DNA of 64,000 nt from Nereocystis luetkeana (Eukaryota > Sar > Phaeophyceae > Laminariales > Laminariaceae): contig JARUPZ010000010.1 of assembly GCA_031213475.1 (NCBI GenBank), forward strand, positions 3,623,970 to 3,687,969, read 5' to 3'. Shown here one piece after another: positions 1 through 64,000 of the stretch. Under the pieces are notes generated by a model. It had not been told where the DNA came from. It ran no database searches and saw nothing but the letters and a program-made list of their open reading frames with translations. The translations under genes were made by a program, and so were the position numbers. The first letter of the stretch is position 1. Every line of letters starts with the position of its first letter.

Positions 1-1650
1 TCGATTGTTGATATTATTTGCACATGTTATAAGTAAGATCCAATAATGGACCCCATGGAACATCCCCGCGAAAAGAGTACCAAAAAATCGATCCAATCGG
101 CCTCCCCGCTGCCGTTGGAGGGGTGCATACGAATCCGTCGGTCCTTATCGTGTCCATGACTGATTGATACCGGTATTATTCGGTGCTGCGGGGTGTATAT
201 ATATATATACAGAAAGCGCCCACCACAACACAGTAGTAGTTTAATACGCCACGATTTCGCAGGTGGCCGGGGACCATCCCCCCTTAAGCTTGCAAAGGCA
301 TCGAGCGATACTGTGTACCTATACCCGCAAGGCGCAGACAAACCATTATTTCGATACCGTGGGCGACATGCGATGAAAAAATGGAGAGCTGACAATTCCA
401 AAGGTTGAGTTTTTGTTTATTTTAAAGAGTTTACAGCTAGCTACCCTCGTACGCATTCGTGCTCGGTCAGGAACGCCAGTCTAAATCCTATCTATTAATA
501 GCAGCCTTTGAAGCGCCCATGCCCAACGTTGGCACCACAATAAGACGCGAGCTCCAGCCGAAACAGGAGATAAGTAACCGCTGTCGTCGCGTATGTACGC
601 CAAATATTATTTGTGGAGTGCAACATTGTTCAATATTTTCACAACAAGACGTTGTTTGCGCTCATTTTCTGAACGAGGTGAGGGGGGGAGGGGGGGGGGG
701 GGAACGGGGGGGTCCGGCCACCGGCGTTGTCGTCGAGGTTCGATTGCTTGTTTTGTCACCACAACAAAATACACCTCTCGTTGCCTGTTATAGCGGGTAT
801 ACGATGGCGCCCGACCCTGACTGAGCACCGTATCTCGGCCAAATCTTCGCATTCCCGCCCCTCGAGCACATACACGCCACGTGTTCTCCTTGCAGTGCGC
901 CTCACGCGCAGGACATCCAAAGCACGACTAGAAGAGAGTGTATCATCATGTATGTATGTATGCGTTGTGTGTGCTAAATCTGGGGATTGGCATAATAAAG
1001 CGGCGGACAATCAATTCAATGTACCTGCTACTTTTACCGGGCATTCTTACATATTATCATACTCAAAATCAGGGCGGTTTCCGTTCCGATCGGAAATAAA
1101 TAAATTTAATGTCGAAAGTTCTACACGTACGTACGTGTACGAGTGCTGTGGTACTACTACTGCTGTAAATTGGTTCGAATCTTTTTCGAATTTTCGAGGC
1201 ATGTTCCGCGAGGTTTTCTCCGTCCGTCCGGTTGGGCTTGACGGGAAAGTTCACCACACAGGAAAGCAGCAACACAGCAGCAGTAGGAGTAGTACGAGTA
1301 GCGTTTTTTCCCCGCCCGCTCACAACAGCAGCAGCGCAGCGGCAGCAGAATTGCAGCAGTTGTTTGAGTTTTGACTCGCGAGCCGAAGCGAGGCTGGACG
1401 TGACCGACGAGTACAACCTTACTACGTAGCTCACGCGAAGCTGCGGTGGAAGGGTCCAACATTAAATAGCAGACGAACGATGGACGGCTTGCTGAAAAAG
1501 GCGCAGTCCGATGTGTCGGTGAGAGGAATATTTATAGGTCGTACTGCTTGATGAGTCATACCTGGTACTTATTTTTATACTCCTACAACAACAGCAGCAG
1601 TAGTACTGTACTCCATTATACTCCAATAAGTCGTTCATCTACCAGGTATT
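1..1650. other. No gene seen
   Basis: Holds a G-rich tract (682-703), CAG-type repeats (1265-1365) and scattered short frames without support. Any arm partner lies beyond the right window edge. Confidence 0.4.
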
Positions 1651-1978
1651 ATTGGTAGACTATTATTATCTGAGGATTTGCAGCATTGTTCATTTTCCAT
1701 TCCCTGCCCAAAATCAACAACAACGGCGCGAAAGTACGCATACTTCCAACCTGAGGCCTCGCTCATTTCGTCCGATATCCGACACTCTCTCCAGCAAGCT
1801 GGGCCATCGCGCCGCTCGCCAAATTACCGATTTATGTTTGTTGTATCAATGGACAGTACATACACGTACGAGGTAACCAGCAACGTCGCTCTTCGTACCT
1901 AATTATATTGTTGATGTCGAGTGTTCTGTGACGATGGCGTTACCGGTAGTTAAACATGATCGGTTTCATATCAACAGA

Positions 1979-2374
1979 CAAATCGGAAAATGGGAACGAA
2001 GCCTAAAATGAGAACCAAGCCGTATCTATCTCCAGAACCATGTGGTGTATCAGATAACCAAAATGATCCTGCGAAACCCCTTGGCCAGCCCTGTGAGAGG
2101 AGCTCGTCAGAACGGTCATGCTCCATCTCGTGCCTTCGGGTGGGCGCAAAAAGCGATATACGCTGGCTCTATTATGATTTCTCTAGATAGATGCTGGCTA
2201 CCGCGGCGATGCCGAGGACTTCCAGCCTGAGCGACAGCTCATTCGAAGGCTGCTGTACAGCCCCACAGGACTGTCAACTTTTTTTCTTGGAGTTGTACAC
2301 AAACAATTGGTTTGCTTTCTAACAAAAAACGTCCGTTCTCATTTTTTGTTTCGTTCCCATTTTTCCGATTAGTC
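1979..2374 (+). mobile_element. Type C element, copy 1 (about 400 bp)
   Basis: It has terminal inverted repeats of about 24 bp: AACAGACAAATCGGAAAAAT at the left and its near complement at the right. The interior has no convincing ORF. It is nearly identical to copy 2 except for small indels such as tetranucleotide duplications (TATCTATC, TAGATAGATG). It is absent from the right arm, so it inserted after the duplication. Confidence 0.75.
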
Positions 2375-2541
2375 TGTTATTTCCCATAGTAACAACCCCA
2401 TATTACACTCCAAGGACACCCGGTAGCATATCCAGGCGTACCGTACATATATATCCCGACGGTCAGGACACCCGCTCCCTCGTTCGGTGTTAGTTGTTCA
2501 TCTTGCAGAGCGGAACCTATCATCATGTGTACGTATTACTC

Positions 2542-2638
2542 TTAACCCCTTTAGAACCGCTGTCCCGTTTGGGGACAAAACTACTTGAAATTTGACTGGA
2601 TTGTCCCCAGAACGGGACTGCGGTTCTAAAAGGGTTAA
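2542..2638. mobile_element. Family B palindromic element
   Basis: Near-perfect palindrome with ends TTAACCCCTTTAGAACCGC and CGGTTCTAAAAGGGTTAA, short AAATTTGA loop. It can fold as a long hairpin. Not at the same site as the right-arm copy at 63662. Confidence 0.85.
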
Positions 2639-2702
2639 CAATATCTCCCCTTCCTTCACTCCTTTTTTTCACCCGTCATAAATATTGTGATACGTATGTA
2701 AC

Positions 2703-2837
2703 CCACAACTCTTTGTCTTCTGCTATGTTACGACAGAACAACGACAAAAATGCCGGTGGTATTTTAGACTTTAGCGCGTCGACAGCGCAATCAATCACAA
2801 GCATCACCGCGTCCATCCCGAGGCTTATAAACGAGAA
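2703..2837 (-). CDS. Outer conserved coding block, left (partial, unknown)
   Basis: On the minus strand this reads SLGMDAVMLVIDCAVDALKS then KIPPAFLSLFC. The right arm partner at 63280-63420 (+) reads GLEMNAMMFVRDCAIDAVKT then KIPPASSASSFC. Changes fall mainly in codon positions 1 and 3, are conservative, and the one indel is a whole codon, which supports coding on this strand. Exon ends are not clear. It would belong to a second gene pointing outward from the palindrome. I do not recognise the family. Confidence 0.4.
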
Positions 2838-3995
2838 CCTACATATTATTGCTGCGTACCAGGGCACGTGTAGCGAAGCAATTATATTGTGGGGGTCCTC
2901 GTAGACGCGCGACAACGACAGAGAGGACACCGGTCGGTGCAAGGCGGCGTTAGTTATTATTGCAAGAACGTACAAATACTATCAGCTGTTAGTTTCTGGG
3001 TCGCTTCTGCTTGGCGTGTGTTCGTCAACACGCGTCGACGTACGTAGTCTGGCTCTTTGTAGTGTTTCTCATCATTGGGCCACCCAAGAAGCTTGGCGCA
3101 CTAGCAAGGTGGGGTTGAATACACGTTTATATTTATTTCTCTTGCCATCCGACAATGTGCAGCATGATCTTCAACGTGGATCACCCATAACTTTCCCGAA
3201 AGAAGAAAACCTCGGAAACAAATGGAAACCCATGCACCAAGTCTACCTCCCTTCCGTGCCAACTTTCAGCTTGCCTACTCTATTTTTTGCTGTATTTGTT
3301 CCTTCCTTCTCATTACGTTCTATCCATAAATCCTAAACTGCATCCAAGCTCCATCCCCACGCCATCGGTGTGGGTCTGTCGTCCCTCCCTCCCCTGTTCC
3401 TTCTTCCTTCTTGGCGGTCCCTAAGCTGAAGCTTGAAGCTCGACACCCTGACTGAGGCTCCTCATAGTACGATTGACTGCAGTAGTACTACTACATACAG
3501 TACGTCGTCAGAGGTATTGACAGTGCGCATTTAACACAAAAAAAGAAAAAAAAAAAATGAGACAACTTCCTCAGCTAGCTGCAATGTATGGTCGAAAAGT
3601 TCCTCGAGCCTCATGTTTTGCCGGCAGCGTACGCGTGTGGTCCAGCAGTGCAGGGCACCCGATAACAGAAGCGGCGAAAAGGAAGCCGGGGCTGACGTTT
3701 ACAAGAAAATAATATATCGGGAGGCGTTATGGGGAAGTTAGTATAGAACGCGCCCTCTCTCAAGTAAGGAACCCAGCCTGGGTGAGAACTTATGTTTCTT
3801 GTTACCTGGTACTCTGTAGTAGGTGTCCTGTAACACGCAGGGAAGGAGAATTGGTTCGATGAAGTTAGTGGTATTCGATGAATTATGTCAGCTTTTTCAT
3901 TTTGAATGAATAACGCCCTGCACATTGTCAGAAGGCAAATAATAATAAAAAATAAAAAAAATGATAATAATAGCTGTACGTTACGTGGTATTCAT

Positions 3996-4102
3996 ATTAC
4001 TGGGGGCCATAGGTAATAGGACCTATGGTCGACATAAAAACCTATATATTTAACCATTTTAACTAACAATATTTGGTCCTATGAACTATGGTCCCCCGTA
4101 AT
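3996..4102 (-). mobile_element. Family A MITE
   Basis: About 107 bp with ATTAC(G/T)GGGGG...CCCCCGTAAT inverted ends flanked by T/A, AT-rich centre. It is left-arm specific. One end is slightly degenerate. Confidence 0.85.
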
Positions 4103-4497
4103 AGTACCAATTTACCGTACGAGCGACGATTTTAGAGCAGGTGCACCCAACCATATGTATTCGGTGTCTTCAAGGCCCTTCGCTTGCGACTTTTGGGGCA
4201 ACACACACTTTGCCGGGAGACAGGCCCCAATCACGCCAGATGTATGCAATGCCCTTGATCTCTCACTTACTTGTGGCTGTAAATTGCGACGCGGACGTTG
4301 CCCTTCAGTGCGCCCCAAGCGAGGAGGTATACGTACATATCTGCTGTGGGTAATTGTCGGTACAAAACGCGTGGCTTTTGGCTCAAGCCCCTCAATGCGC
4401 TACTACTACGGTCAGGGAGGTATGTGGTGGCTGATACTGGTTGGTGTATTAGTCCAGCCAAAAATGCCGGCACTTCTCCTCGTCTCCTATTTCCTAT

Positions 4498-4894
4498 AAA
4501 CAGACAAAACGGAAAAATGAGAACGAAACAAAAAATGGGAACGGACGTTTTTTTTTAGAAAGCAAACCAATTGTGTACAACTCCAAGAAAAAAAGTTGAC
4601 AGTCCTGTGGGGCTGTACAGCAGCCTTCGAATGAGCTGTCGCTCAGGCTGGAAGTCCTCGGCATCGCCGCGGTAGCCAGCATCTAGAGAAATCACAATAG
4701 AGCCAGCGTATATCGCTTTTTGCGCCCACCCGAAGGCACAAGATGGAGCATGACCGTTCTGACGAGCTCCTCTCACAGGGCTGGCCAAGGGGTTTCGCAG
4801 GATCATTTTGGTTCTCTGATACACCTCATGGTTCTGGAGATACGGCTTGGTTCTCATTTTAGGCTTCGTTCCCATTTTTCCGATTTGTCTGTTT
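4498..4894 (-). mobile_element. Type C element, copy 2, inverted
   Basis: Same element as 1979-2374 in the opposite orientation, 2.1 kb away. It is flanked by TATA on the left and TATA on the right, a possible target duplication. It is non-autonomous by appearance. Confidence 0.75.
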
Positions 4895-5569
4895 ATACCT
4901 GTATATCAATTATTTAATAGCGATATGATACGGATGGAACACCAGCACGGCACCATGCATAATGTTAAGCTCTTTCTTTGTACCCTAAGACATATATCAC
5001 CTAGTATATGTTCCAGGCGACATTAAACTCATACGTGTAGGAATGGGCAGTAGTTTAGCGCCTGGTGTGGCCATTGTCTTATACGGCAGCCTATGTAATA
5101 CACGTGCCACTGTGTACCTAATCATAGGCACCGTTTGAATAACATAGTAGTAGCATACACACGTTTCTTGTGTCTAGAGACTAACGGGTACACCATTTTG
5201 AAGTGTTTGAATGTGATGTTATTACCAGTACGTACCACGTGTGGGTATATTCGGGCTCATCACAAGCCTCAAACAAGCCACCAGCGAAATAACCTTTTCT
5301 AGGCTAGCTTTTCAGGGCACCTTATCATGTCACGAAAATTCTTTTGGACTGCAATGAATGGCGTGGTGATGAAACGTCGGCAAGAAGTCGGCATATCCAT
5401 TCGGAAAGGAAGGGGGGCTGCACTCTTGGTATGTATGAGATTTGGGAAGTTTCGGGTCTGAGTGATTGCAACCTTCCATGATTTCAAGTGAAAGGATTCT
5501 AGGTACATACCCTTTTCAAATATATATTATACCAGGTATGTATGTATGTTGAATGACAGCAGTAGTAGT

Positions 5570-5676
5570 ATTACGGGGGACCATAGTTAATAGGACCTGT
5601 AGTATACATAAAAACCTATATATTCAACTATTTCTAATAACAATATTTGGTCCTATTAACTATGGCCCCCCGTAAT
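5570..5676 (-). mobile_element. Family A MITE
   Basis: Intact inverted ends; the arm pair reads AATAGG / CCTATT. Left-arm specific. Confidence 0.88.
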
Positions 5677-5813
5677 AGTAGTTGGAGTAAGCACCGAACA
5701 TTTTCAAACAGCAGTAAAAATGTGTGTAAGCCGCAGAACCTTTTCGTGGCACCATCCTTGACCAAGCTCGACAATGCATATATATGCCATTGCGTACCTC
5801 GGGAAGGATATGC

Positions 5814-5908
5814 AACCCTTTTAGAACCGCAGTCCCGTTTTGGGGACAGACCACTGAATTTTCAAGTAGTTTGTCCCCAACACGGGACTGCGGTTCTAAA
5901 GGGGTTAA
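5814..5908. mobile_element. Family B palindromic element
   Basis: Same structure, about 95 bp, with ends AACCCTTTTAGAACCGCAG and TAAAGGGGTTAA. Left-arm specific. Confidence 0.85.
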
Positions 5909-8411
5909 GAGTGTAGGGTTTGCCGCCGAGCACGGTTCCTCACCCCCCGCCCGCCCCCCCCCCCCCGGCCCCCGCCCCGAAGCGAAAAAACGATCCCTAT
6001 CCAATCTTCTTAGTAGTAAGTAGCGTCCCTCGGAGATAGATGGAGCCTTGTGTTCTTGTTACGAAATACACGGGGGGGTTTTTTTCTTTCGTGGGCCTCG
6101 TTTTCTGTAGCGGTGCCATTCAGAGGTATACGGATGATCAATCATCAATCAGTTTGACATGATATCTCGCATGCCACAGCGCGACCCTCCCGAGGCGGCT
6201 GGTCTGCCAACCATGTTCACGCCATTGGTCCGAGACACGCCCCCGTAAGCCAATAGATTGATCTCTCTCGTCTCAGCCAGATTCCCTTTTCGCGCTCGAC
6301 GGAGGAGCACTTTCGTTTGTGTGGTCGCGGTTTGGTCTTGTCGCCGCAGCGAGCTCGCTCGTCGGCGCCAGCCTCTTGTGCGAGCGTCGTCCCAAGCGTG
6401 CCCCGTATTGAAGTTTTTCGTTTGCCATCTATCAATCAAGGTCTGCCGTGCGTAGACAACGTTTAGCCGAGAGAATACACGATATATTATGTCTGGCCCT
6501 GCGTGCGGCCTTCCCTACCGCAGTGGCCCGGAATGGGTTTGTGTACATGCTCTATAGACTGCACGTAGAACAACTGCCTGTTTCTGGCTGTTTTTTTTTA
6601 GAATGTATTTATTTTTGATTCAACGTGCAAGTAAGTGCTTTTTTCGTCCACGTCGTTTGTGTGTAACCTGATTGTCTTCAGCTCGATGGCCTACTCCTGT
6701 CGTAGTTCGACGGAACTACAGCAGTTGCCATTTTTTGGTTGTCGGTCGTTTTTCTTCCTATTATTATCGAGGTGATCAAGCGCTCAATGATAGTGCAGCT
6801 TCCTGGTACGACACAGGTAGGTATATACAAACGCTTGATCGCAGCTTTTTTTAGGATCCATTCATACGATACGAAGTAGAATAATAGAACTTCCCTTTCT
6901 GTGTTAAATCATGTGGGCACAAATACATCGGCACCCCCGGCTCGTAAGAGTTCCTCTTCCTTCTGGTGTTCCGCCTCTCCCTCTGGTGCTTAGCCTCCAA
7001 CTGCAGCGCTCCCAATATACCAACACGCTCGTACGTAGGCCCCAGTCAGCCCAGGTTTAGGGAGGGGTGCTCTACGACGATATTCCAAAGAACGCCTTCC
7101 TAGGAGACACCGATTCAGGCTTCTTTGTCTTTACCACTGATGATGGTGCTCCATTGTAGTCCGGTTAAGCGCAGCATGGATACCACGACAAAATAATCGC
7201 GGGAACCGAAGGAACACACAATTAATTTAGCTTCAATGGGCGTCTACAGTAGTAGTACATAGAGCGAGCGATGCATTTCGTTTCGTTAGGCCGGTGATTG
7301 CACCGAACACGGAAAGCCCCTGCAGTACTCGTGGTGTGGTTCACATACGTACATCGCCGTTCATGCTCGTGCACTAAAAATCAAAAGACGCGAGGAAGTA
7401 TCACCCCGGTTTGAGCCTTCGTGGCCCGTGTGCTTGCATCACACGGTGCAGGATTGATTGCGCCTTTCCTCCGTATGCCCTCAAGTCTCTCGGGGGGTTC
7501 TACTCCTCCCCTAGTGCGAGGCTGTTGCGGTACCGTGCCTGGCATTCCAGCGATAACAGCGCTTCTAAGTGAGACAGAAGAAGGCGGCTCGCGCAACAAG
7601 CGCGGACGTGGTCCTTCCTTAGCAACTCGCCACTCTCTATCCTCAACCTGTCCGCCGCGGTCCTTGCTGCACAACCAATGTGCAAGCCGGGGCGCTTATT
7701 TCTACACTGACTGGGAGCCGGGACCTCCCCACCTGTACAATGGAGGCGTGAGAGCTCGTTGTGCAAACACTGAACCATTTACTCAGTAAAACCCTCAAGC
7801 TGTCGGCAGCCTCTCACTTTGGTGTGCCTAACGGTGTGCTACATAGTAGTAGTTCGGCGTCTCCGCAAGGATTTGTTGACACCTACATTTTTATTTCTAT
7901 TTTTTTAATCATCCCTTACTTTCACTTACTTTCCAGCCTACCTCGTAGGAGGTTTTACCCACGGCGACCCTCTGGACAAGCCGTGGTCACAGGTGTCTAC
8001 CATTCCCCCTCCCGGTACGTGCCTTGCATTTTTGTGGCGCATAGGGTTCAGCATTCCCGCTGCTCGTCGATTTTCATCGAATGTAGCCAACTCACGCTCT
8101 TGCGCTTTCCGCTAATCAATTTCATTGTACAAGGAGGATCTCCCTGTTCCCGCCAGCCTGACGACTTTTACCGAAACAAAAAAAGGACACGTCAGCCGTG
8201 ATAATATCGAGAATTGCGTCGAAGTTCCTGTTCCCGCCAGCTGCGTGGATTTGTTCTGCAGTACGTACGTACAGTAAGGGCAAGTTATCTTCCGCTGAAA
8301 TTGTAGACCGTCGGCGAATACTTTGCATCGACTCCCGCACGAACGCCATTATTGAGCGTCCGTCACCTGCTCGATTGCCGCCGTAAATTACCCGTCTCCG
8401 GAACAACAAAG
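5900..8411 (+). other. Upstream conserved region, left; 5' exons not resolved
   Basis: This region aligns with 58.53-60.95 kb in blocks (6150-6480, 6680-6790, 7400-7700, 8120-8410). The best-conserved short block, 6682-6720, contains an ATG (6686) reading MAYSCRS in both arms but soon stopping in the right arm. It probably holds the promoter and first exon(s) of the left gene, but no exon pair with conserved frame and donor could be found. Confidence 0.35.
7660..7905 (+). repeat. Dispersed repeat D, left copy
   Basis: Contains TGCACAACCAATGTGCAAGC and CACTTTGGTGTGCCTAACGG. Similar GGTGTGCCTAAnGGTGTGC ends occur near 37697, 40010, 50885 and 58870. The 58.86-59.05 kb copy is its arm partner. 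Confidence 0.45.
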
Positions 8412-8510
8412 GCCGCCAAGGGTCCCTACCTGGGCCGTCAAAACAGCGCCAACGAGACGAAGTGGTCGCACAACATCCTATATGTCTTGGAAACAGGATC
8501 AGTTGATCAG
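8412..8510 (+). CDS. Left gene, first recognisable exon
   Basis: This exon gives 33 codons reading AAKGPYLGRQ then WSHNILYVLETGSVDQ, the lead-in to the first repeat. The donor is GATCAG|GTGAGC. The acceptor is an AAG at 8409-8411, inferred because the right copy has a TGA in frame a few codons upstream. The N-S and S-T changes against the right copy are conservative. Confidence 0.72.
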
Positions 8511-11500
8511 GTGAGCACCCTTTTGAGTCCCTGCTTGAGCAGCTTTTTCAATTTGAGATTTTGATTGTTTGTTGATTGTAAGGCTGGATGATAGAGAGGA
8601 TATCCGTCGGGTATCGTCTCTCTACGTTTTACGAACCGACCTGTTTCTTCGTGTGGGCAAGGTGGACAATTATTGCCGGGCATAGACATAGATAGGGGAA
8701 CGTAAGCGGAAACTGTGGGCGATCCTCAAAACAGGAATAAAAAAAAAGGCAGAAGAAATATGAGTGTAGAAGGGTGAATTAAAGCGCCAGCACTTACTTT
8801 TGAGTGATCACGAGAAACCTGACACAACCAGGGCGAAGTAGTCGCGTGATTATCAATACTGCCTCGTCGTATTAGATTACATACTGTACAGTAGTTAAAC
8901 GTTCAAAAACCGCGGCACTCTACCACAGGGCCTTGTTTGTTCCCTGAAACTAGCAACATCGACCCTTCTTGTGCGTGCAAACGTTCTCTCATGTTCGACG
9001 TGTATCTGTTGCTCAGGTGCGGGAAGAGCTCAACGACGGGCTCTTGAACTGCCCGGAGAGTCTCATCTCTCAGAGCATGAAGAAGGAGCACGCTCTCCGG
9101 ACGCCCCTGATGGCCGCGGCGGCTTCGGGAGACTTCGCGATGTTCACCGCCGTGAAGCACGCCGTTGATCGCGCTATCCGTCTTCAAGCGGTAAGACAGA
9201 AGCTTAACGGAGTGTTGGGGCCCTTACTCTCTAACCTCCGCACATGATAAGCTCAATAGATTACCCGGAACACGATATCGAAGAAGTCTGTTCCGGGAAC
9301 CCGACCACTCTCCTTATTATATACCGCTACCGTAGTCCTAACATATATACTATTGGCAGACTATTAGAACTCGACAAATATATTTTCCTGCAGGGCCATC
9401 CCACCGTAGGGGTGCACCAGACGTTCCTCAACCCCTCACATTATTAGGAGCTCATTATCTCACCCGATACAATACTTGGAAGAAATTCGTTTGCGCCACC
9501 CAACCGGCACTTACTTGTAGTATGGGCTATGAAAAATTGCCCTAAAACGAAGATACGAGCAAAAATTTCATCCTATCTACTGGTTCCTCGCTTAGGGACC
9601 TCAATCCGTCAAAAACGTGGGGTGACTCTGACAATCAGTTTTCGTTCAATTTTATCACCATACCCTTCGCACCTACTGTACCTGGGTGGCACGTGTTTCG
9701 TTTGCAAAGGCTGCAGTTAGTTGGTTGCAAGTTATCATAGCCAACCAGGGAGACCGGTGGGGCATACTGCACTGCGCAAGCTAGTTTCATGTTGTAGCTT
9801 TTCCGTTCGAAGTCAACCACATGCATGTGTGAGTTCGATGTTCGGCCCGTCATCCTTTGTGAAGATAGACGAAAAACGATGGTGGGCGCTTCTGTTCTGA
9901 CGCACAGGTGGCCGGAAGCACCCCCCTTCCCCCCCTGCACGATGTGGGCGGGCAAACCTCCTTGTGGAGATATTGAAAAAAGTAGCGCATCATTTACCGT
10001 GCCGAGCTGTCGCCTCATGGTGGGGCTCGTGACATTGTATAACGTCTCCATAAGAACGTTTTTCATGCTCACGTTGATCCAGGAGAGGGATCCCACCACC
10101 TGTCGGTGCACGTAGCGCATGGGGAAGGATTATCTCCGGAGATCCGCGGTCTATCAATAGTCAAGCTGCCAAAGGTTGTTTTTCCCGAACTGTTGGTTGG
10201 TCGGGAGGGGTGGTGGCCTACTAGCCGACCCCGGCGCCGCAACAAGAACTGCCTCTGTATGCGCTGTACCATGCCGTTCGGACGACGTGCGTTCGCCCAG
10301 GAATGAAATATCCTAACAAAAAATTAAAAGTGAACGAACAAGCGCGAGCCAAGCAACCGTGCATGCGTGCGTATATACACATCTCGTCACAATTTTTGCG
10401 TATATCATCAATGTGAAGGTACCGCATGACGATAGATGCCACACCTGCGGTACCGTTGGCAGGTACCTTAAAATACCAAAAAGGTGACCACGAGACAGTC
10501 TAGGAGAGCAGCGACGCCTTCCGTACTTTCTGCGCCGTGAGACGTTCTACGGTAGTATAGTAGGCTCATCGTAAATTTTCCGAGGCTCCTCACTTGAGGA
10601 GCTCCATTTCTCATCCGACAAATGACCTCAGCAAAAATTAAATGGCTTCCCGATGAAATACTCCCCCCATGCCCCAAGTATACAAAAACGCCATTTTTTG
10701 TAACAAGATTGGCGTTCCGACGATTTCGGGTTGACGAGGCCCGTGTCCCAGAAACAAAAAAAGCGGAAATGTGCTACCTCTATCGTAGAAAGCGTCCCAT
10801 GTAGCACCGAGTGCGTTCGCGAAACCAGGTAGATTAGGTTTCGTTGAAGTACGGAAACTACGGGGGTGGGACCATTTATCGAGCACGTGAGAGACACGAT
10901 TTTCCCCCTTGCCGCACCTCACATCCTGGAGCACACTGACGTATGATGCGATGGGGGCACCGTACGTTTTAATGTCCTACCCGTGTCTGTCCGACGGGGT
11001 TCCACTTAAAGGTATTGAGGAATTACGATACCGCTCAAGGCGTGCCTCCTAAAAAATCACAAATAGTTAGTATGAAAGGACACGGTTCGAACAATACCTA
11101 CACGATGGATAGAACGGGGTTCAGAAGCGCGATCCAATGTATTACCGCGAAAAAAAAACCTCAACTGGGGAAGGAGCCGCAACTAAAGTAGGAGACAATT
11201 GAACACACAAAACCCAACGCAGACTGGTGCTACGTACGGCAGGTGGGTGGAGGGGGGGGGGGCGGGGGTATCGTTTAGGCGGTATGCGTCACAGGTTGCT
11301 TAGAGTCACGCAGTCGAGTGGCTACCTTGCCTACAACTAAGATTTGTATCTTTTTATGTTTTTTGTTATGTGGCATTGCGGCATGTACCCGCATGGAACA
11401 TTGTTTGACTACTCTTGGAACCAACACATTATTAAATGAAATGTCCAATTGTTTCATGGGGTACAAAGACACTCCCCCTCGGAGGCACAAGCTCGGTATT

Positions 11501-14500
11501 GAAACATACGTAGCAACACCCCTCCCAGTACCGTGGAACACCAGCCCGGGACGCACGTTTCTCGACTGACTGCCTCTCACTCCTACAGCCAGCACCGCAG
11601 CTATTACGGGGGTCCATAGTTAACAGGACCAAATATTGTTAGTAAAAATGGTTAAACATATAGGTTTTTATGTGTACCATAGGTCCTGTTAACTATGGTC
11701 CCCCGTAATAGTTGAGAGAGGCTCAAGCGAGGATGGGTTACGCAGCCATCGACCGTTCATCGGGGAATTTCGCTGACCCATTTTCTCCCTTCCCCCGTCC
11801 CCGCGCAATACTGTTGTTGTCCCATGCGCTTCACTGTGATGTCTAGACGCTGCACGTCCCGGTGCTGGAGCTAAACAGGAGTCAGCTTGAGGCGAAGGAT
11901 CAGTGGGGCCTGGCGCTAGCGATGCTCGCGGCCGGGAGCGGGACGGTGTCTATCATGAAGGACGTGCTTGAGCGGATTTCACGCGCTGAGGTGCCATACG
12001 TTGCATATTCAAGCTGTCTATACGCCAACTCAAATGTTTTGGCGCGTTACTAACTAGCTAAGCACAGCGTCTGTGTTTTTGTACTGGTGCCAATGACCCG
12101 CACTTCGTACGTAATGTCCGGAGACGTGCGGTGAGCCCTCACATACTGTCGAAACGGAAATTAGAAGAGAGCATGCTGTCTATGTGCACATAGTAGAAAC
12201 GGTCCGGTCTGCATCGCCGGACATTTGCTGAAAGGTTCAATAGTACCTGCATCTGGGCCGTATCCCCCACCGAGAACACAACAAGGGGGGTTTGGACCGG
12301 GCAGATCCAGCAGACGCATGTTGGCCTGTGAGCCCATCGGTTGCTTCGGAGAACGGTACATCGCTATCACACATCGCATACATAGCGGTAGGCATTTATC
12401 AGTTTTTTTCTCACTTATTACCACAAACGCACTAACTAGCATAGCAAAGCGCGCCATCATCTCTGTTTTGTGCATAACTAATGTTGCTGTTCAGCGTGTC
12501 ATCCCTGAGGCTGTTAGCTTGCTGGCTACACGTCACCGACTGCTTGCTACAATAGTTGGTCAATAGTTACGCTTGAATTGCGTGCGGTAGTAGCGGAGTT
12601 CTGCGTCTTTGTGGCACCTGATTTCAGTAAAACGCTTGCGGGTATGGCTCGAACTCTGTTTTGTGCTCGTGAAGACCGAGCGTTTCGTTATCAAAGGCTG
12701 GCTATCGTTAGGCCTCCAATCTACTGTGTTAACGGGCAGTCCACCTAACTCACTGGTCTACGATAGTCATCGTGATTTTGTGCTACCGCGATGTGTACCA
12801 CGCCGCCACGAGTGGCACCGCCATTATTTCACGATCGCCCCATGTCTTGCAAAACTCGTGTCCCTCTCTTACGACAGGACCACGATCGATTGCTGGACAG
12901 TGACTACCGGGGAAAGACGGTCCTTATGCACGCGGCCGGCGCGGGCAGAAGTGCGTTATTCGACGTCGTCTTGGGAGCCATTGGCACCTCTTTTTCCGAT
13001 AATGAGGTGAGGCACAGGGGCGTGTATCGTACATTTTGCTACGGCGTTCACTAACCGGCAAACGTGATGCCACCAACCGTTTTCTGGAGTTCCATGATCA
13101 CCACGTCCTTCCGGTAGTTGGTAGAGTCGAGTACAACAAGATACCTAGCGTGGCACACGAAGTAAATAGCTACGACATCGGGCGTTTTGGTGATAGGACA
13201 GCTGTACAATAATAGCGGCTCGCTCTTCCGCGAAATGTTTACGGGAATCGATAGCCTCGACCATTGAACGAGCCCAGTCTCCCTCCCTCTATACCTTTTC
13301 TCTCACCCCCTTTTGTGCGGTCTACAAAGATTGACAAGCAGCTGCTGCTCAAGTCGGGAAGCGATCGAAACATCCTCATGCACGCGGCGCGGGGCGGCGA
13401 CCAGATGGGGGTGAAGGCGGTGATCAACGCGTGCAAGGAGCACTTCTGTCCGTCTAAGGTGCGGCTGCGTGCTGTAAAAAATTACCCTTAAAATCCCCCA
13501 CGATACACGGCAGGGGGGTGTGAGGTTGCCAGTCAGCCGTAAATATTTCGGGGCAAAATGTGAAATGTACCCCAGTCGCAGAACAAGTCAAGCCTCTGCA
13601 AGCAGTTCTCCGCCCGACGCGGGGTATGCAGCGACCACGCCCTTGCCTTGGCGCTCTCGCAACCGAGACTCAATTATTTCGCCATGTACGCCATTCTGTC
13701 TAAGTTTTCCGACGGCTGAGAGGCTGTGAGCCGGGTCTATACAATCCCCATCATGCATGGCTGACGGTTCCTGTACGTGAGGGGCGCAGGGAGAGCCCAC
13801 CATAACATGAAAGGTGCCCGATGTCAACTTTGATGCTTTAGAACTGCGAGCCTCCCGGGAAATTGGGACTGGACATAGTGTGTACGCTTGTGGCGCACCT
13901 AAAGCACGTTTCTATGGGTCGCTTCAGACGCAAGAAACTCTGTTTCATTCACCACACGAAGCAGGCGCTGGCGAGAATAAATCGAACGAGCAGCCCGATG
14001 GCCTAGGAACACAGCGGATATGTAGATATATATATATATATATATACCATATTTGGTGTTTCAACGACAAGGCGTGCCTCGTTGGGTAGTTCTTCAGTCG
14101 AGGAGCCCGGGCAGCCCCCAGCTAAACACGCCTCGTCCCGTGAAAAGCGTGCAGTTAGCAAGGGGGTTCCGTAGATTTTTGAGCGATCGGTTTGTCTCGA
14201 CTGTCGTCGAACGTTACATTTTCGGAAGGCTCTCGGCCTCATATTTTTGAAAATGCCTTATTTGGGTGTCAACAACCTTCCCGTTCTGGAAGGGTCGAGC
14301 GCTGACAAACAATCGCACCCCGTGTGCGAAGTCTATGCTCTATACGGAAATCATCACCCGTCCACGTCCAGTGCGCCAGAAAGGGCAGTCACCTACCACC
14401 CCGTCTGTATGGATGGAGTTCCACTTTACCCCCGGTGTTGTTGGGTCGGTAGGGGAGGACACCTGTCGAGAGTACCGACCGTGCCCACGATCTAAAATGT

Positions 14501-17500
14501 TTTTCGGTTGACGCTTAATGTGCCCGAAAGAGCAAGCACCCCCCTCGCCCCCACCCCCCACCCCCTATATACGACAAGGACATTGGAATCGTAAGAAGGT
14601 TTTTTGTCACCGTGCAGAGTATCCGAAAACGCAATCACCCCCACGCCTCCCCCTCTGTAAGTATCTCCCCTTTGCAAGACAAGAAAACTCACTTCACCGC
14701 GCCGGGTTATTTTGCCGGCAGGTGAGGGCACTCGTGGAGGACACCGACGGCGATGGGATGACCTTCCTTATGCATGCGGCGTCTGGTGCCACAAATCACC
14801 ACTCCCACGCCGATCGCAGAGCCACCAGCAATCAACCGCGAGCACCCTCCCGGCCCCAGCATCGACGAATGAGGTCTACTGAATACCACATGGATTCTAG
14901 CTATTCTAGCCAGGCTAGTCGCCAAGTGCATCCGCTCAGCCGGCTCCCAAGTGTGTTTGGGGAGATGTCCCGTCTTCCAAGTGTTTTTGAAGAGAGCAAT
15001 CTGGGGGCTGGCGCCGGCAGATCTCCAACCGAGGGCCAGGAGGGGGACGGTGGGGGTGCGACCGCCGACCTTCCAGCTGCGTCGGACGATCTGCTAGGTA
15101 GTGCGCCTCGGAGGCTTGCCCCCAACCCCCCTGCGCTGTCTCATTCAGTCTCTCAAGCACCTCAAGACGGCGATGAGGTCGATGACCCCACGGTGTCGAT
15201 CCTGCGCCGGCAGAAGGGGATGATGTATCCCAGTCTGGTGGTGTTTAAGACGGCCTGGTCCGTGGTGGAAGAAGTGCTGTGGAAGGAGCAGGTGAGCCGT
15301 TGCTGCAGTACCGTACGGTAGGAGATAACACGATTGAGCTCAGGGGCTAAACGACGTGTGAGCTTACCAGTTTCTGACGATTGCACCCGCGACACCTCCT
15401 CAATCGTCTGCATGGCGACGACGGGTCTACGGCGCACCAGCGCGTGTATATGCCCTGCCCTCGTGTGTTCACGGCTCACGTTGGAGGAGGGCACTGCCGT
15501 TCACTGCCCTTGCCCGGACGAAGAAGGGCACAGGTACAACTGCCGAGGATGCATGTTGCTGAGATGCGGGTAGCACGTTTTGGAGCTTAACCATCCCTGA
15601 GTAACAAACCCCCTCAAACTAGAAGCAAAGAAACTACCCGAGATCAGTAAACGTTTTTTTTTTGTCTTCCATATCATTTTCGTTGTGTACCTACGCGTAG
15701 ACCATGTGGCTGGTGTTCATCTAGTTGATTGAGCTACGACCATACCGGGTGCACACTGTTACTGCAGTCGGCACAAACGACTGATCGCCGACAAGGCTCC
15801 CCATCTGTTAAGCTACCCCAATCGTCTTTTCTATTAAATTAAATGCTGTGTTGAATTGATTTTTTTTGTCATTATTTGTTAATCTCCCCTGATTGGTGGT
15901 GTATCAGGCTTTGACGCAACGGCCGGTACTATGTCATGGTCGAGATTTTGATTGCTGGGTGGCTTGCGGATGGTCTAGAGCCCTTCACGTTGGGCGCCTC
16001 AGAAGGAAAATAATTGTGATGTACACACCCTTACATAATTGGCGTGCTAGGGGTAAGGTAATCACCTCCACAGACGAGGAGAACCTCTACCGCACATCGC
16101 GTACGAGCGTCACAGCACACAGCAGGGGGAGATCAAATCGATCCCCGCCGGAGACCTTTCCGCAAAAAATGTTCCGCCTGGAAACGGAAAGCACGGTTAA
16201 TCGGAGATATGTAAATACGCCGCGCGCGCTCCGAGCGTTGCTGTATAGCTACTACTGTTGTTGCTGTTGTTGCTGCTGTTGTTATTATTGTGATTGTTGT
16301 TGTTGAAGTTGCTGTTGTTGCCGATATTGCTGTTGTCGATGTTGCTGTTGTTGCTGCGTTCTGTAGTCGCTACAACACGGCTTCTCTTCTTATCCTGAAC
16401 CCTTTTAGAACCGCAGCCCACTTTTGGGGGCAAACTACTCAATTTCCAAGTCGTTTGTCCCCAACACGGGACAGCGGCTATAGAGGGGTTAACCCCCTAT
16501 AAGAACTGCAACCATGCGTTTTGGGACATTCTTTTTGGAATTAGTGTGGGACACTGTTTCAGAGGTACAAGAGGTAAGGCAGCTTAGTTTTTGCTACAGT
16601 AGAACCTCGCGCAATCAGTCTATTTTCCACTGCCGTCAAACGATGTGCACGTTCCATCGCTGCCGGTCGATCGATCGTTCATCCGGCCGGTTGGTGGGTC
16701 CGTTGGTCGTTGGGTCCGACGGTCGGTCGGTCGGTCGGCCGGTCTGTCGGTGAGTCGGTCGGTCGGTCAGTCGATCGATCGGCTGGTTTGTCATTTCAGC
16801 CATCATCTGAAATGGTTTCTCTTTTGCCCACTTACCGGTTTTCCCCAAACTGTCGTTGGCTGTCTGTGGGCAAATGGCTTTTTTTAGATGTCCTCCTACC
16901 GCGTCACGGCAATGTGGAAAATTCGCACTTCACACTCGCTATTTTCTCGTACTTTATCCATAACCTCGTGGTGCTAAGTGTTCCCAGAACCCGTATCCGC
17001 CATCCCCCCTCCCGCTCGCCCACCGTGCGACAGATCCGGGAGCAGTTGAGGAAAAAGGATTCTTGGGGCAGGACCATCTTGACGCATGCAGTTCTGTCCG
17101 GGCGTCTTCAAGTGTTCGACGCGGCGTTCAACGCGATGCGGGAGCATATTCTCGACAGCGAGGTTCGGGCCTATCACTCTCCGTGCCAGCCTGCGTCTTA
17201 TGAAACAGTCGCGGCCGTCTCTGCTCCCTAACCCTCCCGTACGCAGTGAAGTGTTTGTAGTTGATAGATGCGTTCAACCGTAGTTTTTTGTATCACTCTA
17301 TGGTCCCTGTCGGGTGCTGGTCGAGAAGTAGTGCTGGTTGCTGGCTATATGAAATGGTTGTGTAATCGCTTGGCACGAACGAGAGTCACGAGCGAGGATA
17401 TACGAGTGCGCGGAGTATATAGTAGAGCCGATTGGCACCATCTAGAGTGCCGGCATGGTTGTTCTGGCGCATACCAGCCCTATAGACAGACCAACCCTGT

Positions 17501-20500
17501 ACTATCACGGAGGACCATAGTAAATACATGGCAGGACCTACGGTACACGCAAAGACCGATATATTTACCTATTTTTACTAACAATATTATTTGCACCTAG
17601 TTACTCTGATGCCCCGTAATATAGCCCAATACTGATTTGCACCCAGCAATAGTCTTCGTCGTACACTCTACAGGCCGTAGGATTGTTCACCAGACTCGGG
17701 ATTTCCAATTTTTCTGGCAGCTTGTCTGCGTATGGGTGGGGTAGCGAGAGCTCTTCGAATGAGGGCTCAGGGAACCTTTTAGCGCACCCGAACCATAGCG
17801 TGTGCGTCCTCCTCAGGCGAAAAGGCCGGAAAAATCAATGTTTTTTGTACCTCAACCTGTAGTAGCCCATATTTTACTACTACTGGGGGTGCGGTTTTTT
17901 CCCTGAACATATATTGTGTAGCACCATCAGTGCTGTCAGCTCACTCTAGCCCGTGCCTTTGCCCTGTGACCCGCCGTGATGCGACACACTACCGTAACGT
18001 ACCGCTGTGCGTGATGAAAACGAAACTTCCAGACGGACAGCCTCTTGGGCGTGAACAAAGAGGACAACCACGTATCGATCATGGAGGCCGCACTGGAGAT
18101 CGCCTCGAAGGAGATGGGAACGCTCGTCGCCCTCAGGGACCAACAGCTTAAGGTGCTATACACGACAGGGCTAGCACCCGTTTCGGCCATACCGAAGTTC
18201 CGACTAATCTGTCTTCTCAACTGGAAAGTTGTAGTAAAAAATATTTCAACATTTTGTTGCTTGACACATGTTTCGGTAAAGCCATGCTGTAGGTAAGCCA
18301 TGGGGCTTCTCTCCGGCGCGAAGTGTACCGCTTCTTCTTGAAGACATTTCTAGATGAGAAATAGAGGTTCTCGGGCTGCGAACCTCATAGAGTTAGGTGT
18401 GAACCCTGAAGGGCAAACCCACGTCGTTCGTGAGGAAACCCATAAACAATGCATGTGCGCCCCTGCAATAGCATGTAGCATAGAGCAGTCAGTGTTATCT
18501 GCGGACCGTCCTACCTGTTGCGGCTATAGTATACCGAACACTCGTCGTCGGCAATACATTATGAGTGGAAATGGGTACCCAAAACGGTATAATAACCGGA
18601 TCTTTGATACCCGCACCCAAAATAGATTACCGCTGAGGCCTATGTATCTGCGAGCAATGCGTTTCTTCGCGAAACGCGCGGGAGAATGTGCGGGTTTCCC
18701 CGCGATAACTTCTGTCAAAACAATTCGCGGTGCGTAGCACGTAGTGACATTCGTCGCTGTAATGTCATCTAGAAAAATTCGATGGTGACGTCGTCCGTTC
18801 TCGAAACACGGTCTGAGACACATCGAGTACGTTGTTGTTCTCGATACGGGGAGAAGACAAGAATATATTTTTTTATTGGTCTCGGCCCGTATTTGCCGCT
18901 CTGATGAGTAACGTTTTGGGCGAAAGGTTTCCGACCAATTGAGGTTCCTTAAGTGATGAACGACCAGTTAGTTAGGATTAAACATTTACACATACACTCG
19001 TTTTAGGACTAACTAGCGCATACAAGTAAGTGCCGGTCGGGTGGCACGAACGAATTTCTTCCAAGAAGTATTGGATCGGGTGAGATATTGAGCTCCTAAA
19101 GTGAGGGGCTCAGGAGCGTCTGGTGCGCCCCTACTACTGTGGGATGGCTCTGTTATTCGCTGCTGTGATACTTGCTATGGTGTGTCCCGCGCGTCCCGCA
19201 GAAATCAATCGCTGAAGACAAGAAGGCCTCCACCATCGAAGCCAAGATGCAGTCCTTTATCCCGGGGAAGCTGATAGTGGTGAGCAAGCGAAATACGCAA
19301 CCGCCCCCCTTTATCGCGTGATTCTATACACCACGTTGAGAAATTTAGTGCTCTATCTAGGCGAAACTCATGGTCAGACGTGTACAGTACACGCTCCCGC
19401 CTTTTTTAAGCTGTCGGGTTGTCCGAGGTTCCATACGTCGGGCATAATATCAGATCCTCTCTCTGGGATCATCTAAAGTGTTCGAGGCAGATTGATCCCT
19501 GATTGATATGATCTGCATGCACGAACGATCTGCTGTGTACCAATCGTCGTGGGGGGGGGGCTGAATGACAAATTTCTCCTTGTACGCACGCTCGCCGGGT
19601 TTGTCTGTACCATGCGGCCGCTCTTGCGCAGCAGTCCGTAACGAACGGTAGATAACCGACCTACCGCATGACCTAGACCGGGATATGCCCGGTGTTGGCA
19701 AGGATCGATTCGTGCCCAAAAGCACTGCACCGATCTGCCATGCGCGCCCGCGATTTCTGCCCCGGGCATGGTCCCGCGTCACCACTACAGTATCCTACCT
19801 CATCTCCCAAAAGCAACCAATTAAACGAACTAATTCACCCCCAATCATGGCCGATTTTCCAGGACAACACGGCCGGCCCTGGTGCTGCCCTCGGCGCCTT
19901 CAAAGTCCGCATCAACCTCTTTTCCCCACAGTTTAGTTGTTGTCAAAATAGCAGTACTCGTACAAGAAATGAAATGTGGTGTTCCATACCCCTGGTCGAC
20001 GTAATCCCCTCATGGTCGAGATAATCGGTATAATTGAGCACCCAGGCTATCGTAAGCTGATACGTCGATATGGTATGTATCCCACGAGTTCATGTAACGG
20101 CGGCCTACCCTGTATTTCTAAGAGTTAGGGCTCCACTGGTTCCGCGGCTCTTCCTAACAACTCGTCATGCTAGACACGCATGAAAAAGGATGCGATGCAA
20201 GTTGCTATTACGGGGGTCCATAGTTAACAGGACCGAATATTGTTAGTAAAAATGGTTAAACACATAGGTTTTTATGTTAACTATGGTCCACCGTAATAGT
20301 ATCCACGACCGTCTACTAAAAACTGGGTTCCCCTATTAGAGCTGGGGGAAGTCGGATGTTCTGTACACAGTAAAACTTATCGTCGTCCGCCCAGAAATCT
20401 CCGAAACACTCGCTGCCAGCCGTCTCCGACAAAAAAAGGGTATCATGGTTTACTTCCTTCCTTCCACTGGCGCACAGTTCCCCCCACTCACTCCGCGGCA

Positions 20501-21437
20501 GGAGTTGCACGTTTTTGGGTAAGCATGTTTCCGAGCGGTTGAGAGATCCACACTTAAGCAGCCACACGCGCCGAATTTAGCATGATGCTTGTAGCGAGTA
20601 CCGTTGTTTGTTTAGGACTATAGCAGCACCACCCCTATAATAAAGGCATTGATCGACCAGCCTTCAAGGCTAAAAAGGCGATGCGCGTCAGCACAGAAGC
20701 CTTGCATGGTGGCTGGGTGGGTATGGGCGGGTACGCCAGCCGCAGCAGGTCTTGGCGAGAGCGGGCAGTACCTAATCTCCGAACGACTACGGTTGAGATG
20801 CGTTTAAGTGGATTGTACGATTTGTAGGACATGTATGGATGTTATAAAACGTTTGGGTTGATACGCGTGGACTGCGTAGCTGGTATGGAATGCCTTGTCA
20901 GATGGATTGTGTGACCTGGATGGTTATTGTGGCACACCGTGCTATCGCAGATTTTTCAGCTTCTCCTGCCGGAGACGGGAACCAGCGACGGAATACAAAA
21001 TGGAGCTTTCATCCTGCTGCTGATCCTGACGTTCTTTGCGCCGTTGTTGTCCTGGGCGAGCCACCTGGTGTCCAGGGAGAAGGTCGCCCTGGCCAAAGAC
21101 CAAAGGTGACCCGGGAAAAAAAGAGCAACAAGAAAAGGCAGGCCGTGATGAACAGGGAGTTGGGAACATTCTGAAGTCAGCATACTTGAGGCTAGTAGTA
21201 CTAAGTAAGTAGTGTAGAACGCACCCACCCATTATCAGAGAGATCAGAAAATTGGTCCGGGAGGGCTTTCGCGTTTCTTGTTAAATGCCTGGTAATATCA
21301 TACAAGTGTGCTGCTGCAGGGGAGGACACCTGTTGTTTCTCCAGTCAGTTGTTGGCATGCGTACCTCTCAGTATATATATGTGCATACCCCACCCCAAGA
21401 ACCGACTTTAAGATAACTATTATCACGGTCCCATTGC

Positions 21438-21478
<41 letters not shown>

Positions 21479-24400
21479 CCCTGGTATAAATATATAATAT
21501 GTATAGTGTGTATGTAAATATAAATTTTGAAGTATATATGTCAGCCCTACCACATAATATTGAGAAGTATCAAGATGGGATTGAAAGCACCATTATTTTA
21601 CGCCTTTGGATTCTATTAAATGAGACCACATAGCAATCAGGAGCCAATCATTGACACAAAAAGCTGCATGTTCCTATATTTCATCGGAGCATATATATCC
21701 CGTTCTGATTCTTATGTTCTTCCGCAACGGTCATTCTTTATGGTGGAGGACCATAGTAATCAGGACCAATCATAGACTCAAAAATATGTATGTTTCAGTA
21801 TTTCAAGCAAGCGTGTTTGGTCCTGATAACTAACTATATTTCCCCGTGGTTGTTGCCCTCTACGTTGTGGATGCCATTGTTATAATCGTATATAGGCGCT
21901 TCACGTCGTCAGATATAGATGGGGAGTGTAAGGATAGAAACATACCCTGTGGCACATGGTTAGGCGACAAACAATGAGTCCCCCGCCACCGCACGACCGA
22001 AGTATAAGGGCATGGAGTAGGTCAAATTAGAAATTAGCTAATAATAATGATCGACCTAAGCTCGTAGTAGTAGCGCGAATGATCACGTCCCACCCCCTAC
22101 GTATCGCAACCCTGTGCGTATGGTACGATGAGTAGCAATTTCAATTTTGTTTCGTCGAGACTACTTCGCATTATTACGCGGTGTGTAATTATTTTATCCC
22201 GGCGACACCCATTCACGGAACAAAAACTAACTACGTATAATAGTTTACAAGGCCGAAGGTTTAGCTACCAGGAGCACATTACTTTGTGACTGACTGTGGA
22301 GCCTTGGAATGGACGTGCACGCAACGATCTCGTACAACATTAATTAATTGAGGATCATTGGAGTTTGGTGGGTTCTAGGGTGTAAAAAGTTTAACGGCAT
22401 AGAATAGTCGTTTTCCATGTTTTTGACAAATAATTTTGGAGTTTTTGCCACTACACTTGCATACTATTACAGTACTACTACCTGTAGGCGCAGACAGACT
22501 TCTGAGAGTACGGCAGGATAGATATGCACTGACTGGAGGCTCAGGGTTGACGCTTTTCGGGTAGTTGGCGGCATCCACGGGCTGCTTATTATGATTGTTT
22601 TTCCCTTAATTAAGAAGGTCCTCAATTTTCCTGCGAAAAGGGCAGAAACGAAGAAATACGATTGGTTGATGGGTTGGCAGGGGCTTACAGAGCAACGTCT
22701 GCACTTTTTCAGGACCACTGTATCTATCTGCAATAAAACGCCGCCCGCTTCTTCGACGAAGGTATACCTCGTATCTACTGCGCAACCAGTACTCCCAACA
22801 AATAATCTTTTTTCCCATCCCTCCTTTCCCACATTGCCTGGTGTACCATCTGCCCAAGAGGCGGGACTTAATACCTTCACGACAACGATCCATTTAATTA
22901 TTTATTTCACTCGACCCACGCCTTTTAAGTGGTGTATGGCCCTGTGGTAGTGTTCACAAAATAGGGGGCAGTGAAAGGACGTCCGTATCACATGCAAAAC
23001 ACCTTCACCTAGCTTGCATTGATTGGTGCATCGTACCTGAGGGAACACCGAGAACGACATGCTGGATATCGGTTGATAGAAAATATGGATTTGACGTGGA
23101 AGACTCATGTTATGACCGCACCTCAAACTATCACTGGGCCGATTCAAGCACAACAATAACACAAAACAACAAGGGAGGACACTCTCGAAAGGGTTAGGGC
23201 CAGGGCTAGAGCATAGCCATATTATCGTGTCGCTCGCAAGTTTGTGAAGCAATGGGTTTAAAGTGCCTCAACTCATCACTAGTCAATGACAGGATTGTTT
23301 TACGCAACACCCACCCATCCACCCATCCACCCACCCACCCACCCATACCGACTCATGCCGTTGTTGATTCGATGCTCTCGGCGGTGGTGCTCGTCCGTCT
23401 CCCCAGACATTCCATGATGACGAACCTGCTGTCTGCGCCGGCCATCTTCTTCTGGGGTGTCGCAACCAGCGATATTGGAGAGGACAGCCTGGACTGGTCC
23501 AAATCGACGAGCGCCGCCGCTCTCGCCGTGGCGACGATTATCATTCCCGCTCTCGATGCTTTCGTGGCCAACAGAAGAGTGGAGCAGTGGCTAGACAAGG
23601 TGACGACACACAGACGACTTAATTAAGGAAAAACAGCGCGTACACTCCTATCTATGACATGATCACTCGGGGCCAATGCTGTTGAGGTTGGCAGAGAGGC
23701 CGGGTAAGCGGCCAGACCTTCGGTGTGACCGAAAACAGCACACGTACGCATATATTATGTCCTTTGCATTCGCCCCTTTCTTTGCTCGACGTGAGCCGGA
23801 CGGAGGAGAAACAAAAGGTGCGCCGCGGGATAGATAGGATATGCCACGCATAGCGGTTTGTTGAAGGGCGTCGATAGTAGTACAGCAAACACACACATAT
23901 ATATATACTATAATATAATAGCCCGCCTGTGCTCTGAACGTTTCAGTACTTGTGCCGTAGGTTGAAAATAGACATCACCACACCACAGCCGCAGCATCAT
24001 CATACCAGTCATTGCCGACTCTCTACGTTGATAAGGTCTACGAAGACTCTGGTATTGGAAGCCACATCATATATATATCACTGCAGCAGTGGTCTCTCTA
24101 CAGTGCCAGTAACCCGATATTATAGTTGTCTATGGAATCGATTGGTACGGCGGTGTGCGGAACAGTGCCGGTAGCCACGATAGGGTCGGTATCGTCGGTT
24201 GGTGAAAACCGACACTACTATAGAGGCGCCACTACTATCTCCATACGCCAGCGATCTGTTCGCGGGTGCATGGCTCCACCCTGCGAAAATATATCCGTTT
24301 GCGGGATACGTGAGAACCAAACCTCACAGATTCATGTTCCAAACAACCATAAGAAGGGGTTAGGGATCAAGACACGTCCTTGCACCGACTCAATAGAGGA

Positions 24401-25712
24401 CTAGCCCCCCACCATCTTATCATGCCATCCCATTCGATACGCAGCGGAGTCTGGGAAAACGTCTCAGTACATGATGGGTCGACCCTCAACAAGAACTGAA
24501 CTGCAGTCACAAGGACAAGGACACCTAAGACTGCTGCCTACCGTATACTCATACGTACGTGGTCGCGGTGATGTTTTCACTATGCATAATGGTCGGTTCG
24601 ACTGATAGCAACCACCGTCCCAAGCTTGCCACGCCCGTCGTGGTCCGAGTCGTTGGAGGTGTTGGTCGGTAGAGTTATGGAAGGATTCCTGATTTTCGGA
24701 TGGAAACTGATCATCCCCGGTTGCGGCGGAACTGTGACTTGTCTCAAGGGCCAGCTCTCGCCACGCGCTCAGTACCGTCCCATTGGGCGAGGACGGGCGA
24801 GTTGACCTGCTCGAACAAATAAATGGCGTGCCTGACGATTCGGAGATCGGAAAACGGTGTGTGGATCGAAAAACGTGCTTTGTCTTTTTTTGTTAGATTA
24901 CATGGACCACAATGTTCCCCTCTTCGATCTGGCAAATATTTGTTCAACTTCCATCGGTGCTGTCGGCAGCAATGAAGCAAGCGACCCCCCTAACGCCTTT
25001 CCCATGCCCTGCCCTGCCCTGACCCTGTGCTTGGCTTTGGCTGCCCCATAGTGGTCCTGCCGAAAATATCGCTTCGCTTCGAAGGTAAGCCCCACGCCGT
25101 TGAGCGCGATGCGTAACGCGAGAAGGAAACTTTAGACACTTATCGGACATACGTATCGGAATTACAACATTCTCAAGTGGGCCGAACGATAGCCGGCCAG
25201 CTCTAGATTCCGTGACCTTCGCCATATTGTTGTGTTACCCTTCAAGGATGTTGTAATGTGTACTGTTTCGATTATTTCCAGTATGTATGTACGTAGTGTG
25301 TGATAATGCCGAGTTATCGGTGCTCGCTGCTGCTGCTGCTGCTGCTTCTCCATCAACCGACCAGGCGCACGCTGCCTGGAATAGGGAGCACAAGAAGCGT
25401 CAAGAGGAAGGGGAGCCTAAACCTGCTCTGACGTCGAGCAGCCTAAAGAAGGTCCGGCCAAAAACCCTCTTTTTTCGGGAAAAAAAAAACACAAAAACGC
25501 CTACCTGTTTGTACCAGCAGAGAGCCTACTGTACCGTGCTCACGATTAACAGCCGGACGTCGGAGCGGAACGTGAGGGTTTATATTATATCTTCTCTTCG
25601 ACTGCGTTCAAACAGTCCCAGCGGATTGGCGCAGTATGCCGACAATAATCCGCAAACCCCATCGACAACGCCACGAAATCTATACCGTAGTGGCTCTAGA
25701 TCGGAGCTGTAG
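8412..25712 (+). CDS. Ankyrin-like repeat membrane protein, left copy (5' partial, 13 exons)
   Basis: Exons read from the sequence: 8412-8510, 9017-9190, 11847-11990, 12878-13006, 13330-13458, 14722-15291, 17034-17162, 18033-18152, 19202-19279, 20951-21105, 23407-23599, 25052-25084, 25365-25712. They join in one frame into about 766 residues. All introns are GT-AG and phase 0 except the phase-2 intron between 21105 and 23407. Residues 34-225 are degenerate ankyrin-like repeats with GxTxLMHAAxxG cores. Residues 226-415 begin with a repeat and continue into a Ser/Pro/Gly-rich insert. Residues 416-524 hold two more repeats and a linker. Residues 525-640 contain two or three hydrophobic segments, and the tail is basic. 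Every exon has a partner in the inverted right copy, which is the main evidence for the model. The start exon was not found: no in-frame ATG leads into 8412. Function is unknown; a membrane-anchored ankyrin protein is inference. The C-terminus is frameshifted relative to the right copy. Confidence 0.82.
9017..9190 (+). CDS. Left gene exon: ankyrin-like repeat 1
   Basis: The exon has 58 codons, opening VREELNDGLL and containing the core RTPLMAAAASGDFAMF. The acceptor is TTGCTCAG| and the donor is CAAGCG|GTAAGA. Only four residues differ from the right copy (E/D, M/I, A/S, L/V). It starts and ends in phase 0. Confidence 0.88.
9395..9525 (+). repeat. Dispersed repeat F, copy 1
   Basis: About 130 bp containing GGGGTGCACCAGACGTTCC and ACTTGGAAGAAATTCGTTTG. 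It matches 19018-19150 in reverse complement. Lies in the second intron of the left gene. Confidence 0.6.
9635..10120 (-). pseudogene. Antisense ORF remnant inside second intron, left
   Basis: This is a 161-codon minus-strand ORF starting MRYVHRQVVGSLSWINVSMK and containing MKNVLMETLYNV. It lies in the intron between 9190 and 11847, opposite to the host gene. The right arm counterpart matches it with many third-position changes, suggesting it once coded. A TAA lies in frame just upstream of its ATG where the right copy has GAA, so it may be only the 3' part of something longer. No known family was recognised; a gene or transposon fragment inserted before the duplication is likely. Confidence 0.4.
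10581..10830 (+). repeat. Dispersed repeat E, copy 1
   Basis: Starts GAGGCTCCTCACTTGAGGAGC and contains ATGACCTCAGCAAAA, TTGGCGTTCCGACGATTT and CTATCGTAGAAAGCGTC. It matches 50366-50610 on the same strand with about two-thirds identity. Because the two copies are not at mirror positions, this is not the arm duplication. Confidence 0.5.
11603..11709 (+). mobile_element. Family A MITE shared by both arms
   Basis: It sits between AGCACCGCAGCT and GTTGAGAGAGGCTCAAGCG. The right arm has an element (55065-55171) at the same place in inverted orientation, so the insertion predates the duplication. Confidence 0.9.
11847..11990 (+). CDS. Left gene exon: ankyrin-like repeat 2
   Basis: The exon has 48 codons after TCTAG| and ends GCTGAG|GTGCCA. 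Its core reads DQWGLALAMLAAGSG, where the right copy reads DQWGQTLAMLAAGSG. The left copy has therefore lost the Thr of the conserved GxTxLM position. Confidence 0.87.
12878..13006 (+). CDS. Left gene exon: ankyrin-like repeat 3
   Basis: This 43-codon phase-0 exon follows TTACGACAG| and ends AATGAG|GTGAGG. The core DYRGKTVLMHAAGAGRS is the clearest ankyrin signature in the gene and is unchanged in the right copy. Confidence 0.9.
13330..13458 (+). CDS. Left gene exon: ankyrin-like repeat 4
   Basis: This 43-codon phase-0 exon has the core SDRNILMHAARGGDQMG. The acceptor is a non-canonical-looking ACAAAG|, also AAG in the right copy, behind a strong pyrimidine stretch. The donor is TCTAAG|GTGCGG. 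It is the most divergent short exon between copies, with about 12 of 43 residues changed. Confidence 0.86.
14722..15291 (+). CDS. Left gene exon: repeat 5 plus disordered insert
   Basis: This 190-codon exon follows TTGCCGGCAG| and ends GAGCAG|GTGAGC. It opens with a repeat core (GDGMTFLMHAASG), continues through about 140 Ser/Pro/Gly/Arg-rich residues of low complexity, and ends with a conserved helical stretch containing GMMYPSLVVFKTAW. It carries a 10-residue tandem duplication (14938-14997) absent from the right copy. Confidence 0.86.
16398..16492. mobile_element. Family B palindromic element, diverged
   Basis: The stem has several mismatches (GCAGCCCACTTTTGGGGGCA against TGTCCCCAACACGGGACAGC). 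It lies in the intron before exon 17034 and is absent from the right arm. Confidence 0.8.
16660..16795. repeat. GGTC/GATC tetranucleotide repeat region
   Basis: Imperfect GGTC, GATC and GGCC tetramers. The right-arm partner (49626-49660) is much shorter, so the repeat expanded in the left arm. Confidence 0.8.
17034..17162 (+). CDS. Left gene exon: ankyrin-like repeat 6
   Basis: This 43-codon exon has the core DSWGRTILTHAVLSGRLQVF. The donor is GACAGCGAG|GTTCGG, weaker than the right copy's GAG|GTGCGG. The acceptor is GTGCGACAG|. Confidence 0.87.
17504..17620 (-). mobile_element. Family A MITE, degenerate
   Basis: Ends TATCACGGAGGACC and GCCCCGTAATA, with several substitutions and small insertions. 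No partner seen at the matching right-arm site. Confidence 0.7.
18033..18152 (+). CDS. Left gene exon: degenerate repeat 7
   Basis: The exon has 40 codons containing LLGVNKEDNHVSIMEAALEI, an ankyrin-like helix pair without the Gly-Thr-Leu core. The acceptor is ACTTCCAG| and the donor is CTTAAG|GTGCTA. The unusual GTGCTA donor is identical in the right copy. Confidence 0.87.
19018..19150 (-). repeat. Dispersed repeat F, copy 2
   Basis: Inverted match of 9395-9525, ending about 50 bp before the acceptor of exon 19202. Confidence 0.6.
19202..19279 (+). CDS. Left gene exon: short linker
   Basis: The exon has 26 codons starting KSIAEDKKASTIEAK and ending GKLIV. The acceptor is CCCGCAG| and the donor is ATAGTG|GTGAGC. 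Only two residues differ from the right copy. It links the repeats to the first hydrophobic segment. Confidence 0.85.
20207..20297 (+). mobile_element. Family A MITE, shared, internally deleted
   Basis: About 16 bp shorter than the family norm. Flanks GATGCAAGTTGC match the right-arm copy at 46445-46550, so the insertion predates the duplication and the deletion followed it. Confidence 0.85.
20951..21105 (+). CDS. Left gene exon: first transmembrane segment
   Basis: The exon encodes IFQLLLPETG then NGAFILLLILTFFAPLLSWA, a good 20-residue membrane helix, then a charged stretch. The donor is CAAAG|GTGACC in phase 2. The acceptor could be at 20950 or nine bases later, after ATTTTTCAG; both are in frame and both occur in the right copy. 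Confidence 0.85.
21442..21471. repeat. (TA)n microsatellite
   Basis: About 15 TA units. Further (TA)n tracts are at 43037-43063 and 58222-58254. Confidence 0.95.
21742..21848. mobile_element. Family A-like remnant
   Basis: GGAGGACCATAGTAATCAGG at one end and TTTGGTCCTGATAACTAACT near the other; the centre has drifted. A still weaker trace lies just upstream (about 21620-21720). Confidence 0.5.
23407..23599 (+). CDS. Left gene exon: second and third hydrophobic segments
   Basis: The exon starts after CTCCCCAG| and completes the split Arg codon. It encodes a segment LLSAPAIFFWGVATS and a second SAAALAVATIIIPALDAFVA, then ends RVEQWLDK|GTGACG in phase 0. The hydrophobic parts are almost unchanged in the right copy. 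Confidence 0.87.
25052..25084 (+). CDS. Left gene 33-bp micro-exon
   Basis: Eleven codons (WSCRKYRFASK) lie between CCCCATAG| and GAAG|GTAAGC. The two differences from the right copy (CGA/CGG, TCG/TCA) are both third-position and silent, while the flanking intron is much less conserved. It keeps phase 0 between its neighbours. Confidence 0.75.
25365..25712 (+). CDS. Left gene last exon, altered C-terminus
   Basis: The exon starts after GACCAG| with AHAAWNREHKKRQ and follows the right copy through SSSLKKVRPK. A net +4 bp in an A-rich stretch (25480-25497) then shifts the frame. The tail becomes about 80 unrelated residues ending at 25712, where the right copy ends about 30 residues after the same point. 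Confidence 0.7.
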   Translation, partial: AHAAWNREHKKRQEEGEPKPALTSSSLKKVRPKTLFFREKKNTKTPTCLYQQRAYCTVLTINSRTSERNVRVYIISSLRLRSNSPSGLAQYADNNPQTPSTTPRNLYRSGSRSEL

Positions 25713-26559
25713 AGCATGTACCCGTTGGTCTCGAGGATCCATTTAACTCAGCCAAAGCTTGCTTCAACCAAGGGTGATTCTGTCTGTGCGTGCTTTCGTG
25801 CTCTACCCCCAATAGTGAACCCATCAATCGATGTCAACAGGGTTATCCGCATTCCCCGATCATAACCTCATCAAAAAGCTCGGTATCGAAAGCCACGAGC
25901 CACTCTTCCATGGGCGGTGGTCGGCCCCATTTCACCCATCCGTGTGCGCTTCTTTGCCGAACCGCTGTAGTGCATCCACCAGCGTTTATTTTTCGTTAGC
26001 GCAGCGTACCGCACTCATATGTCTAACGTATCCATATGTTTGACGCACTCTTACTATGCTCCCCGCACCCACGTGTTTTACCGCCTCCATACAGCGCGCA
26101 ACGCTCCACACACACCCTCGGACGCATTTCCAGGAAAACTGTGCACGACGACACAGGAGAAGTACAGACGTCGAGCGATGCGTCTAGGCAAATATCTCAA
26201 CAAGATATTTGCCACAGCCGTCGATTGTGTTGTATGTACCCCCCCCCCCCCCCCCCCCGCTAGCATTTGGAGAAAACCGGCTCGGGAACTTATCCCGGCA
26301 GGGAGTGCGTTAGATTGCGTGTCACACGGTACCTCGTCTGCAGATAGATGCTGGAATAGACCCGACAGTCGTTGTTTCGCTCCCGTCGCGCCTTCGTTGC
26401 CTCTTCCGTGAACCCCCTTTTATGCCCGATCCACTCTGTCTCAATCAGGAGCTCGCTCCCGCATCTCTTACTCGGGAAAGATTCTCCCCGTCACGGCGCC
26501 CTGGCAATGGAAACGACTCGACAGCTGCAGTCTCGTGGGAGGCTACAGCAGAGTTGTTG

Positions 26560-28734
26560 AATGCGAAACAGTCGGAAGTTTGAGAAGAGCGGAGGGAGCG
26601 CGGACACGGACGCGGCGGGAAGGGAGGGGGGGGGGTGTACTCGATAGGAGATATGTGCTCGATCTCATGCATGGCCGTAGTCGTGTGACCATAGGTAAAC
26701 AGTCCTGTCATGATCTAGCTCGTCAATAGCGCAGCCTGACCGGAGCATCCACGCCTCAGTATGATGTAAGTCGTCGATATTTCGGTGGTGAAGTTCGGTG
26801 TTGGTGTTTATGCGTGGCCGCTGGCGTCCGTCTGTATGTAAGAGTAGTCGATGTTTTATGTGCCACGTTGAGCATTACTCACTCTAGGCGCCATGCGGTA
26901 CATACGTGTGCACTATTGATAGTCTGTGTTGTATTTGGTTTGCAGTTCTGGATCTGCACGTACGTCCAGTCCGAAAGATTTTCCCCGAGCGGATATTTAT
27001 CGATCGGGTAAACGGACGGGGATGGTATCTATCTGGCTGCGGCCTTCGGTGTGGGCGCACTGTACGTATGATATACAGCAAGGGTTTGAACGTTCTCCGC
27101 CGGGGAAGTGTGACGTGTATTTATTTTATTACCTCACAGACGGGTGTAACGATAGAGGTATGCACTGCTCCTTTTGTCGGCTAACTAAAACCATCTTCTA
27201 TCTGGTATGACGCTCCTCGACTGAGGCACTGCTTAACATCTCTGTAATAGTGAGGAAGGTTGCGTTCGCACAGGGGTGGGTGCGGTTTTCGTGCTCGACG
27301 ACAACATCGTTTGAAACAAGAGTCGAACATTTTATTCTCGTGAGCGCTCGGCCAGATTATTTTTGCGGAAGCGCTAGTAGTTCGGTGCTGCGGAGAACCT
27401 GCCCCGTCCTGGAAAAGTCGAGCACTTCAAAACGATCGCACCCCCGTGCCAACTCAACGCCGTGTAAGACATGACATCACGTTGTGTCGTGTGATTCCTA
27501 CTACTGTAATGCAATAATAGGCGAGGGAACCGTCCAACGGTTTGCGCGTTCACCGTTTACTCAGGGCTGAGGTTGTAGAGCTCGCTTAAGCGAGGATCCT
27601 CGGGAAGGAAAAAAGGGAGCACCCACTGTCGTAGGGTGAGTGCATCGTCTACAGCAGTCTTCGTTGTGCGTGGACGCAGGTGGTGGCAGAAAGACGTGTT
27701 GAGGCGCTGTTCACGTCGATCTCGGCGCTGTGAGGTGGTGTCCAGAGGGGGCACGCGTCGTCGTTTTTCACACGCATTGACTTGGAGTCGGTTTGAATAA
27801 AACCAGGAGCAGGCTGTGGCAGGAGGAGGGGGTGCTGCATACGTACAGCAGTAGGCCCAGCACCGCGTGTTAAAAGTTCAAAACAGGGGGGGGGGGGAAA
27901 CACGGGTAGAGAATTAAGCGTGATAGGGGAAACCTGTGGTCGTCCGATCAAGGTTTTGTGCTTCCTGAGGGTATAGCGAGGGAGAAGAAGCTTAAAATTA
28001 ATTAATTAATTATGAAAACCTGTGGTCGTCCGATCAACTGTTTCTTTTGCCTGAGGATAAGCCGTGTTTGCGCGGGAAAGGGGCTACATAAAGATAAACC
28101 TAGTGAGGGCATTCCCACGGCATCGGGTCGGTGTGTCTACTTGAGATGGGCAGCGCCTTTTTTTTACCAATTGAATGCGAGCTGTACTTGTGGGTCACTG
28201 TCGTCACGTCAAACGAATTACAAATTACACGGCAGCATTCGAACATTCTGACTGTCCGATCGATCATATGTACGGGTATGTATGCGCAATCCGTTCCCTG
28301 TTCCGTGCACATTTGAAAATATGTACTGACCTGTCTGCAGCTACGGTAGGGTAGATTGACATTTTTCGAGTTTTCTGTTTGTTTTCGGAGTGGGCAGGTG
28401 GAACCTGCTGCTTTTTTTTGTCGCTCTCATGGAATACAAGAACAACTCTGCGGCCTTGTATGCTCTCTTCGACTCAACCTCCTATTTCAAACATCTATTA
28501 TTCCAGTGAACCATCCGCCGCATCACACAGGTGATAAACATAACACACACCCTACCACGACGTCTGGAGTATGATACTCTCGACAGAGGAGAAGAGTACA
28601 AGCTCGGAGAGATGCGTCTATCATAGGAAATGACTCGACAAGATAAATAGAACGCCTCCAAATTACTACTCCTGTATTACGATAAGTATATAATATTACG
28701 AGTGCCGTCGTACTTTCCGTACTCTCAGGGATAC
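26560..28734. other. Loop, left part: no gene supported
   Basis: One stretch near 26946-27009 has an acceptor-like TTTGCAG and a donor-like GTAAAC around an open frame, but there is no partner to test it. A G run lies at 27887. Arm similarity fades here. Confidence 0.4.
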
Positions 28735-31016
28735 TACTGTAGTACTACTATACTGAAAACCTATTTTGCTCAAGCCCAGCGAACGATCACATACATACAT
28801 GGACATGAGCAGCAACCACCACCATCTCGACACGGGACCACGTGCCAGCCCTGGTGGTGCCAAAATACTTTTGCCCAACCCAACGATAACATGGCCACCC
28901 AGCACCACTACCTCCACACCAGCTTTGCCTCCTAAAAACAACGACACTCCTCCCCCTTCGTACATGCACAGTACGTAGACGCTCGCACATATTCTTGTTA
29001 TGGTAACCCCAAACTCCCAATAGGGAACAATCCCAGGTTTCGGAGCCTACTCCTGTAGATCTGGGAAGTCAGATACGGGTCTTGGGCAACCGGTAAAGGC
29101 CGTTGGGGTGCTTGCTGCTGGAGTCACACCGCACATTTATTTTTAGATATCGAACGACCACCGCGCATTCTGGGACATGGATCTTGCAGGGGGTAGACGA
29201 TGTTGCATGTTTCCTGCTGAAATCGTTATACCCATGCCTACAGCACACTGAAACACTGCTGCTACTACAGCAGAACTCCTACTTACCCAACAACTGTATT
29301 CTGCCACTAAAAACTCTTTCTGCTCAAGCCCAGCGAACGATCACATACATACATGGACTTGGCCACCCACCACCATCTCGATGCGAGACCACGTGGTCAG
29401 GCCTGGTGGTGATATTCTTTTACTGCTCAACCCAACGATCACATGGCCACCCAGCACCCCTACCTCCACAACAGTTTTGCCTCCCACAAACAACCACACT
29501 CCTCCCCGTTCGTACCTGCACAGTACCAGGGTATGTAGATGATCACACATATCCTTGGCCCGGTGACCCCAAACTCACAATAATAGGGGTATCCCCAGGT
29601 TTCGTAATCTACCCCTGTAAAGCTGAGAAGTTGGATGAGGATTTTGGGCGACGGGTAAATACATTTGGGGTGCTTGCTGCTGGAATCACACCGCACATTG
29701 TTAGATATCGATGGACCACCGCGCATTCTGGAATGTGGATCTTGCAGGGGGTAGACGATATTGCTGCTTCTTGCTGAAATCGTTGTACCCATGCCTGCCT
29801 ACAGCACACTGCCTGCTGCTACTACAGCAGTACTGCTACTACGACTACTACTACTACTGCGACTGCATATAACTACCAAAAAAAAAGTTTTTGTTCAAGC
29901 CCAGCGAACAGTTACATACATCCATGGACATACATGGCGACCCACCACCATCTCGGTACGGGACCACGTGGTCAGCCCTGGTGGTGCTATATCTTTCTTG
30001 CTCAACCCCACGTTCACATGGCCACCCAGCACCACTATTTCCATACCTGTTGTGCCTACTAAATTATCAACAACCACACTCCTCGTACCTGCACAACATG
30101 TAGACGCTCACACATACATACATATTCTTGGTCTGGAGACCCCAAACTCACAATGAATGGGAGCATCCTCAGGTTTCGTACACTACCCCTGTACACCTGG
30201 GAAGTTGGCTGAAGATTTTTGACGACGGGTAAATACCTTTGGGCGGGTGCTTGCTGCTGGAATCACACCGCACATTTTTAGATATCGAACGGTCACCGCG
30301 CATTCTGGAACGTGGATCTTGCAGGGGGTAGACGATGTTGCTGCTTCCTTGTGCAATCGTTACACCCATTCCTACAGCACAATGACTGCTGCTACTACAG
30401 TACTACTACAACTACTCCGACTGCATACTACTGCTGCTGAGAACCTATTTTGCTACTACAGTACTACTACAACTACTATTAATACTAGAGACTGCATAAT
30501 ATATATAGCTGCAAAAAACTCTTTTTGCTCAAGCCCAGCGAACGATCACATACATACATGGGCATTTCCACCCATCACCATCTCGATACGGGACAACGTG
30601 GCAAGCCCTGGTGGTGCTATTCCTTTTCTGCTCAACCCAACGATCACATGGCCACCCAGCACCACTACCTCCATATCACTTGTGCCTCCTACAAACAACC
30701 ACACTATCCACCTTAGTACCTGCACAGTATGTAGACGCTCACACATATTACTGGCCTGGTACCCCAAACTCACAATAGGGATATCCCCAGGTTTCGTACT
30801 CTACCCCTGTAGACCTGGGAAGTTGGATGAGGACTTTGGGCGACGGGTAAATACCGTTGGGGTGCTTGCTGCTGGAATCACACCGCACACTTTTAGATCT
30901 CGATAGACCACCGCGCATCCTGGAATGTGTATCTTGCAGACGACGTTGCTGCTTCTTTATGAAATCGTTATGCCTATGCCTACAGTAGACTGACTGCTGG
31001 TACTACAGTACTACTG

Positions 31017-31047
<31 letters not shown>

Positions 31048-32047
31048 GACTGAATACTGCTGCTGAAACCTATTTTTTCTCAAGCCCAGATAAAACTCAC
31101 ATACATACATGCACATGGCGGCCCACCACCATCTCGGTATGGGACCACGTGGCCAGCCCCGGTGGTGCTATCACTTTTTTGCCCAACCCAACGATCACAT
31201 GGTCACCCAGCTACACATCCTGTCTATATGTTCGGTGTAGTGTGTGGTCTTCTTGGTTTATGTGGGGACTTGTACAGCGTACCGCATGTATCTGGTACGT
31301 ACGCGGGTGGACCTCCTTTTTCATGTTTTTTGTCCGAAATAAATGTAGATGTCCTTCAGTTATCGTGTTTACTACTTTTTGCTTGATTTATTTCTTTACC
31401 GAGGTATTTCTTCCACTCCAGAGTTATTGGAGCCTGTCCTGCGACCAAGGACCGCATTTTATTGTCGCGATGTGGGGTAAATGTGAGAACAACAACAACA
31501 ACAACAACAACTACCTCCATACCAGCACTGCCTCCTATAAACTACCACACCCCTCCCCCTTAGTACCTGCACAGTACCAGGGTATGTAGATACTCACACA
31601 TGTTCTTAGCCCGGTGACCCCAATCTCACAAAGGGAGCATCCTCAGGTTTCGTACACTGCCCTTGTAAACCTGGGAAGTTGGATATAGGTTTTTGGCGAC
31701 GGGTAAATAAATACCGTTGGGGAGTTTGCTGCTGGAATCATACCGCACATTTTTAGATATCGAACGACCACCGCGCATTCTGGAACGTGGATCTTGCAGG
31801 GGGCGGGGTAGACGACGTTGCTGATTCCTTCTGGGATCGTTACACCCATGCCTACAGCGCGCTGACTGCTGCTACTACAGTACTACTCCTACTACAACTA
31901 CTGCGACTGCCTACTGCTACTGAATATCTTTTTTTGCTCAAGCCCAGCGAACGATCACATACAAACATGGACATGGCCACCCACCACCATCTCGATTTGA
32001 AACCACGTGGCCAGCCCGGATGGTGTTAATATTTTTTCGCTCCACCC
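28735..32047 (+). repeat. Six-unit tandem array in the loop
   Basis: The anchor CTCAAGCCCAGCGAACGATC (with variants) recurs at 28769, 29323, 29894, 30528, 31080 and 31937. This gives units of 554, 571, 634, 552 and 857 bp and a final partial unit. Each unit has the anchor, an ACATACATACATGG stretch, CATGGCCACCCAGCACCACT, a TAGATATCGA(A/T) segment and a CTG/CTA trinucleotide tract. Open frames of about 220 codons cross some units but shift between units, so I treat this as satellite-like DNA, not a gene. It has no partner in the other half. Confidence 0.88.
31213..31509. other. Insertion inside tandem unit 5
   Basis: In units 1-4 CACCCAGC runs straight into ACCACTACCTCCA. In unit 5 about 297 bp separate them, ending in an (AAC)n stretch just before ACTACCTCCATACC. 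The inserted DNA has no clear ORF or inverted ends. Confidence 0.65.
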
Positions 32048-32819
32048 AATTGTAGCACAGACACATCTTTCGGAAAATCTGGTGATATGATTTTTTTAAA
32101 AAAGCACAAGCAAGGGCTCTACACTAGTCAACCCTCCTTACTCTACAAAAGTGTTTAAACATATAACAAGATGGAACCTTGGTCTATCGCGGGTATTTTT
32201 CAAACGGAATACACTAAAAACCTGGGATTCATGGCATTCCGCAATGAATGCTGCAGCTCCTCTGCTGAGGGACCTCAAACCGTCGTTCAATTTGTTTCTT
32301 TCGCAAAACGCAAACAAACGATGCTACCCCTCTCGCAGCACGGGTCTATCGGTGTAGGATGTGAGATCGCCTCCTCTCCCTCGTCTATTCGCAACTAGGA
32401 TCGTCTACGCACTATTAGCATCACCCGGATATATATCGGACCCAGGTCCACGTTGTTTTTGTCAGGGGGTCAAACAGGCGGGGTGCGCCTTCGTCTGAGG
32501 TGTTTCGGCTGTTGGTTTTTGTTCTTCGCCTGCTGACGCTCACATTAACTATCGGGTGGGCTGAAGCGTATCTACTACTACCACTACTCTGATGGGGGAT
32601 TCTTTGGAGCGCCAGAGTTAGGGGGGCTATTGGAGTCAGCGGGCGTTCCCTAACGCTGACTTGGTAAGGGTGCGGTCAAGGGTTTGCGTGCACTAGTCTT
32701 TAACTACGATTGTTAGAGGCATCGCATGCAAGATTTAAATCTCTTTTCTCAAAGACCGCGATGCGCGTTTCCTGAATGGTGTAGTACCAGAAGCGTAGCG
32801 CTCGTGCTGATGAATCTCA

Positions 32820-32914
32820 GGCCGTAGTTAACAGGACCAAATATTGTTGGTAAAAATGGTTAAACATGTAGGTTTTTATGCATACCATAGGTCCTGTTAA
32901 CTATGGTCCCCCGT
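32820..32914 (+). mobile_element. Family A MITE, 5' truncated, in loop
   Basis: Lacks the first ATTACGGGGG but keeps the rest, including the AACAGG / CCTGTT arm pair. Confidence 0.8.
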
Positions 32915-33770
32915 ACTTGTCAGAAGAAGACCTACAAACCATGGTGGGCCGTAATGATGGCGGGGAACACTAGACTTTCTGGTGTCTGTGTTGGTGCTGT
33001 GATAAACGGTGAGAAGCAGGGGGGAGTGGCGGCGTGTGGGTTGTCTCCTACCGGTGTGTTACAGCCCCAATACCTACTACTGGCCGGTCGCCCTCCGCAA
33101 AATTACTGGCATCTCGTCTTCTTAATATGCAGTGATCTATAGAAAAACTGCGATCTCGAAATAAAGCTAATCAGGCCGTTTTATTCCACAAGGAAAAAAT
33201 TTCATCTGAAACGATTATCACCAAGTACTACTATCGTATATACATTCCGCCGCATTACACCCTTCTGGTGTACATCCAGAAAATACCCTGAATTCAGCAG
33301 CTCTGCTGCTCGCTATACCTGGCACCTGGTACTGCTAGCCGCGACTACTCGCACCTGATCATTGGCCACGTGTAGCTCACCCGGTCTACAAGTAACACTC
33401 TTGATCACACCTTCCTTTGGTCGTTCGCACGTTCGACCCGTCGGGTAGAGTTGGATGCGAGCACAAGTAGAGTGTCCGTATTGTCAAGGTAAAACATTCC
33501 ACTGATCACTGGTCTGACATCAATCGCCAATCGCATTTATTTGCCTGTCTACTTCGACAAGAAGAAGTGCTCCTGCCCTTCTACCGATATTCTGAAAAAT
33601 CCACTGGCAAGGCTCGCAGCTTTTGAACCGTTCGGCCATAGCACCGTCCGCCTGTCCGTGTGCGGTTCTTACCGCGGAGCCTTGAGTACGTCCTCCACCG
33701 GTAGAAGTTACGTGTGCTTAGCAAATTTTAAATGATACTCTGGAATTGGTGCGGGTGTTGACTGTACACT

Positions 33771-33877
33771 ATTACGGGGGACCATTGTTAATAGGACCTA
33801 TGGTCTACAAAAAAACCTATATATTTACATATTTTTAGTAACAATATTTGGTCCTATTTACTATGGTCCCCCGTAAT
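33771..33877 (-). mobile_element. Family A MITE in loop, near palindrome centre
   Basis: Intact ends ATTACGGGGGACC...GGTCCCCCGTAAT, with the AATAGG / CCTATT arm pair. Confidence 0.88.
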
Positions 33878-36817
33878 ACGACAAGTTCCCTCAATATACT
33901 GCTATAATAGCGGTGAAACCATAACTTGGGGGAGAAGACGCGAGCCTTGGCCCTCTCCCCCCCCCCGCCGGCTGGTAACCCCGAATGAAGCGATCGTTTA
34001 AGCATTTGCGCTTCATATTCCATCACAAACGTAGCAGCCCAGGTTAAAGATGGGTGCAGGTTGGCCCCGGGAGAGATTCAGAAATTGTCCACCGTGCGCA
34101 GAGTCCCGGGAAGACCACAGAGCGGTCTCTAGGCTGGTAGCCAAATGACACGGGGGGGGGGGGGGGGGGAAGTTCGCCGGGCTATATTTATTTGCCAAGG
34201 TCGACAAGCTTTTCACTTGCCGGTCACCCCCGGTGGTCTGCTGGATGCTCTACGCTAGGAACTACTACGAAGCCTGATGTTGGGGCGTCAGAGGGGCAAA
34301 CATGGCCATAAAACGTGACTCTCGATTCCAGCAACGCCCACCAACTCCGTGATTTGGGGGTGATTCAAAATGTATGTCCGAGTTGCTGCAATGCAAGGAG
34401 TGGCACAGCACGGGCGTAGCATGATATGGAGCCAGTAGCTCTTCTGGGCGCTCACACTGCTGCGCGTAGACGCTCGATAGCGGCAAGTTAATCGTTGGTT
34501 CGGTCACCGTTTAGATCCCTGCCTTGGGGTTGAATAGTGTGACCCCGAATCGACTGCATATAGAAAACCCTCGGCGTGTGTGTGTGCCGAACGTCGACGT
34601 GACGAGTCGACGAAGGAAAAACATGTGCTGAAATACGATCCTAACGACAAGAAAGGCACGCGCATACCCAAGTGCAGAGGGGGGAGGATACCCTTCTTTG
34701 CGACCCAGGATCTGAGTTGCGGTGAGGGGAAGGGAGACAGAGAAGAAGGAGGGCCAAGACATTCAAGTGATGAGCAAACAAAAACCCACGCACAGAGCAC
34801 CAAAACGCACGAGACGTTCGTTCCCCGCAGTGATGTATTACGTACATAACGGCCACCCATCACACCCACCACTCCTGTTTTCCCGCCCGCTGCTGTTAGG
34901 GTGCCGTAGGTCGACATGACCAGGGATTGTCTTCTCACCCAACTATTAATAATAGCATATGATGTGGGATCTTGTTGCAACCCAAGATGTCAGGAGACAG
35001 TACTCTCACCCCTTCACAGACAACAACTTTGCCTTGACAGGTCTTGGATGACACCAAGACTCAAACCTGGTAGGTTTTTGTAGTGGAGCACTCTGCCCTA
35101 CGCCCCTGCCTCACAGCTCGTGTTTTCCCTTGCTTGGTATGTCTCGTGACATCTCCGGCGGCAACTATTAACAGTCAGTGCGAGTTTGAGCCAAAAGCCA
35201 CTTATCAAGCATTGTGAGGGTCGTTTTTAACGAGGACTTTTTTTCAGTTTTTTTTCGGTATTTTCCCGAAATATCGGTAGTTTCCGCTATTATTCCCTAC
35301 AGATAAGTACCGAAATTTTGAGAAAAAACTGTAAAACCTGAAAAACGCTCCTCGTCAAGATCGATCCTTACAAGACACCAGCGTTTTGTATTTCAATTCG
35401 TTTTTTCCTTTTTCTTTTTTTTATCGGTCCCGGCCTCTGGCGGGGTTAAATTTTAGTTTAACAACTGAAGCACCATTTGCCCGACACTCGCTACCTCATA
35501 CATTGACGCAGGGGAAACAATGACGTATTTCTTGTCTTCATGCATACGAATACTGTTCAGGTTCAGCTGTCGAACAAATCTTGCTTCGGTTATAAACAAA
35601 CATTGAAAAGACACGCCAGCAGAGACCAGAGGCTGGGACCAATGAATTTCAGATTTCTCGTATGATGCTAGCTGAATTTCAGCTCAAACCCGCACGCATT
35701 CTATTGCTGTAGTTGCAACCAGACCACACCCACGTGATAGCGGAGCCGAAAAGGAGATATTTGGTGATCATTGTTCTGCAGCACGGCACCATGACAGCAG
35801 CGGAACACACGAGCGAGCACGATCCGCGCCCCTAAGCCATGGCCGTAGAGACCCCTTTTGTGCGCTTTGGTGGTCTGAAAGGCGATAAATTCCACCGATC
35901 GCCGAAAACCTACGGGTAGCCCGACGATATATTTTACCCATCTCCAGCCTCCAGAATACATGGTGTAATGGCCGGTGGATGATATTATGGCCTACCGCTA
36001 CACACCAATGCAGACCCCGAGAATGACATGTTTGTCCCGGGACTTTGCGCACGGTGGACGAGTCTCTATATTGCACTTGCACCAACTCAGACCCATCCTT
36101 TGACTCGGACTACTGCTCGTCGTGGGATAGGAACAGAAAATTTACAAACGATCGCCTTAAAACAGCCCGCCTTGGCCAGTCGGGGGGGGCAAAGGCATGC
36201 TGCTTTGCCGCCATGTTTCGGCCTTACTTCAACTGCAGTGTACCGAGGGCACTTAAGACGATCGATCGAAGTATCACACACGACTTGGAGATACGAGTTT
36301 CTACGAAATCCTCAATGTCGCAGCTAGCTGTTGCTTTTATTCAATTTCTTATACGTGCAACCGTACCGGAAAATACATCAGCAACTCCACATTATGCACC
36401 ATTCTCCACTCCCGACTTCTGCCGGAAGAAGCTGTATTATCAAGGCTCGGTGTGGGTCGTACACGGACGGACGGGCTGGCTCGTACCACGGCATGGGTAA
36501 CTTCAAGCATTTCTGATGTATCCTCCCTTGATAAGCTCCTAACCCCGCCCGAAATCGATGCCCAAGGAAGTACACAAGCAGACCTGGCCCTTGTCGGGTG
36601 CAGAGATAATGACAAAAACAATGGTTAATAGTTTGTTTTGGGCTTTACGCATCATCGACAAGCAGCGTCAGTGCCCAGTACCACGGGAGAGATCAAAACA
36701 CGCCCACTCTGCGCGATTCCTCGCATCGTAACCTCGGACACCGTTTTGGTGTCCGAGGTCGATCACGCAGTGTGGCCGTTGCTGTAATTATCACTTCGCG
36801 TCGTCAACTTTTCCTTC

Positions 36818-36921
36818 TACCCCTTCAACTTTGGACTGCAGTCCTGTTTGGGGGACAAACTACTTAGAATTTGAGTGGTATGCCCCCCAAACAGGACTGC
36901 GATTCTAACAAGAAGGTTTAA
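36818..36921. mobile_element. Family B palindromic element in loop
   Basis: Both stem arms carry the same departures from the family (CCTGTTTGGGGG and its complement CCCCCCAAACAGG), so the changes are compensatory. Confidence 0.8.
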
Positions 36922-39900
36922 CTCGGTGAACGACCCCGGCGAACTCCATGTACTTGCCAGTGAAAAACAAAGTTGGAAAAAAAAGTGGGATCATCAAAGC
37001 CGGGTACTTCCTCGGTTGAGTGGTCTCTGTCAGCTAAGAAATATTTGCCGTGCAAGACAAAAAAAAGTGTGACCCCCTGTTGTAGCAAGGTGCGATGATC
37101 GACTCCATTCAGAATGAGCTTTGCCAGAGGTCAAGATTGTAGGGAAAAAAAGGGCACAATTGAAACGAAAAACGATTATCGGTTGTCGTGTGAGACAAGT
37201 GATCAATTGGTATGTTTCTCTGACCTCCCAGACACTATACTGACGTGCCCACACACAACTTCGCCCCATAAAAATGATGCGTACTGATACTATATGAACA
37301 AGCAACCCAAGGTGCGACAACGAAATGTAGACTGAGATGTCTCTAACAAACGTTTTAGCATACACTAGACAGCGACCTACACTAGACAGCGAGCTTGATA
37401 AGCCAGTCCGAGGAGTGTCTTTGGTATGTCACCCCCCCCCCTCCAACTCAGTCACAAGGAAGGTCCGGCTAATCCGACGGTCCTTTAGCCCAGCCCGTCC
37501 AAAACTATCCACACGAGCAGTACGTACACAGTACGTACACAGTACGTACACAGTACGTACACAGTACGTACACGGGTGGCCGCCGAGGCTCCCCCCCGCC
37601 CCCCCTTGCATAACGCGATAGTAAAAACAGCCCTTATGTATATATCGCACAGTGTAGCAGACCCCCAAGAGGTGTCCACAACCTCTCAATTCGGTACGCC
37701 TAATGGTGTGCCACCTTGTTCAATGCCCCGACAATGAGGCTTTTTTCCCCACAGGGGGCGCAACGGGGGAGTGGTCCTGGCCATCGATGCGGTAGGCACC
37801 CTACTCCCTCCCCCGCGCTAGCTGGTGTGTCCCGCAGAAATCGAAGGCCAGTGGTCCAAGCGGCTCAGACGAAGGCATCCTGCGGGTGCTAACTACAGCA
37901 CGTCGTGTTTAGCCTACTGCAACAACCCCTTCTTCCTGTGCGCTTTTTGCAAAAAAAATCGCTTCGAGCTGTCGCCAAGTATATACGGTTTGACCGTGGT
38001 GACGTTCGTGCTTTCCGAACTCACGCCACCACCACGCCGCCGAGGGTTGTCGTGAACGGCAGAGCTACACGTATTGTTGTGACCACCTCGTGCCGACCGA
38101 CGACGACTGCTGACGCCAGGACGAACGCTACGAGAGGGGTGCTCCAACGCTTTACCTAGAATCCTCGCTCAATGTACTCTACTATATATATAAGGTGTGT
38201 GTCTCGCCGCGGGGCCTAACCCTGATAATAGGTGCAACCCGACGACCTTGGACATCATAAAAAGCTTGATTGGCGGTATTCCAGCGATACCGAGTACCGT
38301 CAAGGTCGCCTACTTGTCACAGGGGTGCAATCGTTCTTCCAGCGTTCGTTTCCTAGACAACAGTATATGTACAAGGTCCATTTGGTCGAACATCATGTTT
38401 TCAAGTTGGAAAAGCATGTGTTTGGAGGGCTGTCGACCAGATGTTTTCCGAAAACAGCCTTCGTTCGGTATTTGGCAAAGTTCCTTCCCGTTCCGGAAAC
38501 AATAAAGCGGCAAGAACGACGACGACGATAGAGCACACCCATGTACGATCCCAACGCTTATTTCAAGGGGGTTTCCTGAGATAAGGAGCCTCGCCAGTCC
38601 GAACTGTTTCGGCTTCAAAATTCAAAAAAGGCACACAGCATTACCGCTATCGTAGCACGCGTCTGAGGGCTGAACAAAAAAAGGTACACAACACTTTTCG
38701 AAAGGTTGTCGAAGGGCTGCCATCGTACGTACAAGCACAGCCACATCGAATAATGAGGACAGGTGCCATCCCCAACCATCTACCGGGTCACACAGAACAC
38801 ATATATCCGCGCAACAAAGCGTTGCTGCAAATGCGACTCTTCTACCGCCGTACGTACAAAGCAGGCGAACAAAATAGTATACAGGAAAATCCATACTTAC
38901 CACAGGTAGAGCCTACTGAAGGTAGTCGTCAACGTGGCAACGAAACAGTACACTACGGCTGTACATACGTATATGATACATGGTATATACCATAGACGTG
39001 CTCTCTTCTTTTTCTGGGGGTTTTCTTGCTGGAGGGGCTTCAAACGCCCACTCAATGACCTGACCTCGAGGAAAGAACTTGAAGCAACAGCCCCCATGCA
39101 CAACACCAAGGGCTCTGTTGACCACTACAGCGAAACAATGGATGATCCTCCGTTAAGGGGGCGCGTACACCACACAATCGTCTAGCCAAAACGTGCAAAC
39201 CCTACACCACGCGGCATGTGTCCCGAATTCGGGAGTACCTGCTTACAGCCTGAGGCTTCTTTGTTTTTGAAGAATTTGCAGCTATGAAACAGTTTGTGCT
39301 CAGCGAAGAAACGCCGCTCCTAATCGAATACGGTATCCTTTTGAGGGCCTTCGCTCGACGTTGACATCACAACACGGCGCGAGTCTTAGCCGAATAGAAG
39401 AGCGGTAACTTTTTTTTTCGCGTCCTGCGTAATGTGAAGCAGGCGTCATACTACCGCCCTTGCACTAAAAAAAACAACAAAACATTCGATGTTCACTGTA
39501 CTGCTGGCGGCGTTCAATGCCAAAGAGACATGCATGCCACGGCAGGGGTGCACTGAAGACGAGCTACAAAACACGACGGGCGGACGTCGTGTACCTCGTC
39601 GATCCGAGGCGTTTTCCCCCCTCGGGTGGGAGTAGTCTAGGGCGTTCCACATGATCGGCTCTGCCCTGGCCCGTGTTCAGCCCCAGGTTCCGGGAAGAGA
39701 GAACAGAAAATAACCGGAATAAAGGTGAACACTAAACATGCAGCACCGACATTTTACGTGGGCAACTACTTTTACACTCGTGCGCTGCTTCTTGAATACA
39801 TCGTGTATGATAGTAACCCACACCCCGGCGTGGTGCCTCATCCGAAGGGAGCCCCCCTGCCCGCGGTACCGCTTCCCCAATCCAAACAACGTGCTCCCTA

Positions 39901-40290
39901 GCGCATCTATGTCCTTACACAAGTGGTCGGGACCTCCCGTTTGCATACCGTGGGCGTAAAACAATCAAACTAGTGGAAACATTGAACAGTGTACCATACA
40001 ACCGTTAGGTGTGCCGAAGTGAGAGGTTGTCGGCACTACGTCGTAGGTTGATGCTACGGTACATTCTTCATCGTCTCCGCAAATATTTGTTCACACCCGC
40101 ATTGTACACGACGCGCGGGGGGGGGTCCCAGCTAACTAACCTGTGTAGCTGTGCACAGCTTCTCATTCAGACCCCCCTGGTGCAAAGCGTGCGTTCCAAA
40201 TACCCGGCACCCCCCCCCCCCCCACCCCCTCCGTCCGTGTCCGCGTTTCCTCTAGTCGTCTTAAACTTCGAAGTTTTTGCTCTCCTCTAA
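36922..40290. other. Loop, right part: no gene supported
   Basis: Contains an 11-bp tandem repeat (37518-37572), repeat D ends near 37697 and 40010, and a C run (40208-40223). No coding signal could be tested. Confidence 0.45.
37518..37572. repeat. 11-bp tandem repeat, five units
   Basis: Unit CAGTACGTACA repeated five times without change. Confidence 0.9.
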
Positions 40291-41212
40291 TATTTGTGTG
40301 TCCTTCCCCCCCGCAGCTACGGTTGTCTGATCGTTTCCATCGCCAGGGTGTGGAGGCGGGGAATATCTGTATCGTGTAAGGGCTGCGGGTGCGAGCTCCT
40401 GATCAAGACAGAGTCATCACGAAATACGTGGGTGATTCACGAAAAGGCGACGAGGGCGCGACGGATGGGGGGGGGGGGGGGGGGGGGGTGACGACTGTCA
40501 GGAGCTGCATACCGTGTGACAGTGTAACGAGTGTAACTTGAACGATAACACCCCCGCTGTGCTGAAGTTCCGAGACAATTTCTCCAAACCGAGGTGGGCA
40601 TGCATACCCTAACCGTGGGGTTGTGGCAAGCATCTCGTCAAGACCTTACCAAGCACGCATCGTTCAGATTTTTCACTTCCTTTTCCCGATTGGTTGTCGA
40701 CAGTTTGTCGATAATATCAAATCGGACATTCGTCCGAGGTTGTGCGTGGTGCCTGGTGTGCTGTACGAAAAGCTGATGGGTGCGGCAGAATGGGCTATAG
40801 AACGATTGGCCGCTGGTGGATGCGCTAGACCGAGCTGAAAAGAAGTGTACTGATACATGAAGCTGAGCGAATCGGCCAAGAAAGAGCGACTGGCGGTTTT
40901 TGATCCCCGAGATTGCTGATGGTTGTAATCGCGAATTGTAAATCCCTGCTGGGATCGACGGCTGGGGTCAACTGGTAGGGGTATGGAACACGAAAGTGCC
41001 CACAGACACAACCCCCCTCTGAAGAAACAAACTCCGGCGTTTGTGCCACTACTACACCTCGTGACCAAACTGGTACATGCTCTACATTTGAATCGGCAGC
41101 ACCACGTACTGATTTCGTGGCGGTGTCGGAGGGGTTCAGCGATTTCAGTCGGATTGCGCCCATCCGCTGGGAACATATACACGAAGCGAAACAAAAGACA
41201 GGAAACAAACCA

Positions 41213-41410
41213 TCATGTCTGGATTCGACGTTCGGCGCTGTTCAAAGTGGGTGGGTTCTCTGCTGGTACCGGAAGTAGGGCTTTGTTTCTGGTGGTACTC
41301 CACAAGAGCGATTTTGGCCAGACCTTCTTTAGGCTGCTCGACTTTGCGGCAGGTGTAGGCTTGCTTCGATCTTGACGCTTCTTGTGCTCCTTATGCCAGG
41401 CGGCGTGCGC
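41213..41410 (-). CDS. Right gene last exon
   Basis: The exon starts after CCAACTAG| with AHAAWHKEHKKRQD. It encodes 65 basic, Ser/Pro-rich residues ending RRIQT and stops at TGA. I take this as the ancestral C-terminus because the left copy differs by an A-tract expansion. Confidence 0.75.
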   Translation of the reverse strand, partial: AHAAWHKEHKKRQDRSKPTPAAKSSSLKKVWPKSLLWSTTRNKALLPVPAENPPTLNSAERRIQT

Positions 41411-44400
41411 CTAGTTGGTAGACGGGAAAGCGGCAGCAGCAGCAGCAGCGGCAGTGGCAACGCAAGCACCGATAGCTCAGCATTATGAAACCTTACATCT
41501 TGCGAAAAAACGAAACAAACTGAGACGTAGTATCCTCGAAGGGTACCAATACTACGAAAATGATGAAATCAAATTGAGAGCTGGCCGTTCATCTTTGGGT
41601 CACTCGAGAATGTTGGAATTATGATGCGTGCGTCCGGTGTCTGTGTGTGTGTGAAATCTCTTGTTTGCGTTCCTCCGCGTTGTGCTCAACAGCGTGGCGC
41701 TTACCTTTGAAGCGAAGCGATATTTCCGGCAGGACCACTGTTGAGCAATCCAAAACAAACACAGGGGCAGGTCAGATCAGAGCAGGGCAGGGCAGGGCAG
41801 ACATGGAAATGGCGTTAGAGGGGTCGCTTGCTTTATTGCCGGGGGCAACACCGGGGAAAAAAATGAGAACAATGTGCCAGGCCGTACACGGGAACATTGT
41901 ACTTCTTGTACTGGTTCTAGGCAAATCACATTTTCCAACCCACACGCCGCTTTTCGAACCCCAAACGGTCAGGCACGCCATTGGTCGAGGACGTCCGCGC
42001 GCCAGTCCTAGCCCAATCGGATAATACTGAGCGCGCGGTGAGAGCTGGCCCTTAGGACAAGTCACAGTTCCGCGGCAATCGGGAATACTAAGGCCCCATT
42101 CGCTAATCAGGAATCCCTCAAGAAGGCTGCCGTACATGGCCTCCTACGAGTCGGACTACGACCGGCGTGAGGGGCGTGACATGGTTGATACCATCAGTGA
42201 AGAAAACCGAAAAATATGAAGAAAAAAAAATACCGCGACCACATCAGTATAGTCGGCTGTAAATGACGATGTTGTATGTTGTTGTCTTTGTGATTACCGT
42301 TTTCGCCGGGTCGACCAATCACGTACTGAGGCTTTTTTCAGCCTTCGCTGCGTGCCAAATGGAACGACATGATAATATGTGGGGGGGGCGAGTGCGCTGC
42401 TCGTTGTGTCACAAGGACATGTCTTAAGCCCTCAATTTGGAACGTGAAGCTAGCGGGTCTGGTATTAACCCTTGTAGAACCGCAGTCCCGTTGTGGGGAC
42501 CAATCACGCAAAACTTCAAGCAATTAGTCTCCAAAACGGGACGGCGGTTCCACAGGGATAAGGTATCACTCACCAGATAAAGGTATGCCTGGGTTGGAGC
42601 CACGCACCCCTCAAACGGGCGCAGGCATAAGGATACAGTAGTGGTTCCCCTGCAGTAAGGGTAATACATACGCCCACCAACAATACCGGCACTATATATA
42701 TAGCAGCAACTGGCACTACTGCGCACGCTACCACAATGACGAATCCCTTTTCGTGCCAATCGATTCCACAGGCAAGTATGTCGGGCAACCGGCACCAAAG
42801 AGGGACCACTATTACGGGGGGGACCGTAGTTGATAGGACCAAATATTGTCAGTAAAAATGGTTGAATAGGTAGGTTTATAGGTCCTACTAACCATGGTCC
42901 CCCGTAATGCTGCACTGGAGTCAAATATGGCCTTGAACACGGGAGTTCCGCAGCCCTTCATAAGGTAGAGGTTACCGGCTAGGTCTCAACCGCCGTCTGT
43001 AATGGAGTAACGCTGCTGCTGCTACTGTGGTGTGGTTATATATATATATATATATATATATATGTTCGGCCTACGGTACAAGTTACCGGAGCGTTTAGAG
43101 GTCAATGGGGGCGCTATCGCTATATATACCTAGTATATGCTTGTTGTACTATCAGGGTCCTTCATCAAGCCGCTACGCATGACCTATAATATCCATCCCG
43201 CGACTCTGCGTTTGTTTCGCCTACGTCTGGCCCACGTCGAACAAAGAATGGGACGCATACAATAGTATATGTGTACGCACATGTATCTTATTTTCCGGTA
43301 ACACCGAACGTCTGGGCGTGTTTTATCCCCTGGCAACCTCGACAGCATAGTCTCGACGCGGCATGGTCTCGATGTGGTCATCTCTCGTTTGTTTTCTTGG
43401 GTCGTCTTTGCTTCGTTACCTTGTCAAGCCACTGCTCCACTATTCTGTTGGCGAAGAAAGCATCGAGACCAGGAATGACAATCGTCGCCACGGCGAGAGC
43501 AGCGGCGCTCGTCGATTTGGACCAGTCCAGGCTGTCCTCTCCAATGTCGCTGGTTGCGACACCCCAAAAAAAAATGGCCGGTGCGGACAGCAGGTTCGTC
43601 AGCATCGAATGTCTGGGGAGAGGGACGAGCACCACCGCCGAGAGCATCAAACAGCAACAACAACAACAACAACAAAAACATAAAGAGGGTGTGGGTGGGT
43701 GTCGTGTGAAACTTCTGGAATGGCGAAACCCGCCCTTCACCACCGCAGAACGCGATACCGGTGACTTGATCTATTGTTGATTCATTGACTCTAACCTGCG
43801 ACGCACACGATACAGTTTCTGCTGTAGCCCTAGCGTCAACCCCGACGGGAGGCGTTCTTGTGTGTGTTTGCTGTGCCGTCGCTGTGATTAAAGCGGCCCA
43901 ATTATTAGGTCGGGGTGCGGTTGCTACACGAGACTGTCCCTGCGCCGGCAGATACACGGGAGCTAGCGTTCTTCACGTCAAACCGAAGCCAAGTACATCG
44001 TTCTTCGTTTTCCTCGATGTTCTATACACCGATACAAGCCCAGTGGAGGTGTTCTGCGTATGCACGTCCTTCCACTGCCTCCTTCCGTGTGAACACCACT
44101 ACTACAGCAGGCCCTAAATCACTTCATGGGTGGGTGTTGTATGAAAACGGTTATTGGCTCGAGCTGGTGTGAAATAATGAAGTCCCACCCAGTACGGCAG
44201 GAAGACGACACACCAAGCAGTGCGGAGAGGGAATGAAACCCCAAAACAAGTGTACCACACTCTGAACGGAGATAGGAGCATTTAGAGTTGTTATGTGCGC
44301 CTGAACGTGCCCTAGGTTTACGTTTGTTTCGTTTGTATTTTTATTTGTCTGACGACATCAAGCGGAACAGGAAGAACGTGTATCGTACGTATTTTTGGAG

Positions 44401-47400
44401 TACAACTAAAATACGACACGCCAGAGCTGTCAAATATCGAAAATACAATTGCTCGAAATTCATTTTGCAAGCCGCAGGTGTTTCTTCGATCGAGCGTGTC
44501 ACGGGGGGTGGGTGTGATGTTATAAAAAGTCTACGGTATGTAGTTCGGCGGCTCCTCTGAGTGGCGGTACCAGGAGTCAACAGGACATTTTTTCCCGACA
44601 CGCCAGTTCGCTTATAATCATCCTGCGCATGAAGATAGGAATTTAAGAACCGTACTGTGGTATGTACAGTAGATACCAGGTGCACGCTTGTCGACGAAGC
44701 CAGCGACGCCTGTCGGCCAATACTTATCAAACGCAGACGTTGCTCTGGGCGCCCCAGCCAACCCTATAACAAGGAGTTTTGTTTTTTGTATATAATATTC
44801 CTCTCAATATTTGAATGTGCAGCTCATACAAATCGTGCGCACAGGGTTGCGATACGTAGGAGGAGAGACATACTAAACTCGCACACTCAAATGGAAAATG
44901 TATCCAGTTTCACCTACACACATACCCTCGTACTTAGGCCGCGCGGCCGTGGAGGGTGAACGTCCGTTACAATACCTGGAATATTATCATTATTCTTCTT
45001 GCCATCTGACAATGTGCAGCGTAGCTCACAACTTTTCCCCAACGTGCATATTTGTCGGAGTGAGGTCCAAAGCAATAGACATCCCCTTGCCAACGACCCG
45101 GGCAAAATCAGGAGCCCCCCGCTACAGCGATACCGGATACATTCTGGTATAATATTGAGATACGCGAGCGATCGCCGTTCCAGGCCACATTTCTGATATT
45201 GGTAATGGGTGCGATCGACACTGGCCTCAAGTGTACTGACTCCAGGATTTTCCTAACTTACTTGCTGCAAATCCCAGTCTGCCTTTTCTTATTTGGATTT
45301 TTTTTGCCGGGTCACCTTAGGTCCTTGGCCAGGGTGACCTTCTCCCTGGACACCAGGTGGCTTGCCCACGACAAAGACGGCGCAATGAACGTCAGCACCA
45401 ACAGCAGGATAAATGCCCCATTGTGTATTCCATCGCCGGCCCCCATCTGCGGCAGGAGTAGCTGAAAAATCTGCGTCAACAGGGTGCCACACGTATCATG
45501 CAGCGGTCCATACCCTCCATATTATTAGTACATTTCGTGCAAGCCAATACAGCTCGTACAATTCATGTGATTCATATGTTTTATCAACAACTCCATACGA
45601 GTCATTAAAATTTAAAAATATATATGTACCCGTACAGTATCTGCAATCCATACCATCAGTGGTTCAGACAATCCGGGCCACTCGAGCAAATCAAGCAGCG
45701 CAGACAGCTCATACAGTTCATAGATCTCAAACAACTCGATATCCTTTAGACCGTGCAGACAATTCATGCAACAGCAGGGATTCGCGTGGAGGATACGGCA
45801 ACCCTTCAGAGTAACCGCACGTAGCCTTCCCAAGATCTGGTACCAGATCTTGCTGGAACCTGCCGCGGCTGGTGTACCCACCCGTACCCATCTACCCACC
45901 ATACAAGGCTTATGCGCTGACACCCATCGCGTAATAACAGTGAAAGCGATCAAAGTACTTTTTTTGCTGGAAAAACAATAACACGATCGGGGTAGCGCCT
46001 TTTTTCTGAGCTCATACCAACATGCGGATCCCAATATCTCACCCTCGCCGTGACTTCGGGCATTCGTTTTGGCGCAATCGGACCAACACCTAGCTAGGTG
46101 CTACCTGGTGCTTGTCCTAATACAAATGTACTCTCTCAATATATCATACTCCAACCTGTAACTGTAGTTTATCGAGTGAGGAGCCCAGCCGCTCAGAAAC
46201 ATGCCCAGACAAAAAGTGCAACTCCTACCATAGAACGAGTGACGAACGAACTGTGCTCCAGTGGAAGGGATTGAACGAACATACCCATTTTTCGGAGACA
46301 CTGGCAGGCAGCGAGTGTTTCGGAGATTTTCGGGCGGGCGGCGAGACGTTCCCTGCTTCCCCATTCTTCTGTATACAGAACATCCGACCTCACCCCGGCT
46401 TTAGAAAGGGACCTCATGTTTTTGATAGACGGGCGTGAAAACTAGAACGGGGGACCCTAGATAACAGGACCTATGGTGAACATAAAAACCTATATATTTA
46501 CCCATTTTTACTAACAATATTTGTCCCTGTTAACTATGGCCCCCCGTGATAGCAACTTGCATCGCCGCTTAGTCATGTGTATCTATATAGCATGACCAAT
46601 CGTCTGGAAGAGCCATGGCACCAATTGGGCCTCGACCCTTTGACAGTAAGGAGTAGGCGACCGTAGCTTGAGCTGGTGGCAAACGTATCATATAAACGCA
46701 GAAGCCTATAATAGTCAGCGTACTCAAACAGAGCAGTTCCCTCAAAAGCAAGGCGACCGCGTCGATCATGGGTATAGAGCACCACGTTTCACATTTTTTT
46801 TCTGCTCTAAGATAGCATTTTTTGGCCCAAGAAGAGGTTGGTGCGGACATTGAACGCGCCGAGGGCAGCAGCAGGGCGCAGGCCGTGCCACACTGGAAAA
46901 AAAAAACGGCCTTATAAATCAGGTTGCATTCTTGGGGGTGTACCAGTGTGTTCAGCCCGTTTTCGTTCTGGAGGGTAACTTACGATACGAGGCTCGAAAG
47001 GTGGCCGCATTTTGGCACTCCCTCCAGCAACGCGTCAAGCGGCAACGATAGTAGGTACTGCCGTAATAACGCACGGGGCCATGATGGCGGCAGAAGCCGA
47101 GCATGCGCAATGCCGATCGGTTGCGGAGCGTTCCCCGGCGCGAGAAAACCTTGCCGCACGCACGTTGCACATGAAACGATCCACTGCAGGCCATCTAAAC
47201 CGTAGATCATACGTGTGTCGTTTCGACTTGCTGTGCAAGAAGCATCGTGCCGATCTCACCCAGCAAACATGCACGCACGGGCCGAGCCGTGCATGCCCCA
47301 TCCGGAGAAACATATTTCTAGGAACGGTCGGGATGTGTCAGAGATGAAACTTCCTCGAGTTACTCAGGTGGGGCCGGGGTGTGTCTGCCCGGTGTGATCT

Positions 47401-50400
47401 GGTATTTCCGACGTGCGAAACTCTGCACCACCCGACCTGACGTCACAAAAAAGGGTGAGCTGCAGCCACGATTTTCGCCGCAGAGATGTATCCATTTGTT
47501 TTTCCAAGTATAAGGCTAAACCGAGGGTACCGGTTTTTTTTCTCACCACAATAAGCTTCCCCGGGATAAAGGACTGAATCTTCGCTTCGATGGTGGAGGC
47601 CTTTTCGTCTTCCGCGATCGATTTCTGCGAAACGCACAGGACACGCCATACCAAGCGTCACAGAAACGAACGTCAGAGCAGCACATGCGGCCGGTATCAA
47701 TCGAGAAAAGGTCAGACTCTTCTCGCCTCAATGTATCGACGTCAAACGCGCATGGCGCGCGAGCGTCCGAATGTACCTCAAGGCTGAACGACGTCACTAT
47801 CGATTGTTTCTCATGACGGCACGACAACAACAACAACAACAACAACAACAAACGCCACTACCAGAATAAACTACCCACCGATAAACTGTTTCATTGGGGG
47901 TTATCGCGGGTGTTCTGAATCGTCTCCCGCACGTACGTTTCGTGACGAAGCGAGTATCTCGCAGATACCTACGCATCAGGCGTTTTTTTTTTCCCCGGGT
48001 CACTGGCGCAGTGAGTGCCCGGGTGAAACAAAAATTAGAGACCCCTCTCTAGCTAGAGCCGACAGCACGTTTTCAGTTGGAGCCGCAAAAAGGTGGACCG
48101 GCCCGGAGATGACGCTGGCTGCTACCAAGGTACATGCTAATGACGTATGGAATGTCTATCAGACAGGGGTAGATCCTCGCTTAAACAACCCTACTCCTCA
48201 CCCAGAGAACGCCCTTAATGAAAACGGTGCGCTAAACGCAGGCAAGTAATCCCATGGCCCATAGTAGGTATTTCACGAAGCATGTGATACGCAACCAAGC
48301 TCGGATATTTATGTTGTAATTCCCAAGTTTCGAAGCCCGATTGGTGGAAGCAATGGGTTGGGCAAAACAGGTGCTAGCCCTGCAGTGCGCAGCCCTTTCG
48401 TGTATAGCACCTTGAGCTGTTGGTCTCTGAGGGCGACGATGGTTCCCATCTCCTTCGAAGCGAGATCCAGCGCGGCCTCCATGATGGACTGGTTGTTGTC
48501 CTCTTTGTTTACGCCCAAGAGCACCTCGGTCTGGTTTGTTTCGTTTTCACCCCACGAAGGGTTACAGGGCAAGGCGTGGGCTGGCGTGAGAGCTGGCAGC
48601 AACGGTGGTGCTCCACGATGTGTCTTCAGGAAAAACCTACACCCACCGTAGCACGGCACGTTCTACTACGGCGGCATACACTATATACACGGTATCGGCA
48701 GGAAACATATTTGTTTCGTTTTTTCGGACCGTTCGCCTGAGGACGACGCACACGCCACGGTTGGGGTGCGCCCAACGTTTCCCTGATCCCTCATTCGATG
48801 AGCGTTCTTTAAATCACCCTAGGAAACGAGGCGTTCGGTAAGAATGGGAAACCCCACGCCCAATGAACAATCCCACGGCCTGTAAGTAGGTAATACGACG
48901 AACAATATGTTGTAGGCACAACTCTGTATTGAGTGTATAGTACAGTCGCGGTCCGTCTATAATGCCGGTATGCGCCAGCACTACAATACCGGCACTATAA
49001 TATAGCGGCAACCGGCGCCATTTCGTACGCACACTCCCACACACTGTGGGTCTCCTATGTTTCCAGGCGATTCTACAGGCCCCGTAGGGGGCAACCGACT
49101 CTAATCGACCGGCGGTATAGAGGGACGAAAACGTGATGTAAATCCTACGGTAGCTCGCATATGAACAACTTTACTGCCTGCGGGAACGTCGGGAAGCAGC
49201 GACTGCCGCGGTTTCTACACAGAATGGTAGGCTCGCACGGAGATGGTTGGGCCCGCACCTCGGTGTCAAGAATATGGTCTCGCATCGCGCAGAGCGCCGC
49301 CTCGAACACTTGAACACGCCCGGACAGCACTGCATGCGTCAAGATAGTTCTGCCCCAAGAATCCTTCTTCCTCAACTGCTCCCGAATCTGTAATACGATT
49401 GGTGCCGGGGGGGGGGGGGGGGGGGAGGGGTGACGCATTTTGGAAACACTCAGTACCACAAGAATGAGCGAATAGAAAAATGCGGTGTGCTGTGCGATGT
49501 TTTCACGGCGCAGCGACGAGGACGAGGGACACCGAAGACAACTCAGGACACACGAGCGGCCAACGACAGCCTTACAGATGAAACCCCGGACACCAGACAA
49601 CGCGGAACCCGTTCGAGGTGGAGAAGGTGACCGGCCGACCGACCGACCCACCGACCGGGAGGGATCCCAGTTACACATGCAATGACGGCCGTGACAAACA
49701 CCTCGCTGCGCGAGTTTCTACTGTGGAGGAAGCTGGCATACTTCCTTATGGTCTAGAAGAACCGTTGAGCACCTGCAGAAAGCGGCGATAACAGTATTCA
49801 TGTGTGGTAATACTCGGAACACGGTGGATAGATAGAGAGAGAGCGAACACGCCAACCATCGTGATTTTGTCTGCGGAAGGGTCGGGCAATGGGTATTGGT
49901 CGTCCCTCCCCCGCTGTACGTAAGACGCTCGGACGCATGGTGCGGCCTGCGATGTCCTAAGATTTCTGAGGCTGTTCCTCGCTTGTCGAGCTCTGAAAGC
50001 CCACCCCCTAAATTCAACTCGGCGCTGAAGAACAGCGCACGATACACTTGACGAACGACCCCACCGTTCTCTCCTCAGGTAAAATACGAAACAAAAAAAT
50101 GTAGAAACCGATCCCAATCGCAGTAACTCGCGATTGTCATACGAGCCCGCCAGCAACAAGCACGTACAGTGAATAGACCTTTTTGTGGCACACACTCTCC
50201 TCGAAACGCGTTGGGCGTCAGAGTAATAGCTAGCATCTTGTGTGGCGCTCACCACCGGGCATGATTTTTTTAATCCAGTTTTGCTTACGTAACGTTCTCC
50301 AAAAACCACAACACTCAGCATTTTTTTCGTGTTCGCGCAATAGCGATTCACCGAAAATTTGTTTCAGACTCCTCAGTTAAGGAGCTGCAAGCCTAACCCA

Positions 50401-53400
50401 AACACTGACCTGAGCGAAAACCAAATCCCCGTCCCGGTAACGTATCCCATGGTCCCACGTATGCAAAGACGTCATTTCCCGAAACAATGTTGGCCTTGCG
50501 ACGGTTTTGGGCTGAGAAGCCCCGTCATTAAAAAAAAATGTTTTATTAATAGCAATATTTTTGGTGCCTTTATCGTAGAACGCGTCTATTCGGTTCTTTT
50601 TTTTTTGCCAGGTAGATACTGATTTGAGGAGCCCCGTTGGCCAAGCAATATTTGTTCTTTCAAATGTGCTGCCCCATATCCTGGCACGCTTTTGCGGGAG
50701 CTGTCCCTGTGCTCTCTTTCGTTTCGTTTCGATTCGAGCAGTGAACGCGCAGGTGGCTGGAACTCCCCCCCCCCCCCCCCCCCCCCCCCTGTAAAATGCG
50801 GGCGAAGATAACTCCTGCTGGAAACGTTGAACAATGCATGTATAAAAGCAAACCCCACAAGATGTCGACAACCGCTCGATTCGGTACCCCTAATGGCGTG
50901 CTGCAACTTATCAAGGTCTATCGACAAGGATACATTGTACGCCCACATCCTCCAAGGACGGAATCCCGGCCACCTGTGCGGCGGTGCCCGGCTATTACTT
51001 GAGACGCGAACACACGCAAGCAGGGTAGACGAGTTACTTGAGACGCTCGGCCGCTTGTACGCCCTTGGAGCCGTTAACCTCATGCAAACGAGTGAAGTGT
51101 CGCGGACGCAATCGTCAAAGTGCTCGACCTAAACCAAGTGTAACACCGGATTCCGATCGCGCCTTCGCCCGCGGCACGGTATGATAGTACGCGGTTCTCA
51201 CCTGCTCCTTCCACAGTACTTCTTCCACCACGCACCAGGCCGCCTTGAATACCACCAGACTGGGATACATCATCCCCTTCGCCCGGCGCAGGGTCGTCAC
51301 CGTGGGATCATCGACCTCATCGCCGCCTTGTAGCGCCTGTGAGACTGTCGGTCTAGTGGCGTTGGAAGCAAGCCGCCCAGGTGCATCACCCAGCTGATCG
51401 TCCGACGCAGCTGGAAGGTCAGCGGTCGCACTGCCGACACCGCCACCATCACCCCCCTGGCCTGCGGTTGGGGACTCGGCGGCTCCGAGTCCAAGCTTAC
51501 TCTCCTCGTACACACTTGGGAGACGGTTGAGCGGGTGCCCTTGGCGACCAGTATGGCTGAAATAGCTAAAGTCCATATCATCTGCAGCAGCCGACTTGGA
51601 TCTTGGATTTTGCGGCTGGAAACGGGCTTGGGGTTGATTCCCCGTGGCCCGGTGATCAGCGTTGGTACAGTCATTGACTGTACCTGACGCAGCATGCATA
51701 AGAAAGGTCATCCCTTCACCGTCGGTGTCCTCCACGAGTGCCCTCACCTAACGGCAAGAAAACGCCGCGGGGGGAAGTGAACTCCTTGTCTCGCAGAGCG
51801 GGGGGGGCTGTTTTAGGTACGCTGAACACTACTAATTACTACTGTGAGTTTCGTTGTTTTGTATAGGGGAGTGCGGAGGGAGGGCGCGGGGGGGGGGGGG
51901 GGGGGTGATTGCTCTATCCGGCACACGAAAGAGTAGACGTAAAAACGCGTTCTAGGCTGCAGTCACCGTCGGCGCCTCCGCACAAATACCCTCCTCTGCC
52001 GACGCAATAATGCGGGGGGGTGACCTGGAACTCCATCCATACAGGCGACGCGGTGGGCGATTGCCCGTTCTAGCGCACGGGACCTGGACGAAAAGATATT
52101 GCCGTAAAGAGGATAGCATTTGCGCAGGAGTGTGGTTGTTTTCAGAACTCGACTCTTCGAGAAAGGGAAGGGGTCTCCAATACCGAACAAGGCGTTTTCG
52201 GAAAATAGCCGGCAGAGAGCCTTCCGAAAATGTAACGTTCGACGACAATGGAAAACCACGAGCGCTAAGAAGCCGATCGTATCTCCGTGCGAACGCAGCG
52301 CTTTTTTCCGGTGTGAGGCGTGTTTGGATAGGGGTCTACCGGGGCTCCTCGACTCAGGAACTATCCATTGTGGCACGCCTCATCGTTGGAACACCAATTG
52401 TGGCTCACAGGTAATTATATCCGTTGTACTCCTAGGCCATCTGGTTGCGCGTTCAACTTTTCTCTCGTCACACCCTGTTTTTTGGGGGCGAAGCCCAGAG
52501 CTCCTCAAGACAGAGAGACGGAAACGCCTATTGTACGTGCACCCCAAGCGTTCATAGCATGTGCCTTCTACAGTCAGGCCCAGTCTCCCGGGTTGCGCGC
52601 AGTTCAAAAGCGTCAAAGGTGACGCGGAACAGCTTCCTCATTTTTTGTGAGCTCCGTACCCCCCCCGCGCGCTCATGTATAGGGGCCGTTAGCTGTGCAA
52701 CGTGGGAACGGCATAAATCCGGTTTACAACCTATCGATCGTCGGCGAAGTTGGACACAATGACGCACATGACGAATTCACCGAGTCTCGAATACTTGAGC
52801 GCCAGGCCGAAGGGCCTGGTATTTGCATAGTCAAAAAGATATTGGGGAGGCTCGACTCGTTCTACGATAGGGGTATATAGCAGATATCGTCCCGCAATGT
52901 CTCAGGCTGATCGGTGTTCCTCGTGTTAGGGAGTACCCCCGGACGTGTACGACTGTAGGGGTAGCGACATGGTGTTTTCCTGAGGCTCCTAACTCTAGGA
53001 ACTCTAGATTTCGCCGCCCAGAACCTGTGTTTGATAAACAAAACGGAGGCTCAAGCCCGGTCTATACCTATCGTAGTTGTTGCTCCAAAACAACTGTATG
53101 CGAATGAAGATGTTAACGATGTTGGGTGTATAGTTCTTCGGTGCCTTAAGGAACCCCAGCTGTCAGAAAAAAAAAGATCGGCGAACCTCTATGGTAGCTC
53201 GCGTCCTACGCATGCGATCGGCTCCAAGCCGCTACGTGAGCACAGAGGCCCTACAAGATACCTCCGCGTACCGTAGGTCGTTCGGTCGATTCTGACAGCA
53301 AGCAGCCGCACCTTGGACGGGAACAAGCGTTCCTTGCACGCGTTGACTACTGCCGTCACCCCCATCTGGTCGCCGCCCCGCGCCGCGAGCATGATGAGAT

Positions 53401-56400
53401 TTCGGTCCGTTCCCGACTTGAGCAGCAGCTGGTTCTCAACCTTCGTAGCCCGCACGAATGGAGAGAGAGGATTCGTAGAAGGGGAGGGAGAGGAGGGCCG
53501 TTTCGCTTTCTGGGCGTTCGACTCCCGGACAGTATCGTGGAAGGGCGAGCCTCAAGTGCAGGGCTTCTCTGTCTTCCCGACTCCGAACGTCGTGGGCATA
53601 TACTTCGTATGTCATGCCAGATATCATGCTGTACTATACGAGCTACCGAAGTAGGACGTGATCATCATTGTTTTCCAGCAAACGGATGGTGGTATGACGT
53701 CTGTCCGTGAGTTAACGCCGTAACAACCGCACGATACACGCCCCTTTGCCTCACCTCACTATCGGACAGAGTGGTACGAATAGCTCCAAAGACGGCGTCG
53801 AACAACGCGCTTCTACCCGCGCCGGCCGCGTGCATAAGAACCGTCTTTCCCCGGTAGTCACTGTCCAGCAATCGATCTTGGTCCTGTCGTAAGAGAGGGA
53901 CGCGAGTTTTGCGATACATGCGGCGATCATTAAATACTACTGGTGTTGCCACTCGTGGAGGCGTGGTTCACATCGCGGTAGCACAAATATCACGATGACT
54001 ATCGTAGACCTGCGAGTTAGGTGAACTTCCCGTGAACACTGTAGTTTGGTGATAAAACGGTAGTCAGCCAATGACAACATAACACCCACTCTTAACGAAC
54101 ACAAAACAGCAGTTCGAGACATACCCGTCCGCTTTTTTCTGCATTCAGATGCCACAAAGACGCAGACCTCCGCCGATACCGCACGCAACCCAAGCGTAAC
54201 ACTTTTGGCCGACTACTGTAGTAAGTAGCCGGTGGACGTGTAGGCAGCAAGCTAACAGGTCCAGTGCGGACACGCTAAACAGCAACCGCAGTTGTATAGG
54301 AAAATGAGACAAAAGCATGCTAGGCTATGCTAATGCTTTGTGCTATAAGCAAATATATATACTTCAAAGTATATATATAGGCTTAACGCTACGTACGCGA
54401 TGTGTGATGGCGATGTGTGTTTTCCAAAGCAAGCGATGGGCGCACGAACAACATGCTTCTGCTGGATCTGCCCGGTCCAAACCACCCTTGACTATGTTCT
54501 TGGTGAGGGATACGGCCCAGATGCAAGTGCTATTAAACCTTTCATCAAATGTCCGGCGATACAGACGGGACCGTTTCTACCACGTGCACAGATATAGCAT
54601 GCTCTGTTCTGCTCTCCTTTTCGACAGCGTACGGGGGAACTTCGCACGCCTCCTGCCTGTACGCATGAAGTACAGGCCGTTGACACCAGTACAAAAACAC
54701 AGACGCTGTACTCAGCTAGCTATTGACACGCCAAACATTTCAGTTAGAGCATAGACAGCTTGAAAATACAACTTAGGGTACCTCAGCATGTGAAATCCGC
54801 TCGAGCACGTCCTTCATGATAGACACCGTCCCACTCCCGGCCGCGAGCATCGCCAGCGTCTGGCCCCACTGATCTTTCGCTTCAAGCTGCCTCCTGTTTA
54901 GCTCCAGCACCGGGACGTGTAGCGTCTAACCGGTAGAGCAAAACGCATTGGACAACAACAGTATTGCGCGAGGACATGGAAAAGGGGGAAAATGTGTCAG
55001 TGAAAATTCCCCGATGAACGGTCGATGGCTGCGTAACCCATCCTCGCTTGAGCCTCTCTCAACTATTACGGGGGACCATAGTTAACAGGACCTATGGTAC
55101 ACATAAAAACCTATATGTTTAACCATTTTTACTAACAATATTTGGTCCTGTTAACTATGGACCCCCGTAATAGCTGCGGTGCTGGCTGTAGGAGTGACGG
55201 GCAGTCAGTCAGTCGAGAAACTTGCGCCCGGACTGGTGGTATACGGTCATGGGAGGGGGGGGGTGCGACATATCATTCATTACCGAGCTTGTGCCTCTGG
55301 GGTGAGTGTATCTGTACCTCATTAGGCAATTGGGCATTTAATTAAGTATTGTGTTTGGTCCGAGAGTAATCAAGCAATGTTCCATGGGGAGTACAAGCCG
55401 CAATGCCGGGAAAACATTTAACTTGAAAATCGTAAATCTTAGATGTAGGCAAGCTAGCCACTTGGCCGCGTGTCTCTAAGCGACCTAAAGTACACTGCCT
55501 CGAAGCGACCCCCCCCCCCCCCCCCCCCCCAACCTGCCGTGCGTAGCACCAGTCTGCGTAGGTTTTCGTGTGTTCAATTGTCTCCAGCGATGGTTGTCCA
55601 CGCTATTTTGATTCGTTCGGGATCCTTCTCAAGTTGAGGAGCTCGACACATCTCCGTCGAGCCAAAGAGTTTTTTTTTTGCGAAAAAACATTGGGTTGCG
55701 TTTCTGAACCTCGGTCTAACTATCGTTTACAGGTATTGTTCGAAACAAAACACATTATTTAAATTCTTAAAATGTGATTAATAAGATGGCATGCCTTATG
55801 CGGTACCATACTCCCACCGAGCCCTTTTGTGAAAATCCCGTCAGACAGACACGTGTTGGCCAAAAACAAGGTACCGGATCACGCGTCAATGCACCCCAGG
55901 TGTTGACCCTTTTAGGACCCCAGTCCCGTTTTGGGGACAAATCACTTGGAATTTGACTGGTTTGTCCCCAAATCGGGACTGCGGTTCTAGAAGGGGTTGA
56001 GGTGCGGCAAGCTGAAAATCGCGTCTCGCACGTGCTCCACGCCTGGTCCCATCTCCGTGTTTTTCTCTATTCCAAAGAATACTGAGCTACTTGCCTTCGC
56101 AAAAGTGTTGGGTGTAACTTAGAGCAGAACGTATGGAATGCATCCCCGCTCTCCTAGACTCCCCCATGGTCACGTGTTTTTTTTTTATTACGGTACACGT
56201 GTCGACTGTAGCGCAGGTGCAGTATCCGTCGTCATGCGGTACCTTGACAACGAGGAGATACCCAAACAAAATGCAACGATACAAGTATACACACGCGCAT
56301 GCACGGTTCCATGTCTCATACTCGTCCGTTGACTTCGTTAGGATATGTCATTCCTTGGCGAATGCACGTCGTCCGAACGGCATGGATCAGCGCATATAGA

Positions 56401-58221
56401 GGCAGTTCTTGTTGCGCCGCCGGGGTCGGCTAGTAGACCACCACCCCTCCTGGCAAACCAAAATGTCGGGAACACATACTTTGCCAGCTCGAGTAGTCCT
56501 CGGCATGGATCTCCGGCGCGAATGCCTCCCCACGCGCTGTTTGCACCGACAGGTGGTAGGATCCCTCTCGTTTCTCAATGTGGGCATGAAAAACGTCATT
56601 ATGGAGACGTTGTACAACGTCGCAAACCCCGCCATGAGTCGACAGTTCGGCACGATAAATGATGTGCTGCATTGTTAAACATCCCCACAAGGAGGTTTGT
56701 CCGCCCACATCGTCCAGGGGGGAAGGGGGCCCTCCTGGCCACTGTGTGTGTCGGAACCGAAGCATCCACACTCGTTCTTTTGTCTATCTGCACAAAGGAT
56801 GACGGGCCGAACATCGAACTCACATATGTATTTGGTAGCGTCGAAGGGGCAACCTACAACGTAAAACTAGCCTGCTCAGCGCAGAATATCCTACCGGTCT
56901 CCTCAGTAGGCTGTGATAACTTGCGACCAACAACTGTACCTGGTAGCGTTTATTAACGAAACACTCTTCACGCGGGTACAAGAGATGTAAACAATGCACA
57001 CATCGATGTCCACTTGAGAATCTACGTCTTCCAGGACAGATAGATTCCCGGTCTGTAGGATACCGTCCATGCTGCCGACGGGAGGTCGAAACACTCTGCA
57101 CGATGAAGGACATGTTTCCTGGGTAGGATACACACGTTGCAGATCCTCCACACCATATCATAACGGCAAGTTGGGATCTAGATGAGATGATCTACATGAT
57201 CTAGATCCTGATCTGTTCGGTGTGTGGAACGCTGGGTCTGGCACGATCGAACAATTGAACGAGCACTGATTGCAGTAAAATTTTTACGTTGAGTACCAGC
57301 AGTCTGGAATATATTGAAGGACTAACGGCCTCAAAAAAGCTCGTCCGGGTTGCTGGAACAAGCTTCTTCAGACTGATTTGCCTATTGAGCTTCTCATCTG
57401 AGGAGGTCAGGCACTATGGCACCCCCCATTGCTTTGGCCCTAAACAGACCCCCAAGCTTCTGTCTCACCGCTTGAACGCGGATGGCGCGATCGACGGCGT
57501 GTTTCACGGAGGTGAACATCGCGAAGTCTCCCGAAGCCGCCGCGGCCATCAGGGGCGTCCGGAGAGCGTGCTCTTTCTTAATGCTCTGGGAGATAAGGCT
57601 ATCTGGGCAGTTCAAGAGCCCATCGTTGAGCTCTTCCCGCACCTGAGCAACAAAAAAACGTCGAGCAAGACACGACATCGGCACGCGCAAGAAGAGTCGA
57701 TGCTGTGAGTTTCAGGGAAAAAAAACAAGGATGTGTGGTACGGTACGGAGGGTTTAAGGTTTAACTACTGTGCAGTAGGTGACATAGTTCGATGAGGCAG
57801 TATTAAGACGCACGCGCCTACTTTGAGGGTTGTATCTGGTTTCTCTTGATCACTCTCACGTGTTGGTGGTTTACTACAGTAGCTCTTCTTGGCTCGTCTA
57901 GACGCCTCTGAGAGAGGGTGGGTAAGTAATTCCTCTTCCAGAGGGATAATACTGTAGTGTCGCCTCAACTAAGGTAGACAGGAGAAACGAGGAGATACCA
58001 GGGCACTTGAGCTTGGGACGATATAGTGCACAGGTAGTTTTCCGAACGAGGCTGGTACTCCGTGTCGCCTTTTCAGTGCCTCTACGTCGGTTGTAAGCAG
58101 TGACCAGCTACTACGTAAGCAGACTACTTATGCTGCCTTTTGGTAATCCTGTTTCGTGGATTGTCCACAACTTCCGCCCGCCATATATACATATATAGAT
58201 ACATGCATATATAGATACATG

Positions 58222-58255
<34 letters not shown>

Positions 58256-58531
58256 GCCGGCAACGTTTCACCAACTCGCTTACCCAAGAGAAACGAGTCG
58301 GTTGCTAGACTGCAGACAGGCAAGACACGACGAAGACTCTCCCTGATATCATCCAGCCTTACAAAAAAAAAAAACAATCAGGTCTCAAATCCAAAGAAGC
58401 CGCTCAAGCTGGGGCTAGAGAGGGGCGCTCACCTGATCAACCGTGCCCGTTTCCAAGACATAGAGGATGCTGTGCGACCACTTGGTCTCGCTGGCGCTGT
58501 TCTGACGGCCCAGGTACGGACCCTTAGCGGC
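41213..58531 (-). CDS. Ankyrin-like repeat membrane protein, right copy (5' partial, 13 exons)
   Basis: Minus-strand exons in transcript order: 58531-58433, 57642-57469, 54925-54782, 53883-53755, 53440-53312, 51747-51202, 49387-49259, 48530-48411, 47624-47547, 45470-45316, 43612-43420, 41737-41705, 41410-41213. They encode about 708 residues in one frame and end at TGA 41215-41213. Eleven exons have exactly the length of their left partner; the long sixth exon (546 versus 570 bp) and the last differ. Domain order matches the left copy: ankyrin-like repeats, disordered insert, two more repeats, two or three hydrophobic segments, basic tail. Most substitutions are synonymous or conservative, so this copy looks functional. 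It converges on the left copy across the loop. The 5' end is not resolved: an in-frame TGA just upstream of 58531 shows that the first exon here is internal. No family name can be given beyond ankyrin-like. Confidence 0.82.
41705..41737 (-). CDS. Right gene 33-bp micro-exon
   Basis: Eleven codons (WSCRKYRFASK) lie between CTCAACAG| and AAAG|GTAAGC, protein-identical to the left copy. Confidence 0.75.
42465..42562. mobile_element. Family B palindromic element
   Basis: Ends TTAACCCTTGTAGAACCGC and GGCGGTTCCACAGGGATAA. Right-arm specific, stem partly decayed. Confidence 0.78.
42811..42908 (+). mobile_element. Family A MITE, right-arm specific
   Basis: Inserted in an intron segment that aligns without a gap-filling element to left 24.05-24.15 kb; the left arm is the empty site. 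Confidence 0.85.
43420..43612 (-). CDS. Right gene exon: second and third hydrophobic segments
   Basis: The exon spans 193 bases, after TCCCCAG|, ending WLDK|GTAACG. A nine-base T run inside the Ile-Phe-Phe-Trp stretch keeps the frame. Confidence 0.87.
45316..45470 (-). CDS. Right gene exon: first transmembrane segment
   Basis: The exon encodes NGAFILLLVLTFIAPSLSWA, conserved as a membrane helix. It ends CTAAG|GTGACC in phase 2. The same alternative acceptor nine bases in is present. Confidence 0.85.
45831..45852. other. Perfect 22-bp palindrome
   Basis: CAAGATCTGGT followed directly by its exact complement, in the intron between exons 47547 and 45470. It may be a fold-back or a protein site; function unknown. 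Confidence 0.6.
46445..46550 (-). mobile_element. Family A MITE, shared
   Basis: Right partner of 20207-20297. One terminus is degraded (GAACGGGGGACC); the other reads CCCCCGTGAT. Confidence 0.83.
47547..47624 (-). CDS. Right gene exon: short linker
   Basis: The exon has 26 codons starting KSIAEDEKASTIEAK, with acceptor TTTCGCAG| and donor ATTGTG|GTGAGA. Confidence 0.85.
48411..48530 (-). CDS. Right gene exon: degenerate repeat 7
   Basis: The exon has 40 codons containing LLGVNKEDNNQSIMEAALDL, after AACCAG| and before CTCAAG|GTGCTA. Confidence 0.87.
49259..49387 (-). CDS. Right gene exon: ankyrin-like repeat 6
   Basis: This 43-codon exon has the core DSWGRTILTHAVLSGRVQVF. The acceptor GTATTACAG| sits about 20 bases past a 19-base C tract (read on -), which acts as an extreme polypyrimidine tract. 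Confidence 0.88.
49407..49425. repeat. 19-base G run (C run on the gene strand)
   Basis: Sits about 20 bases upstream of the acceptor of exon 49387 on -. Other runs of 18 or more: 26239-26258 (C), 34152-34169 (G), 40467-40488 (G), 50765-50789 (C), 51888-51905 (G), 55509-55530 (C). Confidence 0.95.
50366..50610 (+). repeat. Dispersed repeat E, copy 2
   Basis: Starts CTCCTCAGTTAAGGAGCTGC, contains CTGACCTGAGCGAAAACC and TTATCGTAGAACGCGTC. Related CTCCTnA...AGGAG ends also occur near 19100, 52990 and 55630. Confidence 0.5.
51202..51747 (-). CDS. Right gene exon: repeat 5 plus disordered insert
   Basis: The exon has 182 codons from VRALVEDTDG to VLWKEQ|GTGAGA. Both ends are strongly conserved, while the Ser/Gly/Pro-rich middle is free to vary in length and sequence, with only in-frame indels against the left copy. 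Confidence 0.86.
53312..53440 (-). CDS. Right gene exon: ankyrin-like repeat 4
   Basis: This 43-codon exon has acceptor CTACGAAG| and donor TCCAAG|GTGCGG. The core reads TDRNLIMLAARGGDQMG; the His of the MHAA motif is Leu here, unlike the left copy. Confidence 0.86.
53755..53883 (-). CDS. Right gene exon: ankyrin-like repeat 3
   Basis: This 43-codon exon has the core DYRGKTVLMHAAGAGRS. Both splice sites match the left copy (TTACGACAG| and GAG|GTGAGG). Seven residues differ, mostly in the second half. Confidence 0.9.
54782..54925 (-). CDS. Right gene exon: ankyrin-like repeat 2
   Basis: The exon has 48 codons with the intact core DQWGQTLAMLAAGSG. The acceptor is CGGTTAG| and the donor is GCTGAG|GTACCC. 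Confidence 0.87.
55065..55171 (-). mobile_element. Family A MITE, shared
   Basis: Right partner of 11603-11709, with the same flanks in inverted orientation and almost identical sequence. Confidence 0.9.
55903..55999. mobile_element. Family B palindromic element
   Basis: Ends TTGACCCTTTTAGGACCCC and GCGGTTCTAGAAGGGGTTGA. Right-arm specific. Confidence 0.82.
56409..56956 (+). pseudogene. Antisense ORF remnant inside second intron, right
   Basis: This is the counterpart of the left antisense ORF. The first part (56409-56678) contains HRQVVGSLSFLNVGMKNV and ends at a TAA where the left copy has TCA. A single-base deletion near 56730 moves the rest to another frame (56672-56956). This copy is therefore broken twice. 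The region upstream stays open further than in the left copy. Confidence 0.42.
57469..57642 (-). CDS. Right gene exon: ankyrin-like repeat 1
   Basis: The exon has 58 codons with core RTPLMAAAASGDFAMF. The acceptor is TTGCTCAG| and the donor is CAAGCG|GTGAGA, closer to consensus than the left copy's GTAAGA site context. Confidence 0.88.
58433..58531 (-). CDS. Right gene, first recognisable exon
   Basis: The exon has 33 codons (AAKGPYLGRQ onward), with acceptor GACGAAG| and donor GATCAG|GTGAGC. Most differences from the left copy are third-position. Confidence 0.72.
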
Positions 58532-58859
58532 CTTCGTCGTTCAGGAAACGGGAAATATGCGGCGGCAATCGAGCAGGTAACGAGCGCTTATTGGCATCCA
58601 TGCGAGGGTCGAGGGCTCGATGCAAAGTATTCGCGGACGGACGGTTCACAGCTCAGCAGAAGATCACTTGCCTTTATTGTACGTACTGCAGAAAAAAAAG
58701 ACGCGGCTGGCGAAAAGAGGAAGCATGACGAAGCTGTCGAAATCACGGCTGACGTGTCATTTTTGTTGTTGTTGTTTCTCTTAAAGTAAACGGGTGGCCA
58801 GGAACAGGGGCCTCGCCCTTGCACGCTGCGGGTGGGAATAAATTCGTGCGGAGACGTTG

Positions 58860-59050
58860 ACCAATGTAGCACACCGTTAGGCGTGCCGAAGTGAGAGGCC
58901 GTCAGCACCTTGTGGGGTCTGCTGAGGACGTTAGTCAGTGTTTTCGCAGCGAGTTATCACGCCTACGTTGTACAAGGGGGGAGGTCCCGTCTACCTGTGT
59001 ATAACTGAGCAAACTGGCTTGCACTTTGGTTGTGTAGCAAGGACAGCGGC
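58860..59050 (-). repeat. Dispersed repeat D, right copy
   Basis: Arm partner of 7660-7905 with TAGCACACCGTTAGGCGTGC and TGCACTTTGGTTGTGTAGC. Present in both arms, so older than the duplication. Confidence 0.45.
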
Positions 59051-59925
59051 AGGGAGTGCTAGGATAGAGGGTGGTGAGTTTCGAAGGAACGAACACGTCC
59101 GCATTTGTGATGCGAGCCGCCTTCTGGCTCACTTGGAAGCACTGTTATTGCTGGAATGCCAGCTACGGTTCCCCAGCCGGCTCGAACTAGGGCGTAGAAA
59201 CCCCACAGAGACTGAGGGCATACGAAGGAAGGCGATCTATCCTGCACCATATGATGCAAACGCACCCGGGCCACGGTGGCTCGGAGCGGCGCGAGAACAC
59301 CTATTGCGCTTTTTTGCTCTTCGTGCGCGAGCTTGCACGGCGCTGCATGTGAACCGTAACAACGAAATCTACAGGGGCTTTCCGTGTTCGGTGCAATCAA
59401 CCGCCTAACGAGACGAAATGTATCGATCGCTGTACTACTGTTTCCTTGTATTCCCGCGATGATTTCCTTGTGCCATCCGTGCTGCGCCGAACGCAACTCA
59501 AACGGATCACTATTATCGGAGGTAACGGCAGAGGAGCGTGACTCGGTGCCTGCTAGGCAGACGTCCTGAGGAACGCCGTCGTTTTGCACCCCTCCCCAGA
59601 CATGGGCTGACCATGATCTACGCGTGCATGTGTGTGTTGGTATACCACCCGTGCTGCAGTCGGAGGCTTGACCCCAAAGAGAGGCGTGCCATCAGAAGGA
59701 AGAAAAAATACGAGCCGGGTGCCAATGCAATGGTGTCAACATGATCAGCGAAAGCAAACGTCTATATATTGTTTTCGTATGAACAGGGTCAGAGCTGTGA
59801 TCAAGTATGTTGTTACTGCTTTGCCCCAGCAGAACGAGGCGCAATATGCAGGCACTATCACATGAGCTGTTCGCGCGCTTGTCGCCACGAGAATGGGAAG
59901 CAAAATGACCGAAAAACGAATAAAT

Positions 59926-60032
59926 ATTACGGGGGACCATAGTTAATAGGGCCTATGGTATACATGAAACCCTATATATTTAACCATTTTTACCAACAAT
60001 ATTTGATCCTACTAACTATGGCCCCCCGTAAT
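59926..60032 (-). mobile_element. Family A MITE with a clean empty site
   Basis: The left arm at about 6725 reads straight through (GCAGTTGCC|ATTTTTTGG) where this copy interrupts the right arm. This is a direct presence/absence comparison. Confidence 0.88.
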
Positions 60033-60633
60033 AGCAACAGTTACTGTGATTCCGTCAAACTACGACAGGAGTAGGCCATCGAGCTGCTGACAATCTGCCA
60101 ACACACAGGCGACGTGGATCAAAAGAGCAACTTTTACACGCTGAATCGCATTTTCCTTCTAGAAGAACTTCAAAAAAGGAAAGACCAGAGATAGGCAGCT
60201 ATGCGTGCAGTCCGTACAGCATGTACCAAAGCCCATTGCGGGCTGCTGCTGCGCCCAAGGCCGCACAACGGCCCGGCACAACCAACCGTGGTTTCTCGCG
60301 GCTGAAGAAAGTTTAGTTGTCAGCGTACAAAAGACCTTGATGGAGGGCGAGCGAAATAGCTTCAACAGGGTGTACGTTAGAAACGACGTTCGCGCAAGGG
60401 ACTGGCGCCGACGGGGCAAGCATGCTGTGGCGACAAACTGGGATCACACGACCGCTTCCCCTTGAGAGCACCCAGAGGGAATCGGAGGGATCAACCCATG
60501 GGGCGAGGGACCGTGCCTCGGAGCTATGCTCTTCACATGGCTGGCAGACCAGCCGCCTGGGGGGAAAGCCTAGCCGTGGAACACGAAACAACACACCGAA
60601 AATGATTGATGATTGATGGTACACGGCCGTACT

Positions 60634-60756
60634 GTTACGGGCGACCTAGCAGTAGGCCAAATATTAATAGTAAAAATAGGGACATAAATAGGGTTTAAAA
60701 TAAAATGTGTGTCTACCGTTGGTCCTACCTGGTATGTAACATGGTCCCCCCGTAAT
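60634..60756 (+). mobile_element. Family A MITE, diverged
   Basis: TTACGGGCGACC start and CCCCCCGTAATA end, with extra bases in the centre. The left arm lacks it near 6130. Confidence 0.72.
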
Positions 60757-61935
60757 AACAGCAGTACCGTCATGGCAGGGCCACGAACGACGAAAAACCG
60801 AATACAGTACGAACATGCAATATGGCTCGCCTTTTGGGGGACGCTCTCGTGTTATCAAGCAATGGGATAACTGAGCTGAGAGAGAGAGAGTGTTCTCGCT
60901 CGGGCTGTCGGGGGAAAAGGCGCTGAAATCGTGCACGGCGTCAAGCGCTATATGCACCACTACTACTGCTGGATATCGGAACCGGTATGATCAAGGATAA
61001 AAGGTACATTTCGATTGCCTCGCCAACTGCGAAAAAGGTACCTCATGTTTCCGATTCGATTGGTGCCTGGTACCAGGTACATAATAAAGCTCATGGTTGG
61101 TCAAGGGTGCTGGTGCCACAATAATTTTTCAAGGCTTAATTTGATTACTACCCTGGTACTCAAAATTGCTGTTGTCGTATATAGGTGTGTGTGTTTTCTT
61201 CACATTAAACCGTTCTTTCTACCCGTCGACATCCAGCACAACCAGTGTCCGTGCCGATTTTCAATCCTAGAAGAGATACAAGTTATGTGGTCACAGAGCT
61301 ACGCCACAGAGATACTACGCTGCCACGTGTGCAGTGTGCACTGCAGTGGGCAATGCAAAGCCATGTCATCGTACTAGATACGACAGGCACGACATACGCA
61401 ATCTATGAAATAGTGAAACGAAAAGAAACAATCAAAGAGGAAACAAAAACAAGGTATTAATGGACAAAATCAAAAGAGAAAAAGAAAAAATATGAAGCAA
61501 AATCTAGGAGAAACAATCTGTCGTGCCCCCCCCCCCGCAGGCGAGGTGGCCAACACTTGAAAAAGAACGAGCTGGAAAAAAGAAAGGAAGAAAAACAAAA
61601 ATGAGAAAAAAACACCACTGCTTGTAAACAGAGTGAGACAAAGAACCTAGGAAAAAAGTAACGAAGGAAAAATAACAAAGGGGAAATAACAGGCAGACCA
61701 AAGCCCAAAGCAGGTGTTTATTGTTGGTGCGCCCAGTTTTCTTGCGACAGCAGCTGTTTTTTTCTTTGAAGTATCCCATTGACCATCTGACAATGGGCAG
61801 CGCTCATTCCAACCATACCATCCACACATTAATTACACGAAGTAGCCATCAGTACTGTATAAAACCCTTTGACTTGAAAACATGGACGGTTTTATTGCAT
61901 CAGTATTTCCTTCTGATTACTGTTGTTGTATTAAT

Positions 61936-62051
61936 ATTACGGAGATCCCTAGTTAATAGGATAAAATAGTACCAGGTACCAGGTATTAGATAAAAATGGT
62001 CAAGTATGTAGGTTTTTATGTACACTCCTATTGTCTATGGTCCCCCGTAAT
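61936..62051 (+). mobile_element. Family A MITE with internal expansion
   Basis: Ends ATTACGGAGATCC and GGTCCCCCGTAAT, with an inserted ACCAGGTACCAGG stretch. Right-arm specific. Confidence 0.75.
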
Positions 62052-63136
62052 AGTAGGGTCATTTTTATGGGAAATTGTTTGCGCCATACGATAGATACCG
62101 TATCGCAGTATCACACTGGGTGATAAAGATAACACACCCCCTGGGACGAATTCAAGGCCTTCTTTCCTCCAAAACATGAGCGGCACACACAAACGAAAAT
62201 AATAGTGGCTTCCGAAAAAATTTCGTCGCGACGGTTTCGCAGACGCATCCCTCGCTGTATTCAGTACGCCCTCCACGTTGTCGAGAAAACCAAACTTTGA
62301 AAACCGTCCGAGGGGGTGTGCTACCTTAAGTGTTATACTGCGGTATTTCTATATACCAGTGTAATTTCAGGACTGACTGCAGTTAGTTCCGTTTCGGGAA
62401 ATAAAATACTACCAGGTAGGAATTTTAGACTGGTTTATTCCCCCATAATAACGGGAACGCAGCCCCAAAAAAGACAAAGTGCCCCCCAAAAAAAAGCCTC
62501 GATTTCTTACTGGTGGCTTGTTTTTGGCTGGTGAGCTCGAATATACCAATACATATTAGATATCTCTCTTTATATATATAGATCTGTAATATATCTATAA
62601 AAATATAATACGGAGATTTCTTCTTGCAGGAATGTTTTGATTGGTCAACAACGTGGGAGCTCATGCTGCACGGTGTCGGATGGCCAGCCTAATAATAATA
62701 GTAATAATTCTGGGGTCGAGGGTTGTTGTTTTTTTCTTTTGATCCCCTGCGCTGCGTACTACATAAAGTAGTACTCGTTCGTACAAAACGTATTCGATTC
62801 CACCTTGCTCCACCCTAGGGTATTTTGCGCCAAGCTTGCTAGGGCGGTTAATTGTTGACAAAACCTCCGTAAAGTAGTACTCGTTCGTGCGAAATGTATT
62901 CGTTTTTCCACCTTGCTCCGCCCTAGGATGTTGCGCCAAGTTTCTTAGGGTGGTTAACTGTTTGTTGACAAAACCTCCGTGAAGAGCAAGACCCTTGGTA
63001 TGTATGTATGTCGACCCGGTCAAATACCTGCTAAACAAAACATAGCCCTGCACCGACCTGTATACGTAATCACTGTGGTTGACGTGTGTACGAAAACCGC
63101 AGCAGTATGTTTCGCTATGCCACAGATGTACACAGT

Positions 63137-63243
63137 ATTACGGGGGACCATAGTTAATAGGACCAAATTTTGTTAGTAGAAATTGGTAAATATATAGGTT
63201 TTTATGTATACCACAGGTCCTATTAACTATGGTCCCCCGTAAT
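63137..63243 (+). mobile_element. Family A MITE
   Basis: Intact ends; AATAGG / CCTATT arms. Lies beside the outer coding block and is absent from the left arm. Confidence 0.88.
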
Positions 63244-63279
63244 AGTACGAGTACGTACGCTCTATCTAGTCTGAAATAC

Positions 63280-63420
63280 TGGGGCTTGGAGATGAACGCG
63301 ATGATGTTTGTTCGTGACTGCGCTATCGACGCAGTAAAGACTAAAATACCACCGGCATCTTCGGCATCATCGTTCTGCGCTATTATTCAGAAAGCAAAAA
63401 ATTGCTGGTTGAAGGTCTGT
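63280..63420 (+). CDS. Outer conserved coding block, right (partial, unknown)
   Basis: This is the partner of the left outer block, read on +, with the shared KIPPA stretch and the DCAxDAxK motif. A family A element (63137-63243) lies just upstream and is absent from the left arm. A possible donor GAAG|GTCTGT follows near 63414. Function is unknown. Confidence 0.4.
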
Positions 63421-63661
63421 GAAGGAGGAGTGGAAGACAATAAACAGGAATATGTATTCCGCTCCGTAAGATGAGCAGCACCCAACGAGGGGGCGGTTTT
63501 CCTGGCTGTCGGGGTATTGACTGTACGCGCGGATACGCCGGTTGGCCCTTTAGTGCCGTGTTAGAGCGTTGTTAGTTTGTTTCAGTGGGAGATGCAACCA
63601 TGCATGAAGGTGAGACGAACACCATCGTCGGGAGGAGGAGCGGCCAACATCAATCAGCAGT

Positions 63662-63765
63662 CAACCCCTTTTTAGAACCGCAGTCAGTCCCGTTTTGGGG
63701 ACAAACTAATTGAAGTTTGAGTGGTTTGTCCCCAAAACGGGACTGACTGCGGTTCTAAAAGCGGC
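63662..63765. mobile_element. Family B element with matched duplications in both arms
   Basis: The left stem reads GCAGTCAGTCCCG and the right stem CGGGACTGACTGC. A four-base duplication absent from other copies is therefore present symmetrically in both halves of the hairpin. Confidence 0.85.
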
Positions 63766-64000
63766 GTTGCAAAGTTCCATAAATAAATATGGTTGCCATC
63801 GGAAGCTTGGCAAGCGGCGCTACGGCTCAGCCTGCTGCTGGAGAGGGTGGAGGGTGTCGGGTATCGGACGAAACGAATGCCGCGAGGCCTTTGGCTGAGA
63901 CGTACGTTGTACTCTCGCACCTTTGTTTTCGTTTGTGGGCGTGCAATGCAAAATGAACACGGTACGTGAGAAATAATAAATACCGAAAACAACAGATGAA

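What the first reader, a model, noticed from the sequence alone, without database searches (positions are those of the whole stretch)
1680..63960. Window-scale palindrome: two diverged arms of at least 24 kb around a 13.7 kb loop
All 13 exon pairs, intron blocks and flanks mirror each other with left plus right coordinates staying near 66.4-67.0 kb. The arms differ by many substitutions and by arm-specific elements, so the structure looks old. Large inverted gene pairs are known from sex chromosomes and other non-recombining regions (established for animal Y palindromes); a similar setting here is only inference. A false join of two diverged haplotypes must also be excluded.
Basis: partly seen in the sequence, partly recalled or inferred. 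Interest (0 to 1): 0.88.

Follow-up and report, generated by a model that had tools for sequence, protein, structure and literature searches.

The report
Old inverted gene duplication in cluster
The window really does read like a mirror, but the mirror is most likely an old back-to-front copy of one gene and its surroundings inside a cluster of at least six related ankyrin-repeat genes in an alga, an ordinary way for gene families to grow rather than a sex-chromosome palindrome or an assembly error.

Summary
The mirror is real. Left 6137-26637 and right 40208-60617 form one inverted, colinear chain of pieces 58-84% identical, far above controls. The window clips it: matching continues outside to about -14 kb and +77 kb, more doubtfully to -15.2 and +91.4 kb. 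The unmatched centre is about 9-10 kb, not 13.7.

Best reading: a tail-to-tail inverted segmental duplication of an ankyrin-repeat gene with two hydrophobic C-terminal stretches. The two copies are the closest pair of at least six on one 12.4-Mb contig, oriented - - - + + - over 275 kb. A third copy, A, lies just left of the window in direct orientation. Synonymous divergence B-C is 0.385, against 0.518 and 0.591 to A; dN/dS is 0.24-0.27. Two mobile-element insertions sit at matching places in both arms and not in A's matching introns.

Falsely joined alleles and a gene-converting sex-type palindrome are both unlikely: the arms are too diverged, and no near-identical copy was found on another contig. 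Patchy exon similarity leaves room for old gene conversion. Ordinary; low interest.

The parts
1..27747 (+). left arm of the inverted duplication inside the window (copy B and flanks); continues left outside the window to about -14.2 kb, perhaps -15.2 kb
   Evidence: colinear inverted matches to the right arm
37162..64000 (-). right arm inside the window (copy C and flanks); 37162-38020 is matched only by neighbour copy A; continues right outside the window to about 77.1 kb, perhaps 91.4 kb
8412..23617 (+). copy B, ankyrin-repeat gene, 11 coding segments examined: 8412-8510, 9017-9190, 11847-11990, 12878-13006, 13321-13458, 14722-15291, 17034-17162, 18030-18152, 19202-19276, 20951-21106, 23372-23617 (both gene ends unresolved)
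   Evidence: open frames, mostly canonical splice sites; Pfam Ank_2 1.2e-13
43402..58531 (-). copy C, mirror paralogue of B: 58531-58433, 57642-57469, 54925-54782, 53883-53755, 53449-53312, 51747-51202, 49387-49259, 48533-48411, 47624-47550, 45470-45315, 43647-43402
   Evidence: 82.5% aa identity to B over 633 codons, dS 0.389, dN/dS 0.24
27850..37161 (.). unmatched centre (loop), about 9.3 kb
   Evidence: two ORFs of 157 and 160 aa there have no Pfam match
28756..32049 (.). imperfect tandem array, period about 550 bp, inside the loop
   Evidence: direct matches, 75-83% identity
11601..11713 (.). dispersed ~110-bp element with ~30-bp terminal inverted repeats, shared by both arms (partner 55061-55173)
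   Evidence: no copy in the matching intron of copy A
55061..55173 (.). mirror partner of the element at 11601-11713
   Evidence: inside the unbroken match 11191-13475 / 53295-55585
20205..20299 (.). second shared element (partner 46440-46552)
   Evidence: inside the match 19855-20541 / 46186-46900
46440..46552 (.). mirror partner of the element at 20205-20299

Best explanation
An old inverted segmental duplication in a growing gene cluster. A segment of about 42 kb or more holding one ankyrin-repeat gene, probably for a membrane protein, was copied next to itself in reverse, giving two convergent genes (B and C), after the ancestor of B and C had split from neighbour A. Shown: the mirror, the cluster, B and C closer to each other than to A, purifying selection between A, B and C. 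Inferred: a single duplication event, the age order, expression and function of both copies, and independent drift of the arms since, apart from possible short gene-conversion patches. The mirror arrangement itself needs no function.
For: Colinear inverted chain with controls far below it. Six copies on C10 at 3.4076-3.6825 Mb in orientations - - - + + -, taking 58 of 65 genome matches (68 of 81 candidates scored). Tree puts B with C (support 69 protein, 63 DNA), the shortest pair distance among the six. dS BC < AB in 99.35% and < AC in 100% of 2000 bootstraps. Noncoding identity 0.55-0.80 for BC against 0.49-0.64 for AB and AC. dN/dS 0.24-0.27. Two shared element insertions absent from A's matching introns.
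Against: Tree support for B+C is only moderate, and the node joining A to B+C has 75 on protein but 24 on DNA, with the long branch C39a beside it. In e5 A-C is closer (aa 84%) than B-C (73%), and in e8 A-B (85%) than B-C (82%). In the e6-e7 intron BC is no closer than AC (0.55 each). BC dS is 0.291 in e1-e5 and 0.442 in e6-e11 (permutation p 0.06), with the same trend in AC (p 0.06) and none clear in AB (p 0.37). The outermost right-arm matches lie beyond a 12-13 kb gap. Reads and expression could not be tested.
Confidence: 0.8

Rival explanations
1. Clustered paralogues whose mirror look comes from several events (separate duplication of gene and upstream blocks, a later inversion, conversion patches) and not from one duplication.
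For: Blocks at 1181-1831 and -12415..-10555 match each other's mirror partners and recur upstream of A; the nearest partner varies by exon; gap in the outer right arm.
Against: One colinear chain holds across the 11 exons examined, their introns and near flanks.
Confidence: 0.15
2. Sex-chromosome type palindrome kept for arm-to-arm gene conversion in a non-recombining region.
For: Gene-bearing inverted arms around a spacer; identity is 77.9-80.7% around 10.9-13.5 kb against 0.55-0.68 in the introns after e5, which could be old conversion.
Against: Arms 58-84% identical, not >99%; a neighbour in direct orientation too; 0 of 15 HMG-box matches on this contig (weak).
Confidence: 0.03
3. Assembly artefact: two diverged haplotypes of one locus joined head to head.
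For: Both arms carry the whole gene and its flanks in the same order.
Against: dS 0.385 and 20-45% intron divergence are far above what alleles usually show (the allelic level is recalled); at least four further paralogues lie in the same 275 kb; arm-specific elements, e.g. at 1969-2378 and 4499-4897; no near-identical copy found on other contigs.
Confidence: 0.02

Closest known systems
Local inverted segmental duplication within a clustered (tandem) gene family
   Same: Neighbouring paralogues in mixed orientation, shared introns and flanks, graded divergence, purifying selection
   Different: Nothing basic; the arms are rather long (about 42 kb or more) and still alignable at dS near 0.4
Mammalian sex-chromosome palindromes
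   Same: Two inverted gene-bearing arms around a spacer
   Different: Those keep arm identity above 99% by gene conversion (PMC8981503 and PMC3723533, starts of abstracts seen in the listing); here 58-84%
Brown algal ROCO genes with one repeat per exon
   Same: Repeat units on separate exons
   Different: ROCO exons are LRR, 72 bp, phase 2 and shuffled (PMC11378527, passages seen); here they are ankyrin exons, most of them phase 0 as read by eye, and they keep their order in the copies compared

Membership tests
Local inverted segmental duplication in a paralogue cluster | Two copies adjacent on one contig, opposite strands, colinear including noncoding DNA | tested here: met
Local inverted segmental duplication in a paralogue cluster | Further paralogues nearby | tested here: met
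   six copies in 275 kb
Local inverted segmental duplication in a paralogue cluster | The pair more alike than either is to the next copy | tested here: met
   over the whole gene; e5, e8 and the e6-e7 intron are exceptions
Gene-converting sex-chromosome palindrome | Arm-to-arm identity above 99% | tested here: not met
   58-84%
Gene-converting sex-chromosome palindrome | Lies in a sex-linked non-recombining region | tested here: inconclusive
   0 of 15 HMG-box matches on C10; sex of the sample unknown
Falsely joined haplotypes | Allelic level of divergence | tested here: not met
   dS 0.385
Falsely joined haplotypes | Half depth in each arm, no spanning read | not testable with these tools
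   no reads held
Exon-shuffled repeat receptors (ROCO-like) | Repeat exons exchanged between positions or copies | tested here: inconclusive
   each exon's best match in another copy is the same-position exon; no dedicated test was made
Ankyrin-repeat proteins | Ankyrin profile above curated cut-off | tested here: met
   Ank_2 51.9 bits, cut-off 27.3, on joined exons of copy B

The most novel reading that the evidence does not exclude
The two arms still exchange short patches of sequence by rare gene conversion, so that an inverted pair of possibly receptor-like ankyrin genes in an alga acts as a slow mosaic generator at an ordinary chromosomal place.
Probability: 0.12. Interest if true: 0.45.

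Novelty: new member of a known kind. Interest (0 to 1): 0.2.

Why it matters
It shows how a mirror seen in a fixed window can be one pair of a larger cluster. The cluster, with copies of graded divergence in both orientations, would be a fair place to study how a repeat-protein family grows in this lineage. It does not bear on sex-chromosome palindromes.

Tried and rejected
Aligning the whole arms with MAFFT was killed for memory; replaced by anchored chains and per-intron alignments. NCBIfam gave two weak families: a bacterial ankyrin effector in 3 of 3 members (18.4 bits against a cut-off of 1400 for the first member), taken as plain ankyrin likeness, and an exonuclease/polymerase model in 1 of 3. 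Two sub-cut-off Pfam matches of the C-terminal part were not used. No PDB chain matches the A-B-C profile at 0.001. Rfam found nothing in the window at gathering scores. tblastx of the outer arms found mainly the dispersed element and short pieces; the best other piece is 37 residues, 84% identical, with a stop in both (68-178 of the window). The PAP2 search did not help to name the organism (1 match). A search for the PDB code of the nearest Rubisco found no paper. A search on inverted duplicate gene pairs listed one paper on a Drosophila inversion, not used.

Rejected: counting matches of the ~110-bp element as mirror evidence (64 places in 264 kb), except where they sit inside longer matches. 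C39b and C10far were left out of the tree because one exon of each was held; C39a had three of the six exons.

Full report
Observation. A self-comparison finds one inverted chain, left 6137-26637 against right 40208-60617, with left+right sums of 66.3-67.4 kb and pieces of 58-84% identity. In one search the mirror orientation gives 64 matches, 34 on the diagonal, 9060.6 bits. Direct orientation gives 41, of which 3 on that diagonal, 160.5 bits; reversed-not-complemented gives none; 3 of 3 single-base shuffles give none. Many of the shorter matches belong to a ~110-bp element with terminal inverted repeats, found at 64 places in the 264 kb examined; they count only inside longer matches.

Context. 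The window is C10:3623970-3687969 of a 465-Mb assembly of 1987 contigs; C10 is 12.4 Mb. With 100 kb fetched on either side, colinear inverted matches continue to about -14.2 kb on the left and 77.1 kb on the right, at 61-74% identity. Further matches at -15.2..-14.4 kb pair with 90.3-91.4 kb, beyond a gap of about 12-13 kb in the right arm, so that outermost part is less sure. Little of the outer part looks coding. The inner matches end near 27.75-27.85 kb on the B side and 38.0 kb on the C side; neighbour A matches C's inner flank as far as 37.2 kb (2790 columns, 65.5%). The unmatched centre is about 9-10 kb.

The gene. Eleven coding segments in each arm are open and a multiple of three long, are bounded mostly by canonical splice sites, and match a third copy A. 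Exceptions: A's e3 donor begins GC; e6 differs in length; e10 is followed by an in-frame TGA in all three copies, which may be a stop or part of a donor; the start of e5 and e8, the edges of e11 and both gene ends are not settled. Pfam gives Ank_2 at 1.2e-13 on joined exons of B. Two hydrophobic stretches near the C-terminus peak at 1.86-2.40 on the Kyte-Doolittle scale in A, B and C, so a membrane protein is likely. The two genes converge on the loop.

The cluster. Searching the own genome with the joined B protein gave 65 matches (68 of 81 candidates scored, so a lower bound): 58 in C10 3.4076-3.6825 Mb, 6 on C39, and 1 elsewhere on C10. By place and strand the 58 fall into six copies, here called X1(-), X2(-), Z(-), A(+), B(+), C(-). 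B is in direct orientation to A and inverted to C. A tree of six exons, all held for the six cluster copies and three of them for C39a, gives X1 with X2, then Z, then A with B and C. B+C has support 69 (protein) and 63 (DNA); the node joining A to B+C has 75 and 24, with the long branch C39a beside it. B-C is the shortest pair distance among the six.

Age and selection. Over 629 codons shared by the three, dS is 0.385 (0.318-0.470) for BC, 0.518 (0.430-0.622) for AB and 0.591 (0.492-0.713) for AC; BC is below AB in 99.35% and below AC in all of 2000 bootstraps. dN/dS is 0.24-0.27. Noncoding identity by segment is 0.55-0.80 for BC and 0.49-0.64 for the other pairs, which is partly near what forced alignment gives (judged, not measured); in the e6-e7 intron BC is no closer than AC. 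Two element insertions lie at matching places inside unbroken B-C matches, and none lies in the corresponding introns of A. This puts the B-C duplication after the split from A.

Results that fit less well. In e5 A-C is closest and in e8 A-B is closest. BC dS is lower in e1-e5 (0.291) than in e6-e11 (0.442), permutation p 0.06; AC shows the same trend (0.459, 0.675; p 0.06) and AB a weaker one (0.459, 0.551; p 0.37). Rate differences along the gene or old conversion patches would both do.

Readings rejected. Alleles falsely joined: the divergence is too large (the usual allelic level is recalled), there are more paralogues next door, and no near-identical copy was found on other contigs (for 2285 bases of the left arm, with 40 of 1191 candidates scored). 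Reads were not available. Sex-type palindrome: mammalian ones keep >99% (PMC8981503) or >99.9% (PMC3723533) identity (starts of abstracts, listing); here 58-84%. Of 15 HMG-box matches in the genome none is on C10; this is weak because the sample's sex is unknown, and the role of an HMG-box gene in brown algal male sex is recalled.

Organism. The Rubisco large subunit of this assembly scores best against a group of PDB chains that I recall as red-type. A brown alga fits the genome size and gene style but is inferred, not shown.

Literature. Four searches on brown algal ankyrin genes, tandem clusters and sex-region palindromes (11 of 11, 15 of 31, 15 of 57 and 2 of 2 papers listed) showed no title or abstract start describing this cluster. 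Only listings were read, apart from passages of PMC11378527.

Odds.

Noticed in passing
window 28756-32049: Imperfect tandem array of about 550-bp units in the loop between the two genes, 75-83% alike.
   Followed up: partly
window 11601-11713 and 63 other places in 264 kb: Very abundant ~110-bp element with ~30-bp terminal inverted repeats, about one per 4 kb; MITE-like (name recalled).
   Followed up: partly
window 1969-2378, 4499-4897 and 105819-106219 (right of the window): A ~400-bp element in three copies, 94-98.5% alike, with short inverted ends; much more alike than the arms.
   Followed up: no
left flank -12415..-10555 and window 1181-1831: These blocks match each other's mirror partners in the right arm and recur upstream of copy A, so the duplicated unit seems to hold an older repeat.
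   Followed up: partly
L050 and many other contigs: 131 matches to the Rubisco large subunit on more than a hundred contigs, probably unmerged plastid pieces in the assembly.
   Followed up: no
C39:1423278-1450003 and C39:2715570-2725801: More distant relatives of the gene (43-58% identity) on another contig.
   Followed up: partly
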